In this document: one piece after another, positions 1 through 64,000 of the stretch
How positions within the stretch are numbered: position 1 is the stretch's first letter
Layout of the letters: each line of letters opens with the position of its first letter
Source of the DNA: Lepidostoma basale
Lineage: Eukaryota; Arthropoda; Insecta; Trichoptera; Lepidostomatidae
Reading direction: 5' to 3'
DNA length: 64,000 nt
Assembly (NCBI GenBank): GCA_022606425.2
Contig: JAHDVF020001563.1
Span: forward strand, 248,001 to 312,000
Position numbers and translations under genes: made by a program
The notes under the pieces: generated by a model
What the model saw: the letters and a program-made list of their open reading frames with translations, nothing else
What the model was told of the DNA's origin: nothing
Databases searched by the model: none

Positions 1-149
1 GTACAAAAACTTATCGAAATGTATAATTATTTACTGTTAATAATAACGGATAACGTTTGTTTAGAGTAGCGGGCCTTAGGGTTGGGCATTCAAAAATAAA
101 GTGGAAACATTTCGATTGAAAAATAAACGATATGTTTTAGATAAACTTA

Positions 150-330
150 AGGCGTTTACAATAAAAACTTGGAAATCCATAATGACCAATTTTTTATTTT
201 ATTTAGAACACTATTATTTTTTCCACTTTTCTAGAACTTTTAATTAATAAAAAAATAAACGATTTGTTTTATTTTCCCTTATATTCACCATTAATTTGTG
301 TTGCGGATTCACAATTAAACAATGTGCTTT
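150..330. repeat. Degraded hammerhead-repeat remnants
   Basis: The stretch has a flank resembling the H4 family (a tract like that at 8680-8720, then a ttttccacttt run) and, near 288-325, a reversed copy of the tail shared by the H5 and H10 families (recognisable by TTGTGTTGCGGATTC). No ribozyme core is left. Identification rests on similarity to better copies in this window. Confidence 0.3.
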
Positions 331-1288
331 ACTTTGTAATAGAACATTAATTATTGTGTTAAAAATATTGTTCAATTCATATATGTTTTAATGTCACGGT
401 TCGATTTGGTTGACGGTTAATTTTTACAACGTATTTGATATATTTTTATTGTTAATAATCGTTTCAAATAAAATATTCATTTAATGGTAGAAGTTCTTTG
501 TTAATAATGAAAAAAAATATGTTATTTACTAATATAGATAAAAAATTTATTAAATCGCCTAAGTGAAATCAAACTATGATAAATATAAACTGTAAATATT
601 AAAAAAAAAAATACAATAATTATCATGTTAAAGCATGTTCTAGCGTGGTACTCGTACAATACACAGTTCAGTAAATTCCAGTTTTTAAATCAACCCATGC
701 AAAGATACGCGTTTAATCGACAATATATCACAAATATGTTTTACACCCCTACGCTTCGTGTACTATTAATTAATTATTATTTTTATGGGTCAAATTAGAT
801 TTTAATTAAGGCATAAACAATAATTATTTAATATGAATGAAGTATATCGTTATTAGATATTTTATTTTTTTATATTTTATATGAATGACAGGTTTCACCT
901 TACTAATCACATTATTAAATGTATTTTTATTTGATTATGCCGTAACTAGGCGAAAAACGGTGAAAAACGGTATCCCCATAAAATATGATGAAACCTCATT
1001 TTTTTTTATTAAAAAAGCAGCATTATTTTTCAACAGCATTTTTATATGTAGAATCCTCAACTTATAGAACGGAAAATTTTATCAGTCATTTTTAAGTATT
1101 ATTTAGTTGTTTATTCATTTAAAAAACTTTAATACTGATTTTTACACATATTTTTTTTAGAAATACAGTTAAGATATTAAAACTAAGAAATCATAGCATA
1201 ATATGGAGTTAATATCCTTGCACAATGATGAAATTTATTTATGGTTTTAAGCACTTACACTTTAGAACACTGTAGAAAATATCTAATA
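331..1288. other. AT-rich stretch without recognisable gene
   Basis: Very AT-rich DNA with homopolymer runs. Only one short chance frame is present, with no recognisable domain. I see no repeat family, RNA gene or regulatory signal that can be supported. Confidence 0.6.
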
Positions 1289-1309
1289 CTTTTATTTTAT
1301 TTGTTGCAG

Positions 1310-1508
1310 GTAAGGATGAAAATAAATGGGAGAACAAAGATGGCCAAGAATAGAGACCACGTGAAGATAAAAGAAGCAGATCCCACTACACGATAAGCTG
1401 GTGACATATAGAGAATTTCTGGTGACAGGATGCAGAAAGCGCATGATAGGAGCGTTTGGAGAAGTATGGGGGAGGCCTATATCTAGCAGTGGATAAAATC
1501 GTCTGTAT
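1310..1508 (+). mobile_element. LINE G 3' fragment (EAYxxQW end)
   Basis: Degenerate C-terminal end of a non-LTR retrotransposon ORF. Translation in one frame gives HDRSVWRSMGEAYI, a stop, then QWIKSS, the common LINE ending in which a basic Gly-Arg-Pro region is followed by W-R-x-x-x-E-A-Y-x-x-Q-W. Upstream frames are shifted. A related ending occurs in antisense at 24175-24480, 35500-35612 and 20615-20735. It is 5' truncated and non-functional. Confidence 0.55.
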
Positions 1509-1510
1509 AA

Positions 1511-2245
1511 GTAAGTAACGAATGATAGAAATCAACAAATGGATCGCCATGTTTTTTAAGAAATTTTAGTAAAATTCAAAATCTTTGATATTTAAAAAAA
1601 TCTTATTTCATTATTTATATCATATTATTTTATTATATTGTGAAAATATCCTATATTTGAATTGTTTATTTTAATATCAAAGTAAATAATTCGTTACATT
1701 CCATTTAAATTGTTTGTACTAAATTTTCAAATACGCTTTTGAATGTTTTTTTTTCCTTTTTCTACCCTTCGTGCGGTAGTAGGAGGAGTCGACTCAGTGT
1801 CCTGTCACAATAATTAGTACCTCCAGAAACATTGTTCGGTAATAATTACGGTGAAGGTATCGTTCACGTGACGTAGTACGTTTCCCCTCCATCAGGCATA
1901 TCAAACCCGTTTATGGTATATAGGTAATTACAATTAATGAAGATTTGGATTTTAACGAATTCCGTTACTATTTTTTGATTACTTACTAAAATTCAAACAT
2001 TCAATGACAAATATTCTGTCAAAGTATAACGTTGCAAAATAAATATTTGATTCCATTCCGTTCGTTTGCCTTACAGTTTCGACCGATTTTGTCAGCTTGT
2101 TGTTATTATTTATCATCTAAATCTAAATTTCTTAGCTAAATATAAAGATTCTTGATGTTGTTGCGGAATTTTATTACTTCTTTACACTGTAATTAAAGTC
2201 ACGTTTTTATGGTATAATACTTTTTTATATAGAATCTTCTTCTCT
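1511..2245. other. Unannotated AT-rich DNA with a GC-richer islet at 1765-1925
   Basis: Mostly low-complexity AT-rich sequence. The islet at 1765-1925 (GTCGACTC, then TTCACGTGACGTAG) is of ordinary complexity, is not repeated elsewhere in the window and has no open frame of note. It could be a conserved non-coding element. Confidence 0.4.
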
Positions 2246-2249
2246 TTCT

Positions 2250-2840
2250 TGTCCTGCCACACCTCCGTGGTGCATGGGTCCTCAAGGAGCCTTCTCAACC
2301 CGACTCTATCGCATGCTTGATGCCTAACATCATCCCAAGTGAGGCCTACCGCTTTGACCTCGTCCTATAGGGCTCTTCTCTACGTGGCTTTAGGTCTGCC
2401 TCGCTTCTTCTGTCCCCCCATAGGGGGACCAGTCTTATGCACCCTGAGCGATGCAGGCTGGGTTCCGTCTCAAATTGTGACCGATCCACAGCCATTTGCG
2501 TCTAGCGACTTGTTCTCTAATTGGCTTTTCGCCTGCCATGATCCAAAAAACGGCATTTAACACTGTTTGGGGCTAATAGATCTTAAATTTTGATCGAAGG
2601 TAGATATTTATAAACACCTGGAGTTTTCCAATAACGTCCGCAGTAGATTTCCAAGTCTCACATCCGTACAGCAGTACACTTTTAGCGCTACTGCTGAATA
2701 TTTGGAGCTTGAGTTTTCTCGAAATGCTACTGGAACGCAACACAGGGCGAAGCATTGCAAAAGCTCCCCATGCCTTATTGAGTCTGCTGGCTACATCTTC
2801 ATCCGTACCTCCCGAGCCTGCTATCATATATATACATATA
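2250..2840 (-). mobile_element. LINE D 3' fragment (reverse transcriptase C-terminus)
   Basis: Antisense non-LTR retrotransposon remnant. The minus-strand frame over 2573-2840 reads through GGTDEDVASRLNKAWGAF, then SVLLYGCETWKST and the FINIYLR motif, typical of the region after the reverse-transcriptase palm in many invertebrate LINEs. It continues in broken frames down to about 2250, where a glycine/arginine-rich C-terminus would lie. The rest of the element is missing (5' truncation). Confidence 0.75.
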
Positions 2841-3084
2841 TAGCGAGGTAGCAAAAGCTGGCCGTGGTCACAAGGAGGACACCGTAGAGCAAGATTGACA
2901 AATTCCTTTTTCTTTTTTTATAATAGTTTTATAATATGTTTTTTTGGGATCTTGGGAAAATCCGATATCATAACTACTACTCTCGGCGATACATCCCGGT
3001 GTGGGACCTCCTCCACTGGCTTCTGTCCCTGATCATCTCTGTCCATGATATTTTATACTTAAAAAAAGAATCATTTAAAAAAAA

Positions 3085-3612
3085 AACTAGAATGGCAGTG
3101 AACAATGGTGTTCTTTTACCGACCCTTATGTATGGAAGCAAAGCATGGAACTGGTAAAAGAAAGATTAAAGTAGAATAAATGCAGTAGAAATGTGATCTC
3201 TTAGACGAATGCGTATTAATCTATGTATGATAGAGTGTCAAATGAAAATATTCAAATAAGTCAAATGAAATGAATGCGGTGCGAATGATGGTGTTATGAA
3301 CAAAATAATGAAAGGATCATTAAGATGGTTTGGACACATGAAAGGAATGAATAAAAAAATGATGATAAAAAAAGGATATGTTAACGATGTAAATGGAACT
3401 AGAAATAGAGGAAGACCGAGGAAAACTTTGCACGATCTAATAAATAAAATATTATATGTCGGCCATGTGAGGAATCAGAGAAATCGACGCGTGCGCATGA
3501 CACGATGTATGAATGTTGAAAAAGAGAGAAAAATATGTCAGGAAAGAAAATTGTGGCAGTCCATTGCTTCTGCCTACCCCTTCGGGGAGACGGCGTAATG
3601 GTTAGTTAATTT
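3085..3612 (+). mobile_element. LINE A 3' fragment
   Basis: C-terminal part of the commonest LINE in the window. Readable pieces are LLPTLMYGSKAWNW, then a frameshifted stretch, then SLRWFGHMKGMN, RGRPRKT and a terminal SAYPFGETA followed by the stop in the last codons. The 3' end (TGGTTAGTTA) reaches the start of the (TTAG)n tail. The 5' end is truncated and there are several frame breaks. The RGRPRKTWHDQ block and the terminal hairpin sequence are shared with about 15 other copies here. Confidence 0.85.
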
Positions 3613-3689
3613 TTTTTTTTTTGGAAAAAAAATTTAAGATTTTTTTTTTTTTCTTACGATGAACTGTTATTCTATTGCCATAGTTTTTA

Positions 3690-3840
3690 TATAGGCATAG
3701 GTACCACTGGTTTACCACGGCTGGTAACATCGTGCCCCCATCACCGTGCATCGTGTGGCGTGCTCCCAGCTCGCGTTCAGCAGACTAGCCGGCGTCTCAC
3801 AGAGGCCTAATGTCATGTTCGTACTTATAAATCATCACGC
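3690..3840. other. Unique GC-richer islet
   Basis: About 150 bases of non-repeated, GC-richer sequence (TACCACGGCTGG, TCACCGTGCATC) between LINE A and the H2/H3 palindromes. There is no open frame and no family match within the window. Candidate conserved non-coding DNA. Confidence 0.3.
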
Positions 3841-4162
3841 CACAATCACCCAAAACGTAATTTAAGCTGAAAAATAAACAAGACACTCTAGATGTTTATA
3901 ACATGAATATGGCCTTTGAGCAATATTCGAAAAATTAGCATAGAAACATGTCAAAAATTTATTTGCTCTAAATTATTACATTTGGCAAATCCGTTTTTTT
4001 TTATTATATCGAGTACGCAATGCTCATTTTAAAATTCTCCAAGAGAGGTGACATAACGCTTAGAAGAATAGCAATTTCCAAATTTTATTCTAAGGTGAAT
4101 CCACAACGCGAAGTGTTTATGAAGATTTTTTTTTTAATTTTCTATTATTTGTATTTAAAATA

Positions 4163-4360
4163 AAATAGTCCATTGTTTTGGCCGAAACACTATGATATTT
4201 TAACATTTTATAACTGTTAATTCGAAAACTTTGTTTTATATCACAAATTGCATTTATTTTACTTTACGACAGCTGTTTCATCAGCTGAAACAGGTGTCGT
4301 AAAGTAAAATAAATACAATTTGTGATATAAAACAATGTTTTTGAATTAACAGTTATAAAA
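4163..4360. repeat. H2 palindrome, copy a (core-deleted)
   Basis: Starts with the H2-specific one-sided tail (TAGTCCATTGTTTTGGCC). It then forms an inverted repeat with about 70-base arms whose centre is near 4283. The arms keep the part around the ribozyme cleavage site (GACAGCTGTTTC and its mirror GAAACAGGTGTC), but box 1 and stem II are deleted at the centre, so no hammerhead can form. Confidence 0.8.
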
Positions 4361-4371
4361 TAAAATAAAAT

Positions 4372-4565
4372 AAAAACACTGCACTTTGTTTTTCACCACT
4401 ATGCGGTTATTTTATCGACTAGTTTCGCTTTTACCCAAGCTTCCTGGGGGCTTAGTAATAACATAACCTGTTATTACGAAGCCCTGAGGATGCTTAGGTA
4501 CAAGCGAAATTGGGTACAAAGTCGGCAATTAAAATAACCGCATAGTGATGAAAAACATTTTGCCG
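4372..4565. repeat. H3 palindrome, copy a, with two hammerhead-like arms
   Basis: Inverted repeat; the arm ends are GCGGTTATTTT (left) and AAAATAACCGC (right). The right arm reads CTGAGGA (4486-4492), one extra T, a GCTT/AAGC stem II, GAAA and a decayed stem III. The left arm on the minus strand has a decayed box 1, an intact GCTT/AAGC stem, GAAAC, UA and GUC. It abuts H2 copy a. The tail similar to H6 (GCTTCATACGAAA) follows at 4640-4655. Confidence 0.7.
4483..4515 (+). ncRNA. Hammerhead-like motif, H3 right arm
   Basis: Box 1 CUGAGGA is intact, followed by one extra U and a 4-bp stem II GCUU/AAGC and GAAA. The cleavage triplet is not preserved: the family form is GAAAC-UA-GUY and this copy has decayed there. 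Probably inactive. Confidence 0.4.
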
Positions 4566-4671
4566 TGTCTTATTTATTATTATTTTTTTTTTAAATACAA
4601 ACAATAGAATTTTTTTAAATGTGAAACCACAGTAATAAATGCTTCATACGAAAATTAAAAAAAACGTTTAA

Positions 4672-4830
4672 TAATTAATACGAAGGAAAACTTCAATTTT
4701 ATAGAAGTTTTAGAAGTTTTATTATATTTTGTGGGAATGGCTTTGCTAAGGTATTATCAAATATTTGATAAAACCTTATCATGCCGAAACATGGTCTTCC
4801 CATGAAATATAATTTTATTTATTGATTTAA
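4672..4830. repeat. H1 palindrome, copy a (degenerate)
   Basis: Short H1 copy recognised by GAAGTTTTATTATATTTT, GGGAATGG and the mirrored GCCGAAACATGGTC. Box 1 is TTGATAA (4765-4771), but stem II is eroded and the triplet has shifted, so activity is unlikely. Confidence 0.65.
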
Positions 4831-5030
4831 ATATATTAAAAGCATCACATAACTACATTCCAATATACCAGAGATACATAATATTATTAATGTGAAGTTT
4901 GAGACACAATAGTAAATAATACATAATGAAATAAATAGTCCATTGTTTTGGCCAAAATACTATGCAACATCACTACTGTTAAAATTTAAAACACTGTTAT
5001 AATATCACGATTTCTTTTTATTCACTGAGA

Positions 5031-5079
5031 GTGTCACGACAGCTGTTTCGCCGACCGATGTTGGAATCTTCGGGTGTTC
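5031..5079 (-). ncRNA. Hammerhead ribozyme motif, H2b left arm
   Basis: On the minus strand: box 1 CCGAAGA (5067-5073; U4 is C), one extra U, an imperfect stem II over 5050-5065, GAAAC (5045-5049), AGCU, triplet GUC (5038-5040), then stem I. Stem III is the self-complementary ACAGCUGU. The U4 change and two stem II mismatches suggest reduced or no activity. Confidence 0.6.
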
Positions 5080-5117
5080 AAATAAACTAGCATCTACATC
5101 GAAATTATAAGTTTATT

Positions 5118-5167
5118 GTGACACCTGATGATGACAACATCGGTTGGCGAAACAGCTGTCGCGATAC
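5118..5167 (+). ncRNA. Hammerhead ribozyme motif, H2b right arm
   Basis: Box 1 CUGAUGA (5125-5131) is intact, followed by one extra U, stem II GACAAC/GUUGGC (5 of 6 pairs, loop AUCG), GAAAC (5149-5153), AGCU and GUC (5158-5160). Stem I pairs C-G next to the core, with internal mismatches, and again further out. All invariant core bases are present. The stem III sequence is self-complementary, as in minimal hammerheads that work as dimers. Confidence 0.75.
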
Positions 5168-5374
5168 TCTCAGTGAACAAAAAGAAATTGTGATATTAAA
5201 ACAGTGTTTTAAATTTTAACAGACATAATGAAACCATATGATGACCTGACAATTCTAAAAATGATCAAAAAAGCTACTCCCTCAGGTGAACTACACTATC
5301 ACAAAATACGTCGACCTCCCGAGGTGACACGATTTAGTAAAGATATTGCTCTACCTACCGGCATAACAATTGTC

Positions 5375-5605
5375 ATATTGGTTCTGCATCATGGGAGATA
5401 AAACAATATGTAGCCCCTTTGTCGAAGATAATTATCAGGGACGAACAGACCTACATCACTCAGGATTTCTGAGTTGTATATACAACCGCCCATCAGTCGA
5501 AAGAAGTGAACACCCAAGTATGTCTTGTCTTCTCCCGAGTGACTGGTAGCCTAGCATCCCTAGCAATAAATCAATCGGAAAGAGCCACGGGTAATATACC
5601 CTATA
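5375..5605 (-). mobile_element. Jockey-type LINE fragment
   Basis: The minus-strand translation contains YYPWLFPIDLLLGMLGYQSL, matching YPWLYPTAFLLGMLGTNSL in the longer jockey-type copy at 44660-45285. It therefore represents the region after the reverse-transcriptase palm. Both ends are truncated. The stretch 5226-5375 may belong to it but is too decayed to assign. Confidence 0.7.
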
Positions 5606-5637
5606 AAAATATAAGACAACAAAACTTACAACAAAAA

Positions 5638-5700
5638 CAGACGTTTTCATTCGTATTAATTATTTAATATAGAGTTTTACATCATTGTTCAAGACACAAA
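5638..5700 (+). repeat. H1 solo right end
   Basis: Isolated H1 terminal tail: GACGTTTTCATTCGTATTAA followed by the one-sided end (GAGTTTTACATCATTGTTC). The ribozyme part and the left arm are absent. It abuts the jockey fragment. Confidence 0.75.
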
Positions 5701-6190
5701 ATATATTTTATTTTCAAGGTTTGCGTTAATTTTGGTATTCTGTTTGCATTATAATATATACAATATATGTAACTACACAACCCGTACAAAAACTCAATTC
5801 CCCCAATACATTTGAATATCTTTTGTGTACTTCCAGGAAAATTACAGCAACACAAGCTCCCCGCGTCCCATGTTAGGCACAAATAGGAATATGGAAAAGA
5901 AAACTAATCATAAATAAGAAAAGTCGTGCTAATAAAAAGTCTGACCTTTTTATTAGACCCCGTATCTGTATGTGTCTCCGATGCGAGATTCTTCTCGCAA
6001 TTCGGGCCCATCCGTGGGGCATACATATTTACGTTTACATGATTTATATTCATTTGGAGTGCGACATTTTTTACTATAATACAATGGCGTAGAAATAACC
6101 TTAATACTGTCGATAAAAAAAATAAAAACAAAATTTTCATTTTATAAAGAGAATCTTAAACACTCTCTTATCCACTTTATTTATCAAATG
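5701..6190. other. Unannotated unique sequence
   Basis: Moderately AT-rich, with a GC-richer patch at 5955-6030 (TTCGGGCCCATCCG). No convincing coding region or known repeat. The minus-strand frames here have no recognisable domain. Confidence 0.4.
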
Positions 6191-6194
6191 TTTT

Positions 6195-6262
6195 TATAAA
6201 ATAAAATATTCCGCACTACGTGTTTCGGAGGTAACCTCCTGAATCTTTAGATGTTATACAAC
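6195..6262 (-). repeat. H9-like hammerhead remnant
   Basis: The minus strand has stem II GGAGG/CCTCC with GAAAC and a GUA triplet, as in the H9 element at 35700-35905. Box 1 is disrupted (CUAAAGA separated from stem II by four bases). Likely an inactive single arm. Confidence 0.4.
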
Positions 6263-6355
6263 TAAACTAAAACTAAAGAATACTTATAAACTAAACATAT
6301 GTTGACATATGGTTCGTTAAGAAGTTTCGAACACATTGTAAAAATAAATTAATAG

Positions 6356-6562
6356 TCAAGAAAGTATATGTTAACGATGTAAGTGGATCTGGAAATACAG
6401 GAAGACCGAGGAAAACGTGGCACGATCAAATAAATCAAATATTGAATGTCGGCCACGTGAGGAGTCGGAGAAATCAACCTGCGTGCAGGGACGTATGTCA
6501 GGAAAGGAAATTGTGGCAGTCCATAATTTCTGCCTACCCCTTCGGTAAGAGGACATGTTGGT
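6356..6562 (+). mobile_element. LINE A 3' fragment
   Basis: 5'-truncated LINE A copy: AAGTATATGTTAACGATGTA, the GRPRKTWHDQINQILNVGHV-coding block, then CTACCCCTTCGG and a TTAGTTAGTT tail. Near the end a small deletion removes the TRCMNVEEA codons. Confidence 0.85.
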
Positions 6563-6716
6563 TAGTTAGTTTATTTTACAAAATATTTTACAAACATGAT
6601 CGGCTTCATCAGTTTGTTGTCACCGTGTCTATAATAATGATAATAATAACTAGCTTTTAAAGCTCCGTTTTAATGATGTAATCACCTCAAAGGCGCATCA
6701 ATTTTGTAGGTATTAA

Positions 6717-6874
6717 ACAACATTCCCCATTCCACCCTTCTTACGACCACCATGTCTGACAAATTTTTGGAAGTTGTATATATGCTAATATGCAACACCA
6801 CAATTCACATGTTCTATTTCAATCTACACACTAATCCAATCTTCATAGATGGCGCTAGGAATGGGGAATGTTGT
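6717..6874. mobile_element. Short TIR element (MITE)
   Basis: Perfect 17-base terminal inverted repeats, ACAACATTCCCCATTCC at 6717-6733 and its complement at 6858-6874, bound a 158-base non-coding element. ATTA occurs close to both ends, but a clean target duplication cannot be set. The superfamily is not identified. Confidence 0.65.
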
Positions 6875-7009
6875 ATTACATAAAGCGTGCGCTTAACCCA
6901 ACCAATGACAGGTCATAAGTCCTGTAAACACCTCGACTACCAGATCCTGTTCCCAATTTGTATCTTCGTCTCTATTGAGATACAATTAATCTATTTTATG
7001 ATTTTACAA

Positions 7010-7062
7010 TCGTCGAGTTTTACATCATCGTTCAAGAAACGATAAATATTATTTCTGTGCAT
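7010..7062 (+). repeat. H1 terminal tail remnant
   Basis: Contains GAGTTTTACATCATCGTTC and AAGAAACGATAAAT, a variant of the H1 one-sided end. No arms or ribozyme are present. Confidence 0.55.
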
Positions 7063-7189
7063 ATACGTTAATATTTTTTAAAGAATGACAACTACGCCAA
7101 TGTGTTATGACAAATTCATATTTTCATTTATATCCGGACTCCTAGAGGGATACAAAAAATCACGTGACATATAGTAGATGGTATCTAAA

Positions 7190-7545
7190 TCATTAAACCG
7201 GCGCTCACATTTACATCTGGCAGAGAAAAGGAATTGTCTCGAAGTATGATCTCTTTATCTGGGAAGAAACAATAGATTACACGGCATCTGAGTGCCGTCT
7301 ACGGGGATGAATATATACTGCAGTATTATGTAAATAGTTATTGGTGCCAGCGTTGCCCCGCGGGGCGGGCCGTTTACAGACGGGCCGGAAGAGGGAAAAT
7401 GCGTTTTGTCGCATTTCGTATGTTCTGAAACGAGTATCCTGTTTCCGGTCGCAAATCGACTGCATTTTTTTACGTAATGTAGGAAAAATGAAGGAAATGG
7501 TTTGGATAACGTGCTGGGATGCTTACTCAACGAGATTGCTTTTGC
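7190..7545. other. Unique GC-rich islet, candidate conserved non-coding element
   Basis: About 350 bases of complex, GC-richer sequence (GCCCCGCGGGGCGGGCC at 7353-7369) in AT-rich surroundings. Three overlapping open frames exist on both strands but none resembles a known protein, and open frames are expected where stops are diluted by GC. It is not repeated in the window. A regulatory role is inference. Confidence 0.4.
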
Positions 7546-7767
7546 ACCACCTAAAATAAAATAAAATTAATGAATCTTTTTATTTTATCACTAAATCAAG
7601 ATTGTAAAGAAAAATCTTAAAATATTCAAAAGGGGTATAACAAATATTTAATAATATATCATTTCATCAATCATTCAATATATTTCATATTGTTTATACC
7701 TCTTAATATCTTATTATTAAAACGAATGAAAACGTCAGTTTTCTAGAAGTTTTATTATATTTTATGG

Positions 7768-7806
7768 GAATGACATGTGTCGCCCTTCGAAGGCATTATC
7801 AAATGT
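7768..7806 (-). ncRNA. Hammerhead-like motif, H1b left arm
   Basis: Minus strand: box 1 UUGAUAA (7796-7802), extra U, stem II GCC/GGC with UUCGAAG between, GACAC in place of GAAAC, AU, and GUC (7772-7774). Box 1 has U3 and A8, a compensating pair for the usual C3-G8. The GACAC change should abolish cleavage. Confidence 0.5.
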
Positions 7807-7948
7807 GACGAAACATCAACTCGTTGCAGTTTATATACAAAGTTAATGAAGCAGAATATGTTAATTAACGAAAATTGATGTAACATTAATTAATTAATTC
7901 TGCTTCATTTACTAGTGTTTATAAACTGCAACGAGTTGAAGATTCGTC

Positions 7949-7990
7949 ACATTTGATAATGCCTTCGAAGGGCGACACATGTCATTCCCA
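7949..7990 (+). ncRNA. Hammerhead-like motif, H1b right arm
   Basis: Box 1 UUGAUAA (7953-7959), extra U, stem II GCC/GGC, GACAC (7974-7978), AU and GUC (7981-7983). It is a mirror of the left arm, including the GACAC change, so presumably inactive. Confidence 0.5.
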
Positions 7991-8438
7991 TAAAATATAA
8001 TAGAACTTCTAGAAAACTGACGTTTTCATTCGTATTAATCATTTAATATGGATTTTTATATCATTGTTCAAGGAACAAAACCTCTTAATATCATTCCAAC
8101 AGATTTCATATCTAGGCTTATGACCCATCGTTTTCATATTTCATACCCAAATTTAAAGCCAACTTCTTAATTTATTTTATTATATTATTTTCTTACAGAT
8201 CACGTATATCAGATGCAATGTTCATATTTAGATTTTTAGATTTATACTCGTACACGTCTTAATGCGCTCTTGAGCTTACAATACGAAAACGGCGCTTTAA
8301 AAGTTAGCATATTATTATTATTAACATAACTATCAAATAGTCCATTGTTATGGCCGAAACGCTATGATACTTCAACATTATTACTGTTAAAATTGATTAC
8401 ACTGTTATAATATCACAATTTATTTTTATTCACTGAGA

Positions 8439-8487
8439 ATATCACGACAGCTGTTTCTCCAACCGATGTTGGCATCATCAAGTGTTA
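8439..8487 (-). ncRNA. Hammerhead ribozyme motif, H2c left arm
   Basis: Minus strand: box 1 UUGAUGA (8475-8481; C3 is U), extra U, stem II GCCAAC/GUUGGA (5 of 6 pairs), GAAAC (8453-8457), AGCU, GUC (8446-8448). U3 could wobble with G8. Stem III is self-complementary. Confidence 0.65.
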
Positions 8488-8549
8488 CAAAAAAACATAG
8501 ACAAGCACAGGACACATAGGTAACCATGATGATTACAGATAAAAAATTT

Positions 8550-8599
8550 GTAACACCTGATGGTGCCAACATCAGTTGGCGAAACAACTGTCGCGATAT
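8550..8599 (+). ncRNA. Hammerhead ribozyme motif, H2c right arm
   Basis: Box 1 CUGAUGG (8557-8563; A9 is G), extra U, a perfect 6-bp stem II GCCAAC/GUUGGC with loop AUCA, GAAAC (8581-8585), AACU, GUC (8590-8592). The A9 change probably lowers activity. Confidence 0.65.
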
Positions 8600-8689
8600 T
8601 CTCGGTGAACAAAAATTAATTGTGTCCAATGTATATTCTTTCTAAATGAATTAATAATTCGATTCTTATGTAAAGAACGCGTTAATAAT

Positions 8690-8945
8690 GTGGAAATCCA
8701 AAATGGCGATTTATTATTGAATTAAGACATGTTTTTTTTTTTACTTTTGAGCTTATTTTTTTCCACTTGTTTCGAATGTTTTACGCTTTCATTATCGGGA
8801 GAATAATGTGCACTCAATGTCAACGCTATGTTTTAATTGTTATATCGATAGTTAATGTATAAAACTAAAAAAAAAAACTTCCAGAAAAAAAAATTCGAAA
8901 GTGAAAAAAAAAAGTTTTTATATTCATAAAAAAATTCTAAATTGA
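8690..8945. repeat. H4 repeat, copy a
   Basis: Contains the H4 left arm (TTTCCACTTGTTTCGAATG, then TTTCATTATCGGGAGAA). The minus strand reads CCGAUAA, extra U, a GAA..UUC stem, GAAAC, AA, GUG. The right arm is collapsed into A-rich sequence. The triplet GUG is not cleavable. Confidence 0.55.
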
Positions 8946-10120
8946 TTTATATCATTCCAATAAAAATCTATTAATCGGTCAAGTACAAAAAACTAATATT
9001 AATTGTATTTTTTATGTAAAACAAACCCCAAACTCTTAATATCATACGAGTAACAGTTTGTTTACGCAAAAAGTTATTTTTTAATGTTCATATCATAATA
9101 CCAAAACAATATTCATATATTTTTAGTCTAAACAAAAGCGATTTACCTACCTTAAGCTAGACACATAAAATTACATTATTGAGTGTATAATGTAAAATTT
9201 ATTTAAATTTAACAAGTTCTATGTTTAAAAATGGCGTATACAATATTATGATAATATCCCGAAAACGCCTGCGACGCCATTTATGCTAAACCAAAGTGGA
9301 CCGTCAAAAATAATGGTCCAGATATTTTTTCCTATCATTCTGGAGCAGACTCTTCTGTTTTGCTTGTATACACACAAAACAATTATGTTGTCTTACAACC
9401 TATGCATCATATACGTTTATTATATACGCCCATTATTTAAACATATGTTCGTAACAGTACTGTATATATAAAATATCGTATAATAAATCAATCTGACAGA
9501 AGCTTTAAATTACAATATTATTAATTTAATCGTAAATAAAGACAGCACGGAATCCACCTCTCGTAAGAGTCAAACCTCTGGAAAACAGACCTCAAAGGTC
9601 TATTGCAAGGGAAAAGAAGAAAAAAATATGAACACCTATTTATTATTAAATAAAATCTCACAAAATATTCGAAAATATTTTAAAAGTTTTAAGTTTTGCG
9701 TTTATTTTTTTTTTAAATTCGTGTCTCTACCTATTTTGCGAGGCTTATCTGTTCACGCTATAAAGCTCTTAGCGATTTAATAAGCTTCTATTAATTTATC
9801 TCAGATTTAAAAGAGAAAGATCTGCAGTTGTGTTAAAAAAAAAAATAACTTTGTTGTCCTATCTAATCTATTAAATACATTCTACAAACAAAAATATTTC
9901 GTATCATAAAAAGAAAAAAATAATCAGGTAGGCAGGATTAGGCAGGAGTAGGCCGAACCGGTCTAAACTTAAAAAAATGGAGTAAACTAAATATATTTTA
10001 TAAAATAATCTCCATTTTTTTTTTCATTATTTACAGTTTTAATTAAATTCTATCAAAATTTAAATTAACAACAAATTTTCACAACATGTTTTGGAGTTGA
10101 CCTTCATCCTTAGGTGAACA
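8946..10120. other. AT-rich stretch without supported feature
   Basis: Mostly low-complexity AT-rich DNA. The patch at 9540-9625 is less biased and could be an old LINE piece, but no motif can be read. Frames present here have no recognisable domain. Confidence 0.5.
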
Positions 10121-10129
10121 AATATATTA

Positions 10130-10345
10130 TGTATTTTTCTTTTTTATATACTTTGTATATACAACACTACCTTTAAAAAAAATTAATTACATATCAGATA
10201 TGTTTCAGACAACCGGTCCTTCCTCAGTGATATTATAAAGATACATATTTAAAATATTATAAAATTGTTTACAAATATGATCAGTTTTGACTATTGTTAT
10301 TACTTTTGTTATTACAAATATTATGAATCAATTTAAAATTTAAAA
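10130..10345 (-). repeat. H5 repeat, copy a (single arm plus body)
   Basis: A minus-strand H5 unit: end motif ATACTTTGTATATACAACAC, ribozyme motif near 10192-10232, then about 100 bases of body that also occurs at 19140-19290 (ATTATAAAATTGTT, ACAAATATTATGA). The facing arm is absent. Confidence 0.75.
10192..10232 (-). ncRNA. Hammerhead ribozyme motif, H5a
   Basis: Minus strand: box 1 CUGAGGA (10221-10227), extra A, stem II GGAC/GUCU with a loop of five, GAAAC (10202-10206), AU, and AUC in place of GUC (10197-10199). Stem I AUAUCA/UGAUAU is fully paired. The core is nearly intact; the change next to the cleavage site breaks the second stem III pair. Confidence 0.6.
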
Positions 10346-10439
10346 ATCTTATTGGAGTTCGTAAAACGTGAAAGTTTAAGGGTGATAATAAATTTTTTTA
10401 CATAAACTTTTATTTTTACATAAAATACAAATTTAGACC

Positions 10440-10765
10440 TATCATGATGCATGCTGTAGAGACGCGGCACGACACTGTGCGAACCAAGGGTCTATTAAGA
10501 ACATCTGAGATGAAGGTCCTTAGATCAATTTCAAATCAAAAAAATTGCGAAATAGAGGATATCGTTCAGTGGAGTAAATCCAGAAGAAGATACTGAATGG
10601 ATAGTGACAGACTCGCATATACAGCCGATTATGAAACCCCTCCGGACACCCCCACCTGGAAAACCGCCTAAAAGATGGAGGGACAGCTGGACCTCATATC
10701 CCCCGAGACATAATTTCTATGTCACAGATCGTCAAATCTATTAAAAGAAGAAGAAGACGAATTTG
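10440..10765 (+). mobile_element. LINE C 3' fragment
   Basis: C-terminal region of a LINE. One frame gives GLLRTSEMKVLRSIS, then after a break SHIQPIMKPL, and in the next frame KPPKRWRDSW. The K-R-W-x-D-S-W block and an AAGAAGAAGAAGA tail recur at 14393-14600, 40125-40270 and 43255-43545. 5' truncated, with frameshifts. Confidence 0.7.
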
Positions 10766-10944
10766 GTATTCAGTATTTTTTAATCAGCGAAGCTGAAGAA
10801 TTCTTCACCTTTCGAAATATTATAACATTATTTAATCTTCACGCAGTATTAAACTCACATTATAAATTCATAAACTGAACATTCAAGAAGAAAACATAAA
10901 ATAGCCATAAAACAATGGATATCCAAACGTTCCCGAGAAAGTAT

Positions 10945-11115
10945 TCCGTTAACACGTGTTCTGGCTCCTGCAGCGCCGAACAGTGTCCTCCGGTCGGGCC
11001 GTAAATCCCCCATAATGTACGAGGCGGTCCTGGGCTGGGCCGCGCATAAATCTGCCGGCCCTGGATGGATTCAATGCCTCTGTTATAGAAACACCTCGTA
11101 ATAAACGATGGGCCA
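10945..11115. other. Unique GC-rich islet, candidate conserved non-coding element
   Basis: Non-repeated GC-rich block (CAGTGTCCTCCGGTCGGG, CTGGGCCGCGCATAAATC) with several open frames but no recognisable protein. Flanked by AT-rich DNA and LINE fragments. Confidence 0.4.
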
Positions 11116-11212
11116 GAGAAGATGCTCGCTAGAATGATGTGTGACTTTTGCCACCTTATACTGAACGGCCATAACATACATTTTATACATAAAACTAGTT
11201 TCCAGTATTTCT

Positions 11213-11515
11213 GGTTTGGACACATGGTTTGGACACATGGAAAGAATGAATAAAGAAAGAATGGTAAAACAAGTATATGTTAACGATGTAAATGGAACCA
11301 AAAATAGAGGAAGACCAAGGAAAAAGTGGCACGATTAAATAAATCCAATATTGAATGTCGGCCAGTGAGGAGTCAGAGAAATCGACGCGCGTGCATGACA
11401 CGATGTATGAATGTTGAGAAAGCGAGAGAAATATGTCAGGAAATAAAAGTGTGGCAGTCCATTTTTTCTGCCTACCCCTTCGGGGAGACGGCGTGATGGT
11501 TAGTTAGTTAGTTAG
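11213..11515 (+). mobile_element. LINE A 3' fragment
   Basis: Begins with a duplicated TGGTTTGGACACATGG, continues through ERMNKERMVKQVYVNDVNGT-coding sequence and the RPRKKWHD block, and ends CCCCTTCGGGGAGACGGCG, TGA stop, and a (GTTA)n tail. The tetraloop-hairpin sequence at 11475-11485 is intact. Frameshifts occur after the WHD motif. Confidence 0.85.
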
Positions 11516-11559
11516 TTTTAGAAAAAAAAATAGTATGTTGATTTAGTAAAACCGTATCT

Positions 11560-11800
11560 GCGTTATGAAGCAAAAAAGCGATCGCTGTATTTCTGTGAAT
11601 AAAAAAGGAAATAAACCGGATAAATGAATTCAGTTTCTCGGCCCTTTTCAGCGCAGGAAATTCCAATGACGCCGTATAAAATAGCGGGCCCTATCTTATA
11701 GTCAAATCTGCTGTTTTGTCGCAGTATGAAGGGCATACATTCCGTCACCCTTTGTTTGTTATTTCAGTCATTGATATCGGGAGGGAGCATCGTAATGAAT
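11560..11800. other. Unique GC-richer islet
   Basis: Complex non-repeated sequence (TTCAGCGCAGGAAATTCCAA, AATAGCGGGCCCTATC) with one 60-codon frame without known relatives. Candidate regulatory DNA. Confidence 0.35.
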
Positions 11801-12190
11801 GTTCATACTTGTTACTGACAAACTATGTTTTATTTTAGAGCGTTGTTTCTTTACACGAATACATTGAAACATTCTATTATATTATATTTAAATAAAATAC
11901 GAAATCTATTTTTTTAATTCAGTCACATTGGTTTAAGTATTCTTAAGTTTTGTATTGTAAAATACTATAATTTAATAATTACTTAAAAACTATTATATAA
12001 ACATTAATATAACATCCAACTTAATAAATTCAAAACGCAAAGGTTTCATGATTTATGAAAAATTCTTAGTAGAAATTATTTGTTACTGATGTTGTATTTG
12101 TATTATCCAATAGTTCCAATTGGCTTCAAAATATAAATCTATAATTATATAATAATAATCAAATAACATTTAATAATTATTTTCTATCAA
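11801..12190. other. AT-rich DNA, nothing supported
   Basis: Low-complexity AT-rich sequence with no frame, repeat or RNA signal that I can support. Confidence 0.55.
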
Positions 12191-12194
12191 AATA

Positions 12195-12440
12195 TTTTGC
12201 AATTATTTTCGTATTTTTCCACTTTTTTATCGCTTTTGAGTTTATTTTTTTAACTAATTTTGAGGACTATGGGGATAAAATATTCTCAACGTGCTTTTAA
12301 GGTGTCGTATTTCCTCATCGGAAGAACGGTATCTAATTTTTTTTAACTAAATGAGAAGTGTGAAAACAACAGTGTTTTAATTCATAAAAACTTTCATGAT
12401 TGTGGAATTTCACAGTGCTAATGTTTTAGGTTTATAATGG
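12195..12440. repeat. H4 repeat, copy b (degenerate palindrome)
   Basis: H4 signatures: TTTTTCCACTTTTTTATCG on the left, CCTCATCGGAAGAAC in the middle and GTGTTTTAATTCATAAAAA with GGAATTTCACAGTG at the right end. On the minus strand box 1 is CCGAUGA but stem II and GAAA are lost. Confidence 0.55.
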
Positions 12441-12927
12441 AAAAAATACATATTTAAAAGTCATTTGATAACAACGGTAATTTAAACTATGGACACATAT
12501 CCAATTTTAATGTTAAGAGATCTAAATTGTATTTACATTTGGTGTGTTAGTCGGATATTGATACTAAATGGGTCATTGTTTCATGATTGTGAAAAATATC
12601 AGTCTCTAAAGTAATCGTGTTCAGCAGTGTGATTGTTCTCATCACTGGTAACACCAGAAACAAGTTAGTTGTGCACGTTGGGAGGTAAAACAAGTTTATA
12701 TGTGGCTTGAGTTCAGTTTGATGAAAATTTACCCGCTCATATTGTATAGCAGGGAATAAGTGCTTTAGCCATATAATAGATCATGCAGTAGTATACACTC
12801 TCGATTCAGCTGCTAACATAAGGTTATAAATATTGACAACGCCCTATCTCATGTCAAAGTTTAAAATAATATTAACATCAAGCAATATTTTTTTTATTTC
12901 AGTTGTTTATATTTATAATTCATTTAT
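12441..12927. other. Unannotated sequence
   Basis: Moderately AT-rich, not repeated within the window, with no supported gene or RNA. The part at 12640-12800 is of normal complexity and could be functional non-coding DNA. Confidence 0.4.
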
Positions 12928-13270
12928 TCTTCTTCAGCCTAATATTCTGAAACAAAGGCCTCCACCATCCATTTCCATGCTTATCTTTCTCAGGTTATGC
13001 CGATGGCTCGGGTCAGATCATCCTACCACTGTTATTGCGGTCGCCCTGCATTTCTCTTTGATGTCCATGGTCTCCAAGTGAACAATTTTCTCGTCCATTT
13101 TTCTTACGAGCTTCTAGCTACGTGACCTACCCTTTGCCATATTAGAGTTGCTACACGGTGTATGATGTAGGTAACCTTTTTTATTGTTTCTTAAATAATG
13201 ATGTAAAACTCCATATTAAATAATTAATACGAATGAAAACGTCAGTATTCTAGATGTTTTATTATATTTT

Positions 13271-13523
13271 CGCACCTTCGGTAAGACAAGGGCATAATTA
13301 TAAAAAATTCTCAAAATTAGTTAAGTATGCCAATGTATTTTAAAAACATATCTTTATCTGAAGGAATAAAGTCGCTCATTATGTTCAGTCTCGTTTTGCC
13401 AGAAGGCGATAGTGTATGATCAATATAGCCAGAATAACACGACATTATTCTTCAAAGATCTTAAAATGTCTCTAATGAAAAATTACAAAAGTGCAATGGT
13501 GCCCTTATCTTACCGAAGGTACG
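13271..13523. mobile_element. TIR element nested in the H1 left arm
   Basis: About 253 bases bounded by inverted repeats CGCACCTTCGGTAAGACAAG (left) and the complement of CGTACCTTCGGTAAGATAAG (right), extending 24 bases with few mismatches. TTTT flanks both sides (13267-13270, 13524-13527), and removing the insert restores the H1 arm. No ORF; family not identified. Confidence 0.75.
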
Positions 13524-13531
13524 TTTTATAG

Positions 13532-13570
13532 GAATGACATGTTTCGCTCTTCTAAAACATTATCAAATGA
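13532..13570 (-). ncRNA. Hammerhead-like motif, H1c left arm
   Basis: Minus strand: UUGAUAA (13560-13566), extra U, stem II with G-C, U-G, U-A and U-G pairs, GAAAC (13541-13545), AU, GUC (13536-13538). GAAAC and GUC are intact; box 1 carries the U3-A8 pair. Stem I is short (two pairs). Confidence 0.55.
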
Positions 13571-13571
13571 G

Positions 13572-13612
13572 ACATTTGATAATGCCTTAGAAGAGCGAAA
13601 CAGGTCATTCCC
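13572..13612 (+). ncRNA. Hammerhead-like motif, H1c right arm
   Basis: UUGAUAA (13576-13582), extra U, a weak stem II, GAAAC (13597-13601), AG, GUC (13604-13606). One of the better H1 cores: GAAAC and the triplet are intact and U3-A8 replaces C3-G8. Confidence 0.55.
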
Positions 13613-13867
13613 ATAAAATATATTAAAACTTCTAGGAAACTGACGTTTTCATTCGTATTAATTCGGTAACCTTTGTTTATTCTCTCACCGTTTCCTCTCT
13701 GACTCCGTATTTGAGGCTTATTCCTAACATGGCTCTTTCGATGGCTCTTTGGGTCATTTACAATTTCTCGACACTTTATTTCGATGATATGACAGATTTA
13801 GCCCTTAGTGGCAACGGGGATGATTCATTTAGTAAGTGTTTAACGTCTCTGCTATAAATGAACACAA

Positions 13868-14338
13868 ACTAACTAACCATTACGCCATTTCCCCGGATGG
13901 GTAGGCAGAGAGGATGAATCGCCACAATACTCTGTCCTGGCATACCTTTCGGGCTTCCTCTACATTCATACATCGTACCATGCACGCACTTCGATTATTC
14001 CGACTTCGAATGTTGCCGCCTTTTAGAAATTGATTAGTTTGGTCATGCCATGTTTTCCTCGGTCGTCCTCCGCTTCTTTTTCCACTCACTGCTTGTGTAC
14101 AACTTTTTAACCATTCTACTCTCATCCATTCGTTCCATATGTCCAAACCATCTCAGGGATCCTTTTTTAATTTTATCCATGATGCAGTCATCTGCCTTAC
14201 ATTTATTTCTTATTTAATCGTTCAGTATTCTATCATACAACGTTTTCCCGCACATTCTTCTTAGTGATCTCATTTCTACGGCGTTTATCCTGCTTTCATC
14301 CTTCTTTTGCCAGCTCCAAGTTTCACTTCCATTCATCA
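13868..14338 (-). mobile_element. LINE A2 3' fragment
   Basis: A diverged LINE A subfamily. The minus strand encodes, in two frames, SWQKKDESRINAVEMRSLRR, then after a frameshift RRKTWHDQTNQFLKGGNIRS and CMNVEEARKVCQDRVLWRF, ending SAYPSGEMA. The (CTAA)n at 13868-13880 is the reversed TTAG tail. The 88-codon open frame at 13880-14146 is the largest intact piece. Confidence 0.85.
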
Positions 14339-14392
14339 TATTGACTATTTATACTTTTATGGTCTAATATTGAATTATTAACAATTAAAATT

Positions 14393-14600
14393 AACACCCT
14401 CTCACGGAGGATGGAATGGGACGGATCCCTCCAGATTTCCACACGTTGTGATGCATCAGATATATGTTGGTTACCGTCCCCCCAGAAGACTAGTAAAAAG
14501 ATGGAGGGATAGCTGGAAGTCAAAAACTTCCCAAGAGAGTCCAGCCTTACAATATGAAGAGACCAAGGATCTAAAAGGAGATGAAGAAGAATATAAATAA
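14393..14600 (+). mobile_element. LINE C 3' fragment
   Basis: Contains RRLVKRWRDSWKSKTSQE in one frame and ends in a GATGAAGAAGAA tail, as LINE C does elsewhere. Upstream part (GGATGGAATGGGACGGATCC) is decayed. It abuts the SINE at 14616. Confidence 0.65.
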
Positions 14601-14615
14601 ACCTACTTATATAAC

Positions 14616-14677
14616 GACAACCTTCGTGGCCGAGTGGTAAGTGCTTTGACTGCAACCCCGAAAGTTCCGGGTTCGAT
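14616..14677 (+). mobile_element. tRNA-derived SINE, 3' truncated
   Basis: First 62 bases of the SINE seen complete at 49408: A box GGCCGAGTGGT and B box GGTTCGATTC. The rest of the element is absent. Confidence 0.7.
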
Positions 14678-14689
14678 TCGAAACAATGA

Positions 14690-15120
14690 TTAAGTTAATG
14701 AATCAACGTGATTCGTTATTCGCTGGGGCTAGCAATCTTTTCCGCGCCGGCATCAGTTGAAATTATATTTATTTTTTTAATTCTCAATGCATTCCGCCAA
14801 CATTGGTGCATACACAACGGATGAACAAATTAAATCTCTTATTTTTTTGCGGTTTTTTTAATAAATTACTTAAATAAATTAAAATATCTGTAAATGGACA
14901 CATACGAGTATATTCTAAGGACCTCACTTTTCACTATATTGTTGTTTGTTGTAGATATATTCTTGGTAGAAATAATGTGTTTCTAATTTCAAATAGCGTC
15001 CATTTTTCTATTGTAATATCACCGTTGCTCTTCCCACTTATTGCAGTTTCGTTTTTAATGTGCTTTTAAAATATTCCAAATTTAAAAACGCATTCAAAAT
15101 ACAATTTTATATTATTTATT
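14690..15120. other. Unannotated sequence
   Basis: Not repeated in the window; a GC-richer patch at 14715-14755 (GGGGCTAGCAATC, GCGCCGGC), then AT-rich. No gene supported. Confidence 0.4.
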
Positions 15121-15124
15121 GATT

Positions 15125-15200
15125 TATGAACAATGATGCAAAACTCCATATCAAGTTGACTATATTTTACTGGGGTAAAATGTTTCGCCTTATGATATTT
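15125..15200 (-). repeat. H1 end remnant
   Basis: ATGATGCAAAACTCCATATC is the reversed H1 tail, followed by a decayed arm with TTTCGCC. No usable ribozyme core. Confidence 0.5.
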
Positions 15201-15289
15201 GATTAAGTAAGTGACAACATATTACAAACATTTTATTAAATACATCACATCACATATCACAAACAATATATTTTCTAACGTTAAAAACA

Positions 15290-15480
15290 GGCATTTTATT
15301 ACAATAATAACAAACTATGTATCTTTATAATATGTATCACTCTGAAGAAGGACTGGTTGTCCGAGACATGTCTGATATGTAATTTTAATAGTGTAGTATA
15401 TACAAAGCATATAAAAAAGAGAAAAAGACAAATAAAACATCTACAATACAAAGTATGGCGAACATAGAAGAAATTTATTA
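15290..15480 (+). repeat. H5 repeat, copy b (single right arm)
   Basis: Plus-strand H5 unit with ribozyme motif, then AGTATATACAAAGCATAT and the tail shared with H10 (ACAAAGTATGGCGAACATAG). Arm facing it is missing. Confidence 0.75.
15334..15380 (+). ncRNA. Hammerhead ribozyme motif, H5b
   Basis: Box 1 CUGAAGA (15342-15348), extra A, perfect stem II GGAC/GUCC with loop UGGUU, GAGAC (15363-15367; family form GAAAC), AU, GUC (15370-15372). An extra T before box 1 offsets stem I. GAGAC probably inactivates this copy. Confidence 0.65.
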
Positions 15481-15599
15481 TTTAAAACAGTGTATTTTAA
15501 GATTAGTATTTAAAGGAAACATGCTTTAAATTTGTGAATTCTAAAAATGGCCGTTATGATATTTTGCGAGTTTTAAAATGCAAAAAGCTTTCAGTCTGT

Positions 15600-15870
15600 C
15601 GTGCTCTGTATCATTTTATAATAGAAGCGGGCAGCTTTTGGCCTAAATAATGCGATATTCCCGTACAAAATGCAACGAGCTCTGCAGGCGGGCGGGCGGC
15701 GCACTCGGGGTAGCTAATGTTGCAGCAACTTCTAATTTTGGCAGCTGCCTCTCAAAGGGGCCTGTCTTATTCTCTTCCTTTGAAATATCACGGAAATCCC
15801 AGGCTGCGCCCGTCACCCGCGGGGAGCTCCATTGTTTTTATTGTACGGGTAGCTAGTTGTGGCTTATACC
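15600..15870. other. Unique GC-rich islet, candidate conserved non-coding element
   Basis: Non-repeated GC-rich block (GGCGGGCGGCGCACTCGG; CAGGCTGCGCCCGTCACC). Two overlapping frames of 68 and 103 codons have no recognisable domain and no family signature. Regulatory nature is inferred only from composition and uniqueness. Confidence 0.4.
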
Positions 15871-16244
15871 AGACGTTTGTTGCTAAGATTTTGAAAAATC
15901 TCCTGATACACACAGCGCATCCAAACATTGTACACATTAATTGTATTCGTTATAAAAATAGAAAAAAATCTACATTCATTATGATTTTTGTAAGAGTACA
16001 TTCGTTTGAAGCACTTATTTTGTGTTGAGGCATTATTAAAAATAGTTTAAAACACTCATACATCTTTTTTTATATCACTTTATTTTGCTTTATCGAACCA
16101 ACCGGATCACTTCCACTACACCATCATCTTACAAAAACAAAACAAAAAAGTTTTTTGTTTATGTTTAAACGGGTTTTAAATTATTTTGATTATGATTGTT
16201 ATTCTGAAGGATATATCCAATCATTTTTGTTTTGATAAAAAAAA

Positions 16245-16432
16245 TGGAGGAAAACATGGCATGACCAAATTAATTAAATTTTAAAGGTCGGTCATGTTAG
16301 AAGTCGGAAGAATCGACGTGCGTGTATTACTCGCTGTATGAATGTGGAGGAAGCTAGAGAGGTGTGCCCTGGCACAGTAGTGTGGCAGTTTATTCTCTCT
16401 GCCTACCCCTACGGGGAAAAGGCATGGTGGTT
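16245..16432 (+). mobile_element. LINE A2 3' fragment
   Basis: GGAGGAAAACATGGCATGAC, then codons for RSRRIDVRVLL, VEEAREVCPG, and the terminal CTACCCCTACGGGG hairpin. The tail is not (TTAG)n but GTTTGTTGTTG. Confidence 0.75.
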
Positions 16433-16439
16433 TGTTGTT

Positions 16440-17115
16440 GTTGATAAAATATAATTAAAATACCCGTAAACATATCAAATTAGTATATTAGTAAAATATG
16501 TTACACTGCGCACTTATTAAAATATAAATTGCGGTGTTTTCTTAATTTTTTTATTAAAAAATATATCACCTTTTTGGAATTTTTTTTTTATACGTTGTTT
16601 CACACATTTTATTAACATTTCAATTCCATCCAATCCAATTGTTTATATTAATGAGTCTCTTCAACATAATATTTTTTAAAAGCTAAACGCTTACTTTAAA
16701 AATATTTCATTTAATTCATACATAAAAGCATCAGTTTTGTGCATATTAATTGTATTCTAACTACAATAGTTTAATCCGTTTTTTTCTACCATTTACGTTT
16801 TAATAGATATATTGGTGATTATTTTAATCGTTAATCGAATCTATTATTTTTTTTATTCTGTAATATATTCCATACCATTTAATTGATTTTAGAATAATAC
16901 ATTATTTTTTATCACCCGTATTCCATATGGTACGTCATTTAATTTTTAAATATCTATTTAAAATTATGTGCTTTCCTAAACAAAATATACACATTTCTAA
17001 ACGAAGAACCATGTATAATGACTATTATGTAAATATTTGGCTATCCATATATTTAAAATATCGTTTTTTTTAAATACCGAATTTCTCAGAATTTAAATCC
17101 ATATTAGCACATATT
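16440..17115. other. AT-rich DNA, nothing supported
   Basis: AT-rich, with long A and T runs and no supported feature. Confidence 0.55.
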
Positions 17116-17124
17116 TAAATGATT

Positions 17125-17380
17125 CCACTCCATTCGTGCTTAAGTAAACTAACCTCACTTTATGTAGATGATCTGCCCAGAATATGATCGTTCATTTGCC
17201 AGAGTAGTTCTCCAGCACGAAATTCGGCAGTAAATCTGTGGGAAGGGTTTAAGCATAGCTCTATTCCCCGCGGTCAGGTCTAGCAGGATTCAGTTGCCAA
17301 ATTTCTTCTTACATCTACAGTTTTTGTTCCATACCAGGGGCTAGTTTCACTGACCTCCACACACAAAATAATGTGTTCAT
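17125..17380. other. Unique GC-richer islet
   Basis: Complex non-repeated sequence (GATCTGCCCAGAATATGATC; ATTCCCCGCGGTCAGG) without coding evidence. Candidate conserved non-coding DNA. Confidence 0.35.
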
Positions 17381-17514
17381 TAAATAAAACAAAATTCATA
17401 TTTATTTAGGGTAACAAACAGCGAATGTAATACACATATAAAATCACAGAGAAACAATGAAATGCGTCCAATTACATGCTACAACAAATACAAATGAAAA
17501 ATTAACAATACCGA

Positions 17515-17645
17515 CTAACTAATTAACTAACTATCACGCAGTTTCTCCGGAGGGGTAGGTAGATAGCATGGACCACCACATTGTTCTATCCTTCAATAAC
17601 CTCTTCTACATTCAAAGAACAACACTCCGTCGATTGTTCCGAATA
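17515..17645 (-). mobile_element. LINE A2 3' fragment
   Basis: Reversed tail (ACTAACTAATTAACTAACTA), the terminal hairpin sequence TCTCCGGAGGGGTAGGTAG and degenerate codons of the C-terminus. Short, 5' truncated. Confidence 0.7.
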
Positions 17646-17649
17646 ATAC

Positions 17650-18165
17650 AGACTAATTAATCTAAATCGAAATTAACCTTAATTCAAACAATAGAAAAAT
17701 AACATTTTAAAGAGTTAGGTAACATTATACTCGTAGTCTCATAGTAACATTATAGTCGCATGCCAAAAAGGTTGCTACAATCTTTTTTTGTTTACATTTG
17801 TTCAGATATAAAACATCAATGTTACTGTAGCACTTATTGTAGCTGTCATAAATGCAGAATATTCCTGCGTTAAGTGATCTAATTCACACAGGATTCAGAT
17901 ATAACTCTACTCGATTTAACAATAATATTCATAAATTTTAAAATTAGATTGACGTATTTAAAAATTCACTACGCTCAAGTGTATAGTACTAAAAAAATGT
18001 GTAATTATCTGAAATTTCGTGGTACAAGTTCATTGTCATTGAAAAAATAATAATAATAAATATGTATTATAGTTGAATTCCACTAAGGTTTATGGCTACT
18101 GCCATCACCAGAAAAACTGTATAGTATTAGTAGATTTTTTTTATCATTAAACAATGAGGCATTGA
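17650..18165. other. AT-rich DNA, nothing supported
   Basis: No repeat family, frame or RNA gene that can be supported. Confidence 0.5.
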
Positions 18166-18278
18166 ACGACCACTTGAGGAGTCAGAGAAATCAACGCGCG
18201 TGCATGACACGATCTATGAATGTTGAGGAATCGAGAGAAATATATCAGGAAAGAAAAGTGTGGCACTCCATTCTTTCG
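18166..18278 (+). mobile_element. LINE A fragment (internal part of the 3' end)
   Basis: GAGGAGTCAGAGAAATCAAC, GCGTGCATGACACGAT and AGAAAAGTGTGGCACTCCAT, matching the LINE A block just upstream of the hairpin. The last 30 bases and tail are absent. Confidence 0.75.
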
Positions 18279-18594
18279 TTTTAAAATTTGCCACTTCCAT
18301 AAAATTACATCTCATTCTTAGAAAACTGTCCTTTTCACCAATGTAACGTATATTTTTATTAAAAATTATTTATGGAGATTTTTTTTTCTAAAAGTCTATA
18401 TACTCGTATGAATTAAATACATAGATCCCGTGAAAATTTCATTTTTAAATCATTTAAAGTATTTATGGATAGAAATTAGTAATACAAAATACAATATTTG
18501 TTTCATTTTCGTCTTCATGGATTTACATTTAAGAACCTTTTTAATGAACAATATATTTCATACCAGCCTTTATTGTGTAAAGACGAAAATACGT

Positions 18595-19320
18595 TTTTTT
18601 ATTTATATTTTTCTTTTTTACACTTTGTATATACAACATTTTTATTAAAAAATAAAATATATATAGACAAGTTCCGGACAAACAGTCCTACTTCCGTTGT
18701 AGGCTGGTTTCAATCCTGGGATTGGTTTGCAGTAATTTCTTCTATTCTCCTCTTCCATTCTTCTCTGTCCTGTGCGGCTCTTTTGAAATCTGCATATGAT
18801 GAGCAGCGCACGTCCACCAACAGGTCCTCCAGGTACTCTCGGCGTAGGCGTCCCCTAGAGTTTGTCCCCTCGGTCATACCCTCCATTATGGCATGCAAGA
18901 GGCCTTCTTGTCGTATTACATGGCCGATCCATCTTGCACGCCTTTCGGACAAGGTCCTGGGCAGGTACCTTCCTCCTTCGATTCTTTGAAGAACCTCCTC
19001 ATTCGTGATGTGGTCTCTCCAGGAAATTCCTAATAGTCTTCTATAGGACCACATCTCAAAAGCCTCTAGTCTCCGTTTATCTCTTTCGGATAGGCACCAT
19101 GTCTCGCAGCCGTACATCAAGATACTCCATACATAGGTTTTGATGAGGAAAGATACATATTTATAAAAAATATTATAAAATTGTTGTTGTTTACATGATC
19201 TGACAGATGTTATAAAGATTTATTTTGGAACGTTTATGCTTTTGTTATAACAAATATTTATGATTCAATTTAAAACTGTATTTATGTTATTCTTATAAAA
19301 ATACGGTATAAAAAAACTTT
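18595..19320 (-). repeat. H5 repeat, copy c, split by a LINE E insertion
   Basis: The H5 minus-strand arm runs 18595-18702 (TACACTTTGTATATACAACA, then TTCCGGACAAACAGTCCT), breaks at the box 1 position, and its body resumes at 19140 (GATACATATTTATAAAAAA). A LINE E piece fills the gap. The ribozyme has stem II GGAC/GUCC intact, but GAAAC is GGAAC and box 1 is lost. Confidence 0.7.
18703..19139 (-). mobile_element. LINE E 3' fragment with a 136-codon open frame
   Basis: Non-LTR retrotransposon C-terminus on the minus strand, open from MMYGCETWCLSERDKRRLEA to the stop at 18710. Motifs in order: YGCETW (about residues 3-8), EMWSYRRLLGISWRDH, RRARWIGHVIRQ, then an acidic/basic tail that ends KRRIEEITANQSQD. 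This ending is highly conserved with 33920-34155, while the start is truncated. It is one of the least decayed LINE pieces here, suggesting recent insertion into H5. Confidence 0.85.
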
Positions 19321-19424
19321 TTGATTTGGTATACCTGCATTTAGTTCTATTTATATGTGTAACGCTGTATCTAGATGAAAGAAAAAGAACAATTTGTTAA
19401 ACAGACAATGAGCTGTTTGTAAAA

Positions 19425-19620
19425 CTGACCCCAGGGCAAGAAAGCGTTGAGCGGATTAATGGACCTTACTCTTCCCGCCAGAGCTCACTGTTAATTGATT
19501 ACAAGAACTTGCGGCAAAAAACTCCAACATAATTACTTATATCATGTTTACAGGCGGCCTAGAATTGCGCTGCGAGTTGCGGCACAGACGGAGATTCGGA
19601 AAATCGATTTTATAAACTAA
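19425..19620. other. Unique GC-richer islet
   Basis: Complex non-repeated sequence with CTGTTAATTGATTACAAG and GCGGCCTAGAATTGCGC. TAATTG-type homeodomain cores occur, but such short matches are weak evidence. No coding signature. Confidence 0.4.
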
Positions 19621-19639
19621 TTAACAGCGTTTTTGTTAC

Positions 19640-20610
19640 TGGGATTATATTAATTTGGATAAACTTAACTTGGTTTTGTTCGGTTCAAAGAAATTGTATT
19701 TGTAAGATAAGTATGTGGATATTCGATAAATTGGATTCAATGAACATAAATGTGTTATCATAATCCCATAGTATTTACTTTTTACGGCTATTTATAGATT
19801 GTTTGTACTTTTTAAAGAACGTGAGGTTGATATTTATAATGTTGAATGAAAATTCACAGTTTGCTCAAGGAAAGTAGCCAGATAAAAGAAATAAAAGGCT
19901 CGGTTTCTGATTCAGAAAACACAGTGTTCGATTATTAATGCAATATGCATTTTTATCAAAATATTCAAAACATGTTTTGGTTTTTGGTATTTGGTGGTAT
20001 AAGTCTCTCTCTATCTGAAATTCATAATTTTTTTATGGTTTATAATCTCAAACAAACAATGTTTTTTTTATATTTTATACTAAATAGTATTATTTTAGGA
20101 ATTGCGGTATTTTACTTTATATTTCATATGAAAGCTTATTTAATAAAATTACATAAAAATTATAAATCTAAAAGAACATATTATATATGTATAAAACATT
20201 ATTACTATTAAACAAAAAAAAAATTAATTTTTTAACATATTTTTTTATTTAAAATATAAAATCGTATTTAGTGATGTGGTACAAAGGGACTCGTTTTCGA
20301 AAAGTATCGATATTTTTTAAATATGAATTTTAAAATTTAAATTATTTTTTAATATGATAAAATAGAGGCTGAGGGGATACTTGACATTATAACCCATCAA
20401 AGACGATGATAAAAAAATTATATGTATATTTTGTTCAAATTTTTTATTCCTACATAACATAAAAAAGTTCCTTTCTTTTTACTTGGTAAAATTGTTTTAT
20501 AATTCATTGCAATGTGAAATCTCATATCATTTTTTTCATTCCAAGGAATTAGTAGTATTCATATGATGAGAAAATTTGTAATGAATACTTTTTTAATGTA
20601 TATTTACATC
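19640..20610. other. AT-rich DNA, nothing supported
   Basis: Contains an 88-codon frame at 19945-20211 made of AT-rich codons without domain, judged a chance frame. No repeat family recognised. Confidence 0.5.
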
Positions 20611-20614
20611 ATCA

Positions 20615-20735
20615 TCAGCTATTAGTCGTCCACTGTTGGACATTAGTTTCCCTTCCCAACTTTCACTACTCTCTATCCCTCGCCACTCTGTGTCATTGAC
20701 CTCCTGCCATTTTTCAATCATCAGACGTTTTAAAT
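20615..20735 (-). mobile_element. LINE G fragment
   Basis: TCGTCCACTGTTGGACATTA corresponds to the reversed LINE G ending (compare 24175). Decayed coding sequence follows. Short and 5' truncated. Confidence 0.5.
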
Positions 20736-20769
20736 AAATAAATATAATTTTATAGAAATGATACAATAA

Positions 20770-20850
20770 AACAGTTTGTATTTAACCACGGTATGGTTAT
20801 TATTATAGATGTCAACTAGTTTTGCTTGTACCCAAGCTTCAGCGTTAAAA
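20770..20850 (-). repeat. H3 half palindrome, copy b
   Basis: Left arm only: GTATTTAACCACGGTATGG, ACTAGTTTTGCTTG, ACCCAAGCTTCAGCG. On the minus strand CUGA is followed by AGCUUGGGU, i.e. three bases of box 1 are deleted, then AAAAC, UA, GUU. Confidence 0.6.
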
Positions 20851-20984
20851 TGCAAAAACCCAATATGCAAGAAAAAAACGTAACTTGTATATCAATTAAA
20901 GATTTTCGTTGTTCATTTACTGTATTAATAACCTATCAAATATGTGGGTTAAGCGAATGAATTTGAACTTAAATGTCGCCAATA

Positions 20985-21165
20985 CTGTGTGTGGTTCCTT
21001 CAGTTGGGAAGGCTGGGGCCCACTTGTGCCGGTAATTGGATTGGGGGTAATGTGAATGTAATCCCCTAATCTCGGCAGTCACCTGCGCGAGGGTTAATCT
21101 GGGGTATCCGACTATTCGACACCCCCATTATGTCACTTCGCTATACTGTCCGAGTGCCAAATGTT
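20985..21165. other. Unique GC-richer islet
   Basis: Complex non-repeated sequence (GAAGGCTGGGGCCCACTTG; CACCTGCGCGAGGG) in AT-rich context without coding evidence. Candidate conserved non-coding DNA. Confidence 0.4.
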
Positions 21166-21324
21166 GTCTAACAATATTATCAGGGAAGTGTAGAATTGTG
21201 TTATTACCTGTTATTAAATATTTGGGGAAAAGGAAAACCATTTATTTAGATAATTAGGTTCAATCTTATTTATAAATTAACTAGTTTTTGAAAGTTCATA
21301 ATTGCAAATAAAATTATAATAATA

Positions 21325-21410
21325 ATTAATCGAATGAAATTTCTAGAAAAGGGACGTTTTCATTCATATTTATCATTTAATATGGAGTTTCCCATCATTA
21401 TAAAATATTT
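21325..21410 (+). repeat. H1 remnant, arms collapsed
   Basis: AATCGAATGAAATTTCTAG and GACGTTTTCATTCATATT adjoin directly, so the ribozyme-bearing centre is deleted; the H1 tail TATGGAGTTTCCCATCATT follows. Confidence 0.65.
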
Positions 21411-21419
21411 ATATCAACA

Positions 21420-22740
21420 AATACAACTTTTTGGTAACATTGTATTATCAAAATATTTTTTTCCACTAGATACAAACATTTTTTGGGACACAATGTTCCC
21501 TTCTTCAGTGTATTAATTTTAACAGTTAAATGATATTGAGATATTACTTATATACTAAACGACGAGTAAAAAAAGTGGAGGTGGGGAAAGTTTAATTTAG
21601 TAGCAAGGTAAATTTTTGTTTACTTGGAATTATGAGACAGGGGGAGGGGAAATACATCAATTAAAGGATTATTTTTTTAATAATTTGCCCTTCCGCCATC
21701 TCTCTGTGCATGAACCAAATTTAATAAAGATTTTATTATATCGATAATTCAACCTATGATATATGTTTTATGAACAATCTAATTTATTATCAGTTTTATA
21801 TGGACAGTTGTCAAAGTTGAGTAAATACCATTTAGAGTTTTAACTTAAACTCGAGTAAATCTTCTCTAGGCGAAACCGTTATTTTGTCTTCGTAATTATT
21901 GATAATTTTGTTTTCTTATGGGTAGTAAACCTCTAAAATGTGTAATTGTAGTATTGTTGCGTTTTAGATTGAAGAAATGTATATTTACAAATGTTAATCG
22001 ATACGGAAACATGCTAAAAATTCAATGATTATGCTGTGACATATCGTACTAAGAAGTGTACTAATGCAATGGCGACTATATCCGTTCACGAGTTGCGGGC
22101 TCAGTGGCGTGGTGGCTGTTTAGAAAAACAGACAAATTAAAATGTCAACGTCCTTAGATTGGAAGTTATTGCAAAAACGTATAAAACGAGTACACATACA
22201 GAAATACAAAAACTTATAAAAGCGGTTTTCTTAAGAATTGTATAGGTACTAAAGCGAAATATATCCGTTTTTGATATACATACTTACTTTTGTTGATAGT
22301 AAAATTGATGCAGAATCTCAGCCTTCTTTGTATAATTGTAAATTTTTCCACAGTTATTGTCTTATGTTTCGTATTTTTTTTACTTTCTTGTCAGTTAATA
22401 CATTGATCATATAACCAACATTCTGATTTCGTTCAATTTTGAATTTGACTTTGTTTTCTGATGCTGTCTATTGTTTGATATTCACGATGAGAAATGCAAT
22501 GCCACAGTTTTTTCCAAATGTGAAGTTTGAATTCCCTTTGTTGTTTATAAATTAAATATTTTCACGATATATCTTTTCAGTAATTACTTACTGCGATTCT
22601 AAAAGGATACCATAATAATCATTTTCGTACCACTCTTTATTCGAAATAATTCATCACATACCTGTACAATAGAAACACTCTTCGAAAAATTTAAGAAAAT
22701 TCATTATCTGGCATGGAAATCAATGAAACACTAAAATATT
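21420..22740. other. Long AT-rich stretch, nothing supported
   Basis: A G-rich patch at 21575-21660 (GTGGAGGTGGGG; CAGGGGGAGGGG) and a GC-richer patch at 22070-22120 are the only departures from AT-rich DNA. No frame of note. Confidence 0.45.
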
Positions 22741-22744
22741 TTGT

Positions 22745-22860
22745 TTTAACAATCTTTTATTTTGTTTTTAAATCTACCAATCGGTTTGTCTTATTACCCT
22801 GGTAATCTCCGCTTGGAATTATACCGGTTGGTATTTTAAAAAAAAAGTACAATAAAATGA
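22745..22860. repeat. Degenerate palindrome resembling the hammerhead repeats
   Basis: ACCAATCGGTTTGTC on the left faces ATACCGGTTGGTA on the right, with a TTACCCTGGTAA hairpin between. The layout (stem II-like hairpin inside, CCGGTTGGT outside) recalls H6, but box 1 and GAAA are not readable. Confidence 0.35.
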
Positions 22861-23127
22861 AGTTAAAACTAAATTTTCAAATATTTCATATTCTCTCTAA
22901 AAATGTCACAACACAAATTAAGAGCTTCAATTGGAAGTATTATTCCTTATAATCAAAGGCTGGTTCAATGGTGCAAAATGATTTCAACGTAAAACCTATA
23001 AAAATAATTTTAAAAATGTAACACGTATCATGTAGCACGAATGGCACCTTTATGGTGACGTTTTAACTATACACCATTCAACCTTTACGTTAAACACCAA
23101 TTGAGATTAAAAATATGTTTAAACTTA

Positions 23128-23278
23128 TAGATACGAAACGTGGTTAAAAACACTTTGTTTTTAACCACGATACGGTTATTATAATTGATTCCAACTAGTT
23201 TCTTGAAACTTGTTGGCCTCAATTATAATAACTATACCGTGGTTAAATACAAAGTGTTTTATTATTGTATATCTATAA
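23128..23278. repeat. H3 palindrome, copy c (core-deleted)
   Basis: Arms TTTTTAACCACGATACGGTT and its mirror AACTATACCGTGGTTAAA. The centre (CTAGTTTCTTGAAACTTG) keeps only GAAAC and part of stem III; box 1 and stem II are gone. The H6-like tail (GTGAGTGCTTCATACGAAAA) follows on the right. Confidence 0.75.
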
Positions 23279-23444
23279 GTTTAAAATGACTAACCGCAAA
23301 GTGAGTGCTTCATACGAAAAAGATTATTAAAATATGTTTTTACTTTTTTGATACTTTGAAATGATCAGCCCTCAATGTATAATTATAAAACTTTCCCGTT
23401 ATTTAAATGATTTTTACACCTGATAAGCCAACATTTTGAATATA

Positions 23445-23835
23445 TTTTTTAGTTGTAGCGCCTCTGTAGCCGCACAGCCTATTATGTTAGTTGTATGAAA
23501 TAAAACGGTCAATTTGCGAGCGGCGCCACGGAGCGGCGGTAATTAGCATCGGCAATGAGCCCCGACCGAGCGGAATAATTCACTCTCCGTGTGGGTGTAC
23601 CCCGTGTGTGTGCGGGGGGCTGATGGCTGCATTTAGTGTTCGACCCTGCCACTAATAACTGGTATTGTCGGAAAAACTACCACAGTACGAGAAACTCTTG
23701 TTTTACGTGCAACAAAAATTCTGGAAAATTCTTCGCTCGGTTTTATGCGGAAGGAATTGTTCTGAAAATTGAAGTCCGTGCAATGCGCGATCCCGGGGCG
23801 CGTGGACTGTTATTACCATGGGTATATTTATATGT
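23445..23835. other. Unique GC-rich islet, candidate conserved non-coding element
   Basis: Non-repeated GC-rich block (GAGCGGCGCCACGGAGCGGC; GTAATTAGCATCGGCAATG) with a 72-codon frame lacking any known relative. Composition contrasts sharply with both flanks. Confidence 0.4.
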
Positions 23836-23876
23836 ATATCTACTAGAGGAATAAATTCTTCGGTAAATTTCAATCG

Positions 23877-23946
23877 GGTGGTGGTCTAGGGGATAGAACG
23901 CTTGACTCCTAATCTAGGGGACTTGGGTTCGAGCCTGGACACGACC
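23877..23946 (+). tRNA. tRNA-Arg(CCT)-like sequence, possibly a pseudogene or SINE head
   Basis: 70 bases fold as a cloverleaf: acceptor GGTGGTG/CACGACC (6 of 7 pairs), D arm TCT/AGA, anticodon arm with 4 of 5 pairs and loop CTCCTAA (anticodon CCT, T33 present), T arm with loop TTCGAGC but only 4 of 5 pairs including two G-T. Internal promoter-like boxes are present. Mismatches in three stems suggest a pseudogene or an unrecognised SINE rather than a working tRNA. No copy elsewhere in the window. Confidence 0.45.
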
Positions 23947-24174
23947 AGATTCCTTCTTCATAATAATGAGCTTTTTTCTGCTCATATTGAAGATTGTAAA
24001 ATAAATTCTAATATAATTGATTTAAATGTTTGATATTAGTATTTTAAAAATAAATAAAAACTCTCCGTGATGTCCGCTATGTTTATTATCTAAAAGAGTT
24101 TATCTATATTTTCTTATTTTGTCGTTATTCTTTTATTTTAATAAACATTCATTCATATTTACTTATTAACTTAC

Positions 24175-24480
24175 TTTAGCAACTGATATCGTCCACTGCT
24201 GGACAAAGGCATCCCTTATACTTCTCCACGTATTCATATCTTGCGCCTTTTGCATCCAATCACTAGAATTTTTTCGAATGTCATCAGACCATCGTATGGG
24301 GGGTCTCCCTCTGCTTCTTCTATCACCGGAGGGTCTTCACTCCACCACTCTTCTGGTCTTTCTTTCGTATATCAATCTGGCAACATGTTATATGTGGCAT
24401 CCGTCACACCCAGACCTTCTTCGTATTTCAGGATTTTTTTATCCGATCTGAAAGTCTTACATATAGCATGACTCTTTATG
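24175..24480 (-). mobile_element. LINE G 3' fragment
   Basis: The minus-strand translation shows RSRGRPPIRWSDDIRKN, then WMQKAQDMNTWRSI and a Q-Q-W ending at the left, a typical LINE C-terminus. TCGTCCACTGCTGGACAAAG is the reversed 3' end, also at 35520 and 20628. Short 5'-truncated copy. Confidence 0.75.
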
Positions 24481-24920
24481 TGTCCTTTATGCCACACGCA
24501 GTCTCCTTATAGACGACTTTGTGAGGTTTACTAATTATTTATTACTACTAAAACGAATCTTAAATGTTATGCAAAATTATTCCTGGCTTAACCAACGAAT
24601 GAAGCGTTTCAGATTAGACATTTTCTTCGTCGTGTCAATGGCACGCTAGTTTTGTAAGAGTGGCACTAAAAATGTCGTATATCTCCTCTTCTCTTGCATT
24701 GTGGTGGGTGATTTGGTCAACTTTGACAACAGACTGGTATGTAGTTTCCAACGAATCTAATGAGACCAGTCATTGTCTAAACAGAGACAAGAGTGAAAGT
24801 AATTCTTAAAGGTTATAAAGAGTTCACACAGTTTGTTCAGGTTTCATTTATCCTTTCATTCCATGTTGTAGCAAATTTGCTACGTACCAAAAAATCTATG
24901 ATACTAATATTTATTTATAA
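24481..24920. other. Unannotated sequence
   Basis: Non-repeated DNA of mixed composition. No supported gene; frames lack known domains. Confidence 0.4.
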
Positions 24921-24922
24921 TA

Positions 24923-25115
24923 CAGGGTGCGCCAGCATAACTTTCTTTTTTAAATACGCTATATTCAGTCGGTTGGTGTCGTAGCGGAGCACTAGCGGTC
25001 TCGTTCGAGAGGTGAAACTATGAAGTTTTGTCTAGGTATAGTTTAGTCGGCATCATGCGTTGGAACAGTGAGGAGCGTGCGTTTGCCGTTGAGGCCTACT
25101 TTTCGAACGGATGTT
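24923..25115 (+). pseudogene. Tc1/mariner-type element, 5' part
   Basis: Starts at a TA with terminal sequence CAGGGTGCGCCAGCATAACT and about 130 bases later has an ATG (25055) followed by RWNSEERAFAVEAYFSNGC, the N-terminal helix-turn-helix start of a transposase family common in insects. The coding sequence is cut at 25115, where a second, unrelated-orientation terminus begins. Non-functional. Confidence 0.75.
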
Positions 25116-25500
25116 CAAGGGTGCGGTAGCATAACTTCATTTTTTAAACTTAATAAAATTCTTTGTATCCGAAAATTTTCATTTCTTTTTTATAATGTAG
25201 GTACATATCTAAAGTTACTTAGTTTTTTAAGATCAAATCAGGTAGGTGACGTCCCCCATTCTCCTTGACTTAACTGAATAAACTTGCTAGCATATCAGGC
25301 GTTATCTTGACAATTTCTTCCTGAATGTTGGTTTTCAAATCTTTTAGGGTCCCTGAACGGTTTACATAAATACGGGATTTCAAAAAAACCCATAGAAAAA
25401 AATCACAAGGGGACAAATCGGGAGAGCGGGCCGGCCACTCCAAATCGCCCCTAATTGAGATGAGGCGCTCTGGGAAGTGTTCCCTCAAAACAGTCATCCC
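25116..25500 (-). pseudogene. Tc1/mariner-type element, 3' part
   Basis: Begins with the terminus CAAGGGTGCGGTAGCATAAC and, on the minus strand, keeps the last 75 codons of the transposase: MTVLREHFPERLI, WPARSPDLSPCDFFLW (holding the third catalytic Asp of the DDE triad), VNRSGTLKDLKTNIQEEI and a stop at 25270. It faces the plus-strand fragment at 25501. No intact transposase. Confidence 0.8.
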
Positions 25501-25620
25501 GTTACAGAAATACCGTGTTTATGTGAACCGTCCAGGGACCCTAAAAGATTTGAAGACCAACATCTAGGAATAAATTGCCATGATAACGGCTGATATGCTG
25601 GCAAGAGTCAACAAAATCTG
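25501..25620 (+). pseudogene. Tc1/mariner-type transposase C-terminal fragment, inverted copy
   Basis: Plus-strand codons YRVYVNRPGTLKDLKTNI, then stops, then ITADMLARVNKI: the same transposase C-terminus as the neighbour but opposite in orientation and joined to it directly. This head-to-head joint points to a rearrangement or a second insertion. Confidence 0.75.
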
Positions 25621-25689
25621 TTTTTCCCCATATTCATCATATCATAAAAATATCATTTTTGTTAAAATTTTAAAATCATGCAATAAAGG

Positions 25690-25920
25690 GTTAAAGGCAT
25701 TGCATACATTTTCCAGCCATATGGACATGAAGTTAATAATTCATCCACAGATGGTCATCAAACTCCCGGCCCATGTCCGGTACCCTTCAAACTCCTTGTA
25801 CCCCCTCCCCCGCGATCGTTCCACCGTTCACCACAAAAGCCACAATGTTAGACTATCCGGCTTGTTCGATTTCCTTGAATATGCAATTCTAAGCAAAATA
25901 TTGCATCCATATTAACCCAT
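25690..25920. other. Unique GC-richer islet
   Basis: Non-repeated sequence (CATCAAACTCCCGGCCCATG; CCCCTCCCCCGCGATCG). A 111-codon frame spans it without recognisable domain. Candidate conserved non-coding DNA. Confidence 0.35.
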
Positions 25921-26204
25921 ATTTGGGAGCTAGAAAACTGATAGTAAATAAATTATGATACGAATAATAACAATGTTTAAAATTTAAAACATTTAATAAT
26001 GCAGTTTTCAATGGAGAGGTACAAGAATATACATTATAAATCGATATGTTAACACTACTTCTACATCATTATTCGTTTAATTCGTGCATTCTGTTTATTT
26101 ATTTGAGTTTTTGTGAATGATACGGGTACTTATCTGTTTCTATAGAAACATTCAATACCAAAAAGGAGGATAGTTGTTCATATTGGCAGATAAAACAATG
26201 ACGA

Positions 26205-26445
26205 CTTTTTTTTAAATGAAAACACTGTTTTTTCCTCTTTTCACTTTATTTTTCTCCACGTGTTTCGAAAGCTTTACACATTCATCATCGGAAGAACAAT
26301 TTAAAACGATTTTTTGTTAAATATCGTTCTCCCGACTATAAAGGCGTAAAACCTTCGAAACATGTCGAGAAAAATATACTCAAAAGTGGAAAACCAGTGT
26401 TTTGATTTAAAAAAAATGGCATTATGGAATTCCACAGTGTGAAAG
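26205..26445. repeat. H4 palindrome, copy c (two arms)
   Basis: The clearest H4 copy: left arm TTTTTCTCCACGTGTTTCG, centre with ACGATTTTTTGTTAAATATCG, right arm CGAAACATGTCGAGAAAAAT, ending with GGAATTCCACAGTGTGAAAG. The left arm has a minus-strand motif. The right arm has GAAAC-AU-GUC, but box 1 is decayed to CCCGACTATA. Confidence 0.75.
26246..26297 (-). ncRNA. Hammerhead-like motif, H4c left arm
   Basis: Minus strand: CCGAUGA (26285-26291; U4 is C), extra U, stem II GAAUGU/GCUUUC (5 of 6), GAAAC (26262-26266), AC, GUG (26257-26259). GUG cannot be cleaved, so this arm is inactive; the right arm retains GUC but has lost box 1. Confidence 0.5.
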
Positions 26446-26485
26446 CCTTAAGTTTATCTCTAAAGATAATAAAATATATGCTGAC

Positions 26486-26728
26486 CAGTGGCGGTACTCC
26501 CATAGAAGCCCAGAAGCCCGGCTTGGGTAAGAAATTTTGAATCAAACCCCCCAAATCTAAGCAATCATGCCCCCGCATAAACTAACAACCCACCAAATCA
26601 CCTTCCAAGAATATTTCCATCAGACGTAAGAGGAATAGCCACAAGAGCTGAACCTCTTTAAGTCAGAAGAGGTTTTGATTCAAAATTTCTTCTGAGGCTT
26701 CTGAGCTTCTATGGGAGTACCGCCACTG
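26486..26728. mobile_element. hAT-type MITE with 8-bp target duplication
   Basis: A 243-base non-coding element with perfect 24-base terminal inverted repeats starting CAGTGGCGGTACTCCCATAG, extended to 33 bases with one mismatch, and long inner complementarity (AAATTTTGAATCAAA). ATGCTGAC is duplicated at 26478-26485 and 26729-26736. The 8-bp duplication and CAGTGG terminus are characteristic of hAT elements. Confidence 0.9.
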
Positions 26729-26768
26729 ATGCTGACGCTGTCAAATTTACAAATCCGGAATATAAAGT

Positions 26769-26892
26769 GACTACCTTCCTGGCAGAGTAACTCTGACTGC
26801 CATACCGAAGGTCCCGGGTTCAATTGCTGGTGATTACAATGTGATTGTCACACTCTCTGGTCTGGTACAGAATTCACCTGACAATTAAATGT
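26769..26892 (+). mobile_element. tRNA-derived SINE, diverged and 3' truncated
   Basis: B box GGTTCAATTG, then GTGTGATTGTCACACTCTCT-like linker (here AATGTGATTGTCACACTC) and TCTGGTACAGAATTCACCTG, as in the copies at 49408 and 61684. A box region is eroded. Confidence 0.7.
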
Positions 26893-27375
26893 TGGATAAT
26901 TCCAAGAATTTATCAATAACAATTCATTTTTGATATCGTTTACATTAAAGTGGCGTTCATAATATTTTTTCAAATATCTAAATACAATATATTGGAGCAT
27001 TTGCACAAAAAACAATTATTATTTCAAATATTTTGAACGTGCTTATCATTAAATACCAGTGGAAGTTCGTGCTTTTCAAAAGCTGTATACTTAATGTCTA
27101 AATACAAAGGTAACATTTATACACAAGCGTGTTTGTAAATGGTGTATTAAAATATTTTTTGTGAGTTTCATGGACTAATATGCTTCGCGAAATTACATTT
27201 CCACGTTTATAATTCTGTCACTTGTCAACATTTGTTTTGAGCGTTATTAGTTTTCTGAGTTATCTAGGTACAGTTAACATCAGATGTAGAAGTAGAAACG
27301 AATAAACTTGAATATTACGCTTCACCAAAGTATTTGTGCCACTCACATCTCTCAAGATACCAGAAAATATCTTAT
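26893..27375. other. AT-rich DNA, nothing supported
   Basis: No repeat family or coding region that can be supported. Confidence 0.5.
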
Positions 27376-27379
27376 TTTC

Positions 27380-27545
27380 TTCTTCCTGGCGCTATCCCAA
27401 CTCATCGTCTGCATTGACTGTTGAGGTCAACTCTTCTCGATCTCAGTTTCACCCTCACTCAAGCCATTTCTCCGCAAGACGCTATTGCACTGTATGATTC
27501 ATATGTTCCTAGGTCTTCCTTTGAATAGTTGACGAGGAAGATACC
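27380..27545 (-). mobile_element. Probable LINE fragment
   Basis: The composition and phrases (CTTCTTCCTGGCGCTATCCC; TCCTAGGTCTTCCTTTG, reverse of a GRPRK-like codon run) resemble the antisense C-terminus of LINEs, but no clear motif survives. Weak call. Confidence 0.3.
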
Positions 27546-27984
27546 AGAAAATATATATTTTTTAAATATGAAAACCAAATTTAGTATTCGTGTTCCCATG
27601 TATTCGTTTCGTTAAGAAAAAATATAACATTTCAAACAATAAATAAATGAAAATATAGTACTATATTGTACAGAAAATCCTGGCTAGAAAACCTTCGAAA
27701 ATAGTTCAGTTGTAGCGCAGCATCAATGTTTAGAGCTGCTGTGTCAAAAGTAAAAATAGCCATGACATTGTCCAACCTTCGATAGGAGAGGAACAAAAAA
27801 AATACTACATCAGCATGACAATAAAAATAAAACTCGCATTTAAATATGAGCATTCAAGATAATATTGTTTCTTTTGTTTTTAATGACAACAAAATTCAAT
27901 ATATTTATATTTTTTTCATATAAAACACTTACTTTGAGGTTCGACATTTAAAATGTATAAATATAAAAAATATTAATAATACTT
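27546..27984. other. AT-rich DNA, nothing supported
   Basis: Frames here have no recognisable domain and no repeat family is evident. Confidence 0.5.
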
Positions 27985-28318
27985 TGTTTTTAACCACTGT
28001 AGTTTATTATCATATGTAGCCCCAGTAGTTGTTCTGTTCCGATTCCGTTTCTTGTACTGCCTTGTTGAAGCTTGGGTATGAGCGAAACTTGTTGACTTTA
28101 ACTAACTAACCATCACGCCGTCTCCCCGAAGGGGTAGGCAGAACGAATGGACTGCCACACTTTTGTTTCCTGGCATATTTCTCTCGTTACCTCAACATTC
28201 ATACATCGTGTCATGCACGCGCGTCGATTTCTCTGACTCCTGACATGGCCGACATTGTTGACTTTAAATATGATAAAATATCACATCATGGTTAAATACG
28301 AATTAAAAGTGTTTTTAT
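27985..28318. repeat. H3 palindrome, copy d, split by a LINE A insertion
   Basis: Left arm TTTTTAACCACTGTAGTTTA; right arm end AATATCACATCATGGTTAAA. The right arm reads TTGAAGCTTGGG, GAGCGAAACTTGTTGAC; three bases of box 1 are missing as in copy b. A 153-base LINE A piece (28102-28254) sits just past the cleavage-site region. Confidence 0.75.
28102..28254 (-). mobile_element. LINE A, 153-base 5'-truncated insertion with target duplication
   Basis: Reversed tail CTAACTAACCATCACGCC, hairpin CCCCGAAGGGGTAG and coding block (reverse) to CTGACATGGCCGACA. Flanked by TTGTTGACTTTAA at 28089-28101 and 28255-28267 (13 bp). A clean example of target-primed insertion with 5' truncation. Confidence 0.9.
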
Positions 28319-28779
28319 TATTGTATTTATCATATTCATATAAATTTTTTAATAAGCGATAAAAAATAACTTTTTTTTAAATATTAATGTAAATTATTGA
28401 AATTTCTCGGTAGAAGTTTATTTAGTTAAATTAATAAAATTGGAAAAATATTTTTTAAATCTTAATAATAAATACGTACTTATTGTTTCTAAAACAATGG
28501 TGGTAAATAAAAGAAAAATTTTGAAGACATAAATTCACATTCGTATTAATGAATATTACTTAGTTTATTACATTTGTTATTTTAATAGTTCTCACTGGTT
28601 TCGGAACTTCACTGCCATTTAATGGTGTGTCTACGTCAAATATTGTATTTCTCATTATATCAGTTCCATTGTTCTGTGTTTCATTGTATTACAAGAAACA
28701 CACTGCAATTGCTACGTAAATAAATAATTAATATTGTCAGTATAGTACAACCATTGCTAAACATCGATTGTTTGATTGA
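28319..28779. other. AT-rich DNA, nothing supported
   Basis: No supported feature. Confidence 0.5.
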
Positions 28780-28990
28780 AACACGAGCCTATTTGATTAA
28801 CGCGGCATTTAGAGGATAAACGCACCCGATTGGATCCGCGTAAATAATTTTGATTCCGTGTAAATATTTGCATAATGAATGGGAGCAGCCGCCGTGATCA
28901 CTCGCGTATGAGTAGTCCATTTGGCAGCTAATTTGATTCGCCCACACAGGTTGACGGGGAAAGCATACTACTCTACCACGGATGTATCGA
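28780..28990. other. Unique GC-richer islet, candidate conserved non-coding element
   Basis: Complex non-repeated sequence (GATTGGATCCGCGTAAATAA; TATTTGCATAATGAATGG, an octamer-like ATTTGCATAAT). A 72-codon minus frame has no known relative. Confidence 0.4.
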
Positions 28991-28994
28991 AAAG

Positions 28995-29620
28995 CACTTC
29001 CAAACATTACTTCTTCTTCTTTTTCGTCTTCTCCTTTTAGACTTTTATTATTTTCTTATTGTCAGGCAGGTCTCTCTTCAGAAGGTGCCACCCAGCTATT
29101 TCTCCATATTTTTGGTGGTTTTCCTGGGGAACAGAAACCAACGAAAATCTGATGCATCAGAACATGTGGGATTCTGGAAGGATCCATCCTCTACACGTGT
29201 GCATTCCAGTGTCTTCTGCATTATCTACCCCATCTGACAATATTTCCCACCTTGCAGATTTTGCGGATAGCCGTGTTCCTCACCCTATCTCAAAGAGCAA
29301 TCAAACTGCTGAACATGATGGCTTCAGAGATCGACGTCTTTCATATTCGTGAAAGTGCGTTTGGAAGACAAATACTCTTGACTTTGGAGAGTATCTTGTA
29401 TTATAATGCCGTGTGTATTCATATTCTAATTTCGAACCATCTCTCTTGCGTTCCTGGTATTATATATTTATTATGTGTTGTTTGTAATATCTTTTGAGAA
29501 AATATACTGATTTAATTTGATATGCGTCTTGCCTGCTATTGCCCTCAGCGTCCGTATCTGTACCACCCGCACCTTAGCTTTCGTTCTTTTGGTATCCCCT
29601 CTGTTTTCAATGCCATATAA
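28995..29620 (-). mobile_element. LINE C 3' fragment split by a jockey-type insertion
   Basis: Minus-strand codons: KAKVRVVQIRTLRAIAGKT (29520-29590), then, after the jockey piece, IRKICKVGNIVRW (about 29230-29285) and a decayed end with a CTTCTTCTTC (reversed GAAGAAG) tail near 28995. The order fits one LINE C copy interrupted at 29285-29522. Confidence 0.65.
29285..29522 (+). mobile_element. Jockey-type LINE 3' end
   Basis: Codons RAIKLLNMMASEIDVFHIRE and RQILLTLESILYYN match the copy at 44660-45285, then 3' UTR (GCGTTCCTGGTATTATATAT) and TTTTGAGAAAATATACTGAT with a TTTAATTTGAT tail. 5' truncated. Confidence 0.8.
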
Positions 29621-29831
29621 CAGAAAAAATACCAATATTCAATAATTCCGACACTAAATATATTATATTGAGACCATAAACATTTGTAAAGTTACAATAT
29701 ATAATTCAATGATTATGGTTATTATCATTTCATCTACGGGTTTATTGAAATTTTGATATGTTTCTTTTATATGTCTTGTTATTTGAACCGAATTACTGTA
29801 TATAACTTTTTACCTATTATTCTCACAACAT

Positions 29832-29978
29832 GTGATAGATAACTAATCTATCGCCATTTTATTGTCACGTGACTTATACACTTGACAAAAAACAGTGTGA
29901 CAATCACACTGCCAGCACCGGGAATCGAATCCGAGTGTAGCAGTCATAGCTTTTGCCACTCTGCCACGAAGGTCGTCC
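29832..29978 (-). mobile_element. tRNA-derived SINE
   Basis: Reverse of the SINE: CACTGCCAGCACCGGGAATC (B box region), GTGTGACAATCACAC linker and CTATCGCCATTTTATTGTCA. The tail is missing. A box region GCCACTCTGCCACGAAGG is diverged. Confidence 0.75.
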
Positions 29979-30064
29979 TGAGTAGTGAAATCTGTATTAC
30001 AAATTAAATAATCTATTATTATTAAGTAGGCGTCCAAGTGATAATTTTGCATTGGCAATTAAAA

Positions 30065-30310
30065 CTGGGCATTAATAAACCGTCACGAGCCGCCGGTGCG
30101 AGGGGGCGCATTGTTCCAGCAATCGGATTGGTCTCCCGCAGCCATTCCATTACGCCGCCCGCGGTTTCCTGCCGCACTGTTTATGAGATCAATATTTCTG
30201 CAGCAACATGAAATAATTGCCGGTCGCATTTTCCATTTCCCGCCGGAGCCGCGGTCACTCCATCCCTGCAACTGATAGGGAATCACTCCGGGGATAAATA
30301 TATTAGAGAG
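30065..30310. other. Unique GC-rich islet, candidate conserved non-coding element
   Basis: Non-repeated GC-rich block (GAGCCGCCGGTGCGAGGGGG; GCCGCCCGCGGTTTCC; GGAGCCGCGGTCACTCC). A 67-codon minus frame lacks known relatives. Confidence 0.45.
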
Positions 30311-31434
30311 ACAATTTCAAATCATACCAACCACTGTGGATTTGGGAGAGTTTTCATGCAGAGAAAACCATGGATATAGAATTTGTATTGACAAAATCAT
30401 GGAAGGATTAATTTACTAGTATGTGATTACAGTAAATCAATGTTGCATTATGTATATAGAATATATTTAATCAATTATTATCTATATATGAAATTTTTGT
30501 GGACTAGTAGACAGTTGTATTGAATTTTGAATTTTTTTTGCATTTGTTGTAAAAAAAATCTTTTTTAATACTCTAATTTGTTAGCACACTTAAAATTTCT
30601 GACACATTTAAAAAAAACATTATTCAATGAATCCGCAACACAAAGTTATGGCGAATAAAGAAGAGATTGAATATGAACTGCAATGAATAGTTTTTAGAAC
30701 CGTTATCTGCCTGCCAGTATTATATTAGGTTATACAGGTTTATTGGTTATTGAATACATTCATCCTAGGAGGTTGTAGGGTAGGTTATTTCCGATGAATT
30801 ATGTCATATAAGGCATTATGCAAAAGTGAGCCATTGTTGAGATAAAAAAACGAATTAAATTTTTTTTTTTAATTTATCGAGGTTAGGTTTTTAAAAAATT
30901 ATTTAAAAATAACCCTTGGTCATAATCAAACTTTTATATTTTTTATAAATAGTGAACATAACAGGCATTTTTTATCAATACAAAAACTAAAACTGTCTGT
31001 CCACATTAGGAGAAACCAGACTGGAATATCACACATTTTAATTATTTTTATTAACAAACTCCAAAAGAAAGGCGATTTAAAATAGAACACATTTAATTTT
31101 TTCCTGAATATTATTTTAATAACATCTTCATAGTTTAACCTTTCAAACGAAATATTTAAATTAAACATCGGCTTTAAGATTACAGAGAAATCAACATTTC
31201 ACTAGAAGTAAGTAGAAAATCGTCTTATTATACAAATCATAAAAACATTGAATTAAAGAACTTAATGTTACTTAAACAATCAATAAGAACAACTGATAAT
31301 ACACCCAAAGACACAATATTTTTCATAATTCGCCTTTTACCACTTTGTACAAATTCATAAAACTATGTCCAATAATCTACCTGTATAAATATAAAAAAAA
31401 GGTTTAATACTTTTAAAATCATCATTTAATTTGT
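30311..31434. other. AT-rich DNA with one H5/H10 tail remnant
   Basis: At 30605-30680 lies the tail shared by H5 and H10 (TTATTCAATGAATCCGCAAC; ACAAAGTTATGGCGAATAAA). The rest is AT-rich without supported gene. Confidence 0.5.
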
Positions 31435-31640
31435 TTCTTGAACTCCACATAAAATAATTAATACGAATGAAAACATGTGTTTTTTAGAAGTTTAATTGAA
31501 TTTTATGCGAATGACGTCTCGACTTGCGGGATGATCAAATGTTATTTGGTAATGTCTTAGCAAAGCGAAACGTGACATTCCTATTAAAAGTAAATAACAT
31601 TTCTAGAAAACATAAGTTTTTTATTTCGTATTTATTATTT
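31435..31640. repeat. H1 palindrome, copy d (degenerate)
   Basis: Arms TTAATACGAATGAAAAC and the mirrored end (TAGAAAACATAAGTTTTT). The right arm has TTGGTAA, a GTCTTAGCAAAGC stem II region, GAAAC, GU, GAC. Triplet and box 1 are both altered. Confidence 0.65.
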
Positions 31641-31735
31641 AAAATTACCCTCTATGTTCGCCATTATTTGTGTTGTAGATGTTTTATTTGTTTTTTCTTT
31701 TTTATATACTTTGTATATACAACACTATTAAAATA

Positions 31736-31780
31736 ACATATCACACATGTTTCGGACAACCAGTCCTTCTTCAGTGATAT
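31736..31780 (-). ncRNA. Hammerhead ribozyme motif, H5d left arm
   Basis: Minus strand: box 1 CUGAAGA (31768-31774), extra A, perfect stem II GGAC/GUCC with loop UGGUU, GAAAC (31749-31753), AU, then GUG in place of GUC (31744-31746), stem I AUAUCA/UGAUAU. A single base change at the cleavage site should inactivate an otherwise perfect core. Confidence 0.75.
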
Positions 31781-31797
31781 ATTTTATAATATTTTAA

Positions 31798-33202
31798 CTA
31801 ACTAACTAACTAACCATCACGCCGTCTCGCCGAAGGGGTAGGCAGAAAGAATGGACTGCCACACTTTTCTTTCCTGACATATTTCTCTCGCTTCCTCGAC
31901 ATTCATACATCATGTCATGCACGCGCGTCGATTTCTCTGACTCCTCACATGGCCGACATTCAATATTTGATTTATTTGATCGTGCCACGTTTTCCTCGGT
32001 CTTCCTCTATTTCTGGTTCCATTTACATCATTAACATATAATTTTTTTTTTTTTTTTTTTTTTTACTGGTTCTGATTTAAAAAAAATGGTTTGATTCATG
32101 TGGTGCTCCTGTCAATTTGGATATATTTCTTGTATAAGTGAATTGTTTTGGTCAATTTGATTGTTGCCGCACTTTGTGATAGTTATTTGTGACACGAAAT
32201 ACGTTTTCACTCTTCTGATGTTAAAATAATACAAGTTTTTTCGTTTATAAAAATAAATTTGACAGGTGTAAAAATAAATTTTTCATTTGTTCCAAAGACA
32301 ATTTGAATAAATTCTTCAATCAAATTTTCAAGTTTTTGCTGGTGTTGGATTGTTTTAGTGCCTAATTAAAATGAAAACAGTGGAATAAAAAATTAAATAA
32401 ACACAAATATCCGGATCGTCCAGCTGACGACAAGTGCACCATCTAAAAGAACATTATGTGTTAAATTATTTTTATGTGTTATTTTATTTTATATCATTGT
32501 ATTTTGTATAATTTGTTTTAGATTTATTATGTAGACGTTGAATGATTGAAGTGTGCGCGAGAGATGCCTATTGGTGGCGATGAGGTTCGCAACCCATCAC
32601 ACCGCGTCTCTCGCGTTGGCGAAAAGAGAAGAATGGAGTGCAGCATCGATTAAAGTGTTGCAGTCCATTCTTTCTGTCTACCCTTTCGGGGAAACGGCGT
32701 GATGGTTAGTTAGTTAGTTACATATAATTTTTTTACCATTCTTTCTTCATTCATTCTTTCAATATGTCCAAACCATCTTAATGATCCTTTCATTATTTTG
32801 TTCATGACACCATCATTTACACCGCATTCACTTCTTATATTTTCATTCGGCACTCTATCATACACAGAGTATCCACACATTCTTCTAAGAGATCTCATTT
32901 CAACTGCATTTATTCTACTTTCATCCTTCTTTTGCCAGTTCCATGCTTCGCTTCCATACATAAGGGTCGGTAGAAGAACACCATTGTGCACTGCCATTCT
33001 AGCTTTTTTGGATAGGTTTTTGTTTGCGATGACAACTTTAAGTGCACCATTCACTTTGTTGCCTGCCCCAACCCTTCTTTCAATATCCCTCTCCACTCGC
33101 CCATCTCTTGCAAACATACTACCTAAATACACGAACTCAACTACTTGCTCCAAATTTTCACCATTCACGCTTATGTTGCAAACATTCACGCTAATGTTGC
33201 AG
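31798..33202 (-). mobile_element. LINE A copy (about 735 bases) hosting a nested insertion
   Basis: Longest LINE A copy here. Minus-strand codons in order: VEFVYLGSMFARDG, VERDIERRVGAGNKVNGALK, LLPTLMYGSEAWNW, SRINAVEMRSLRRMCGYSVY, GSLRWFGHIERMN, then RPRKTWHDQ after the nested element, ending in the hairpin and reversed (TTAG)n tail at 31798-31815. The frame over 32710-33200 is open. A 671-base element is inserted at 32049-32719. 17-bp target duplication. Confidence 0.9.
32049..32719 (+). mobile_element. SINE-like or non-autonomous element sharing the LINE A 3' end
   Basis: 671 bases bounded by ACATATAATTTTTTT at 32034-32048 and 32720-32734 (15-bp target duplication). It starts with a T run, has no ORF, then carries a block found again at 53828 (GCAACCCATCACACCGCGTC; GAAAAGAGAAG) and the last 75 bases of LINE A (hairpin CCCTTTCGGGGAAACGGCG and GTTAGTTAGTTAG tail). 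The shared terminus suggests mobilisation by the LINE A machinery. Confidence 0.8.
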
Positions 33203-33238
33203 ATTTTATAATATTTTAAATATGTATATTTATAATAT

Positions 33239-33282
33239 GTATCACTGAAGATGTACTGATCGTTCGAAACATGTCTGATATG
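33239..33282 (+). ncRNA. Hammerhead ribozyme motif, H5d right arm
   Basis: Box 1 CUGAAGA (33245-33251), extra U, a weakened stem II (3 of 4 pairs over 33253-33265), GAAAC (33266-33270), AU, GUC (33273-33275), stem I with six consecutive pairs (33239-33244 with 33276-33281). All invariant core bases and the cleavable GUC are present: the best H5 core. Confidence 0.75.
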
Positions 33283-33594
33283 TAATTGCAATAGTGTTGT
33301 ATATACAAAGCATATATAAAAAAGATAAAGGCAAATAAAATTATCTATTAAAAGTTCTTAAACAATACTTCCATTACCTGACATTAGTATGAAACATTAA
33401 TATGTTAACAGCGTCTATCGATATTTTCTTCAATAAAGTGAAATTAAGTTTTCAAGAATAATAGCGTACCGCCACAACTTCTCTTCGTTTTATTTTTTAT
33501 TGTGATCCCGATTTTATAAAAAAATATTGTTTCAAAAGAAAACTTCCTATAAAGATAAATTTATGTGTTTGCAAATAGATTCATAAAAATATCT

Positions 33595-33815
33595 TCAAAT
33601 GTCCTTTTTATTTCCGAAACCATCTGCTCCCCGATTAGTGGGGCCTATGGAATCACTTCCCGACTTTGACAAGTGTTGGTTAGTGTTGGTAGTTAGGGCA
33701 CTTTTTTATTTTTACTGTTGTTGTTTCTTTTTACGGCCACTTTTAGATGTCAATGGCGTATTTTATGGGCCGGGGTCCTTGGGAATGAAACGCCTTTCAA
33801 TCAATTACGGGTAAT
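33595..33815. other. Unique GC-richer islet
   Basis: Complex non-repeated sequence (CGATTAGTGGGGCCTATGG; TTTTATGGGCCGGGGTCC) with a 71-codon frame lacking known relatives. Candidate conserved non-coding DNA. Confidence 0.4.
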
Positions 33816-33919
33816 TGGAATATTTCTTTTGGACGCTTTACTGTTTATTGCTGTTTTAAAAATTACACACTTCTTCTTCTTCTTTTGATAATGACAAGCT
33901 AGTTTATAAGTCTATCTCT

Positions 33920-34155
33920 CTCTGGTTTCAATCCTGGGATTGGTTTGCAGCAATTTTCGTCTATTCTTCTCTTCCATTCTTCCCTGTCTTGTGCGGCTCT
34001 TTGAAATCTGCTTATGATGAGTAGCGCACGTCCACCAACAGGTCTTCCAGGTATTCTCGGCGTGGGCGTCCCCTAGAGTTGGTCTCAAGAGGCCTTCTTG
34101 TCGTATTACATGGCCGATCCATCTTGCACGCCTTTCGGACAAGGTTCTGAGCAGT
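33920..34155 (-). mobile_element. LINE E 3' fragment
   Basis: Minus strand: RRARWIGHVIRQEGLL, an internal deletion, ENTWKTCWWTCATHH in a shifted frame and an ending equivalent to EEITANQSQD. The 3' end GTTTCAATCCTGGGATTGG matches 18703 and 38645. Confidence 0.8.
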
Positions 34156-34890
34156 TTATAAGTGTATTTCCCTAAAAAATAAAAAATCTCCCGGATATCT
34201 TTAAAATGTGTAGTTTCTCACATATTTCTCTTGTGGTGAAAGATTCAGCCGAATTTCTATTTTTTCCATATCATTTCAAATGTCGACGTATTTTGTGAAA
34301 GTGTGGCTCACCTGAGGGAAACACTATATTTATTCAAATTTTCAAATGATTTTTTTATCTTCATTTGTCCTGAATATAAATTGTTTTTTGCCTCTTTTCC
34401 TTAATTTAAATATGTTATAAATATGTTTTATGTGCATCTTTAGTATATTAGAAATAATGCACGCACTATTTAGCTATTGATATGTATATAAATAAAATAA
34501 AATTAAATAAAAAATACGTATAAGAGGCCCACCACACACCGGAACTGTAATATAATGAAGCGGCGCCCATTTTCACTCTTACATTGTTTAGGTTCATCAC
34601 CTATCCATGCGAGACTGGCTTTAACTTATGTATATTTAATAATGGAGAAAAGTAAAGGGATCACACACCACACTAATTCTAATTACGCTTAAAAACTCTT
34701 ATATGTGATATTGCTCACTATGCAAAGATAAAATTCGTAACATATGGAAGATGGAGACTGCAACGATCTCTGATGCATAGTGTATTTCAGAGTTGCACCA
34801 GGAGCCATTCTTGTCCAGTATGACTAATCAAGTCCATTCTTCTCATAGTGGTGGTAGTCATCTACAATTCCATCCCATACAATTCAGAGG
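34156..34890. other. Unannotated sequence with a GC-richer patch
   Basis: Patch 34520-34625 (GAGGCCCACCACACACCGG; GAAGCGGCGCCC) is non-repeated. The rest is AT-rich or of ordinary composition without supported feature. Confidence 0.4.
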
Positions 34891-34894
34891 TATA

Positions 34895-35095
34895 GTAAAG
34901 AGGAGGAAGACTAAGGAAACATGACTAAATTTATCAAATTTTAAAGGTCAGCTATGTAAGAAGTCTGAAGAATCGACGTGCGTGTATGACTCGCTGAATG
35001 AATGTGGAGGAATTTTAAGATATGTATCAGGGTTTTGTAGTGTTACAGTCCGTTCTCTCTCCCTAATCCTCGATAGAAAATGCGTAATAGTTGGT
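34895..35095 (+). mobile_element. LINE A2 3' fragment
   Basis: GAGGAGGAAGACTAAGGAAA, TTTTAAAGGTCAGCTATGTA, GAATCGACGTGCGTGTATGA, matching the copy at 16245. The terminal hairpin has decayed (CTAATCCTCGATAG). Confidence 0.7.
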
Positions 35096-35499
35096 TTTTG
35101 AATGTTGTTCAATCCAAATGTAATCTTCTTATACCAGTATATAATAAATCCATACTTATTTCATTTTTTACACTTTCCATAAAAAACATTTTCTTTTGTT
35201 TCAACTCATGCTCTATAAAAAATGTATGAGAAAATTCGATTCAAGATATAAGAAACATTAACATAATGGTAAGAGTGGATTTCTCTATCAAACTTCGTTC
35301 TGAAAACTTTTCCAATTTCCGTACTCTTATCAGATTTGTAATATCAAAAGTTTACACTGCCTTCGATAACTGTTTTTAAATCAAAACATCAAGTGTATTC
35401 CTATAATAATGGTTATAAAATACGCCTTATTATAGTTATGTGAACATGGATATGTTTGTTGGAACTCTGTATCAAATAATGAATCTATTATAATTTACT

Positions 35500-35612
35500 T
35501 ACTTAAACAGCCGTTGTCGTCCACCGCTGGACATAGGCCTCTCCTATACTTCTACACGTATTCCTGTATTGTGTCTTCCGCTACCAATCGCCAGCAATTA
35601 TTTGAATGTCAT
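35500..35612 (-). mobile_element. LINE G 3' fragment
   Basis: CGTCCACCGCTGGACATAGG is the reversed LINE G 3' end, followed by a short decayed coding region (CCAATCGCCAGCAATT). Confidence 0.65.
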
Positions 35613-35699
35613 AACTAAGCTAAAATGATCAATTTACTTAGGTTTAAAATATTACACTCAATATTATGTTCAATTATTGAAATCTATGTCATTAACACT

Positions 35700-35905
35700 G
35701 TAAAATTCCATAGTAATACACTTAGGAAATTGAAAATACCTTTGTTATTATCCACAAAATATTTTAAAAAACATGACATGTTTCGGAGTATATATTTAAA
35801 TATATATTTACACATGAAGATGGAGGTATCCTCCGAAACGGGTCGTGTTTTTTTAATATTTTGTGGATAATAAACAAAGTTATTTTTAATTTCCTAAGTG
35901 TAATA
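35700..35905. repeat. H9 palindrome
   Basis: Arms TACACTTAGGAAATTGAAAA and the mirrored TTTTTAATTTCCTAAGTGTA, with ATCCACAAAATATTTTAAAA facing TTAATATTTTGTGGATAA inside. The right arm bears a plus-strand hammerhead; the left arm keeps GAC-AU-GTTTC-GGAG but lacks its own box 1. Confidence 0.85.
35811..35848 (+). ncRNA. Hammerhead ribozyme motif, H9
   Basis: Box 1 AUGAAGA (35814-35820; C3 is A), extra U, perfect 5-bp stem II GGAGG/CCUCC with loop UAU, GAAAC (35835-35839), GG, GUC (35842-35844), stem I ACAC/GUGU. Only C3 departs from the core. Confidence 0.6.
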
Positions 35906-35924
35906 TTAGATTATCATAAAATTT

Positions 35925-36054
35925 TCCTCTTTGCCCTCAATTGGCTTACAGATATCCCTTGCCATTCCTCTCCATTCTCCAGGACTTCCTAGTCTCCAAC
36001 AGTCATATTCGATACAGTCACTCCATCAATGTCATGGTCTGCCTTTGGTGTTCT
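35925..36054 (-). other. Possible decayed LINE piece
   Basis: TTGCCATTCCTCTCCATTCT and CTTCCTAGTCTCCAACAG resemble antisense LINE C-terminal codons but no motif is readable. Weak. Confidence 0.25.
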
Positions 36055-36145
36055 ATTATCTGGCACTTTGTGGTCATCATCTGGTGTTACAAATAACGTT
36101 GTTTATAACACCCGATGATGCCAACATAGATGTCACAATAATATT
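36055..36145. repeat. H2 palindrome, copy d (degenerate)
   Basis: Left: CATCATCTGGTGTTACAAAT; right: TATAACACCCGATGATGCC, box 1 CCGATGA. Both arms are cut within stem II, so no ribozyme remains. Confidence 0.65.
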
Positions 36146-36189
36146 GATAAATTTTAGATTGTATAATGACTATGTTTCAAAATGAAAAC

Positions 36190-36455
36190 TTAACTAACTA
36201 ACCATCACGCCGTATCCCCGAAGGTGTAGGCAGAAATAATGGACTGTAGAACTTATCTCTCGATTCCTCATCATTCATACATCGTGTCATGCACGCGCGT
36301 CAATTTTTCTGACTCTTCAGGTGGCCGACATTCAATATTTGATTTATTTGATCGTGTCACGTTTTCCTCGGTCTTCCGCTTTTTCTAGATTCATTTACAT
36401 CGTTAACATATATTTTTTTTACCATTCTTTCTTTCCATGTGTCCAAACCATCTTA
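36190..36455 (-). mobile_element. LINE A 3' fragment
   Basis: Reversed tail TTAACTAACTAACCATCACG, hairpin region TCCCCGAAGGTGTAGG, and coding block to CTTTCCATGTGTCCAAACCA. 5' truncated. Confidence 0.85.
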
Positions 36456-36639
36456 ATGATATAAATATAAATTCAATTTACATCATGTAACTATTAAGAT
36501 ATTCTCTTGCAAACATTTTTTCTACTTTTCGTTTGTTTTTTTTTTTCATAATCGGCTCTTCTATCCAAATATTTTTGTTCTGGCTCATCTCATCTCCGGC
36601 AAATATTAGTTTGTAAAAAAAATTGTGTTTTTAACCCGT

Positions 36640-37040
36640 TAAGGTTCCATGAGAATGCGATTTGGCGTGTTGTCTACATATGACGTTCAATAAGAACCAT
36701 CACCCCTGGTGTATGCGCTTATAACCGGCTAGAAAGAGTTAGTGTTATTTTTTAGCTATTACAATATACCCCCTCATAATTCCTTCCACTGAAAAGATAA
36801 TTAAGTTATTACGAATAACAGCAAGGAGCAGTATCCATGACGGCACGCAAATTCTGCCATACTAAACGGTGTGGCAATTTGTAAAATTGCAATAATTCCC
36901 GTCACACAATCAGGCGCCATCTTACGATTATCATTTGTAACGTAATTTTAACGATGAAATCACTACTGAGTACTGGCGAATGCATCAACAACAAAAGGGG
37001 TAAACCTTTTCATACATTAAACTTAAATTTTCTACTACTG
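36640..37040. other. Unique islet, candidate conserved non-coding element
   Basis: Non-repeated sequence of normal complexity (CATCACCCCTGGTGTATGCG; GTCACACAATCAGGCGCCAT). No coding evidence. Confidence 0.35.
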
Positions 37041-37119
37041 CAGTATGTTACGTGTTTGGGTTAATTATAAGAACAACGTTGTATTTTAATTAGGGCTCGG
37101 ATTTATATGTGCTAAAAAA

Positions 37120-37352
37120 AAAATTAATATTTAATACGAATGTAAGATCAGTTTTCTAGAAGTTTTATTATATTTTATGGAAATGACATGTTTCGCCCTT
37201 ATAAGGCGAAACGCTAAAACATTTAATAATGCCTTAGAAGGGCGAAACATGTCATTCCCATAAAATATAATAAAACTTCTAGAAAACTGACGTTTTCATT
37301 CGTATGAATTATTTTATATGGAGTTTTACATCATTGTTCAAGAAACAATAAA
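37120..37352. repeat. H1 palindrome, copy e
   Basis: Left arm from TTAATACGAATG, right arm to CATTCGTATGAATT, plus the complete one-sided tail (GAGTTTTACATCATTGTTC; AAGAAACAATAAAT). The left ribozyme is truncated to GACATGTTTCGCCC; the right one is complete in layout. Confidence 0.9.
37219..37260 (+). ncRNA. Hammerhead-like motif, H1e right arm
   Basis: Box 1 UUAAUAA (37223-37229; G5 is A), extra U, stem II GCC/GGC with UUAGAAG between, GAAAC (37244-37248), AU, GUC (37251-37253). The G5 change would abolish catalysis, but the family layout is clear. Confidence 0.5.
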
Positions 37353-37359
37353 TAGTTTT

Positions 37360-38395
37360 AAAATATTATTTTCGTATATCTAAAATATTATTTTATATTC
37401 TCTAACGTCATATTTTCTGTTTACTGCAAAAAATGTCTTATGTTACAAACATACAAACTATTAATTGTAGTGTTTAATTATATTTTTACTATATTTTCCG
37501 GGGTAGGACTCAGTTGATCTTTTGAAAGATTTTTCTAGATGGTAGAACGACCTCTTGACGTCAATCGAAACGATAAGTAAGAATTTGTTGATTGTGCAAT
37601 CAATGATGGCGTCGTCCACATGTTTCCCCTGAAGGCTAGATGATATTTTTTAATTTTCTTAGTCGTGATTTCGGCGCAACACATGTTCCAGATTTTTTCT
37701 GACAAGGTTTACCTTTTCCCCTGGCCATGTCAACGATTGTTTTTTTGTAGTTGCTGAACTTTTTTTCAAAACCAAAGTCAAGACGTGACGCACATATACA
37801 CACAGTCACACACGTTTATTGTTTACTTTTTGCTTGTCAATTGTATCGTTATTGAAAGAGAGACTAAATAAATTATGGGAAAAAATAAAAATATGCCACT
37901 TAATTGCTCTCATCCCAAAAATCCTTAAATATTCGCTAAACCCCGAATTTTTATATTCTCTAATAACAAAGGCTAAAGGGGGTGTATTGATCTCTAAACA
38001 CAAAAAAACGGGTTATTTTTTAAATCTTAGCACAGGATTAAAAAAAATATGCTGCTAATGCCAATTTTGAGCCCTGATTATAATACATATGATAATATTT
38101 GTTTTATTTTAGAATTGTGTACCTGTAAGGTGCATACCCCACTCCCATCAGTCCACTTCTGTTGTGGTTTTTGGTATTTTCAAACCCATATAAATTATGG
38201 GCCTTTTCAGACTTTAAATAGTACGGCCGTACTTTGTCAAATGTCCTAAAATAATAAAAAAATTAACATTACTTTGAAGTATTCACTGTAAATAAAGTAT
38301 TCATCTGATTGTTATGTAAATAAAGTATTCAACTGATTGTTCATTACATTACATATGGTATTTATTTAAATTATTCAACTGAAATCTCTTGATGG
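37360..38395. other. AT-rich and mixed DNA, nothing supported
   Basis: A non-repeated patch of ordinary composition at 37500-37740 may be conserved non-coding DNA. Frames at 37806-38250 lack domains and overlap on both strands. Confidence 0.4.
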
Positions 38396-38399
38396 AAGT

Positions 38400-38512
38400 T
38401 CATTTTAAATAATAATTAAATAAAACGAAGTTTTTTATAACTACTTCCACATTTTGTGAAAGTGAAATGTGGAATTACTAGTAGTTATAAAAAACATCGT
38501 TTTATTAAATTA
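38400..38512. repeat. Simple palindrome without hammerhead core
   Basis: Arms AATAAAACGAAGTTTTTTAT and the mirrored ATAAAAAACATCGTTTTATT around TTTTGTGAAAG. Size and arm style match the hammerhead repeats, but no box 1 is present. A similar arm (TTTTTTATTAACTACTTCCA) occurs at 58090. Confidence 0.75.
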
Positions 38513-38644
38513 TTATTTATATGATATTATACTTGCAATGTATTATTAGTTGAGTTCCCTTCTACCATATTTTACTAAACGAGTTTTCAATAAAATATAA
38601 ACAATTTTTTATTAATATCAATAACTTTGTTTATCTCTGTACTT

Positions 38645-38745
38645 CTTCTTCCCTGGTTTCAATCCTGGGGATTGGTTTGCAGCAAAGATTGCATCTCTTT
38701 CTCAACTCCATTCGATCCTCCGCAGTCCTTTTCAGTTTCCCACAT
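38645..38745 (-). mobile_element. LINE E 3' end
   Basis: GTTTCAATCCTGGGGATTGG and the following decayed codons match the LINE E 3' end at 18703. Confidence 0.65.
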
Positions 38746-38929
38746 TTTATTATAAAGATTTATTTTCTACGGTAAACCCTATCAAAATAAGTTGCCCTGT
38801 TTGAGCTTCTAAAACAAACTTATAGGTTTAGACACATTTGTAAAAAAAATCAATATAAGAGAGGCAGGGGTCTACATAAAACAAGAAAAAATCGTCAAGG
38901 TGTCTAAGCGACAATAATGTTTGGGAACC
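38746..38929. other. Unannotated sequence
   Basis: TAAGAGAGGCAGGGGTCTAC and GGGAACCCATGCTGTAGACC stand out in AT-rich DNA, but no element can be named. Confidence 0.3.
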
Positions 38930-39010
38930 CATGCTGTAGACCTATGTGGTCTGTTCTCTAGAGGGTTGCTCCTGCTTTGAGGTGAATTCCCAGCTGTCCT
39001 TCCATCATGT
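38930..39010 (-). mobile_element. LINE C 3' end
   Basis: The minus strand encodes GWKDSWEFTSKQEQPSREQT-like residues, matching KRWNDSWETISQEEQHSGEQ at 40125-40270. Short fragment. Confidence 0.55.
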
Positions 39011-39049
39011 TCTCATCAATATTAAATAATTGGTTATTAATAAATATAT

Positions 39050-39260
39050 AAAAAGGGCGAGTGTACTCTGATCCTAGGCTCCGCTGCCAGAGTCTTGCCA
39101 GGAAGGTAAGCCCGTCACGTGACGGAGCGTGACTGTAATTGATTCCCATTGCAAGCAGCTCTGCACGCGCTAGACAGGTACCCCACTATCAAAACAACAA
39201 ACGTCTACAGGGGATTACGGCGGGAGGGGGTGGATTTGTTCGATTTCTGATTGCAGAATG
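39050..39260. other. Unique GC-richer islet
   Basis: Non-repeated (TAAGCCCGTCACGTGACGGA, containing the CACGTG E-box palindrome; GATTACGGCGGGAGGGGG). Candidate regulatory DNA. Confidence 0.4.
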
Positions 39261-39474
39261 CTCTCTCCTTCGATGCTTTATACAAAATTAAATAATTATA
39301 TAATGTCTGATGTTTCTTGATAACGATTTACAAAAAAATTCCATATTAAATATTTAATGAAACCCTTAGAATACATTTCATAATTTTCTCATTAAATATA
39401 ATAAATTTGAAAAAAAATTACATTGTGTAATATTTTAATTCAAGTACTTACAACCATATTTATTGTTTCTTGAA

Positions 39475-39578
39475 GAATGATGTAAATTTCCATTATCAAA
39501 TGTCCATTTGTTTGCCTTAGCAAGGCGAAATATAATAAAACTTCTAAAAAACAAATGTTTTACTCATATTAATTAAAA
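39475..39578. repeat. H1 remnant
   Basis: ATGATGTAAATTTCCATTAT (reversed H1 tail), GCCTTAGCAAGGCGAAAT, ATAATAAAACTTCTAAAAAA. Arms are shortened; GAAAC is GAAAT and there is no cleavage triplet. Confidence 0.6.
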
Positions 39579-39744
39579 TCATTCCATGTTACATTCCGAT
39601 TTATTTTAATCCTAAATAAGTTATGTAGCTACCTTAACTTCTTAAGAAAAAAAATGTTCTTAAAAAATATACCTTCTTCAACTGAACAAAAGGGAAGTTA
39701 ATAAGAATAAAAAGCTTATATAAATTAATAATACATTTTCTAAC

Positions 39745-40010
39745 ATGATCATGACCCACCGTTCTAACATTCTATTCGTCCTCGCGCACACTTTCTCCTA
39801 CCCCTCTTTCACCCCTCCACTTTATATTTCTAACTGTGTTGTTCTCTGATTTTATATTTAGTTTACTCTCTCACCCTGACGAAGCTCCGGGCGGGAGCGA
39901 AACCGGTTGGTGTGACCAAATAAAGTGGTATTGATACAAATACTAAAAATGTATCATATTATTTTTTTTATTTTATATTGTCACATCACAAATTAAGGGC
40001 TTCATAAAGT
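39745..40010 (+). repeat. H6 repeat, copy a (single unit with body)
   Basis: A plus-strand H6 unit: body (TCATGACCCACCGTTCTAAC; ACCCCTCTTTCACCCCTCC), hammerhead, then GACCAAATAAAGTGGTATTG and the family tail TCACAAATTAAGGGCTTCAT. The same body occurs reversed at 41515-41650, so it is part of the element. Confidence 0.85.
39872..39912 (+). ncRNA. Hammerhead ribozyme motif, H6a
   Basis: Box 1 CUGACGA (39876-39882), extra A, perfect 5-bp stem II GCUCC/GGAGC with loop of five, GAAAC (39899-39903), then self-complementary ACCGGU, with U at 16.1 and U as cleavage base (39907-39908), stem I CACC/GGUG four perfect pairs. Every invariant core base is present. Cleavage triplet GUU, which is permitted by the NUH rule. 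Confidence 0.78.
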
Positions 40011-40124
40011 TTATAATAAGAAGCTTTACAATTATTTTTTAATTTTTAGAAAATCGTTCCAAACTCACAAGGAGGTGTTTATACGATGTAAATATATATT
40101 TATTAGAATATGTAAGATCTTCTT

Positions 40125-40270
40125 CTTCTTCCTTATTGTCTCTCTTCTGTTCTCCAGAGTGTTGCTCCTCTTGTGAGATAGTCTCCCAGCTGTCATTCCA
40201 TCTTTTAGGAGGTCTTCCACGAGGACGAGTCCCATGAGGCTGATTATGCAATCCAATATAGGGGAGTCTG
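40125..40270 (-). mobile_element. LINE C 3' fragment
   Basis: Minus strand encodes HGTRPRGRPPKRWNDSWETI and SQEEQHSGEQKRDNKEEEED, an intact C-terminus of the LINE C family with the K-R-W-x-D-S-W motif. Ends in reversed GAAGAAGA repeats at 40118-40130. Confidence 0.8.
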
Positions 40271-40484
40271 GTGGTGTCTATTCATTGAACATGATCGTAC
40301 CAGTCCCCCCTTTCATTGTCTGCTCCATCTTATAATATAATTCAACCTCACATATCTCTATTATTCTGGTATTCCTCACGCGATCTCTCAGAGTCTTGCC
40401 TACTTCGCCTCAGTGTCTTAAAGATAATAATTAAAAAAATATATATTTTATTTATAGATCGAGAATTTTATAAAATAGAAATTG

Positions 40485-40612
40485 AAAGAATCGACGTTCA
40501 TGTATAACTTGTTGTATGAATATAGAAGAATCTAAAGAAGTTTGTCTGTATTGAGTATTCATTCCTTTTGTTTACCCCTCCAAAGAAACTGCGTAATGGT
40601 TTATTTTGTTGT
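40485..40612 (+). mobile_element. LINE A2 3' fragment
   Basis: GAAAGAATCGACGTTCATGT, TGAATATAGAAGAATCTAAA, TTTACCCCTCCAAAGAAACT; decayed copy of the LINE A2 end. Confidence 0.65.
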
Positions 40613-40739
40613 TTGCTTATTAGTACATCCTAAAAATATTCCATTTTATGAAATACATCGTCACAAAGATAGTTCAAAACGTTTCGAAACTGGTGGGTCA
40701 TTAAAATAACCAGTAAATAAATCAAAATGAAGATTCTGT

Positions 40740-41060
40740 AGTCGTAGCCAACACAATTGAATAGCTTCTGGAATATTGCATTCTATTGCCGGAATCAAAG
40801 CGCCAAAGAGAACACAGAACAAGCCGGTTCAAGATTAATAACGAACACGGAAATAATCTATGGTCGGGGTACTAATAGATTGAACTAAGCAACGTCCGAC
40901 CCCAGGGAATTAAACTTGTAAAATTCATTAGTATCTAGTTACCCTCCAATTGCCGTCTCGTGATTTACACAAGTTACTATTATCAATATTTCAATACTCA
41001 AGGGCCGTACAAGTAACCACCGGTGTAGGGGTCCGAAGAGGTATCGATTCTCCTGGTCAT
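40740..41060. other. Unique islet, candidate conserved non-coding element
   Basis: Non-repeated (AGAACAAGCCGGTTCAAG; ACGTCCGACCCCAGGG; AACCACCGGTGTAGGGGTCC). No coding evidence. Confidence 0.35.
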
Positions 41061-41389
41061 ATCGATACCTTTAATTTTAAATTTGATTCAAAAGCAATAT
41101 GCCTTAGGCTTTCTGTAACAATATTTCTAAATAATAGTATTAAATGATAATGTACAAAAAAAATGACAATCATTTGTTTAACTCATCACAACTACTATTA
41201 TAAATCAAGTACTTATGTCGATTATACCCAAGTTTCGCAGTTATCTGGTGGTATTTTCGAATTCGATTGCTTTGGCAGTGCAATATAATATACGCCGTTA
41301 ATCTTTAATCGCATTTCTAATTCATTTATAATGAGTTTTGGATATTTTTATATATCAAAGTACTTTAAAAAGGCTTATTTTATACTTTC
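41061..41389. other. AT-rich DNA, nothing supported
   Basis: No supported feature; TACCCAAGTTTCGCAG at 41227 hints at a decayed H3 arm. Confidence 0.4.
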
Positions 41390-41476
41390 GTATGAAGCAC
41401 TTAATTTGTAGTGTGACATTATTAAATAAAATAAGAATACACTTTTAGTAATTTGTATTAACACCACTTTATTTGG

Positions 41477-41519
41477 TATTACCAACCGGTTTCGCTCCCG
41501 CAGGAGCTTCGTCAAAGTG
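41477..41519 (-). ncRNA. Hammerhead ribozyme motif, H6b left arm
   Basis: Minus strand: box 1 UUGACGA (41509-41515; C3 is U), extra A, stem II GCUCC/GGAGC, GAAAC (41489-41493), ACCGGU with UU triplet end, stem I weakened (U-G, C-G, A-U). Close to the family consensus. Confidence 0.68.
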
Positions 41520-41710
41520 AGAGGGTAAACTAAATATAAAATTAGAGAACAACCTATAAATAAATTAATATAAAGCAGAGGGAAGAAAGAGTGGGGAGTA
41601 AGGGAAAGTGGGCGTGAGGACGAATATACTGTTTAAACGGTGAGTCATGCTCATTAGGGAAAAATTATGGAGAATTTATAATTTAGATTTTAGTGGCGGA
41701 CAGGGGAGTT

Positions 41711-41752
41711 CAATTCTGACGAAGCTCCGGCGGGAGTGAAACCGGTTGGTGT
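41711..41752 (+). ncRNA. Hammerhead ribozyme motif, H6b right arm
   Basis: Box 1 CUGACGA (41716-41722) intact, extra A, stem II GCUCC/GGAGU (one G-U), GAAAC (41738-41742), ACCGGU U. The 5' side of stem I has mutated (CAATT for CACC), so only the ribozyme core is preserved. Confidence 0.7.
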
Positions 41753-41859
41753 TAACAAAAAAAGGTGTTAATACAAATAACTAAAAGTTTATTATTATTT
41801 TACTTATTTTATACACTGATATACGCGTGTACGTTGTGAAATTTTGTAATGACGATTCT

Positions 41860-41945
41860 TTGTGAATTAAAACACTTTTTTTCAATTTTGGGCTGAAGGT
41901 TTACCACCTTCATCATCAGGAGAACGATATAAACTAACCAAAAAT
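41860..41945 (-). repeat. H4 half element, copy d, with intact box 1
   Basis: Minus strand: CUGAUGA (41913-41919) intact, extra U, perfect 6-bp stem II GAAGGU/ACCUUC (41895-41911), but GAAA is replaced (AGCC). This copy shows the original H4 box 1 and stem II lost elsewhere. Confidence 0.65.
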
Positions 41946-42261
41946 ATTTTTAATAAAATACAAGAACCTAAGTATCTTGCATGCTTTTTATTTGTAATTA
42001 TTACATTCACTTTTTGTTACCTCATGAAAAATCAATTGCCAAACTTCTCTTAATTGACATAATTACCTAGGTATAAACACAAAATACAAATAATTTTGAC
42101 ATCTATTTTCAATTTTAAGAAGTTAATAGATAATGTTGTTGATTACGTTAATAGCAAACTTTTTCTTTTTTATTGCAACATCGAACACACATAATTTACG
42201 CAATCGCAATGCTTTCCATTAAAATGTTAAAACTTCTAATAATTTTTTTTTTTTACGCCTA
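41946..42261. other. AT-rich DNA, nothing supported
   Basis: No supported feature. Confidence 0.5.
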
Positions 42262-42372
42262 AACAGAGCGAAACAAGTCATTCCCATTTAATATAATAAA
42301 ACTTCTTGAAAACAGGCGTTTTTATTCTTATTAATTATTAAATATACAGCTTTACATGATTGTTCAAGACCT
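42262..42372 (+). repeat. H1 right half
   Basis: GCGAAACAAGTCATTCCCAT, arm (AATAAAACTTCTTGAAAAC) and tail (CAGCTTTACATGATTGTTC). Box 1 and the left arm are absent; GAAAC and GUC survive. Confidence 0.75.
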
Positions 42373-42374
42373 TT

Positions 42375-43004
42375 TATAGTTTGAGTACTTATATCGATAC
42401 CTTGTATTCGAATTCCATCCCTAATTCTTACACACATGCCACACAATCGGAGGTGCAGGGGATCAAATCCCATCGCGGCAAGAACCCTTGTTCCTGAATC
42501 GTCTTTGGTAATATCAAATTACACGCAGTACCCCTCGAGCTCCTCCGATGGGGTGAATCGGTGAATTCCGGATTATCTCGTGCGCTAAGACCGTTGTTAA
42601 GCGGTCTGTATTATAATGCGTGTGTACATACCTGAATATATACTTAATTAGCCTCGCTGATCGTCGCACACTGGGGATCGAAATGACAAATTATTTACAT
42701 TGTTTGTGTGCTATAGATACACGCGTGAATCAACGTTATATTTTTATTTTCGAACCAAATCAACAGAATTACTCAAATAGACACAGAGGGTTCTGTCAAC
42801 AACGATTTGATACACTTGAATAAGTTTATTTATTTCTAAACTAAACTTATTGTTAACTAGCGCATTCGTTGTATGTAACGGTTTATTGATAATGATAACA
42901 AACTATTTATTGTTATACCGAATAAATTATGTATCTTATCTTGAAGTGAATTTTTTTTTTAAATTATAATTTTATTAAATAAAATAATATTACACTTTTA
43001 AATA
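42375..43004. other. Unannotated DNA with a GC-richer patch at 42420-42620
   Basis: Patch (GCCACACAATCGGAGGTGC; CCCTCGAGCTCCTCCGATGG) is non-repeated and could be regulatory. No gene supported. Confidence 0.35.
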
Positions 43005-43034
43005 GTAATTTGTATAAACACCTCTTTATTTATT

Positions 43035-43075
43035 TACCAACCGGTTTCGCTCCCGCCGGAGCTTCGTCGGGTGAG
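43035..43075 (-). ncRNA. Hammerhead ribozyme motif, H6c left arm
   Basis: Minus strand: box 1 has lost one base (C-GACGA, U4 deleted), extra A, stem II GCUCC/GGAGC, GAAAC (43044-43048), ACCGGU U, stem I CACC/GGUA. U4 deletion should abolish cleavage. Confidence 0.6.
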
Positions 43076-43109
43076 AGAATAAACTGTTCGAATAATCAGT
43101 TTATTCTCT

Positions 43110-43150
43110 CACCCTGACGAAGCTCCGGCGGGATCGAAACCGATTGGTGT
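43110..43150 (+). ncRNA. Hammerhead ribozyme motif, H6c right arm
   Basis: Box 1 CUGACGA (43114-43120) intact, extra A, stem II GCUCC/GGAUC (4 of 5), GAAAC (43136-43140), CGA, UU (43144-43145), stem I CACC/GGUG perfect. The core is complete; stem III is slightly mismatched. Confidence 0.72.
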
Positions 43151-43254
43151 TACCAAATAGAGTGGTGTTAATACAAATTACTAAAAGTGTATTATTACTT
43201 TATTAAATAATGTCACACCATAAATTAAGTGACTCATACGAAAGTTTGTATTTT

Positions 43255-43545
43255 TATTCTTCTTCTTCTTTTAATATATCTGACGATCTGTGGCACAGAA
43301 ATCAAGTCTCGGGGGATGATGAGGTCTAGCTTTCCCTCCATTTCTCAGGCGGTCATCCAGGTGGGCAGTGTCCAGAGGGGCTTTCATGAGCGGCTGTATA
43401 TGCGAGTCTGTCAATATCCATTCGGGTCGCCATTCCATGATGTCGGCAACTTAGGTTCGACGCCTATTTTTTCGAAGGCTCACGCCGAGCATCCCTCTCC
43501 ATGGATTCATGTTGTATGCATTTTAACTACTCTAACAAATAATAA
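43255..43545 (-). mobile_element. LINE C 3' fragment
   Basis: Minus strand: DSHIQPLMKAPLDTAHLDD matches SHIQPIMKPLRTPPP at 10640, with PHHPPRLDFCATDRQIY and a reversed GAAGAAGAAGAA tail at 43258-43272. Frame over most of this length is open but degenerate upstream. Confidence 0.75.
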
Positions 43546-43629
43546 TAGTTCTGTCTTTAATAATTTTAGTCCGTTTATTTATATGTTTCTTCTATATTCG
43601 CCTTCATTTTATATTGTGGGTTCATATTT

Positions 43630-43835
43630 GAATAAATATAACTGCACTTAGTATTTTTACAACCCTTTATTATACTTTTCTCATCCATTTTTCGGTTGTG
43701 ACCCAACCTTTTTCGATGTACATTTTTTTTTTTAATTTTTTCCATTGAAAAAGGTTGGGTCACAACCGAAACATGTCTGTGAAAAGTGTAATAAAGGGTC
43801 GTAAAAATACTTAATGCAATTATATTTATTCACAT
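43630..43835. repeat. H8 palindrome
   Basis: Arms TATTTTTACAACCCTTTATT and the mirrored AATAAAGGGTCGTAAAAATA; core hairpins AACCTTTTTC and GAAAAAGGTT face each other around a T run. The right arm is a good plus-strand hammerhead; the left one is degenerate. Confidence 0.9.
43736..43786 (+). ncRNA. Hammerhead ribozyme motif, H8 right arm
   Basis: Box 1 UUGAAAA (43745-43751), extra A, perfect 5-bp stem II GGUUG/CAACC with loop GGUCA, GAAAC (43768-43772), AU, GUC (43775-43777), stem I of seven pairs around one mismatch (43737-43744 with 43778-43785). Box 1 has U3 and A8, conserving the core 3-8 pair. Confidence 0.68.
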
Positions 43836-44655
43836 TTATTTATGTTTCAATACATCTTAAAACAAAAAACATCAATCAACTTGATATGTGTTTGACAGGA
43901 ATTGTTTTTTTTTTAATCACTTGCCAATTAAATATTTAGGTAATCGGTCGTGATTAAAAGTAGTCTATGGAAAAAAAATTAAACGTAGCGATGTATAATT
44001 TTGATATATGTATGATTGTATGACCAGGAAGTCAATGATAATATATGTTGATGCATATTTTCATTAGCTTTATATACAAAAAAATCACTATGAAAATATA
44101 TTTTATGACGTTAACAAATAATTCATAATTAATTAATTTATTACTCCGTGTGAATAACAATATTTTTGTCAAAAATAATTCAATATGAAATATTATATAT
44201 TGTTCTTTCTGTGCATCTTTGAAAGACAGATCAGCGATTCGAAATTTCCACATTGATACATATTTCACGCCAGTCATATCTACATTGATAAAGTACCCCA
44301 TTCTCTTACATAGAAAATGCTAGTAATATGATCGTATATGATCTCGGCTCCGCCCGATCGCCCAAGATATGAATATTATTTGTCACCGAAACTTCGCAAC
44401 ACAAGTCGCACTCAGAAATGCTTCTTTCTAGCACTTGTGGAATCGGTAGTCTTTATAAAATTTCACCCTATAAAGATTCTTCGAATCCACTGGTGGTATG
44501 CAGTTTTTTTTAATGTGTTCAACCATCTCATTCTTGAAATACGTTGTAATAAAAAGTTTCATATGAGTTTATATCAGCTTTTTTAAAGGTAGTTATCGAT
44601 ATTATTGGTACACAAACAAAAGTTATTATTTATAAGAATAGAAATACATAAATAA
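43836..44655. other. AT-rich DNA with an islet at 44335-44460
   Basis: The islet (CTCGGCTCCGCCCGATCGCC) is non-repeated. Frames have no recognisable domain. Confidence 0.4.
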
Positions 44656-44659
44656 TAAG

Positions 44660-45285
44660 ATATAAGGCACTTATTAGATGAGTGTGGCTCGGTGATATGG
44701 AGTCCCCACGAGGCGAGATACTCGCTCATGTTAGAGAGGGTTCAGAAAAGATTTCTGAGATATCTCTACATGAGGGAGTTTGGTAGCTATCCGTGGCTTT
44801 ATCCCACTGCATTCCTCTTGGGCATGCTGGGGACCAATAGTTTACAGATAAGAAGGGATGGGTGCACACTTACCCATTTCTTCAGACTTATCAGGGGATT
44901 CTTTGAGAACTCCGTCATCTTGGAGGCTATCCATCTTTATGTTCCGGATGGCTATCTTCGACAGCGTCAGCACAGACTGTTTTATCTCCCAGCATGCAGA
45001 ACCAACCTGCCTCTGGTGATGCCGGTGGGGAGAGCAATCAAACTGCTGAACATGATCGCTTCGGAGATCGATGTCTTTCATATTCGTGAAAGTACATTCA
45101 GAAGACAAATACTCTTGACTTTGGAGAGTATTTTGTATTCCTAATATCGAACCATCTCTCATGCGTTCCTGGTATTATATATTCCTTATGTTTTACCTGT
45201 TCTCAATAGATGCCTTAAACTATAAAAAATGTTTGTAATGTCTTTTGAGAAAATAAACTGATTTGATTTGATTTGATTTGATTTT
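44660..45285 (+). mobile_element. Jockey-type LINE 3' fragment, 150-codon open frame
   Basis: Open over 44692-45144: SPHEARYSLMLERVQKRFLR (a connection-region motif of jockey-type reverse transcriptases), YPWLYPTAFLLGMLGTNSL, RTNLPLVMPVGRAIKLLN, RQILLTLESILYS and stop, then a 3' UTR and the repeat (TTTGA)4 tail at 45258-45280. 5' truncated. The open frame is well preserved compared with the others in the window. Confidence 0.9.
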
Positions 45286-45289
45286 TCTC

Positions 45290-45995
45290 CTAAATTTATA
45301 ATCCTGGCGGCGCAATAGTTAAACACCACACATCGATATGATTTGAAAAATAAGAAAGTAAAAATTTAGAAAAACTACCCAAATTCAATTTAAGGGTCTT
45401 ATTGACCTGTTAAGGTATTTTTTGTACATTAAAAAAAGTAATTGGCGAGCAAAACAAAATTCTGTTAATAATCAGGTAGTCTAAGTTTATCGCTATTTTG
45501 TTAGACAATCACCTGAAATATGTAATACATGTAATTTTCTATGGTATTAACCTGAACCACACTCGTCGAATGAAAGATTAAATTAATCATTAAAAAATAC
45601 TTAAGTCTGTGAAAATATTTAAAAACAAAATTCACAATTCTCGTATTGACATGTTTTAAAAAGTCAGCGTTAAGATTTTAGAGACGGTGTGAGAAAACAG
45701 CGGGATAGGAATATATTTTATCATAAACCCCTATAATTTACACACACTCATTGAAAGAATTTCTGTTACTCATTTATATATCAAATTGTGTCATTATGAT
45801 AAATTAAAACTTTAATAAATTGAACTTTGGAAAAATACAACAAATAAAATATTAAGTTTAAAGTATGAAGTAAAAATATATTATCGAACATAAATTAAAT
45901 GAGAACTGACATTATCATTGAATAATTTAAAAAAAAACAAGTGAATAAAAGTGGTCATCATTCACAATACCTATTATAAAACATTAAAACAACAA
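45290..45995. other. AT-rich DNA, nothing supported
   Basis: No supported feature. Confidence 0.5.
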
Positions 45996-45999
45996 AAAA

Positions 46000-46160
46000 A
46001 TATACAAATTTCTTTATTATTATGTATTTAGTTTGCTTCCACCTGTGTTTATGTTCGACCGGTTTCGGCAGCTTGCTGCCATCTTCTGGTGGAATATAAA
46101 CACAAGTGGAAGCACACTAAATACATAATGTCAAAGAAACTTTGTATCATTTTTTTTTTG
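46000..46160. repeat. H7 palindrome with a single, long-stemmed hammerhead
   Basis: Arms of about 45 bases (TATGTATTTAGTTTGCTTCC facing GGAAGCACACTAAATACATA) form the extended stem I of one minus-strand hammerhead, not two ribozymes. It is unlike the other families in this respect. Confidence 0.85.
46044..46104 (-). ncRNA. Hammerhead ribozyme motif, H7
   Basis: Minus strand: box 1 CAGAAGA (46082-46088; U4 is A), extra U, stem II GGCAG/CUGCC with loop CAAG, GAAAC (46062-46066), self-complementary ACCGGU, GUC (46057-46059), stem I beginning with C-G then an internal loop and eight pairs (GUGUUUAU/AUAAACAC). Apart from U4 the core is intact. Confidence 0.58.
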
Positions 46161-46494
46161 GTTTTCATTATTTAAAATGAACTTCTACCAAGAAATTTCA
46201 ATTAAAAACATTAATTACCTATCATAAAATTAAACCTTAGCTGATTAATCTATTTAAAATATGTCTACTGCTACATTTGTTCTCTCAACGTTAGTACTCA
46301 ATTTTCAAAAAGTTGTAAAGATTGTACAACTATTTTCATTGTTATTGTCTTATATTATTCATTGTACATATACAACCATCCAAATCTTAAAGCACTCCAC
46401 TATAATGTCGACCAGCAAGATATTGGCTTCTGGTTAAAAATTACGTCTCCTTTGTGTAACATATTAAAACAATTTATATTATTCCACCAGGAGG
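46161..46494. other. AT-rich DNA, nothing supported
   Basis: No supported feature. Confidence 0.5.
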
Positions 46495-46820
46495 AAATAA
46501 ATCGATAGAAGGTAGCGGCTTGTCGGTTGTACCACAGTTGCCCGCCCGCGGCCTGACGTCACGCCAAGACCGCCCGCCACGTCTTATGGGCCACAAATAA
46601 ATTCCTTCAAATAAACATGTTATCCTGATAGCAGTAATTATGTGGCATTTATCTTCGGACTACTCACAATAGCTTATTATATCCCTTTAAATTATATTTG
46701 AATCGTACCTGCGGGCATTCGCCAGGAACTGTTTCGGTTTTATCTAATTGAATCATTAAACCAATCACGGGTCATTATGCAGCCGACATACCGAGGAGTA
46801 TCCAAGGGTCGTCAGGATTC
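46495..46820. other. Unique GC-richer islet, candidate conserved non-coding element
   Basis: Non-repeated (CCCGCCCGCGGCCTGACG; TGGGCCACAAATAAATTCC; GCAGTAATTATGTGGCATTT). TTTAT/TAATTA cores are present in GC-richer context. Inference only. Confidence 0.45.
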
Positions 46821-47129
46821 GACACGAATGGTTATTTGAAAATAATTGCTTTATTATTCTGGTATCTTTTCATCTAAGTTATGCACCGTTTCAGTAATTG
46901 AGGGCTGATCATTACAAAGGTGCCAAGTACCAATAGAGTCAAAAAGGAGTTTTTGATAGCAATTGGAGTTAGAGACGATTACCAATAACCGTGCAAATTG
47001 CGCAAAGTAATAATCTTCACCATACAGATGCCACATGTGGTTATAATGATCAATTTTTTTCTCATTTTTTTTTATTATGTATTTAAACCACTTAGCACCT
47101 TTATATTTATTTATTTATTAAGTAATTTT
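46821..47129. other. Unannotated DNA
   Basis: Ordinary to AT-rich composition, 60-codon minus frame without domain. Nothing supported. Confidence 0.4.
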
Positions 47130-47305
47130 ATTAAAACGAGTGAAAACGTTTGTTTCTAGAAGTTTTTTCATAGTTTATGGGAATGACATATTTCACCTTT
47201 ATAAGGCATTTATAAAAATGCGAATGAACAAAAACACACGTTTTTATTCGTATTAAGTATTTAATATAGAGTTTTACATCATTGTTTAAGAAACAATTAG
47301 TTTTA
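47130..47305. repeat. H1 palindrome, collapsed copy
   Basis: Arms AACGAGTGAAAACG and CGTTTTTATTCGTATTAA, centre deleted to TTTCACCTTTATAAGGC, complete tail (GAGTTTTACATCATTGTT). No ribozyme core. Confidence 0.75.
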
Positions 47306-47619
47306 TTATTTATTATTATTAAATCATACTTCAATCACATTTTTTTTATTGCAATTCAAATCAAAATATATATTTTATTTCAAATAACAAAACCGAAATT
47401 TCTTTTTGACTACAATTAACAAGATATGTTTAATTATTACTGTGTATCAGTAAAGATAAATGTTATTTTAGTAACATTTCTTTATTGCATGTTTACATAC
47501 ATTTTATTAAACCCCATAAATATTATTGGGAAGAAAAATAAACGTTCAAGAGTTTTAGATTTAAAAATGTATGTATTTTTTCAACTAGACTCTTCAAGTT
47601 GCTAATAACAGCCGTGTCC

Positions 47620-48190
47620 GAGAGTCCAAGTATGACAAACGGAGGCCCCCCTCCATGCAGCCTCCTTGCAGCGCGCTGATTTCCCCGGTGGCAGTTTGGA
47701 GTAGCTCGCCGCATCAGGAGAGATATTTTACGTCTTCTTTAAAGTTCGCCGAGTCCCTCGCAGTTCCAGCAATAGCTGTAAACTATTAAGGAGGCCTCGA
47801 TCCGCCGAGAAGTCACACGGGCCGGGCGGGGAGCCGCGATATCGTGCCCGAATGTGCGCGCAAAACTTCGGTCATTAGTCATTTTTATACTAGCGGCCGG
47901 GGAAAAAATAAACACAGAGGTGGGCAACTTTGGCCCTTCGGACGTTTACGGACGAAAGCGAGCGGTAAATCGGCTGATTTATGGAGCGTGAGTTGCAATT
48001 TGCAGGCGGCCGAGGGACAGCCGCGTCCCCCGATGTCGTCGATTAAAATATGCTCCCACTAATGAGACGACTCGGGAGTGTTCTGTTCCGCCCGCACCCC
48101 CCTCCTCAAATGGGTTCTCGATTGTTTTAAGAGCGGGAAACTTTTCCCGCAAAGAGAAGCGGGCGCCGTTTCCATGGCTAGGAATTATTG
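47620..48190. other. CpG-rich unique island
   Basis: The most GC- and CpG-rich stretch of the window (GCCGGGCGGGGAGCCGCG; GCGGCCGAGGGACAGCCGCG; GCGGGCGCCGTTTCC). Overlapping frames of 60-72 codons on both strands lack recognisable domains and splice-bounded structure. Could be a promoter-proximal or enhancer element of a nearby gene, or a conserved non-coding element. Confidence 0.45.
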
Positions 48191-49120
48191 CGTAAATACG
48201 TTAAAGAAAGAAAGTTTTTAAATAATGTTTGTTTTCAAGTATGTTCCACTGTGGCATTCGCGAGAGTGTTCGTTTTATTCGTGTTTGCGTGACTCGAGAG
48301 TATAAAATATTAAGTTTCATATAATTGATCCTATCGGTTAATGTGCTAAACGGAGCATCGCCGCAGACTTAACATTCAGAAATAAGCTCTGCGTAATCAC
48401 TTTCACTTTACTCGGGAAAAATTATAACCTTTCATCCCCACAACAGTAACGTTCAAAATTAGCCCTGCTAAGTATTATTAGAAAATTTAAACGTTTCAAT
48501 GGAAATGAGCAAATGTTGAATTTTCCCGTTTTTGAAATTAGGAAGGATATCGCTTCTATAAAATATTCGGTCGGTTACATATGTGAGAGGGTTTTGTTAA
48601 TTTCTTTAAAGTTTACGACTTAGGGCGTTTTTTTCAAATTTATTATTTTCAGGAGTGGCTGGTCAAACCCTTTTATTGCGCCCGCAAGGTCACGGCTCAC
48701 TCCGCCAGGACAGGTTTTACAGTTCAGATTTACGGCCTGGAACTTAACGACTCGGGCGAATTGAAACAGCGACAGAAGACTTCCAAACTAACGGCTGCAC
48801 CCCGGAGCATAAGAGATTCATGCGGCGGCCTGCAGCCAACCGCCCTCCGCTCCTCCCGCCCTGGTATATGTGTGTCGTAAATTCACGAACACTGTGTAAT
48901 ATTGATACCAGCGGGTACACCCATTTATTGCAATTTATTTATGACAGTAATTTGTTGGCATAAACTTTACTGTTTATGAGACCGTTATCTAATGTCAAAT
49001 GTTTTAACACTCGATTTACGGTGCTAAATTATGTGCTTTCAATGAAATTCGTATTTAAATGTGATATACGGCACAGCTGCAAGTTTTTTTTTTTAAATTA
49101 GATACTAAAATATGTTTTAT
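48191..49120. other. Unique DNA of mixed composition with a second GC-rich block at 48655-48870
   Basis: Block: CCCGCAAGGTCACGGCTCAC; CACCCCGGAGCATAAGAG; CGCTCCTCCCGCCC. Not repeated, not coding as far as visible. Together with 47620-48190 it forms 1.3 kb of repeat-poor DNA. Confidence 0.4.
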
Positions 49121-49127
49121 CATAAAT

Positions 49128-49290
49128 TAAACTAACTTACCATCAAGCCGTTTAACGCAAGCGGTGAGAGAAATGATGTACTGCCACACTGGTTTTTTTT
49201 TCTTCTTATATACTATCTCGTTTTTCAGCATTCGTACATCATGTCATTCACGCGCGTCGATTTCTTCTACTCCTCACGTGGCTGACAATA
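49128..49290 (-). mobile_element. LINE A 3' fragment
   Basis: Reversed tail AAACTAACTTACCATCAAGC, decayed hairpin region and coding block to CTCCTCACGTGGCTGACA. 5' truncated. Confidence 0.75.
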
Positions 49291-49344
49291 TTTTATTCCA
49301 AATATATTAAATGAATGCAGAACGAATGAAAGCGTTATAATATT

Positions 49345-49745
49345 TATTAAGATGGTTTGGACACATGGAATGAATGATCGAAGAAATAATGGTTTAGAAT
49401 GTTAATTGACAACCTTCGCGGCCGAGTGGTAAGTGCATTGACTTCCACCCCGAAGGTTCCGGGTTCGATTCCCGGCGAGGGTAGTGTAATTGTCACACTT
49501 TCTTTGGTCTGGTGTAAGATTCACGCGACAATAAAATGGCGATAGATTAGCTACCTATCACGAAAATCACGAAAATCATTATGATAGCTAATTTATATTC
49601 TTTACATCGATTTAGCTCCTCCTGTGTCATGATGTAAAGAGCAATTCAACAAAAAAGTAATAATAATAATAATATGTAATAAATATGGGAAGACTGAGTA
49701 AAACATGACACAATCAAATCATTCAATTGTTTATTAAAAGTCGAT
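49345..49745 (+). mobile_element. LINE A fragment interrupted by a SINE
   Basis: AGATGGTTTGGACACATGGA (49350) and, beyond the SINE, GGGAAGACTGAGTAAAACAT with ATTGTTTATTAAAAGTCG. These are successive parts of the LINE A coding end, split at 49408-49674. The imperfect repeat AATGTTAAT / AATATGTAAT may be the target duplication. Confidence 0.65.
49408..49674 (+). mobile_element. tRNA-derived SINE, full length
   Basis: Best copy: A box GGCCGAGTGGT, B box GGTTCGATTCC (49462-49472), linker with TGTAATTGTCACAC, GATAGATTAGCTACCTATCA hairpin, TGTCATGATGTAAAGA and a (TAA)n tail. The head is a Ser/Leu-like tRNA without a clean cloverleaf. Transcription would be by RNA polymerase III. Confidence 0.88.
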
Positions 49746-49754
49746 TAGCGTAAA

Positions 49755-50505
49755 AATAATAAATTATATGAATATCTAGAAGTTTTATTATATTTTGTGG
49801 GAATGACATGTTTAGCCGTGTCAGGTGTTATCAAATTTTATTTGATAATGCTGAAATATGTCATTCTAATAAAATATAATAAAATTTCTAATAAATAGAC
49901 TTTTCATTCATATTAACCCTTACCACTCCATTATTTTTTTATATTGTTTGTTAGCCAACTCTAATTTAAATAATGTCAAAATATTTTTATTGATGCGTAG
50001 TTACAAAAAAAATCGTTAAAAATTCATTTGTAATGATTTTTCATCAAATAAAAAAGAATTTACAAAAAACATTATGCGCAACTTATAGTTTTGCATAGTA
50101 TGGTACTTTTTAAAACAATCTCCCGGATGGAGACCATGTTTTCTGGAACAGGTCTCACAAAACCACACTGTTTCCCGTCTTCCCGCTGGAATCTTTCTGT
50201 TACTGCTTGTACTCTAATCGCTCCTCTGCGTGACGTATCACGAGAAGTTCCCGCCATTTTAGATTATGTGAATTTGCAAGGTTTATTTTATGGTAAAATA
50301 AAAACGAATAATCACAAGAAAGTCAAGTTTTGCGCGCGAAAATACACCGCGCGCGCAAGTTTTATCTTGTCGGCCGCCAGCGCACAACTGAGTTGTAGCG
50401 TACATATAGCGATGTCGGCTGGCATTCGACAAAGGAGTGGTAAGGGTTAATAATTTAATATTGAGTTTTATATCAGTGTTTAAGAAACAGTAAAAAATTA
50501 AAAGA
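49755..50505. repeat. H1 palindrome split by a piggyBac-type MITE
   Basis: Arms TCTAGAAGTTTTATTATATT and AATAAAATTTCTAATAAA; the centre keeps GACATGTTTAGCC and TTTGATAATGCTG but no stem II. The tail (TTGAGTTTTATATCAGTG; AAGAAACAGTAAA) resumes after the insert at 50447. Confidence 0.85.
49917..50446. mobile_element. piggyBac-type MITE in a TTAA site
   Basis: 530 bases with perfect 13-base inverted repeats CCCTTACCACTCC (49917-49929; complement at 50434-50446), flanked on both sides by TTAA (49913-49916, 50447-50450). Removing the element and one TTAA restores the H1 arm-tail join. TTAA duplication with CCC termini is diagnostic of piggyBac elements. A 119-codon frame over 50091-50450 shows no transposase motif and a mirrored frame exists, so it is non-autonomous. 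Confidence 0.92.
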
Positions 50506-51110
50506 ATACATCACAAGTGCAAGAAATGTACAAGTGCAAGTTATGTACGTCTGCTCATGCGACAGTGGAGATACATGAACTCGCGCGTCACCGGTCACTC
50601 GGCATCCATCACCGGGCGGCGAGTGTTAACGAGCGTGGTATCATTAAAATGATTACAGGTTCAGGACATGCAGTGTCACGTGAGTGCCAGCCATGCACAC
50701 TTACTTGTCAACAAAGCCAATTCGAACATTCATTGTGCCTAACCAAAAAATATATATATATTACCATCGTATTATTTAAATTATGTAACGTAATTATATC
50801 GATCATTTGGCTAAAATAGAACTGTAAAGTAGCTTATAATTTGCAGGGGCGGCCTGACGCAGTTGCGTGCCTCTTGACCATTACAGTAAAGGATTTAATT
50901 CACATGCCGGTACACTCACATATCTGATTATGTTAATTTTATATTTAAATACACAGCGGATGGCAGATTATGCCGGACCTGCTCAATACGGTATCACCCT
51001 CATACGAGGATCTATGTTTATGTTATGTGTAATGGTAATATGAAAACCTCTGCGGGGAAAAAGGTATGGCATTATGTGTATTAATTAACGATGCGGTTAT
51101 TATTTGTGTT
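50506..51110. other. Unique DNA with a GC-richer islet at 50540-50710
   Basis: Islet: CGCGCGTCACCGGTCACTCG; CACCGGGCGGCGAGTG. A 100-codon frame without recognisable domain. Candidate conserved non-coding DNA. Confidence 0.35.
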
Positions 51111-51116
51111 AAATTT

Positions 51117-51205
51117 TCAAATTCCGCTACCCTGTTTCTACGAAGGGGTAGGCAGAGGCATTACACCGTTATACTATTCAATCCTAACATATATTTCTAG
51201 CTGAT
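51117..51205 (-). mobile_element. LINE A2 3' end remnant
   Basis: TTTCTACGAAGGGGTAGGCA is the reversed hairpin region, with a few decayed codons. No tail. Confidence 0.5.
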
Positions 51206-51584
51206 TTTTTTCCTTTATTAGTTTTAAAATAAATAATTTATCGCTCTTAACAGCGCGGTCGAAATCGATATTAAGGGTATATATAGCTATCATATTGATT
51301 CTTATAACGTGGGACATTGTCATGTGAATTATGTTATCAGCATCTAAGAAATCCTTTCGTTATTTTGTTTATGGCAAATTCGTTAGTTATGAATTATCTT
51401 TTTAAAACGTAGTTTGTAAATAATACAAAGATTAACATACATTCAACTAAAAGATTTCATTTTAAAACGCATTTAGGCTTTGTTTTTTTTACCATTACCA
51501 GTTCCGTGTTTTATTTCGATAAACGTTAGGCGTTAACACTGTTAAATTCAATAAAGACGATTTTTAATTAATTAAAATACTATA
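51206..51584. other. AT-rich DNA, nothing supported
   Basis: No supported feature. Confidence 0.5.
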
Positions 51585-51695
51585 CTTTCACTTTTGAGTT
51601 TATTTTTCTCTACCTGTGTATAACATTCGAAACATGTCGAGAAAAATAAAATCAAATGTGGAAAAAATAATGTTTTAATTCATTTAAAAAAACAG
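51585..51695 (+). repeat. H4 copy e, collapsed
   Basis: TTCACTTTTGAGTTTATTTT then ACATTCGAAACATGTCGAGA and AAATAAAATC. The centre with box 1 is deleted; GAAAC-AU-GUC is intact. Confidence 0.65.
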
Positions 51696-51741
51696 AGATT
51701 TTGCTCTGCTAGCTTAGATTGTATAACTGAAATATTTTTAG

Positions 51742-51972
51742 ATAATCTATTGTCTTGGCGGACACACTTTGATATTTCAACATTATTAACTGTTGAATTA
51801 AAACTCTGTTACAAATATCACAATTGATTATATTTTGTTGCGACAGCTGTTTCGCTAGAGTTTATTGTAAGACCTGACGATGCTAATATCGGTTAGCGAA
51901 ACAGCTGTCGCGACAAAATATAATAAATTGTGATATTTATAACAGAGTTTAATTTAAATAGTAAAGAATTTT
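51742..51972. repeat. H2 palindrome, copy e
   Basis: One-sided tail (ATTGTCTTGGCGGACAC), left arm cut within stem II (CGACAGCTGTTTCGCTAG), right arm with an intact hammerhead, mirrored end ATTGTGATATTTATAACAGA. Confidence 0.85.
51867..51916 (+). ncRNA. Hammerhead ribozyme motif, H2e
   Basis: Box 1 CUGACGA (51874-51880) intact, extra U, perfect stem II GCUAAU/GUUAGC (six pairs with one G-U, loop AUCG), GAAAC (51898-51902), AGCU, GUC (51907-51909). Compared with H2b, two stem II positions have changed together (C-G to U-A), supporting selection for pairing or at least a paired ancestor. Stem I is weak. Confidence 0.75.
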
Positions 51973-51974
51973 TT

Positions 51975-52452
51975 ATTTTTTAAAACCCAATTGGGTTATG
52001 TGGATACATGTTTAGATATTACTATTAATTATGTAATGTTTCAGATATATTTTATATTGAGTTGTAGTGAGACTCCTTGTGTCTTTTGGTAGTTCATTGT
52101 AAAGTTTCAGTCCATTGTTCAATATCCTTGATTGTCCTGTCTTAGTTCGTGCATTCGGTAAGTGATATCTGTCACAGTTCCTGGTCCATTGTCTGTGTAC
52201 ATCTGAATTTTTAGTTAATTTGTAGCTGCTGTCTGTTGTCTCTTCCATGGTCACTCTGTGTTCAATTTTCAAGGTCTCAAATTTGGTCAGATCTGATATG
52301 TCCATTTGTTTTATTTGTCTGTAAACTTGTGTGGTTGGGGTTAGATAGATGATGTTATATGCTAATTTTATTAAACGAATTTTATTAAGTAAAAAAATAG
52401 CTTTGATAGTATTGCATAAAAAATGCTCCAATGTAATTAATTTTCTTGTCAT
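51975..52452 (-). mobile_element. LINE (CR1/jockey-like) C-terminus, 146-codon open frame
   Basis: Minus-strand frame open over 52012-52452. The end RYHLPNARTKTGQSRILNN, then GLKLYNELPKDTRSL and a short hydrophobic helix KYYLKHYI-like (printed IYLKHYI), is the common LPxxRTxxGxxxxxxxGxxLYNxLP ending of CR1/jockey-group reverse transcriptases. Upstream is an amphipathic stretch (NKIRLIKLAYNIIYL). No relative in the window. Undamaged compared with most LINE pieces. Confidence 0.7.
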
Positions 52453-52459
52453 TTTTGTG

Positions 52460-52960
52460 GCATATTATTCATTTTGGAAACGCCATCTTTAATAATACAA
52501 AAACGCTAAAGGGATTTGAGCACATTCATACATATTTTAATACTAGTGTTTTATGTCCGTCATTTATGAAAAACAGGCGTATTACGAAAGTAAGGAATAA
52601 CAGACGAAACCATTCAACAGGGAATAAAAACTTTATTACTCCCGCACGGATTTGTTATGCTTGTATGACACATCGAATATTACGAATGTAACAAGCTTTT
52701 TTTTTCATTTCACCACCAACGCCTTAGGAATCCCAGTTTACAGTTATTTGTGATATTATTATTTATGTAATACATCCCTTACAATAATATACTTATATAT
52801 TATACTACATAATAAAAAAAATCGTGACCAGATTCATATAAACATCGAAAAACGTATTTTTCCACCGGTCAACATATCTAGTAGTCGCGTGTATAAGCCA
52901 CATAGTAGCGAATCAGCAATTGATACTGGACACATCGTTTTTTCATAATATATAAACTAA
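52460..52960. other. AT-rich to mixed DNA, nothing supported
   Basis: Frames without domains; no known repeat. Confidence 0.45.
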
Positions 52961-52963
52961 CTA

Positions 52964-53440
52964 ACTCACCATTACACAGTCTAGGCAGAAAGAATGGACC
53001 GTCACTCTGTCCTGATATACGTCTCTCGCTTCCTCTACATTCATACGTGTCACACAATTCGATTTCTTAGAATCCTTACGTGACCGACACTTAATATTTT
53101 ATTGATTTGGTCGTGCCAAGTTTTCCTCGACCTCACTCTATTTCTTCCTTACCCCTTCCTCCACCTCCTTAACAATTCTGTCTCCACTCATTCTTTCCAT
53201 GTGTCCAAACCATCATAACGACCCTTTCATTATTTCTTTCATAACACTTTTATTCGCACCGCATTCACTTTTTATGTTTGCATTTGACACTCTATCATAT
53301 ATAGATTTAACACACATTCGTCTTACAAATCTCAATGCTACAGCATTAATTGTACTTTCATCCTTCTTTTTCTAGTTCCATGCTTTACTTTCATACATAA
53401 GGGTCGGCACAAAAACAGCATTGTGGAGTACCATTATATA
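52964..53440 (-). mobile_element. LINE A 3' fragment
   Basis: Reversed tail AACTAACTAACTCACCATTA, coding block in several frames (ACCTCACTCTATTTCTTCC; TTTCCATGTGTCCAAACCAT; ACTTTCATACATAAGGGTCG) to the LLPTLMYGS-equivalent region. 5' truncated and frameshifted. Confidence 0.8.
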
Positions 53441-53639
53441 TAAAATAATGAATAAGCCCTCAACCAATGAATAATAAACGCTTTCATTTTTTCGTTACTG
53501 ACAGATGCTCATTTAAAAAGTATAATCCATTATCCGACGAATATTCAATAATTTGCACAAATTGTTTTGTTTTATTTGTTTATTTTTATATTGTATTCCG
53601 TTCAACTTTGATTTGCATTTGTAATGTCTTGGGTTTATA

Positions 53640-53800
53640 TGTTCTATTTAAAATATTTTTTTGGCAACACTGATGAAGGGCTTCTGTGTCCCGAAACATG
53701 ATTGGGTTAATATGTAAATTTGTTTGCGATAATTTTTTTGTGTTTGTTAAGTGTTGTGTTACAAATAACAAAATATTGTTCGATTATGAATCCGTAACAT
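53640..53800 (+). repeat. H10 repeat, copy a (single arm)
   Basis: Ribozyme motif, then arm sequence and the tail GATTATGAATCCGTAACATT, a variant of the H5/H10 tail. Confidence 0.7.
53664..53706 (+). ncRNA. Hammerhead ribozyme motif, H10a
   Basis: Box 1 CUGAUGA (53670-53676) intact, extra A, stem II GGG/CCC (with one mismatched step beyond), GAAAC (53693-53697), AUG, then AUU at the triplet position (family form GUU). Stem I CA/UG next to the core. Core complete except U16.1. Confidence 0.55.
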
Positions 53801-53827
53801 TAAGTATAGGTCCATATTTTTATATTA

Positions 53828-53985
53828 ATTATGGAGCCGATGAGGCTCGCAACCCATCACACCGCGTCTCCCGCGGGGCGAAAAGAGAAGGATAGAGTGC
53901 CACATCGGTTAAAGTGTGGCAGTCCATTCTTTCTGCCTACCCTTTCGGAGAGACGGCGTGATGGTTAGTTAGTTAGTTAGTTATA
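53828..53985 (+). mobile_element. SINE-like element sharing the LINE A 3' end
   Basis: GAGGCTCGCAACCCATCACA, GCGTCTCCCGCGGGGCGAA, then the LINE A terminus AAAGTGTGGCAGTCCATTCT, hairpin CCCTTTCGGAGAGACGGCG and a (TTAG)4 tail. It matches the end of the 671-base element at 32049. 5' truncated relative to it. Confidence 0.8.
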
Positions 53986-53997
53986 AATGTTTTTCAA

Positions 53998-54375
53998 TGA
54001 ACAATATTAATTTCTTTTGTTAAGAACGCTAACATTATTAAAAAATAAAATTTAAATACAAACCTATTTCGGACACAGAAGTCCTTCCTCAGTGTTGTTA
54101 TTTTTTTTGTAAATACAATATATAAAAATTAATAGTAAATCAATTTTTTTCATGAATTATTTTTTTTAGTATCTGTCAAAACTGACCACATTCATTAAAA
54201 TTTTGTTTGAATTTTTATTTTATCTATACGAAAATCTAACAACACTGAAGGGCTTCTTTGTACGAAACATATTTTAATTTAAATTTTTAATAAAGTTAGT
54301 GTTGTTTACAAGGAAATTAACATTATTCAATAAATACGCAACACAAAGTAATGGCGAATATTGAAGAAATAAATG
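53998..54375. repeat. H10 palindrome, copy b
   Basis: Left arm (GAACAATATTAATTTC; TAAAATTTAAATACAAACC) on the minus strand, body of about 110 bases, right arm (CATATTTTAATTTAAATTTT; AGGAAATTAACATTATTC) and tail CAACACAAAGTAATGGCGAA. The left arm has the better ribozyme; the right arm reads CTGAAGGGCTTC, with box 1 and the extra base fused by a deletion. Confidence 0.8.
54056..54099 (-). ncRNA. Hammerhead ribozyme motif, H10b left arm
   Basis: Minus strand: box 1 CUGAGGA (54086-54092) intact, extra A, perfect stem II GGAC/GUCC (54081-54084 with 54071-54074, loop UUCUGU), GAAAU (54066-54070), AGG, UU, stem I ACA/UGU three pairs. Only the second stem III pair is broken. Confidence 0.6.
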
Positions 54376-54494
54376 TTTTAAAATTATATCGTTCTCCTGG
54401 TGCCTAAACGAATCGTGAAATATAAAGTAAGGTACTCGTATATATTTTTAAGCTTATTTGGTTGAAACATATTTCAGGTGATTACATCACAAAA

Positions 54495-54990
54495 CCATCA
54501 CATCACCCTTATGTATGGAAGCGAAGCATGGAACTGGCAAAAGAAGGATGAAAGTAGAATAAATGCAGTAGAAATAAGATCTCTTAGACGAATGTGTGAT
54601 ACTCTGTGTATGATAGAGTGTCGAATGAAAATATAAGAAGTGAATGCGGTGCGAATGATGATGTCATGAACAAAATAATGAAAGGATCATTAAGATGGTT
54701 TGGACATATGGAAAAAATGAATGAAGAAAGAATGGTAAAAAAAATTATATGTTAATGATGTAAATGGTACCAGAAATAGAGAAAGACCGAGGAAAACGTG
54801 GCACGATCAAATAAATCAAATATTGAATGTCGGCCCTGTGAAGAGTCAGAGAAATCGACGCGCGTGCATGACACGATGTATGAATGTTGAGGAAGCGAGA
54901 TAAATATTTCATGAAAGAAAAGTGTGGCAGTCCATTCTTTCTGCCTACCCCTTCGGGGAGACGACGTGATGGTTAGTTAGTTAGTTAGTT
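54495..54990 (+). mobile_element. LINE A 3' fragment with target duplication
   Basis: CTTATGTATGGAAGCGAAGC, coding block in shifted frames, hairpin CCCCTTCGGGGAGACG, TTAGTTAGTTAGTT tail. ACATCACAAAA (54484-54494) and ACATCGCAAAA (54991-55001) flank it (11 bp, one mismatch). Confidence 0.85.
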
Positions 54991-55179
54991 ACATCGCAAA
55001 AATGGCGCTTTCATTACACGTTATTACCATACTGAATCGAGCTAGTTGGCTTATTTAACTACTAGATCCAATGTTAATATCGTATTTACAGTGGAAATCA
55101 TAATACTTGATACTTCCAATTATTTAATACAGGAAACAATAACTGGTGTATTAAACCTGATATGAACGTTCGTTGCGCT

Positions 55180-55400
55180 TTTGCCGTCCCGCGTAATCAA
55201 TTAAGTATTTGTCTACTCATTGAATTCCGCTGATGCTCGCGCAAACAGCTAGCTCCAAACAGTGGCGGTGCCTAATTCCTCCCTGGTACGTAAATAAAAA
55301 CAGATAACCTGGACGTTAATTAACGCCCATTGCGGGGGTGAGCGTTACTTTACAAGCACGGACTTACGAAGTTTGGAGCCTAAACAATTGTTCTCAGTGC
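55180..55400. other. Unique GC-richer islet
   Basis: Non-repeated (TTGCGCTTTTGCCGTCCCGC; TAATTAACGCCCATTGCGGG). Candidate conserved non-coding DNA, no coding evidence. Confidence 0.4.
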
Positions 55401-55489
55401 GCCGTCCAAAAAAATAATATTTCAAGATAAATGTATAATCCTATTGAATGTCGAATTAACGAAATGATTTATTTTATTACTTGCATGAT

Positions 55490-56000
55490 GTGGCAGTGCA
55501 CAATGGTGTTCTTGTGCCGACCCTTATGTATGGAAGTGAAGCATGGAACTGGCAAAACAAGGATGAAAGTAGAATAAATGCAGTAGAAATGAGATCTCTA
55601 AGACGAACGTGTGGCAAATCTGTATATGATAGAGTGACAAATGCAAGTATAAGAAGTGAATGTGGTGCGAATGAAAGTGTTATGAACAAAATAAGGAAAG
55701 GGTCATTAAGATGGTTTGGACACATGGAAAGAATGATTGAAGACAGAATGGTAAAGAAGGTATATGTAAACGGCGTGAACGGAGCTAGAAATAGAGGAAG
55801 GCCGAGGAAAACGTGGCACGATCAAATCAATCAAATATTGAATGTCGGTCACGTGAGGAGTCGGAAAATCGACGTGCGTGCATGACAAGATGTATGAATG
55901 TAGAGGAAGCGAGAGAAGTATGTCAGGACAGAACAGTGTGGCGTTCCATTCTTTCTGCCTACCCCTCCGGGGAGACGGCGTGATGGTTAGTTAGTTAGTT
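55490..56000 (+). mobile_element. LINE A 3' fragment with 134-codon open frame
   Basis: Open from 55481 to 55885: VLVPTLMYGSEAWNWQNKDE, INAVEMRSLRRTCGKSVYDR, GSLRWFGHMERMIEDRMVKK, VNGARNRGRPRKTWHDQINQ, then a 1-base deletion in VRSR(R)NRRAC shifts the frame before VEEAREVCQD. Ends with CCCCTCCGGGGAGACGGCG (hairpin loop UCCG) and TTAG tail. AC[T/G]TGCATGAT flanks it at 55479 and 56001. Confidence 0.9.
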
Positions 56001-56132
56001 ACGTGCATGATACGATGTATAATTGTTGAGTAATCGAGAGTAGTATGTCAGGAAAGAAAAGTGTGGCAGTCCATTCTTTCTGCCTAGCCCTTCGGAGGGA
56101 CGGCGTGACGGATGGTTAGTTTAGTTAGTTAT
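56001..56132 (+). mobile_element. LINE A 3' fragment, older tandem neighbour
   Basis: CGTGCATGATACGATGTATA, AGGAAAGAAAAGTGTGGCAG, GCCCTTCGGAGGGACGGCG and TTAGTTTAGTTAG tail. The younger copy seems to have inserted near its 5' end. Confidence 0.8.
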
Positions 56133-56135
56133 TTA

Positions 56136-56640
56136 TTTTATTTTCTTTTGCATTGTCACCTTGGGTTGTGAATTCATATTTGATTTTTTTTATATTCATT
56201 TGCAAAAAGCGTTGTGAAAATGCGGTTACAAATATTGTTGTAAACCCCAATGTTTAAAAAAATGTATTCAAATGGTACGTTTTAGATTGTTATATATTTT
56301 TTTTGTACTACCGGCCCTGTAACTGATGGGTATGTTATTATTTCCGCAGCAATCCGCAGTGCTCCACCACGCTATGCTGCTAAACCTACACAAATTGTGC
56401 TTTTTAGGAAAGCTTGATTATTTCTCACATAATGCACATATCCAAACTGTCATTTCATTGTCAAAAAGTTTCAAATATCGAAACGAATATATATGAAAAA
56501 ATATATTTCTAGAATACGTGTTTTTTTTTATCTCTCGATTTTTGATTCATTAAAAACTAATATATTGATATGTGAAAGGGTATCAACTGTTTAATAGCTG
56601 TTAATAAAATAACATTTAGATTGTTTTTTAAGATTATAAA
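56136..56640. other. AT-rich DNA, nothing supported
   Basis: A GC-richer patch at 56310-56400 (ACTACCGGCCCTGTAACTGA) is non-repeated. No gene supported. Confidence 0.4.
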
Positions 56641-56642
56641 AA

Positions 56643-57010
56643 AAACTAATCAACACGTCGTTTCCCCAGAAGTTTAAACAGGCACGATGGACCGTCACAC
56701 TGCTCTGTCATGAAATACCACTCGAACTTCCTTTTTAATCACAGATCGTAACCCGCACGCTCGTCGATGTCTTCGAATGTCCTGTTTTCTTCAGCCATCC
56801 TCTGCTTCTTTTTCCATTCACACTGCTTGTATAAAAGTTTTAACCGTTCTTCTCTCATCCATTGCTTCTATATATTTAAACTATCTAAGTGATCCTTTTT
56901 TAATTTTACTTAAGATCCTTCATTTCACTTATTTCTTCCTCATTTCATCGTTCGATGTTATATCATACATCGTTATCTTGTACATTACTCTCATTTCTAC
57001 GATATTTATC
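56643..57010 (-). mobile_element. LINE A2 3' fragment
   Basis: Minus strand: decayed GSLR..W.H (TATATTTAAACTATCTAAGT), KKKQRMAEEN-like region, hairpin TTTCCCCAGAAGTTTAAACA. Long but frame-broken copy. Confidence 0.7.
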
Positions 57011-57011
57011 T

Positions 57012-57615
57012 TACTTAACTAACTAATTAAATAATCATCACGCCGTCTACCCAAAGAGGTAAGCAAAAATAAAAGACCATCAAATTGTTATTTCCTGGCA
57101 TATTTCTCGCGTATCCTCAACATTCGATTCCTATCCTGATTCGGGGCTCTATTGAGAACTCCTATGTTCTGGAGCAAATAGGTCTTTTTGTTCCTGATAA
57201 CTACCTGCGACAGCGCCGACATCAATTGTTCTTTACTCCGTCACGCAGAACCAACCTGCCTTTGGTGATGCCAGTAGGAAGAGCAATTCGGACGCTGAAT
57301 CTAATCATCTCGGATTTGGACATTTTCAGTGTCAGTGAGGCAGTATTCATAAAAAAAATAATGCAAACTCTGGAAAGAGTACTGCCTCACTGACGTCGAC
57401 ATATTTGAATTCCTTCTGATATGTATGATTTTTTTGGTCTCATGTTGTTTTGTTTTTTTTATCTTTATAATACCGTTTTGTGTCCAAATGAGTCGCCTAA
57501 ATGTTTTATCGTTTGTTATGTCTCATTTGTAAATGTATAAATAAATAAATAAATTCGTAAGTCGTGTCATGCGCGCTCGTCGATTTCTCCGGTTCCTCAC
57601 GTGGTCTACTACTTT
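57012..57615 (-). mobile_element. LINE A 3' fragment split by a jockey-type insertion
   Basis: Reversed tail ACTAACTAATTAAATAATCA, decayed hairpin, then codons to CGTATCCTCAACATTCG (57125); resumes at 57556 with TAAGTCGTGTCATGCGCGCT to about 57610. The gap is the jockey piece. Confidence 0.75.
57126..57555 (+). mobile_element. Jockey-type LINE 3' fragment
   Basis: The codons GSIENSYVLEQIGLFVPDNY, RTNLPLVMPVGRAIRTLNLI, SDLDIFSVSEAVF run open over 57128-57393. It is a subfamily of the 44660 copy with a (TAAA)n tail. ATTCG next to both ends may be a short target duplication. Confidence 0.85.
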
Positions 57616-57709
57616 TATCCTTAAAATACATTATTGCATAAAAATGTATCGATAATTATGGAAATAAGTGGAGTAGACGACTTCTTTTTAAATTTAAATT
57701 TGTGTTTTC

Positions 57710-57990
57710 GTGTTTTATCACAAAAAACGTATTTTCCGAAAGATTAATTTGTTAGGTACACTTTGTTCATTTTGAACAATGTGGAATTTTGAAAACTCGC
57801 GACAAAAACTAATCACGAGAACCCGAAGTTGGTAAAAAAGGCCGTGGCATTCCGCCAAGATACAAAATGGAATTAGTACTTCGTCATGTTCCCAGGGCAT
57901 GAGGCATGAACCGTCGGCCTGATTGGGGGGACCGCACTCGCGTTTTACGTTATTAATATTAGGGCATGGATTTCATAATAACGGTCGCAC
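57710..57990. other. Unique GC-richer islet
   Basis: Non-repeated (GAACCCGAAGTTGGTAAAAA; GAACCGTCGGCCTGATTGG; GGGGACCGCACTCGCG). Candidate conserved non-coding DNA. Confidence 0.4.
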
Positions 57991-58074
57991 ATTTCCTACA
58001 TTTTCACTACCGTAGATCGAGATACGAAGACTACCGAAATCTAACAATGAATGACGATAGCTTAAAAATCATAA

Positions 58075-58370
58075 TGAAATAAACAATGTTTTTTTATTAA
58101 CTACTTCCATTTTTTCCTTTATTTCGACAGTAACCAGTTTCGCCAGACTCAGACTGCCTTCGATGCCATCGCTTTTGATAAAATCTATGGCGATACAATC
58201 AAACCCAACAACTTTTCCACTTTTCATTGCTTTCACGGATCTTTCCATCTCATTCGTACTTATTTTCTCAGTATTATCGTGTATAGGTCCCGCACTCGTA
58301 TTAGTTGTTATACTTTCGATCACGCTTGTTTCACCACCATACTTTTTTTAAATACTCCATCCATCTTTCT
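58075..58370 (-). mobile_element. LINE reverse transcriptase N-terminal-domain fragment
   Basis: Minus-strand 84-codon frame includes STNEMERSVKAMKSGKVVGF, DCIAIDFIKSDGIEGSLSL, matching the 'AI..MK.GKA.GPD.I..E..K..G' start of LINE reverse transcriptases, so it comes from well upstream of the other LINE pieces. At 58090-58155 it merges with a palindromic-repeat arm (GTAACCAGTTTCGCCAGAC) resembling a truncated hammerhead. Confidence 0.7.
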
Positions 58371-58379
58371 TGTATGATC

Positions 58380-59790
58380 TGAATCTCTGTTAAATAAATA
58401 CTAACTTTGGTTATTTTCCAAAACAATCTCAAATAGAAGTATTTTTTAATTTATATTTTCAATTTGAAAGCACTTGTACCGTAATTTGTAAACAATATCC
58501 TTAATCTAAACATTCAAAAAAACACATGGGCCAATATGTGTTCTTGTATTTACCAAATCTGCCATCTTTTTATTCAATTTTTCCACCAGATGCAATTTTA
58601 TTGTTTCAGACATGACTCGTACATTCGAAAAAAAGGTCCCAAATCGATTTCGTGTGTATCTTAAAGTGATCAATAAATTTTATATTGTATTGCTGTCCAT
58701 TTTTTTATACGAATTCCATGTGCTTCCTTCCAAAAGGGTTCTACATGGGTACAACTTAATTTAAAAACATTGCCGTCGAATAACCCCCTTGTCTCATTAT
58801 AATGTAAGACATCTTTTTTGTTTTATTTCACTTTCGACGCCATTTTTATTTATTACTTTCAATTGTGTGTTCGTGGCTTATATTCAGTTATTGAATTTAA
58901 AAATATTTAGCAATCAAAAAGATCTCAAATGTAGAAGGCAGTACGAAATGTTATAAATAATTTGTTAAGGTTCTCAATTGTTTTGAATATCTCTTTATTA
59001 TATAGGTATATTGGTTCAGAAGCCGGGTCATTCATGTTTTGATTCATTCAAGTTTTGAATATCGACTATTTCAGTTGCCAAATTAATATGCATGCATGAC
59101 ACTACGAATATTTACGAGCATGCGGAAACGAATACATAGTATGACGAATACATATAAAAAGATATGACGATAACACTGTGGAGTTCTACATAAACGGTTT
59201 TTGATTTATTATAAACAATGTTTTTTTTTTTCATTTTTTTTATATTTTCTCAACATACATATTTTTAATATCGCAAAAAAACTCAAGAAAATAGTGCTTT
59301 ATTGATTATTTTCTTATAAATGTATTGTATTACTTAAATAATAATTTATTAACATATTTTTAATGTTCCTGTAATATCTATAATTGATAAAAATTACAAT
59401 AAATAATCATTAATACATTATATTATTAAATATTTAGGTAAAAATATTTTTAAAGCGTAAATTGTTGTTATATATGGTAAAATAATTCAAATCCAAATTA
59501 TTAAGCTTTAGAGCAAAATTGAAAAAATCGTCCTACTTTAATTAAGAATCTCATTTTCTCACTCTTGTTTATTAGATTAATAAAACAAAAATATGCCTTC
59601 TTTTTTTTTAACGAAAAAAAAAGTTGCGTCTCTTTTAATTCACTAAATTGTTTTCTTAATATTGAAAGCACGAGTTTAAGATGGGTGATATTGTTAAAAT
59701 ATATTATCATGTTAGAAAGAATAACGTAGGACGTACCGGTATCAAAGTGTGTTATATTAAAATGTTAGGCAAAATCTGGAAAGCAGCAGC
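58380..59790. other. AT-rich DNA, nothing supported
   Basis: Long AT-rich stretch without repeat families or meaningful frames. Confidence 0.5.
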
Positions 59791-59866
59791 GTAAAGGCTT
59801 CGTGAGTTATGACCTTTTCAGAGCTTTCGAGGGGAAGGGGGCAATAGTAGTATAAGGGGGTGCGGC

Positions 59867-59885
59867 GGGTCGGGGGAGGGTTGGG
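59867..59885 (+). other. G-quadruplex motif
   Basis: Four G runs GGG-TC-GGGGG-A-GGG-TT-GGG in 19 bases, within a wider G-rich strand (59831-59905), fit the canonical G-quadruplex pattern. Standing in AT-rich DNA. Confidence 0.5.
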
Positions 59886-59905
59886 CGAGAGGAAGAGGAA
59901 GACAG

Positions 59906-60568
59906 CTTCCTACTGACCCGAATATCACCGTAAAGTCAGAAGAACAAAGCTCTTACTCATGTTTCATACAATACCGTGTCGGGTACTAGGCGACAAATTT
60001 CTCTACAAACATTATTATCTACGTGTTCGTTTCGCAGTACATATTTAGGTTTCTGGTTTTGCTTCGTCGGTTCGGTGCATGAATACAAATTTGAAAACAT
60101 ATCGAATCGATTAAAATAAGTACTATATTCTTTATTCCCAGAATATTTTATATATTAATATAAGATAGTTACAATTTTTAAAAATATAAAGACAGATGCA
60201 GACGAGAAGAACACATCGATTGAGTCTACGCAATGCAAAAAAACATTATGATATACATGAAATATGCAAAATCATTATCATAATAATTTGTTAATAATTG
60301 TTAAACAATGTTTTTCTCAGAAACATTTTATTTTGGACCTTTCTGATTGACATTATATGATTTATTTAGTTTTTTTACGTATGTAAACATTTTATTCATG
60401 AATAAACTGTAATTTCACTATTCCAGGTAATATTTTCCAATATTCTGGGGTTTATACCTTCATTATTTTTAACAATGTATTAAGTCACGTCAGCTCCTTA
60501 ATTGCCATATATTGCTCCTTAACTCGTAAATAAAAACAGTAACGCGTTTTATTTTTGTTACATTTGAA
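59906..60568. other. Mixed to AT-rich DNA, nothing supported
   Basis: No supported feature. Confidence 0.45.
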
Positions 60569-60569
60569 A

Positions 60570-60665
60570 ATGTCTTAGACAGGCGAAACATGTTATTCAC
60601 ATAAATTATAATAAATCTTATATAGAAAAGTCGTTTTCATTCGTATTAAGTTAAATATAGATTAT
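60570..60665 (+). repeat. H1 right half
   Basis: GTCTTAGACAGGCGAAACAT, ATTATAATAAATCTTATATA, GTCGTTTTCATTCGTATTAA. GAAAC is present but the triplet is GUU; box 1 is absent. Confidence 0.7.
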
Positions 60666-60669
60666 CAAT

Positions 60670-61680
60670 ATAAATAAAAGACAATGTTCGTTGTTATGAA
60701 ACTGATGGACTTGACAAATACTGAACTGATTGCAATGAAATTTTACTTTAAAATCCATATAAATGAATTCTTAGTGTGGCAGATCTTTTAACGCCAGGAC
60801 GTTATGGTCTATATTGGGTTAAACTAATTTTGTTTGATGTCATTATTTAATTGTGTGTGAGTTGATATCGAACTTCAATTGTATTTAATTCATAAATTGC
60901 ATATACTCGAATAAAGCAAAAGCGAACCGTTATCGGGTTCACTTGTATTTAATTATATTTTTTTAAATCATATATTGTAACACCATACAAAGTGCAAATA
61001 GTGTAAAAAGCTTCAGAATGAACTCTTGCTAAGCGAATAAAGATCGTATATCTACAAAATTAAATGATAGATGCCGAAGCGAGATAGATTGCCGAGATCC
61101 TCCAAGCTCCGCACTGCTGTTTTTATAGAAAGACGTCACAGTAATGCTCCTGCTATTTTCTCTCTTGCCTAAAAACGATTTTCCAATTTTATTACCCCAT
61201 AAAATTGACAACCCGGGACCCGTGTTCCTATATTCTTTTTGAAGGCAGTGACACCGCAAGTTTTCGAAGCAAAACACCGTTTTGCGAAAAACTGATTAAA
61301 AAATTAAAACCGCGTCATCGTTTAATTACTTAGCCATATTGTCATTCGAAATTGCGCGCTTTCAAATATACACACAACAGATTTAAGTCACAATGTGTTT
61401 TGAAGAAGGATTCGCGGAAAGTTCTATAATAATGCTTTAATTACGTCTTTTGAATAAACAACAATACGTAATAATACATATACGTTTATTTTACTTAAAT
61501 TAGTATTTTGTAGGATTGAACAAAGGTTTTTTGATCTGTTTTTTTTTTATATGAGAACAATAGTATTAGAGCTACCCATTTGTTTTTAGACTAATTCAAT
61601 TTCAGTTACCAAATATATTAAATATAATTTATAAAAAATTTAAGTATAATTTGTATATAAAACAATAAATTATTAACAAC
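60670..61680. other. AT-rich DNA with an islet at 61020-61290
   Basis: Islet: ATAGATGCCGAAGCGAGATA; TCCTCCAAGCTCCGCACTGC; CAACCCGGGACCCGTG. The 82-codon minus frame lacks known relatives. Candidate conserved non-coding DNA. Confidence 0.4.
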
Positions 61681-61683
61681 ATT

Positions 61684-61929
61684 GAGGACCTTCGTAGCCG
61701 ATTGGTAAGTGCATTGACGGCCACCCCGAAGGTTCCGGGTTCAATTTCCGGCGAGGGCAGTGTGATTGTCACACTGTCTTCGGTCTGGTGTAGAATTCAC
61801 CTGACAACAAAATTGCGATAGATTAGCTACCTATCACATGTCACAAGAAATACTACGACAGCTATTACTTCGATTTGGCTAATGCTGTCATGATGTAAAG
61901 ATCGATTCAACAAAATAATAATAATAATA
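61684..61929 (+). mobile_element. tRNA-derived SINE, near full length
   Basis: GGACCTTCGTAGCCGATTGG head, B box GGTTCAATTTCC, GTGTGATTGTCACACTGTC linker, GATAGATTAGCTACCTATCA hairpin, TGTCATGATGTAAAGA and (AAT)n tail. Compared with the 49408 copy, diverged in the A box. Confidence 0.85.
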
Positions 61930-62175
61930 CTTTATTTAAAAATAATAAATTAATTAACACAAATATGTCTCGGAAACAGAAGCCCTTTATCATTTTATTG
62001 TATTATACATACAAAATAAATATTTAAACTAATGTTTCATGAATGTTTTCAGATTTGACAGATGTTAATTTTTCATATTATATTTTATTTTAAATAACGT
62101 GATGTTTTGCAAAGAAATAAATATTGTTCAATATGAATCCGCAACACAAAGTGATGATGAATATAATTTATCGTA
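61930..62175 (-). repeat. H10 repeat, copy c
   Basis: Minus-strand arm at 61940-62000 (TTAACACAAATATGTCTCGG; AGAAGCCCTTTATCATTTTA): box 1 AUGAUAA, extra A, stem II remnant, GAGAC, AU. The body and the tail TCCGCAACACAAAGTGATGA follow. Inactive. Confidence 0.7.
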
Positions 62176-62512
62176 ATTAAATTTATCTAGTTCTATAAGT
62201 AATATAATTTATCTAGTTCTAAAAGAAGCTATTGCAATAGTTAGGAATGTTGCATGTTCAATGGAAAACCTATGACGGCCTAATCTAGGGGCGTGTATTT
62301 GATTCTGTCTATTGCCGTGAATTATCTAAAAAATTATCAATCTCTCAACTTTTAAGCATATTCTATTTTATTTTTATATAATATGTAGTATCTTTACAAC
62401 AGTATTAGTTTTTTTTTTTTTCTAGGGTCAGTAGATTAAATATGGCATGTGGTCACATTGAAAGCGATATTCAAATGATTAACAAATTATATTTATGTTA
62501 ATCAATGGTATA
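62176..62512. other. Unannotated DNA
   Basis: ATAATTTATCTAGTTCTA occurs twice in tandem near 62176-62225 (short duplication). Otherwise nothing supported. Confidence 0.4.
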
Positions 62513-62514
62513 TA

Positions 62515-62737
62515 AAAACGGTTAATACGAATGAAAACGTAAGTTTTCTAGAATTTTTCTTATATTGTATGTGAATGCCATCTTTCGCCCTACTAAGGCA
62601 TTGCTGAATGTCATTCATCATGTCATTCTTATACAATACTCGTGTAATAAAACTTCTAGAAAATTGACGTTTTCATACGTATTAATTATTTAATTTGGAG
62701 TTTTACATCATTGTTATTGAAACAATAAAAATTAAAA
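62515..62737. repeat. H1 palindrome, degenerate copy
   Basis: Arms GGTTAATACGAATGAAAACG and GACGTTTTCATACGTATTAA with complete tail (GGAGTTTTACATCATTG; AAACAATAAAAAT). The centre has lost box 1; only GCCATCTTTCGCCC is visible. Confidence 0.8.
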
Positions 62738-62739
62738 CA

Positions 62740-63370
62740 GCTTATTATATTTTGATATTAGTGGGGTTGGGAATTGATATTCAAGGAAAATGGAGTAAAT
62801 GAGAGAATCCGATTATTTATTGAAAAAATGTCATCCAAAATAAGACACCAGGAGATTTGGACGTAAATCTATCTGTAATATTAGAGTGCGACGTGTATAT
62901 ACTATCATACTCATCATGGGACTGATATATATATTTTAAAAATCAAAAGTATCATAATATAAATAGACAAAAACCGGATGTCATCATGAAAGAGTACGAG
63001 AATATTTTGAATACAAGAGAACGAGAGAGGAATATTTCGATTCTCTCCAAAAGTAATTCGAAATGCACACGATGCGTATGCCCTTTGAAAGTTTCTGAAT
63101 TATATTAATTCTGATTATTGTTGTATGACAGTAGTGTGGAAAACAAAAGTATTTACATTAACATATATTAACATTAAAAGTTTAAACTTATTACTAATTA
63201 CAATTGTACAGTGAACCAAGTTTATAATGAGTTAAAAAATACATTAAATATATTACTTCCGTGAATATTTCACGAGTTGCACCTAGTTAAGAATAATTTC
63301 GAATGTCCCCGCCCTGGTGATGTTGTGAAGTAAGTATTATTTATGGATAAAATATTCTATGCTAATGTTC
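62740..63370. other. AT-rich DNA, nothing supported
   Basis: No supported feature. Confidence 0.5.
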
Positions 63371-63374
63371 ACTT

Positions 63375-63565
63375 TGATTCGAATACCTCGAGAAGTTTGC
63401 AAGTGTATACACGGCGAAGTACATATTTGTTTTCGAGCCACTCTGGTATCGGATAGCACGCGATCCTCCGCACAGCAGTATCTATGTCTGGAGTCCTTTC
63501 TCCGGAACTTCGTTCGGTTTGCATACCGCTGTCGGGGAATACTTTACCAGAATATCAACCCAATA
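63375..63565. other. Unique GC-richer islet
   Basis: Non-repeated (GTATACACGGCGAAGTAC; ATCCTCCGCACAGCAGTATC). An 81-codon frame without recognisable domain crosses it. Confidence 0.35.
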
Positions 63566-63914
63566 CTTGCTCGCGGGTTTCTAACTTTTTTTACATTTTC
63601 ATAGTGTCATTTAGTTGTCACATTACTTTAAAGTAAGTTGTGTATTACTATCTCAAGTTTATTCACTTAGCAAAGTGCTTGGAATGTTTATTTTAGAAGT
63701 ACTTTATGAATGATAATTAAATTTATGATAATGCCTGTGTCTTCTTGGCAAACTTTTAATATAACTTAATGCTTAAATGTTTTAATATAATGTGTTTGCA
63801 TAATTCTTCATAAACATTCATTCTAAAAGTAAGATGATACTTCATTAGTACATATACTGTTTCTTTAAAAAAATACTAGTATATTGATGTAAAACTTCTT
63901 ATTAAATAATTTAA

Positions 63915-64000
63915 ATAATGAAAACGAATGAAGACGTCTGTTCCTATAAGTTTTATTATAGATATTTCGTGTAAATGATATATTTCGCAATGCTAAGGCA
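63915..64000 (+). repeat. H1 left arm, cut by the window end
   Basis: AAACGAATGAAGACGTCTGT, AAGTTTTATTATAGATATTT, then ATATTTCGCAATGCTAAGGC, the start of a left arm whose mirror would lie beyond position 64000. Confidence 0.7.

Follow-up and report, generated by a model that had tools for sequence, protein, structure and literature searches.

Hammerhead-bearing palindromes of Lepidostoma basale are probably truncated, mostly head-to-head insertions of Penelope-like elements

Inverted pseudo-LTRs, tails, target duplications and hammerhead ribozymes are all published features of Penelope-like elements (PLEs), and what is new in the present work is a large data set on PLE insertion. It comes from a 64,000-nucleotide stretch of Lepidostoma basale DNA (contig JAHDVF020001563.1, positions 248,001 to 312,000; hereafter the window, with positions counted from its first letter) and from the host genome. 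According to the sections of the Adineta vaga study available to us (PMC3846280), PLEs of that species share with the window elements inverted, head-to-head pseudo-LTRs, pseudo-LTRs that extend into the beginning of the ORF, and target duplications, which are 8-10 bp there. Antisense RNA has been proposed as their template, and the same sections contain no mention of hammerheads (0 occurrences). The inverted pseudo-LTRs of A. vaga mostly bound ORF-bearing copies, whereas the window copies are mostly short, lack ORFs and belong to many families. The PLE protein of Anolis carolinensis, for which, as the first full-length one of its kind, in vitro activity was reported in 2024, uses two adjacent RT start sites, and both target strands are cut and extended (PMC11167929). 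Features in common between this PLE, Poseidon, and the elements described here are a protein with RT and GIY-YIG, an optional tail from two adjacent internal RT start sites, AT-rich targets and a hammerhead in the pseudo-LTR. However, Poseidon is arranged in direct tandem and its hammerhead overlaps the start codon, whereas our hammerheads lie upstream of the ATG; moreover, head-to-head insertions predominate among the loci that we examined, and the Poseidon main text does not discuss inverted insertions (PMC11167929).

Metazoan retrozymes are likewise small and non-coding and carry type I hammerheads but, in the accessible parts of two reports (PMC7229834, PMC7761336), they are direct tandem repeats whose hammerheads are canonical, unlike the inverted pairs, minimal hammerheads and RT/GIY-YIG kinship found here; dispersed minimal hammerheads of the PLE kind are noted in the same parts. 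Very many short copies, as in the window, are also known from the monarch butterfly with its penelope-1_dPle, where 10,478 Penelope elements occupy 2.55 Mb, or ~243 bp each by division (PMC8848866, in the portion available). That portion mentions no hammerhead or palindrome and, unlike our interpretation, reads the fragments mostly as 3' deletions.

The original prediction for positions 4163-62737 of the window was that they are seeded with about ten families of palindromic, hammerhead-carrying repeats, mostly as inverted two-ribozyme units. About ten families were indeed present: nine (P1-P8 and G) carry hammerhead cores, mostly within palindromes 125-430 bp long, and the window palindrome of P9 has no ribozyme left. 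We annotated 24 palindromic insertions; the window holds 21 inverted pairs, whose arms measure 32-134 nt, and at least one pair (25283-25605, in transposase-like sequence) is unrelated. The hammerhead-ribozyme palindromes are real, though short and broken. The repeats very probably derive from insertion of endonuclease-containing PLEs, of which about ten families are represented, mostly as head-to-head pairs of 5'-truncated pseudo-LTRs with a minimal type I hammerhead, and the window copies are best interpreted as truncated copies made by autonomous PLEs.

The ordered hammerhead core exceeded chance expectation, as had been claimed. A strict pattern (CTGANGA, a stem II of at least 4 pairs, GAAA) was matched 7 times in the window, compared to a mean of 0.05 and a maximum of 1 in 100 first-order Markov shuffles, while a relaxed pattern gave 18 rows at 16 places, including sure chance matches (e.g., at 20590, 24249 and 29035), versus a mean of 1.65 rows (range 0-5) over 20 shuffles. 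In a hand-picked set of one copy from each of the nine families, stem II differed among families yet paired, also as claimed: the 5' tetramers are nine different words, and the outer pairs are Watson-Crick at 35 of 36 places. When the 3' halves of stem II were swapped among families, the mean was 17.9 pairs and 35 was reached in 0 of 100,000 swaps. Stem I, readable in seven families, gives weaker support: 19 of 28 pairs form there, and 86 of 100,000 swaps did as well. A covariance model (R1), for which trimmed, equal-length strings of just P1, P3 and G served as training set, recovered five held-out families at E<0.01 (P4, 3.1e-6; P5, 3.6e-6; P7, 1.2e-5; P8, 1.6e-4; P6, 0.0023; E-values rough). 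This test is non-circular. The ninth family, P2, with a U3/A8 core, reached an E of only 0.14-0.21. Several families depart from the standard core, P2 and P5 for instance by U3/A8, and we do not consider this change a novelty since natural U3-A8 covariation with in vitro activity is already described in the accessible part of PMC3088659. Many window cores are decayed. The families otherwise show the hallmarks of PLE hammerheads of the minimal type I, namely CUGANGA...GAAA around stem II plus a very short stem III. Rfam models detected no hammerhead in the window, even at E<=10, and their miRNA-like matches are the long hairpins; exact scans of IMG/VR with two ribozyme strings returned 0 loci.

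Palindromes are given here without a strand. Those of P1 have the tail on the left arm and lie at 4166-4356 (P1a; arms cut at the GAAA of the ribozyme, 12-bp direct repeat, nested inside P8a), 4937-5226 (P1b; two ribozymes, hammerhead 5120-5165(+), 11-bp direct repeat), 8337-8624 (P1c; two ribozymes, hammerheads 8552-8597(+) and 8441-8486(-), no direct repeat seen at its ends) and 51744-51972 (P1d; hammerhead 51869-51914(+)). P2 palindromes with a right-arm tail are P2C (7709-8082; long, U3/A8 core at 7946-7991(+), 13-bp direct repeat), P2G (37122-37355; the query of the genome search), P2J (47128-47298; an asymmetric pair with an AT-rich, 10-bp direct repeat), P2K (49770-50491; interrupted at 49917-50446) and P2M (62514-62730); the tail is at the left in P2D (13178-13664; nested insertion at 13271-13523, 10-bp direct repeat) and in the strongly truncated pair P2H (39454-39578). 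No tail was detected on either arm of P2a (4665-4813), and that of the decayed P2F (31436-31645) fell under the threshold. Single P2 arms occur on the plus strand at 5634-5701 and 42265-42368, both truncated and tailed, and at 60531-60663 (R1 E 0.14). P3 is represented by a single plus-strand arm with ~150 nt of 5' body (P3a, 39716-40010; hammerhead 39871-39913), by a palindrome with a left-arm tail (P3b, 41384-41813; hammerheads 41479-41520(-) and 41710-41752(+)) and by a two-ribozyme palindrome with a right-arm tail (P3c, 42970-43246; hammerheads 43034-43075(-) and 43109-43150(+)).

Left-arm tails were also found in P4 (35690-35925; hammerhead 35809-35849(+)), in the two-ribozyme, U3/A8-core palindrome P5 (43583-43843; hammerhead 43740-43782(+)), in P7b (51515-51700), in the decayed P7c (8672-8945; R1 match at 8759-8803(-), E 0.04) and in P9 (38375-38526), which is cut downstream of the ribozyme. 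The tail is on the right arm in P6 (45985-46206; one central ribozyme at 46054-46093(-), direct repeat of 14 bp with 1 mismatch), the two-ribozyme P7a (26200-26470; hammerheads 26252-26296(-) and 26327-26371(+)), P8a (4141-4655; interrupted by P1a, hammerhead 4479-4516(+) and remnant 4412-4453(-)) and P8b (23116-23322; joined at the GAAA, 11-bp direct repeat). A P9-type arm on the minus strand (58066-58150) has a decayed hammerhead (R1 E 1.5 at 58127-58157), and a family that had been proposed from its stem II, GAAGGU, corresponds to a P7-type core remnant at 41895-41925 on the minus strand (stem II GAAGGT/ACCTTC; R1 E 4.6). Single G arms lie at 10134-10250 (-; hammerhead 10192-10232), 15313-15466 (+; tail ATGGCGAACATAGAAG, hammerhead 15335-15377), 18597-18697 (-; decayed, R1 E 0.76), 31651-31789 (-; with tail, hammerhead 31739-31779) and 33218-33340 (+; hammerhead 33240-33280), and a G-like palindrome with a long centre (53998-54329; hammerhead 54056-54097(-)) was left out of the tail count. 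The predicted inverted arrangement was confirmed, but not its description as mostly two-ribozyme units: many arms are cut inside the ribozyme and only part of the palindromes have two. Family G is mostly single-armed in the window.

A tail was present on one arm in 22 of 24 window palindromes (both arms, 0; neither, 2), where the P4 and P5 tails were defined on the very copy tested, at 13 of 13 genome loci of P2 (12 distinct) and in all 19 young-family insertions (pairing by eye). Direct repeats scored 11-13 at the ends of 6 of 8 young loci, at least 10 at 10 of 13 P2 loci, and at least 9 in 10 of 24 window palindromes versus 6.7% of mismatched flanks. They were not evident in 14 of the 24 window palindromes or at L046/L047, and target duplications were not evident in ten single-armed copies, one of which scores 9. 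Fold-back or miniature inverted-repeat DNA transposons with chance ribozyme-like words would likewise be palindromic, ~230 bp in size and AT-rich, some with flanking direct repeats. However, the matching inverted ends and fixed-length duplication of such transposons were not found: direct-repeat length varies, the ends are asymmetric, with one tailed and the other not, single-armed copies exist, and the arms belong to RT/GIY-YIG elements, which makes this origin scarcely credible. The direct repeats resemble the short, variable target-site duplications of PLEs and probably arose as such.

The placement of the hammerheads among those of Penelope kind held up in the host genome (769 Mb), where arms of these families or of close relatives flank RT/GIY-YIG frames. 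The P9 arm is ~90% identical to the pseudo-LTR of locus L046, whose 758-aa frame matches RVT_1 (1.4e-13) and GIY-YIG (6.6e-5). P5 and G arms match L077 at 75-81%, and the sense arm of L077 continues through ATGGCGAATATAGAAG into an 862-aa RVT_1/GIY-YIG frame (3.4e-9 and 1.1e-4), i.e., the tail past the arm is the start of that frame. The tie between arms and one ORF with RT and GIY-YIG thus runs through P9 and P5/G, and no such tie was seen individually for P1, P2, P3, P4, P6, P7 and P8; the P2 and P4 tails start MEFY, as does the L076 frame, and the P6 tail is common to P9. PLE-like, too, are the frequent inversion of the pseudo-LTRs and the tail that one of them may carry. GIY-YIG in L076 and L078 scored under the Pfam cut-off (21.0 and 19.3 versus 22.6), and a hammerhead that visual reading places in L076 is absent from the R1 matches. 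Within the window, inspection by eye of 147 stop-to-stop frames of at least 65 aa revealed no RT/GIY-YIG frame, and a Pfam scan of ten frames gave no RT or GIY-YIG domain.

Small size, hammerheads and many copies would also suit retrozyme-like, non-autonomous elements, which would multiply as inverted two-ribozyme units, each being transcribed, processed by ribozymes of its own and then copied whole, and the original prediction had favored independent, small non-coding families of this type. That part of the prediction was not supported. The arms are parts of RT/GIY-YIG-encoding elements, and centres and truncations of the palindromes vary between insertions, the exceptions being duplicated loci. 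Since the centres differ, each palindrome was formed separately, and the palindrome as a replicating unit is ruled out. In addition, the ribozyme pairs with the opposite arm in 6 of 9 folded palindromes, and the window has no tandem array of ribozyme units like the direct repeats of ~150-450 bp, with a ribozyme in each, of metazoan retrozymes; the one array with a unit of >100 bases reported by Tandem Repeats Finder (55877-56127) lies in LINE-like repeats. A retrozyme-like origin is therefore very unlikely. As a possible sign of a single template, copy-specific variants were shared more within than between copies in P1, P2, P7 and P8, but not in P3; 11 P2 palindromes had 4 shared copy-specific sites versus 0.99 on re-pairing (35 of 2000 re-pairings).

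For the PLE insertions, the arrangement of arms, tails and flanks suggests a course that we consider, on balance, probable. The PLE protein would make a staggered cut in the target, and both freed 3' ends would prime reverse transcription of the element RNA, copying of that RNA starting ~40 nt inside the reading frame for the tailed arm and just ahead of the ATG for the untailed one. Both copies would run toward the 5' end of the RNA, halt early and be joined head to head. The hammerhead would ride along in the pseudo-LTR, the ends of the insert not being set by it, and in the finished palindrome it would mostly be locked in a long hairpin. The paired RT start sites of the Anolis protein, and its action on both target strands, speak in favor (PMC11167929). 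Since independent choice of start site with two-strand priming does not predict one tail in almost every insertion, coupling must be added. In the alternative of self-priming, which the available part of PMC3846280 proposes from inverted repeats with palindromic junctions, the transcript or first DNA strand would fold back, e.g., at self-complementary hammerhead words, and be copied into an inserted hairpin. The palindromes of 2.0-2.3 kb at L050 and L053, with no spacer at all, and some window palindromes joined in or near the ribozyme are consistent with it. However, a fold-back copy should carry the tail, and the second arm is without one in 22/24, 13/13 and 19/19 cases; the end of this arm also falls within a narrow stretch (unit 90-101 in P2), and most young loci (14 of 17) have a long single-copy middle. 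We regard self-priming as rather unlikely.

The host genome holds a large set of natural insertions in which both start sites are fixed, palindromes carry one tail each and the direct repeats of young copies are clear, and counting within it can distinguish models of two-strand priming from those of self-priming. Tentatively, in this genome PLE retrotransposition could even yield palindromic insertions as a rule: a PLE dimer might read one RNA twice, each protomer primed from one strand of the staggered break, with start sites before the ATG and ~40 nt on forcing exactly one tail, and products might extend from ~0.2 kb up to arrays in which tandem full-length elements stand head to head. Truncated PLE insertion would also offer an alternative to reading the short butterfly PLE fragments as 3' deletions, as the portion of PMC8848866 at hand does, and a simple source for the dispersed minimal hammerheads of animal genomes.

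The pattern put forward in the original prediction, a region seeded with families of palindromic repeats that carry hammerhead ribozymes, is real and visually striking, and the palindromes are of a known kind: they are the inverted pseudo-LTRs of Penelope-like elements (PLEs). The families were seen both by self-comparison and by an inverted-repeat search of the window, and a strict hammerhead pattern (CTGANGA, paired stem II, GAAA) occurred seven times versus a mean of 0.05 in 100 shuffles. Using one hand-picked copy from each of nine families, with the hand-split ribozymes compared letter by letter with the window sequence, we found that the 5' tetramers of stem II are all different, yet 35 of the 36 outer pairs are Watson-Crick; when stem II halves were swapped among families, a mean of 17.9 pairs resulted and 35 was reached in 0 of 100,000 trials. 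The covariance-model check agreed, in that a hammerhead model trained only on families P1, P3, and G (R1) detected P4, P5, P6, P7, and P8 at E<0.01. With the same model, P2 gave E no better than 0.14-0.21, and an Rfam search of the window returned no hammerhead. Hammerhead-model matches were also obtained outside the annotated families at 21470-21513(-), 53665-53717(+), and 10078-10118(-) (E 0.0004-0.0085), and these are perhaps decayed PLE copies. Across the nine families, the stem III words noted (ACATGT, ACCGGT, ACTAGT, ACAGCTGT) are self-complementary, which fits cleavage as dimers, a mode known among PLE hammerheads. Dimeric cleavage is known for newt hammerheads (available text of PMC6155905).

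A full insertion is ordered as reverse-complemented arm (i.e., pseudo-LTR), centre, and arm, with the 3' sides of the ribozymes pointing outward; median palindrome size is 229 bp (range 125-430, n = 21). On one side, sequence extends 24-48 nt past the common arm; this tail contains an ATG and an open frame. Of 24 window palindromes scored at a threshold of 1%, 22 had a single tail, none had tails on both arms, and two (P2a and P2F) had no scored tail, the tail probe for several families being drawn from a tested copy and the result for single-copy P4 and P5 arising partly by construction. Tails similar to those of P4 and P5 occur in P2/P7 and in G. At the insert ends, direct repeats reached a score of 9 in 10/24 palindromes versus 6.7% of mismatched flank pairs, and a score of 11 in 5/24 versus 1.3%. 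When nine palindromes were folded as RNA, the ribozyme paired only with the opposite arm in six, the P6 ribozyme was able to fold alone, and P4 and P1d were mixed. One tail word, AGTGCTTCATACGAAAG, is common to P3 and P8, families with unlike arms, and has five matches in the window (41385-41401(-), 43228-43244(+), 23304-23320(+), 4638-4654(+), and 15999-16015(-)) versus 0.14 expected.

Other elements lie among and within these repeats. Copy P2K contains an insertion (49917-50446) that has TTAA at each end and inverted CCCTTACCACTCC termini (by eye) and looks like a piggyBac-type element; an insertion in P2D (13271-13523), whose inverted ends are CACCTTCGGTAAGACAAGGGC and a sequence nearly complementary to it, appears similar to a small DNA transposon. 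An inverted pair at 25273-25605 lies within transposase-like sequence, its frame containing WPARSPDLSPCDFFLW and having no Pfam match at E<=0.1. A dispersed repeat with tRNA-like heads (49412-49483, 61688-61759, 14616-14679, and 29828-29977(-)) is probably a tRNA-derived SINE, and truncated LINE copies are numerous (2576-2917(-) and many other places), one frame matching DUF6451 (3.5e-10).

Searching the 768.8-Mb host assembly (1572 contigs) with the arm plus tail of P2 gave at least 61 matches (40 of 791 candidates scored). Of the 15 P2 loci cut out, L007 and L014 were single arms and the other 13 were palindromes with head-to-head arms; L005 and L013 duplicate a single locus, leaving 12 distinct palindromes, of which L001 is the copy in the window. 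In 13/13 palindromes the second arm lacked the tail and ended at unit 90-101; because the query included the tail, only its absence from the other arm is informative. Spacers ranged from -9 to 102 nt, and direct repeats scored 10 or more in 10/13, versus 10% of mismatched pairs scoring at least 9. The corresponding P3 query gave at least 62 matches (40 of 2479 candidates scored), with an opposed partner nearby in 22 of the 40. Of these 22 partners, 18 stopped short of the tail, at unit 102-121, C16 stopped at 137, and three were short and uninformative; none extended to the tail's end.

The tail corresponds to the start of a PLE reading frame. At L077, a palindromic pseudo-LTR pair, the sense side leads via ATGGCGAATATAGAAGAAATT to a frame of 862 aa that contains RVT_1 (3.4e-9) and GIY-YIG (1.1e-4) domains; the window tails of G (ATGGCGAACATAGAAG) and P5 (ATGAAGGCGAATATAGAAG) are the start of this frame, with a 75% match between the P5 arm and L077. 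L076 has two direct 831-aa frames starting MEFYQTK and one inverted, with RVT_1 clear (9.5e-14) and GIY-YIG at 21.0, below the cut-off of 22.6; the P2 and P4 tails start MEFY and that of P7 MEFH. The tails of P1, P3, and P8 are open and ATG-led, the link to a coding frame being drawn for P5 and G (L077) and for P9 (L046). Protein matches are ordered - - + + on two contigs (G000:C308 ~2097650-2106480, partly visible in L076, and G000:C502 ~4500-13350), i.e., as tandem elements in head-to-head arrays.

A GIY-YIG family search of the host genome gave at least 62 matches (150 of 541 candidates scored). Matches one and three (frames of 623 and 621 aa; L055 = G000:C102, and G000:C729) were not taken as PLEs; C102 (1.6 Mb) has dense frames and a bacterial look, and the assembly may hold symbiont or contaminant sequence. 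In L046, inverted pseudo-LTRs with hammerheads enclose a frame of 758 aa that contains RVT_1 (1.4e-13) and GIY-YIG (6.6e-5) domains; in the window, the arm and tail of P9 are ~90% identical to this pseudo-LTR. L046 and L047, which have arms, middle, and one flank in common, look like two versions of a single locus; the ends of L047 showed no direct repeat, and L046 sits within a TA repeat. In L048, L049, L050, L052, L053, and L054, arm identity is 97.5-99.8% and end direct repeats score 11-13. Exactly one tail was present in 19/19 distinct insertions among loci L016-L060, opposed ends being paired by eye, less certainly for L035, L058, and L059. In this set duplicates were merged (L021/L044/L053, L037/L041/L052, L046/L047), and L027 (several arms), L028, L031, L038, L039, and L051 (single end visible), and L056, L057, and L060 (repeats of other loci) were excluded.

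Cleavage by the predicted ribozyme probably does not set the insert ends, given that arm 5' ends often lie within or just upstream of the hammerhead (an impression by eye, unscored), that the family with the youngest insertions (pseudo-LTRs of L046 and L050, arms up to 99.8% identical) has the core CTGTCGA, with A6 changed to U, and that P2 and P5 cores are U3/A8. A U3/A8 core was also read by eye upstream of the L076 frames, where model R1 reports none; U3-A8 is a known natural variation (available text of PMC3088659). Hammerhead mutation left in vitro insertion of the Anolis carolinensis Poseidon PLE unaffected (PMC11167929).

The Anolis protein acts on both target strands, cutting and extending each, and begins reverse transcription at either of two adjacent internal positions, the source of an optional tail (PMC11167929). 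For Adineta vaga PLEs, the available text of PMC3846280 describes inverted pseudo-LTRs, one of them tailed, and favors self-priming on an antisense template, by which fold-back copying yields a palindrome. L050 and L053, spacer-free palindromes of 2.0-2.3 kb, do suggest a shared template or fold-back; however, 14/17 loci have a single-copy middle, and the second arm lacks the tail, which a fold-back copy would be expected to include. Two-strand priming fits these data better, considering the narrow position of the untailed end and the direct repeats at the insert ends. An added constraint is that nearly every insertion is one-tailed, which, as a count, we did not find in the main text of PMC11167929 or the available text of PMC3846280. 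Since independent start choice on each strand would yield many two-tailed and tailless inserts, the two reactions must be coupled, and we infer that reverse transcription on the two target strands would be linked so as to leave one tail per insertion. The value of the palindromes lies in the data they provide on PLE insertion.
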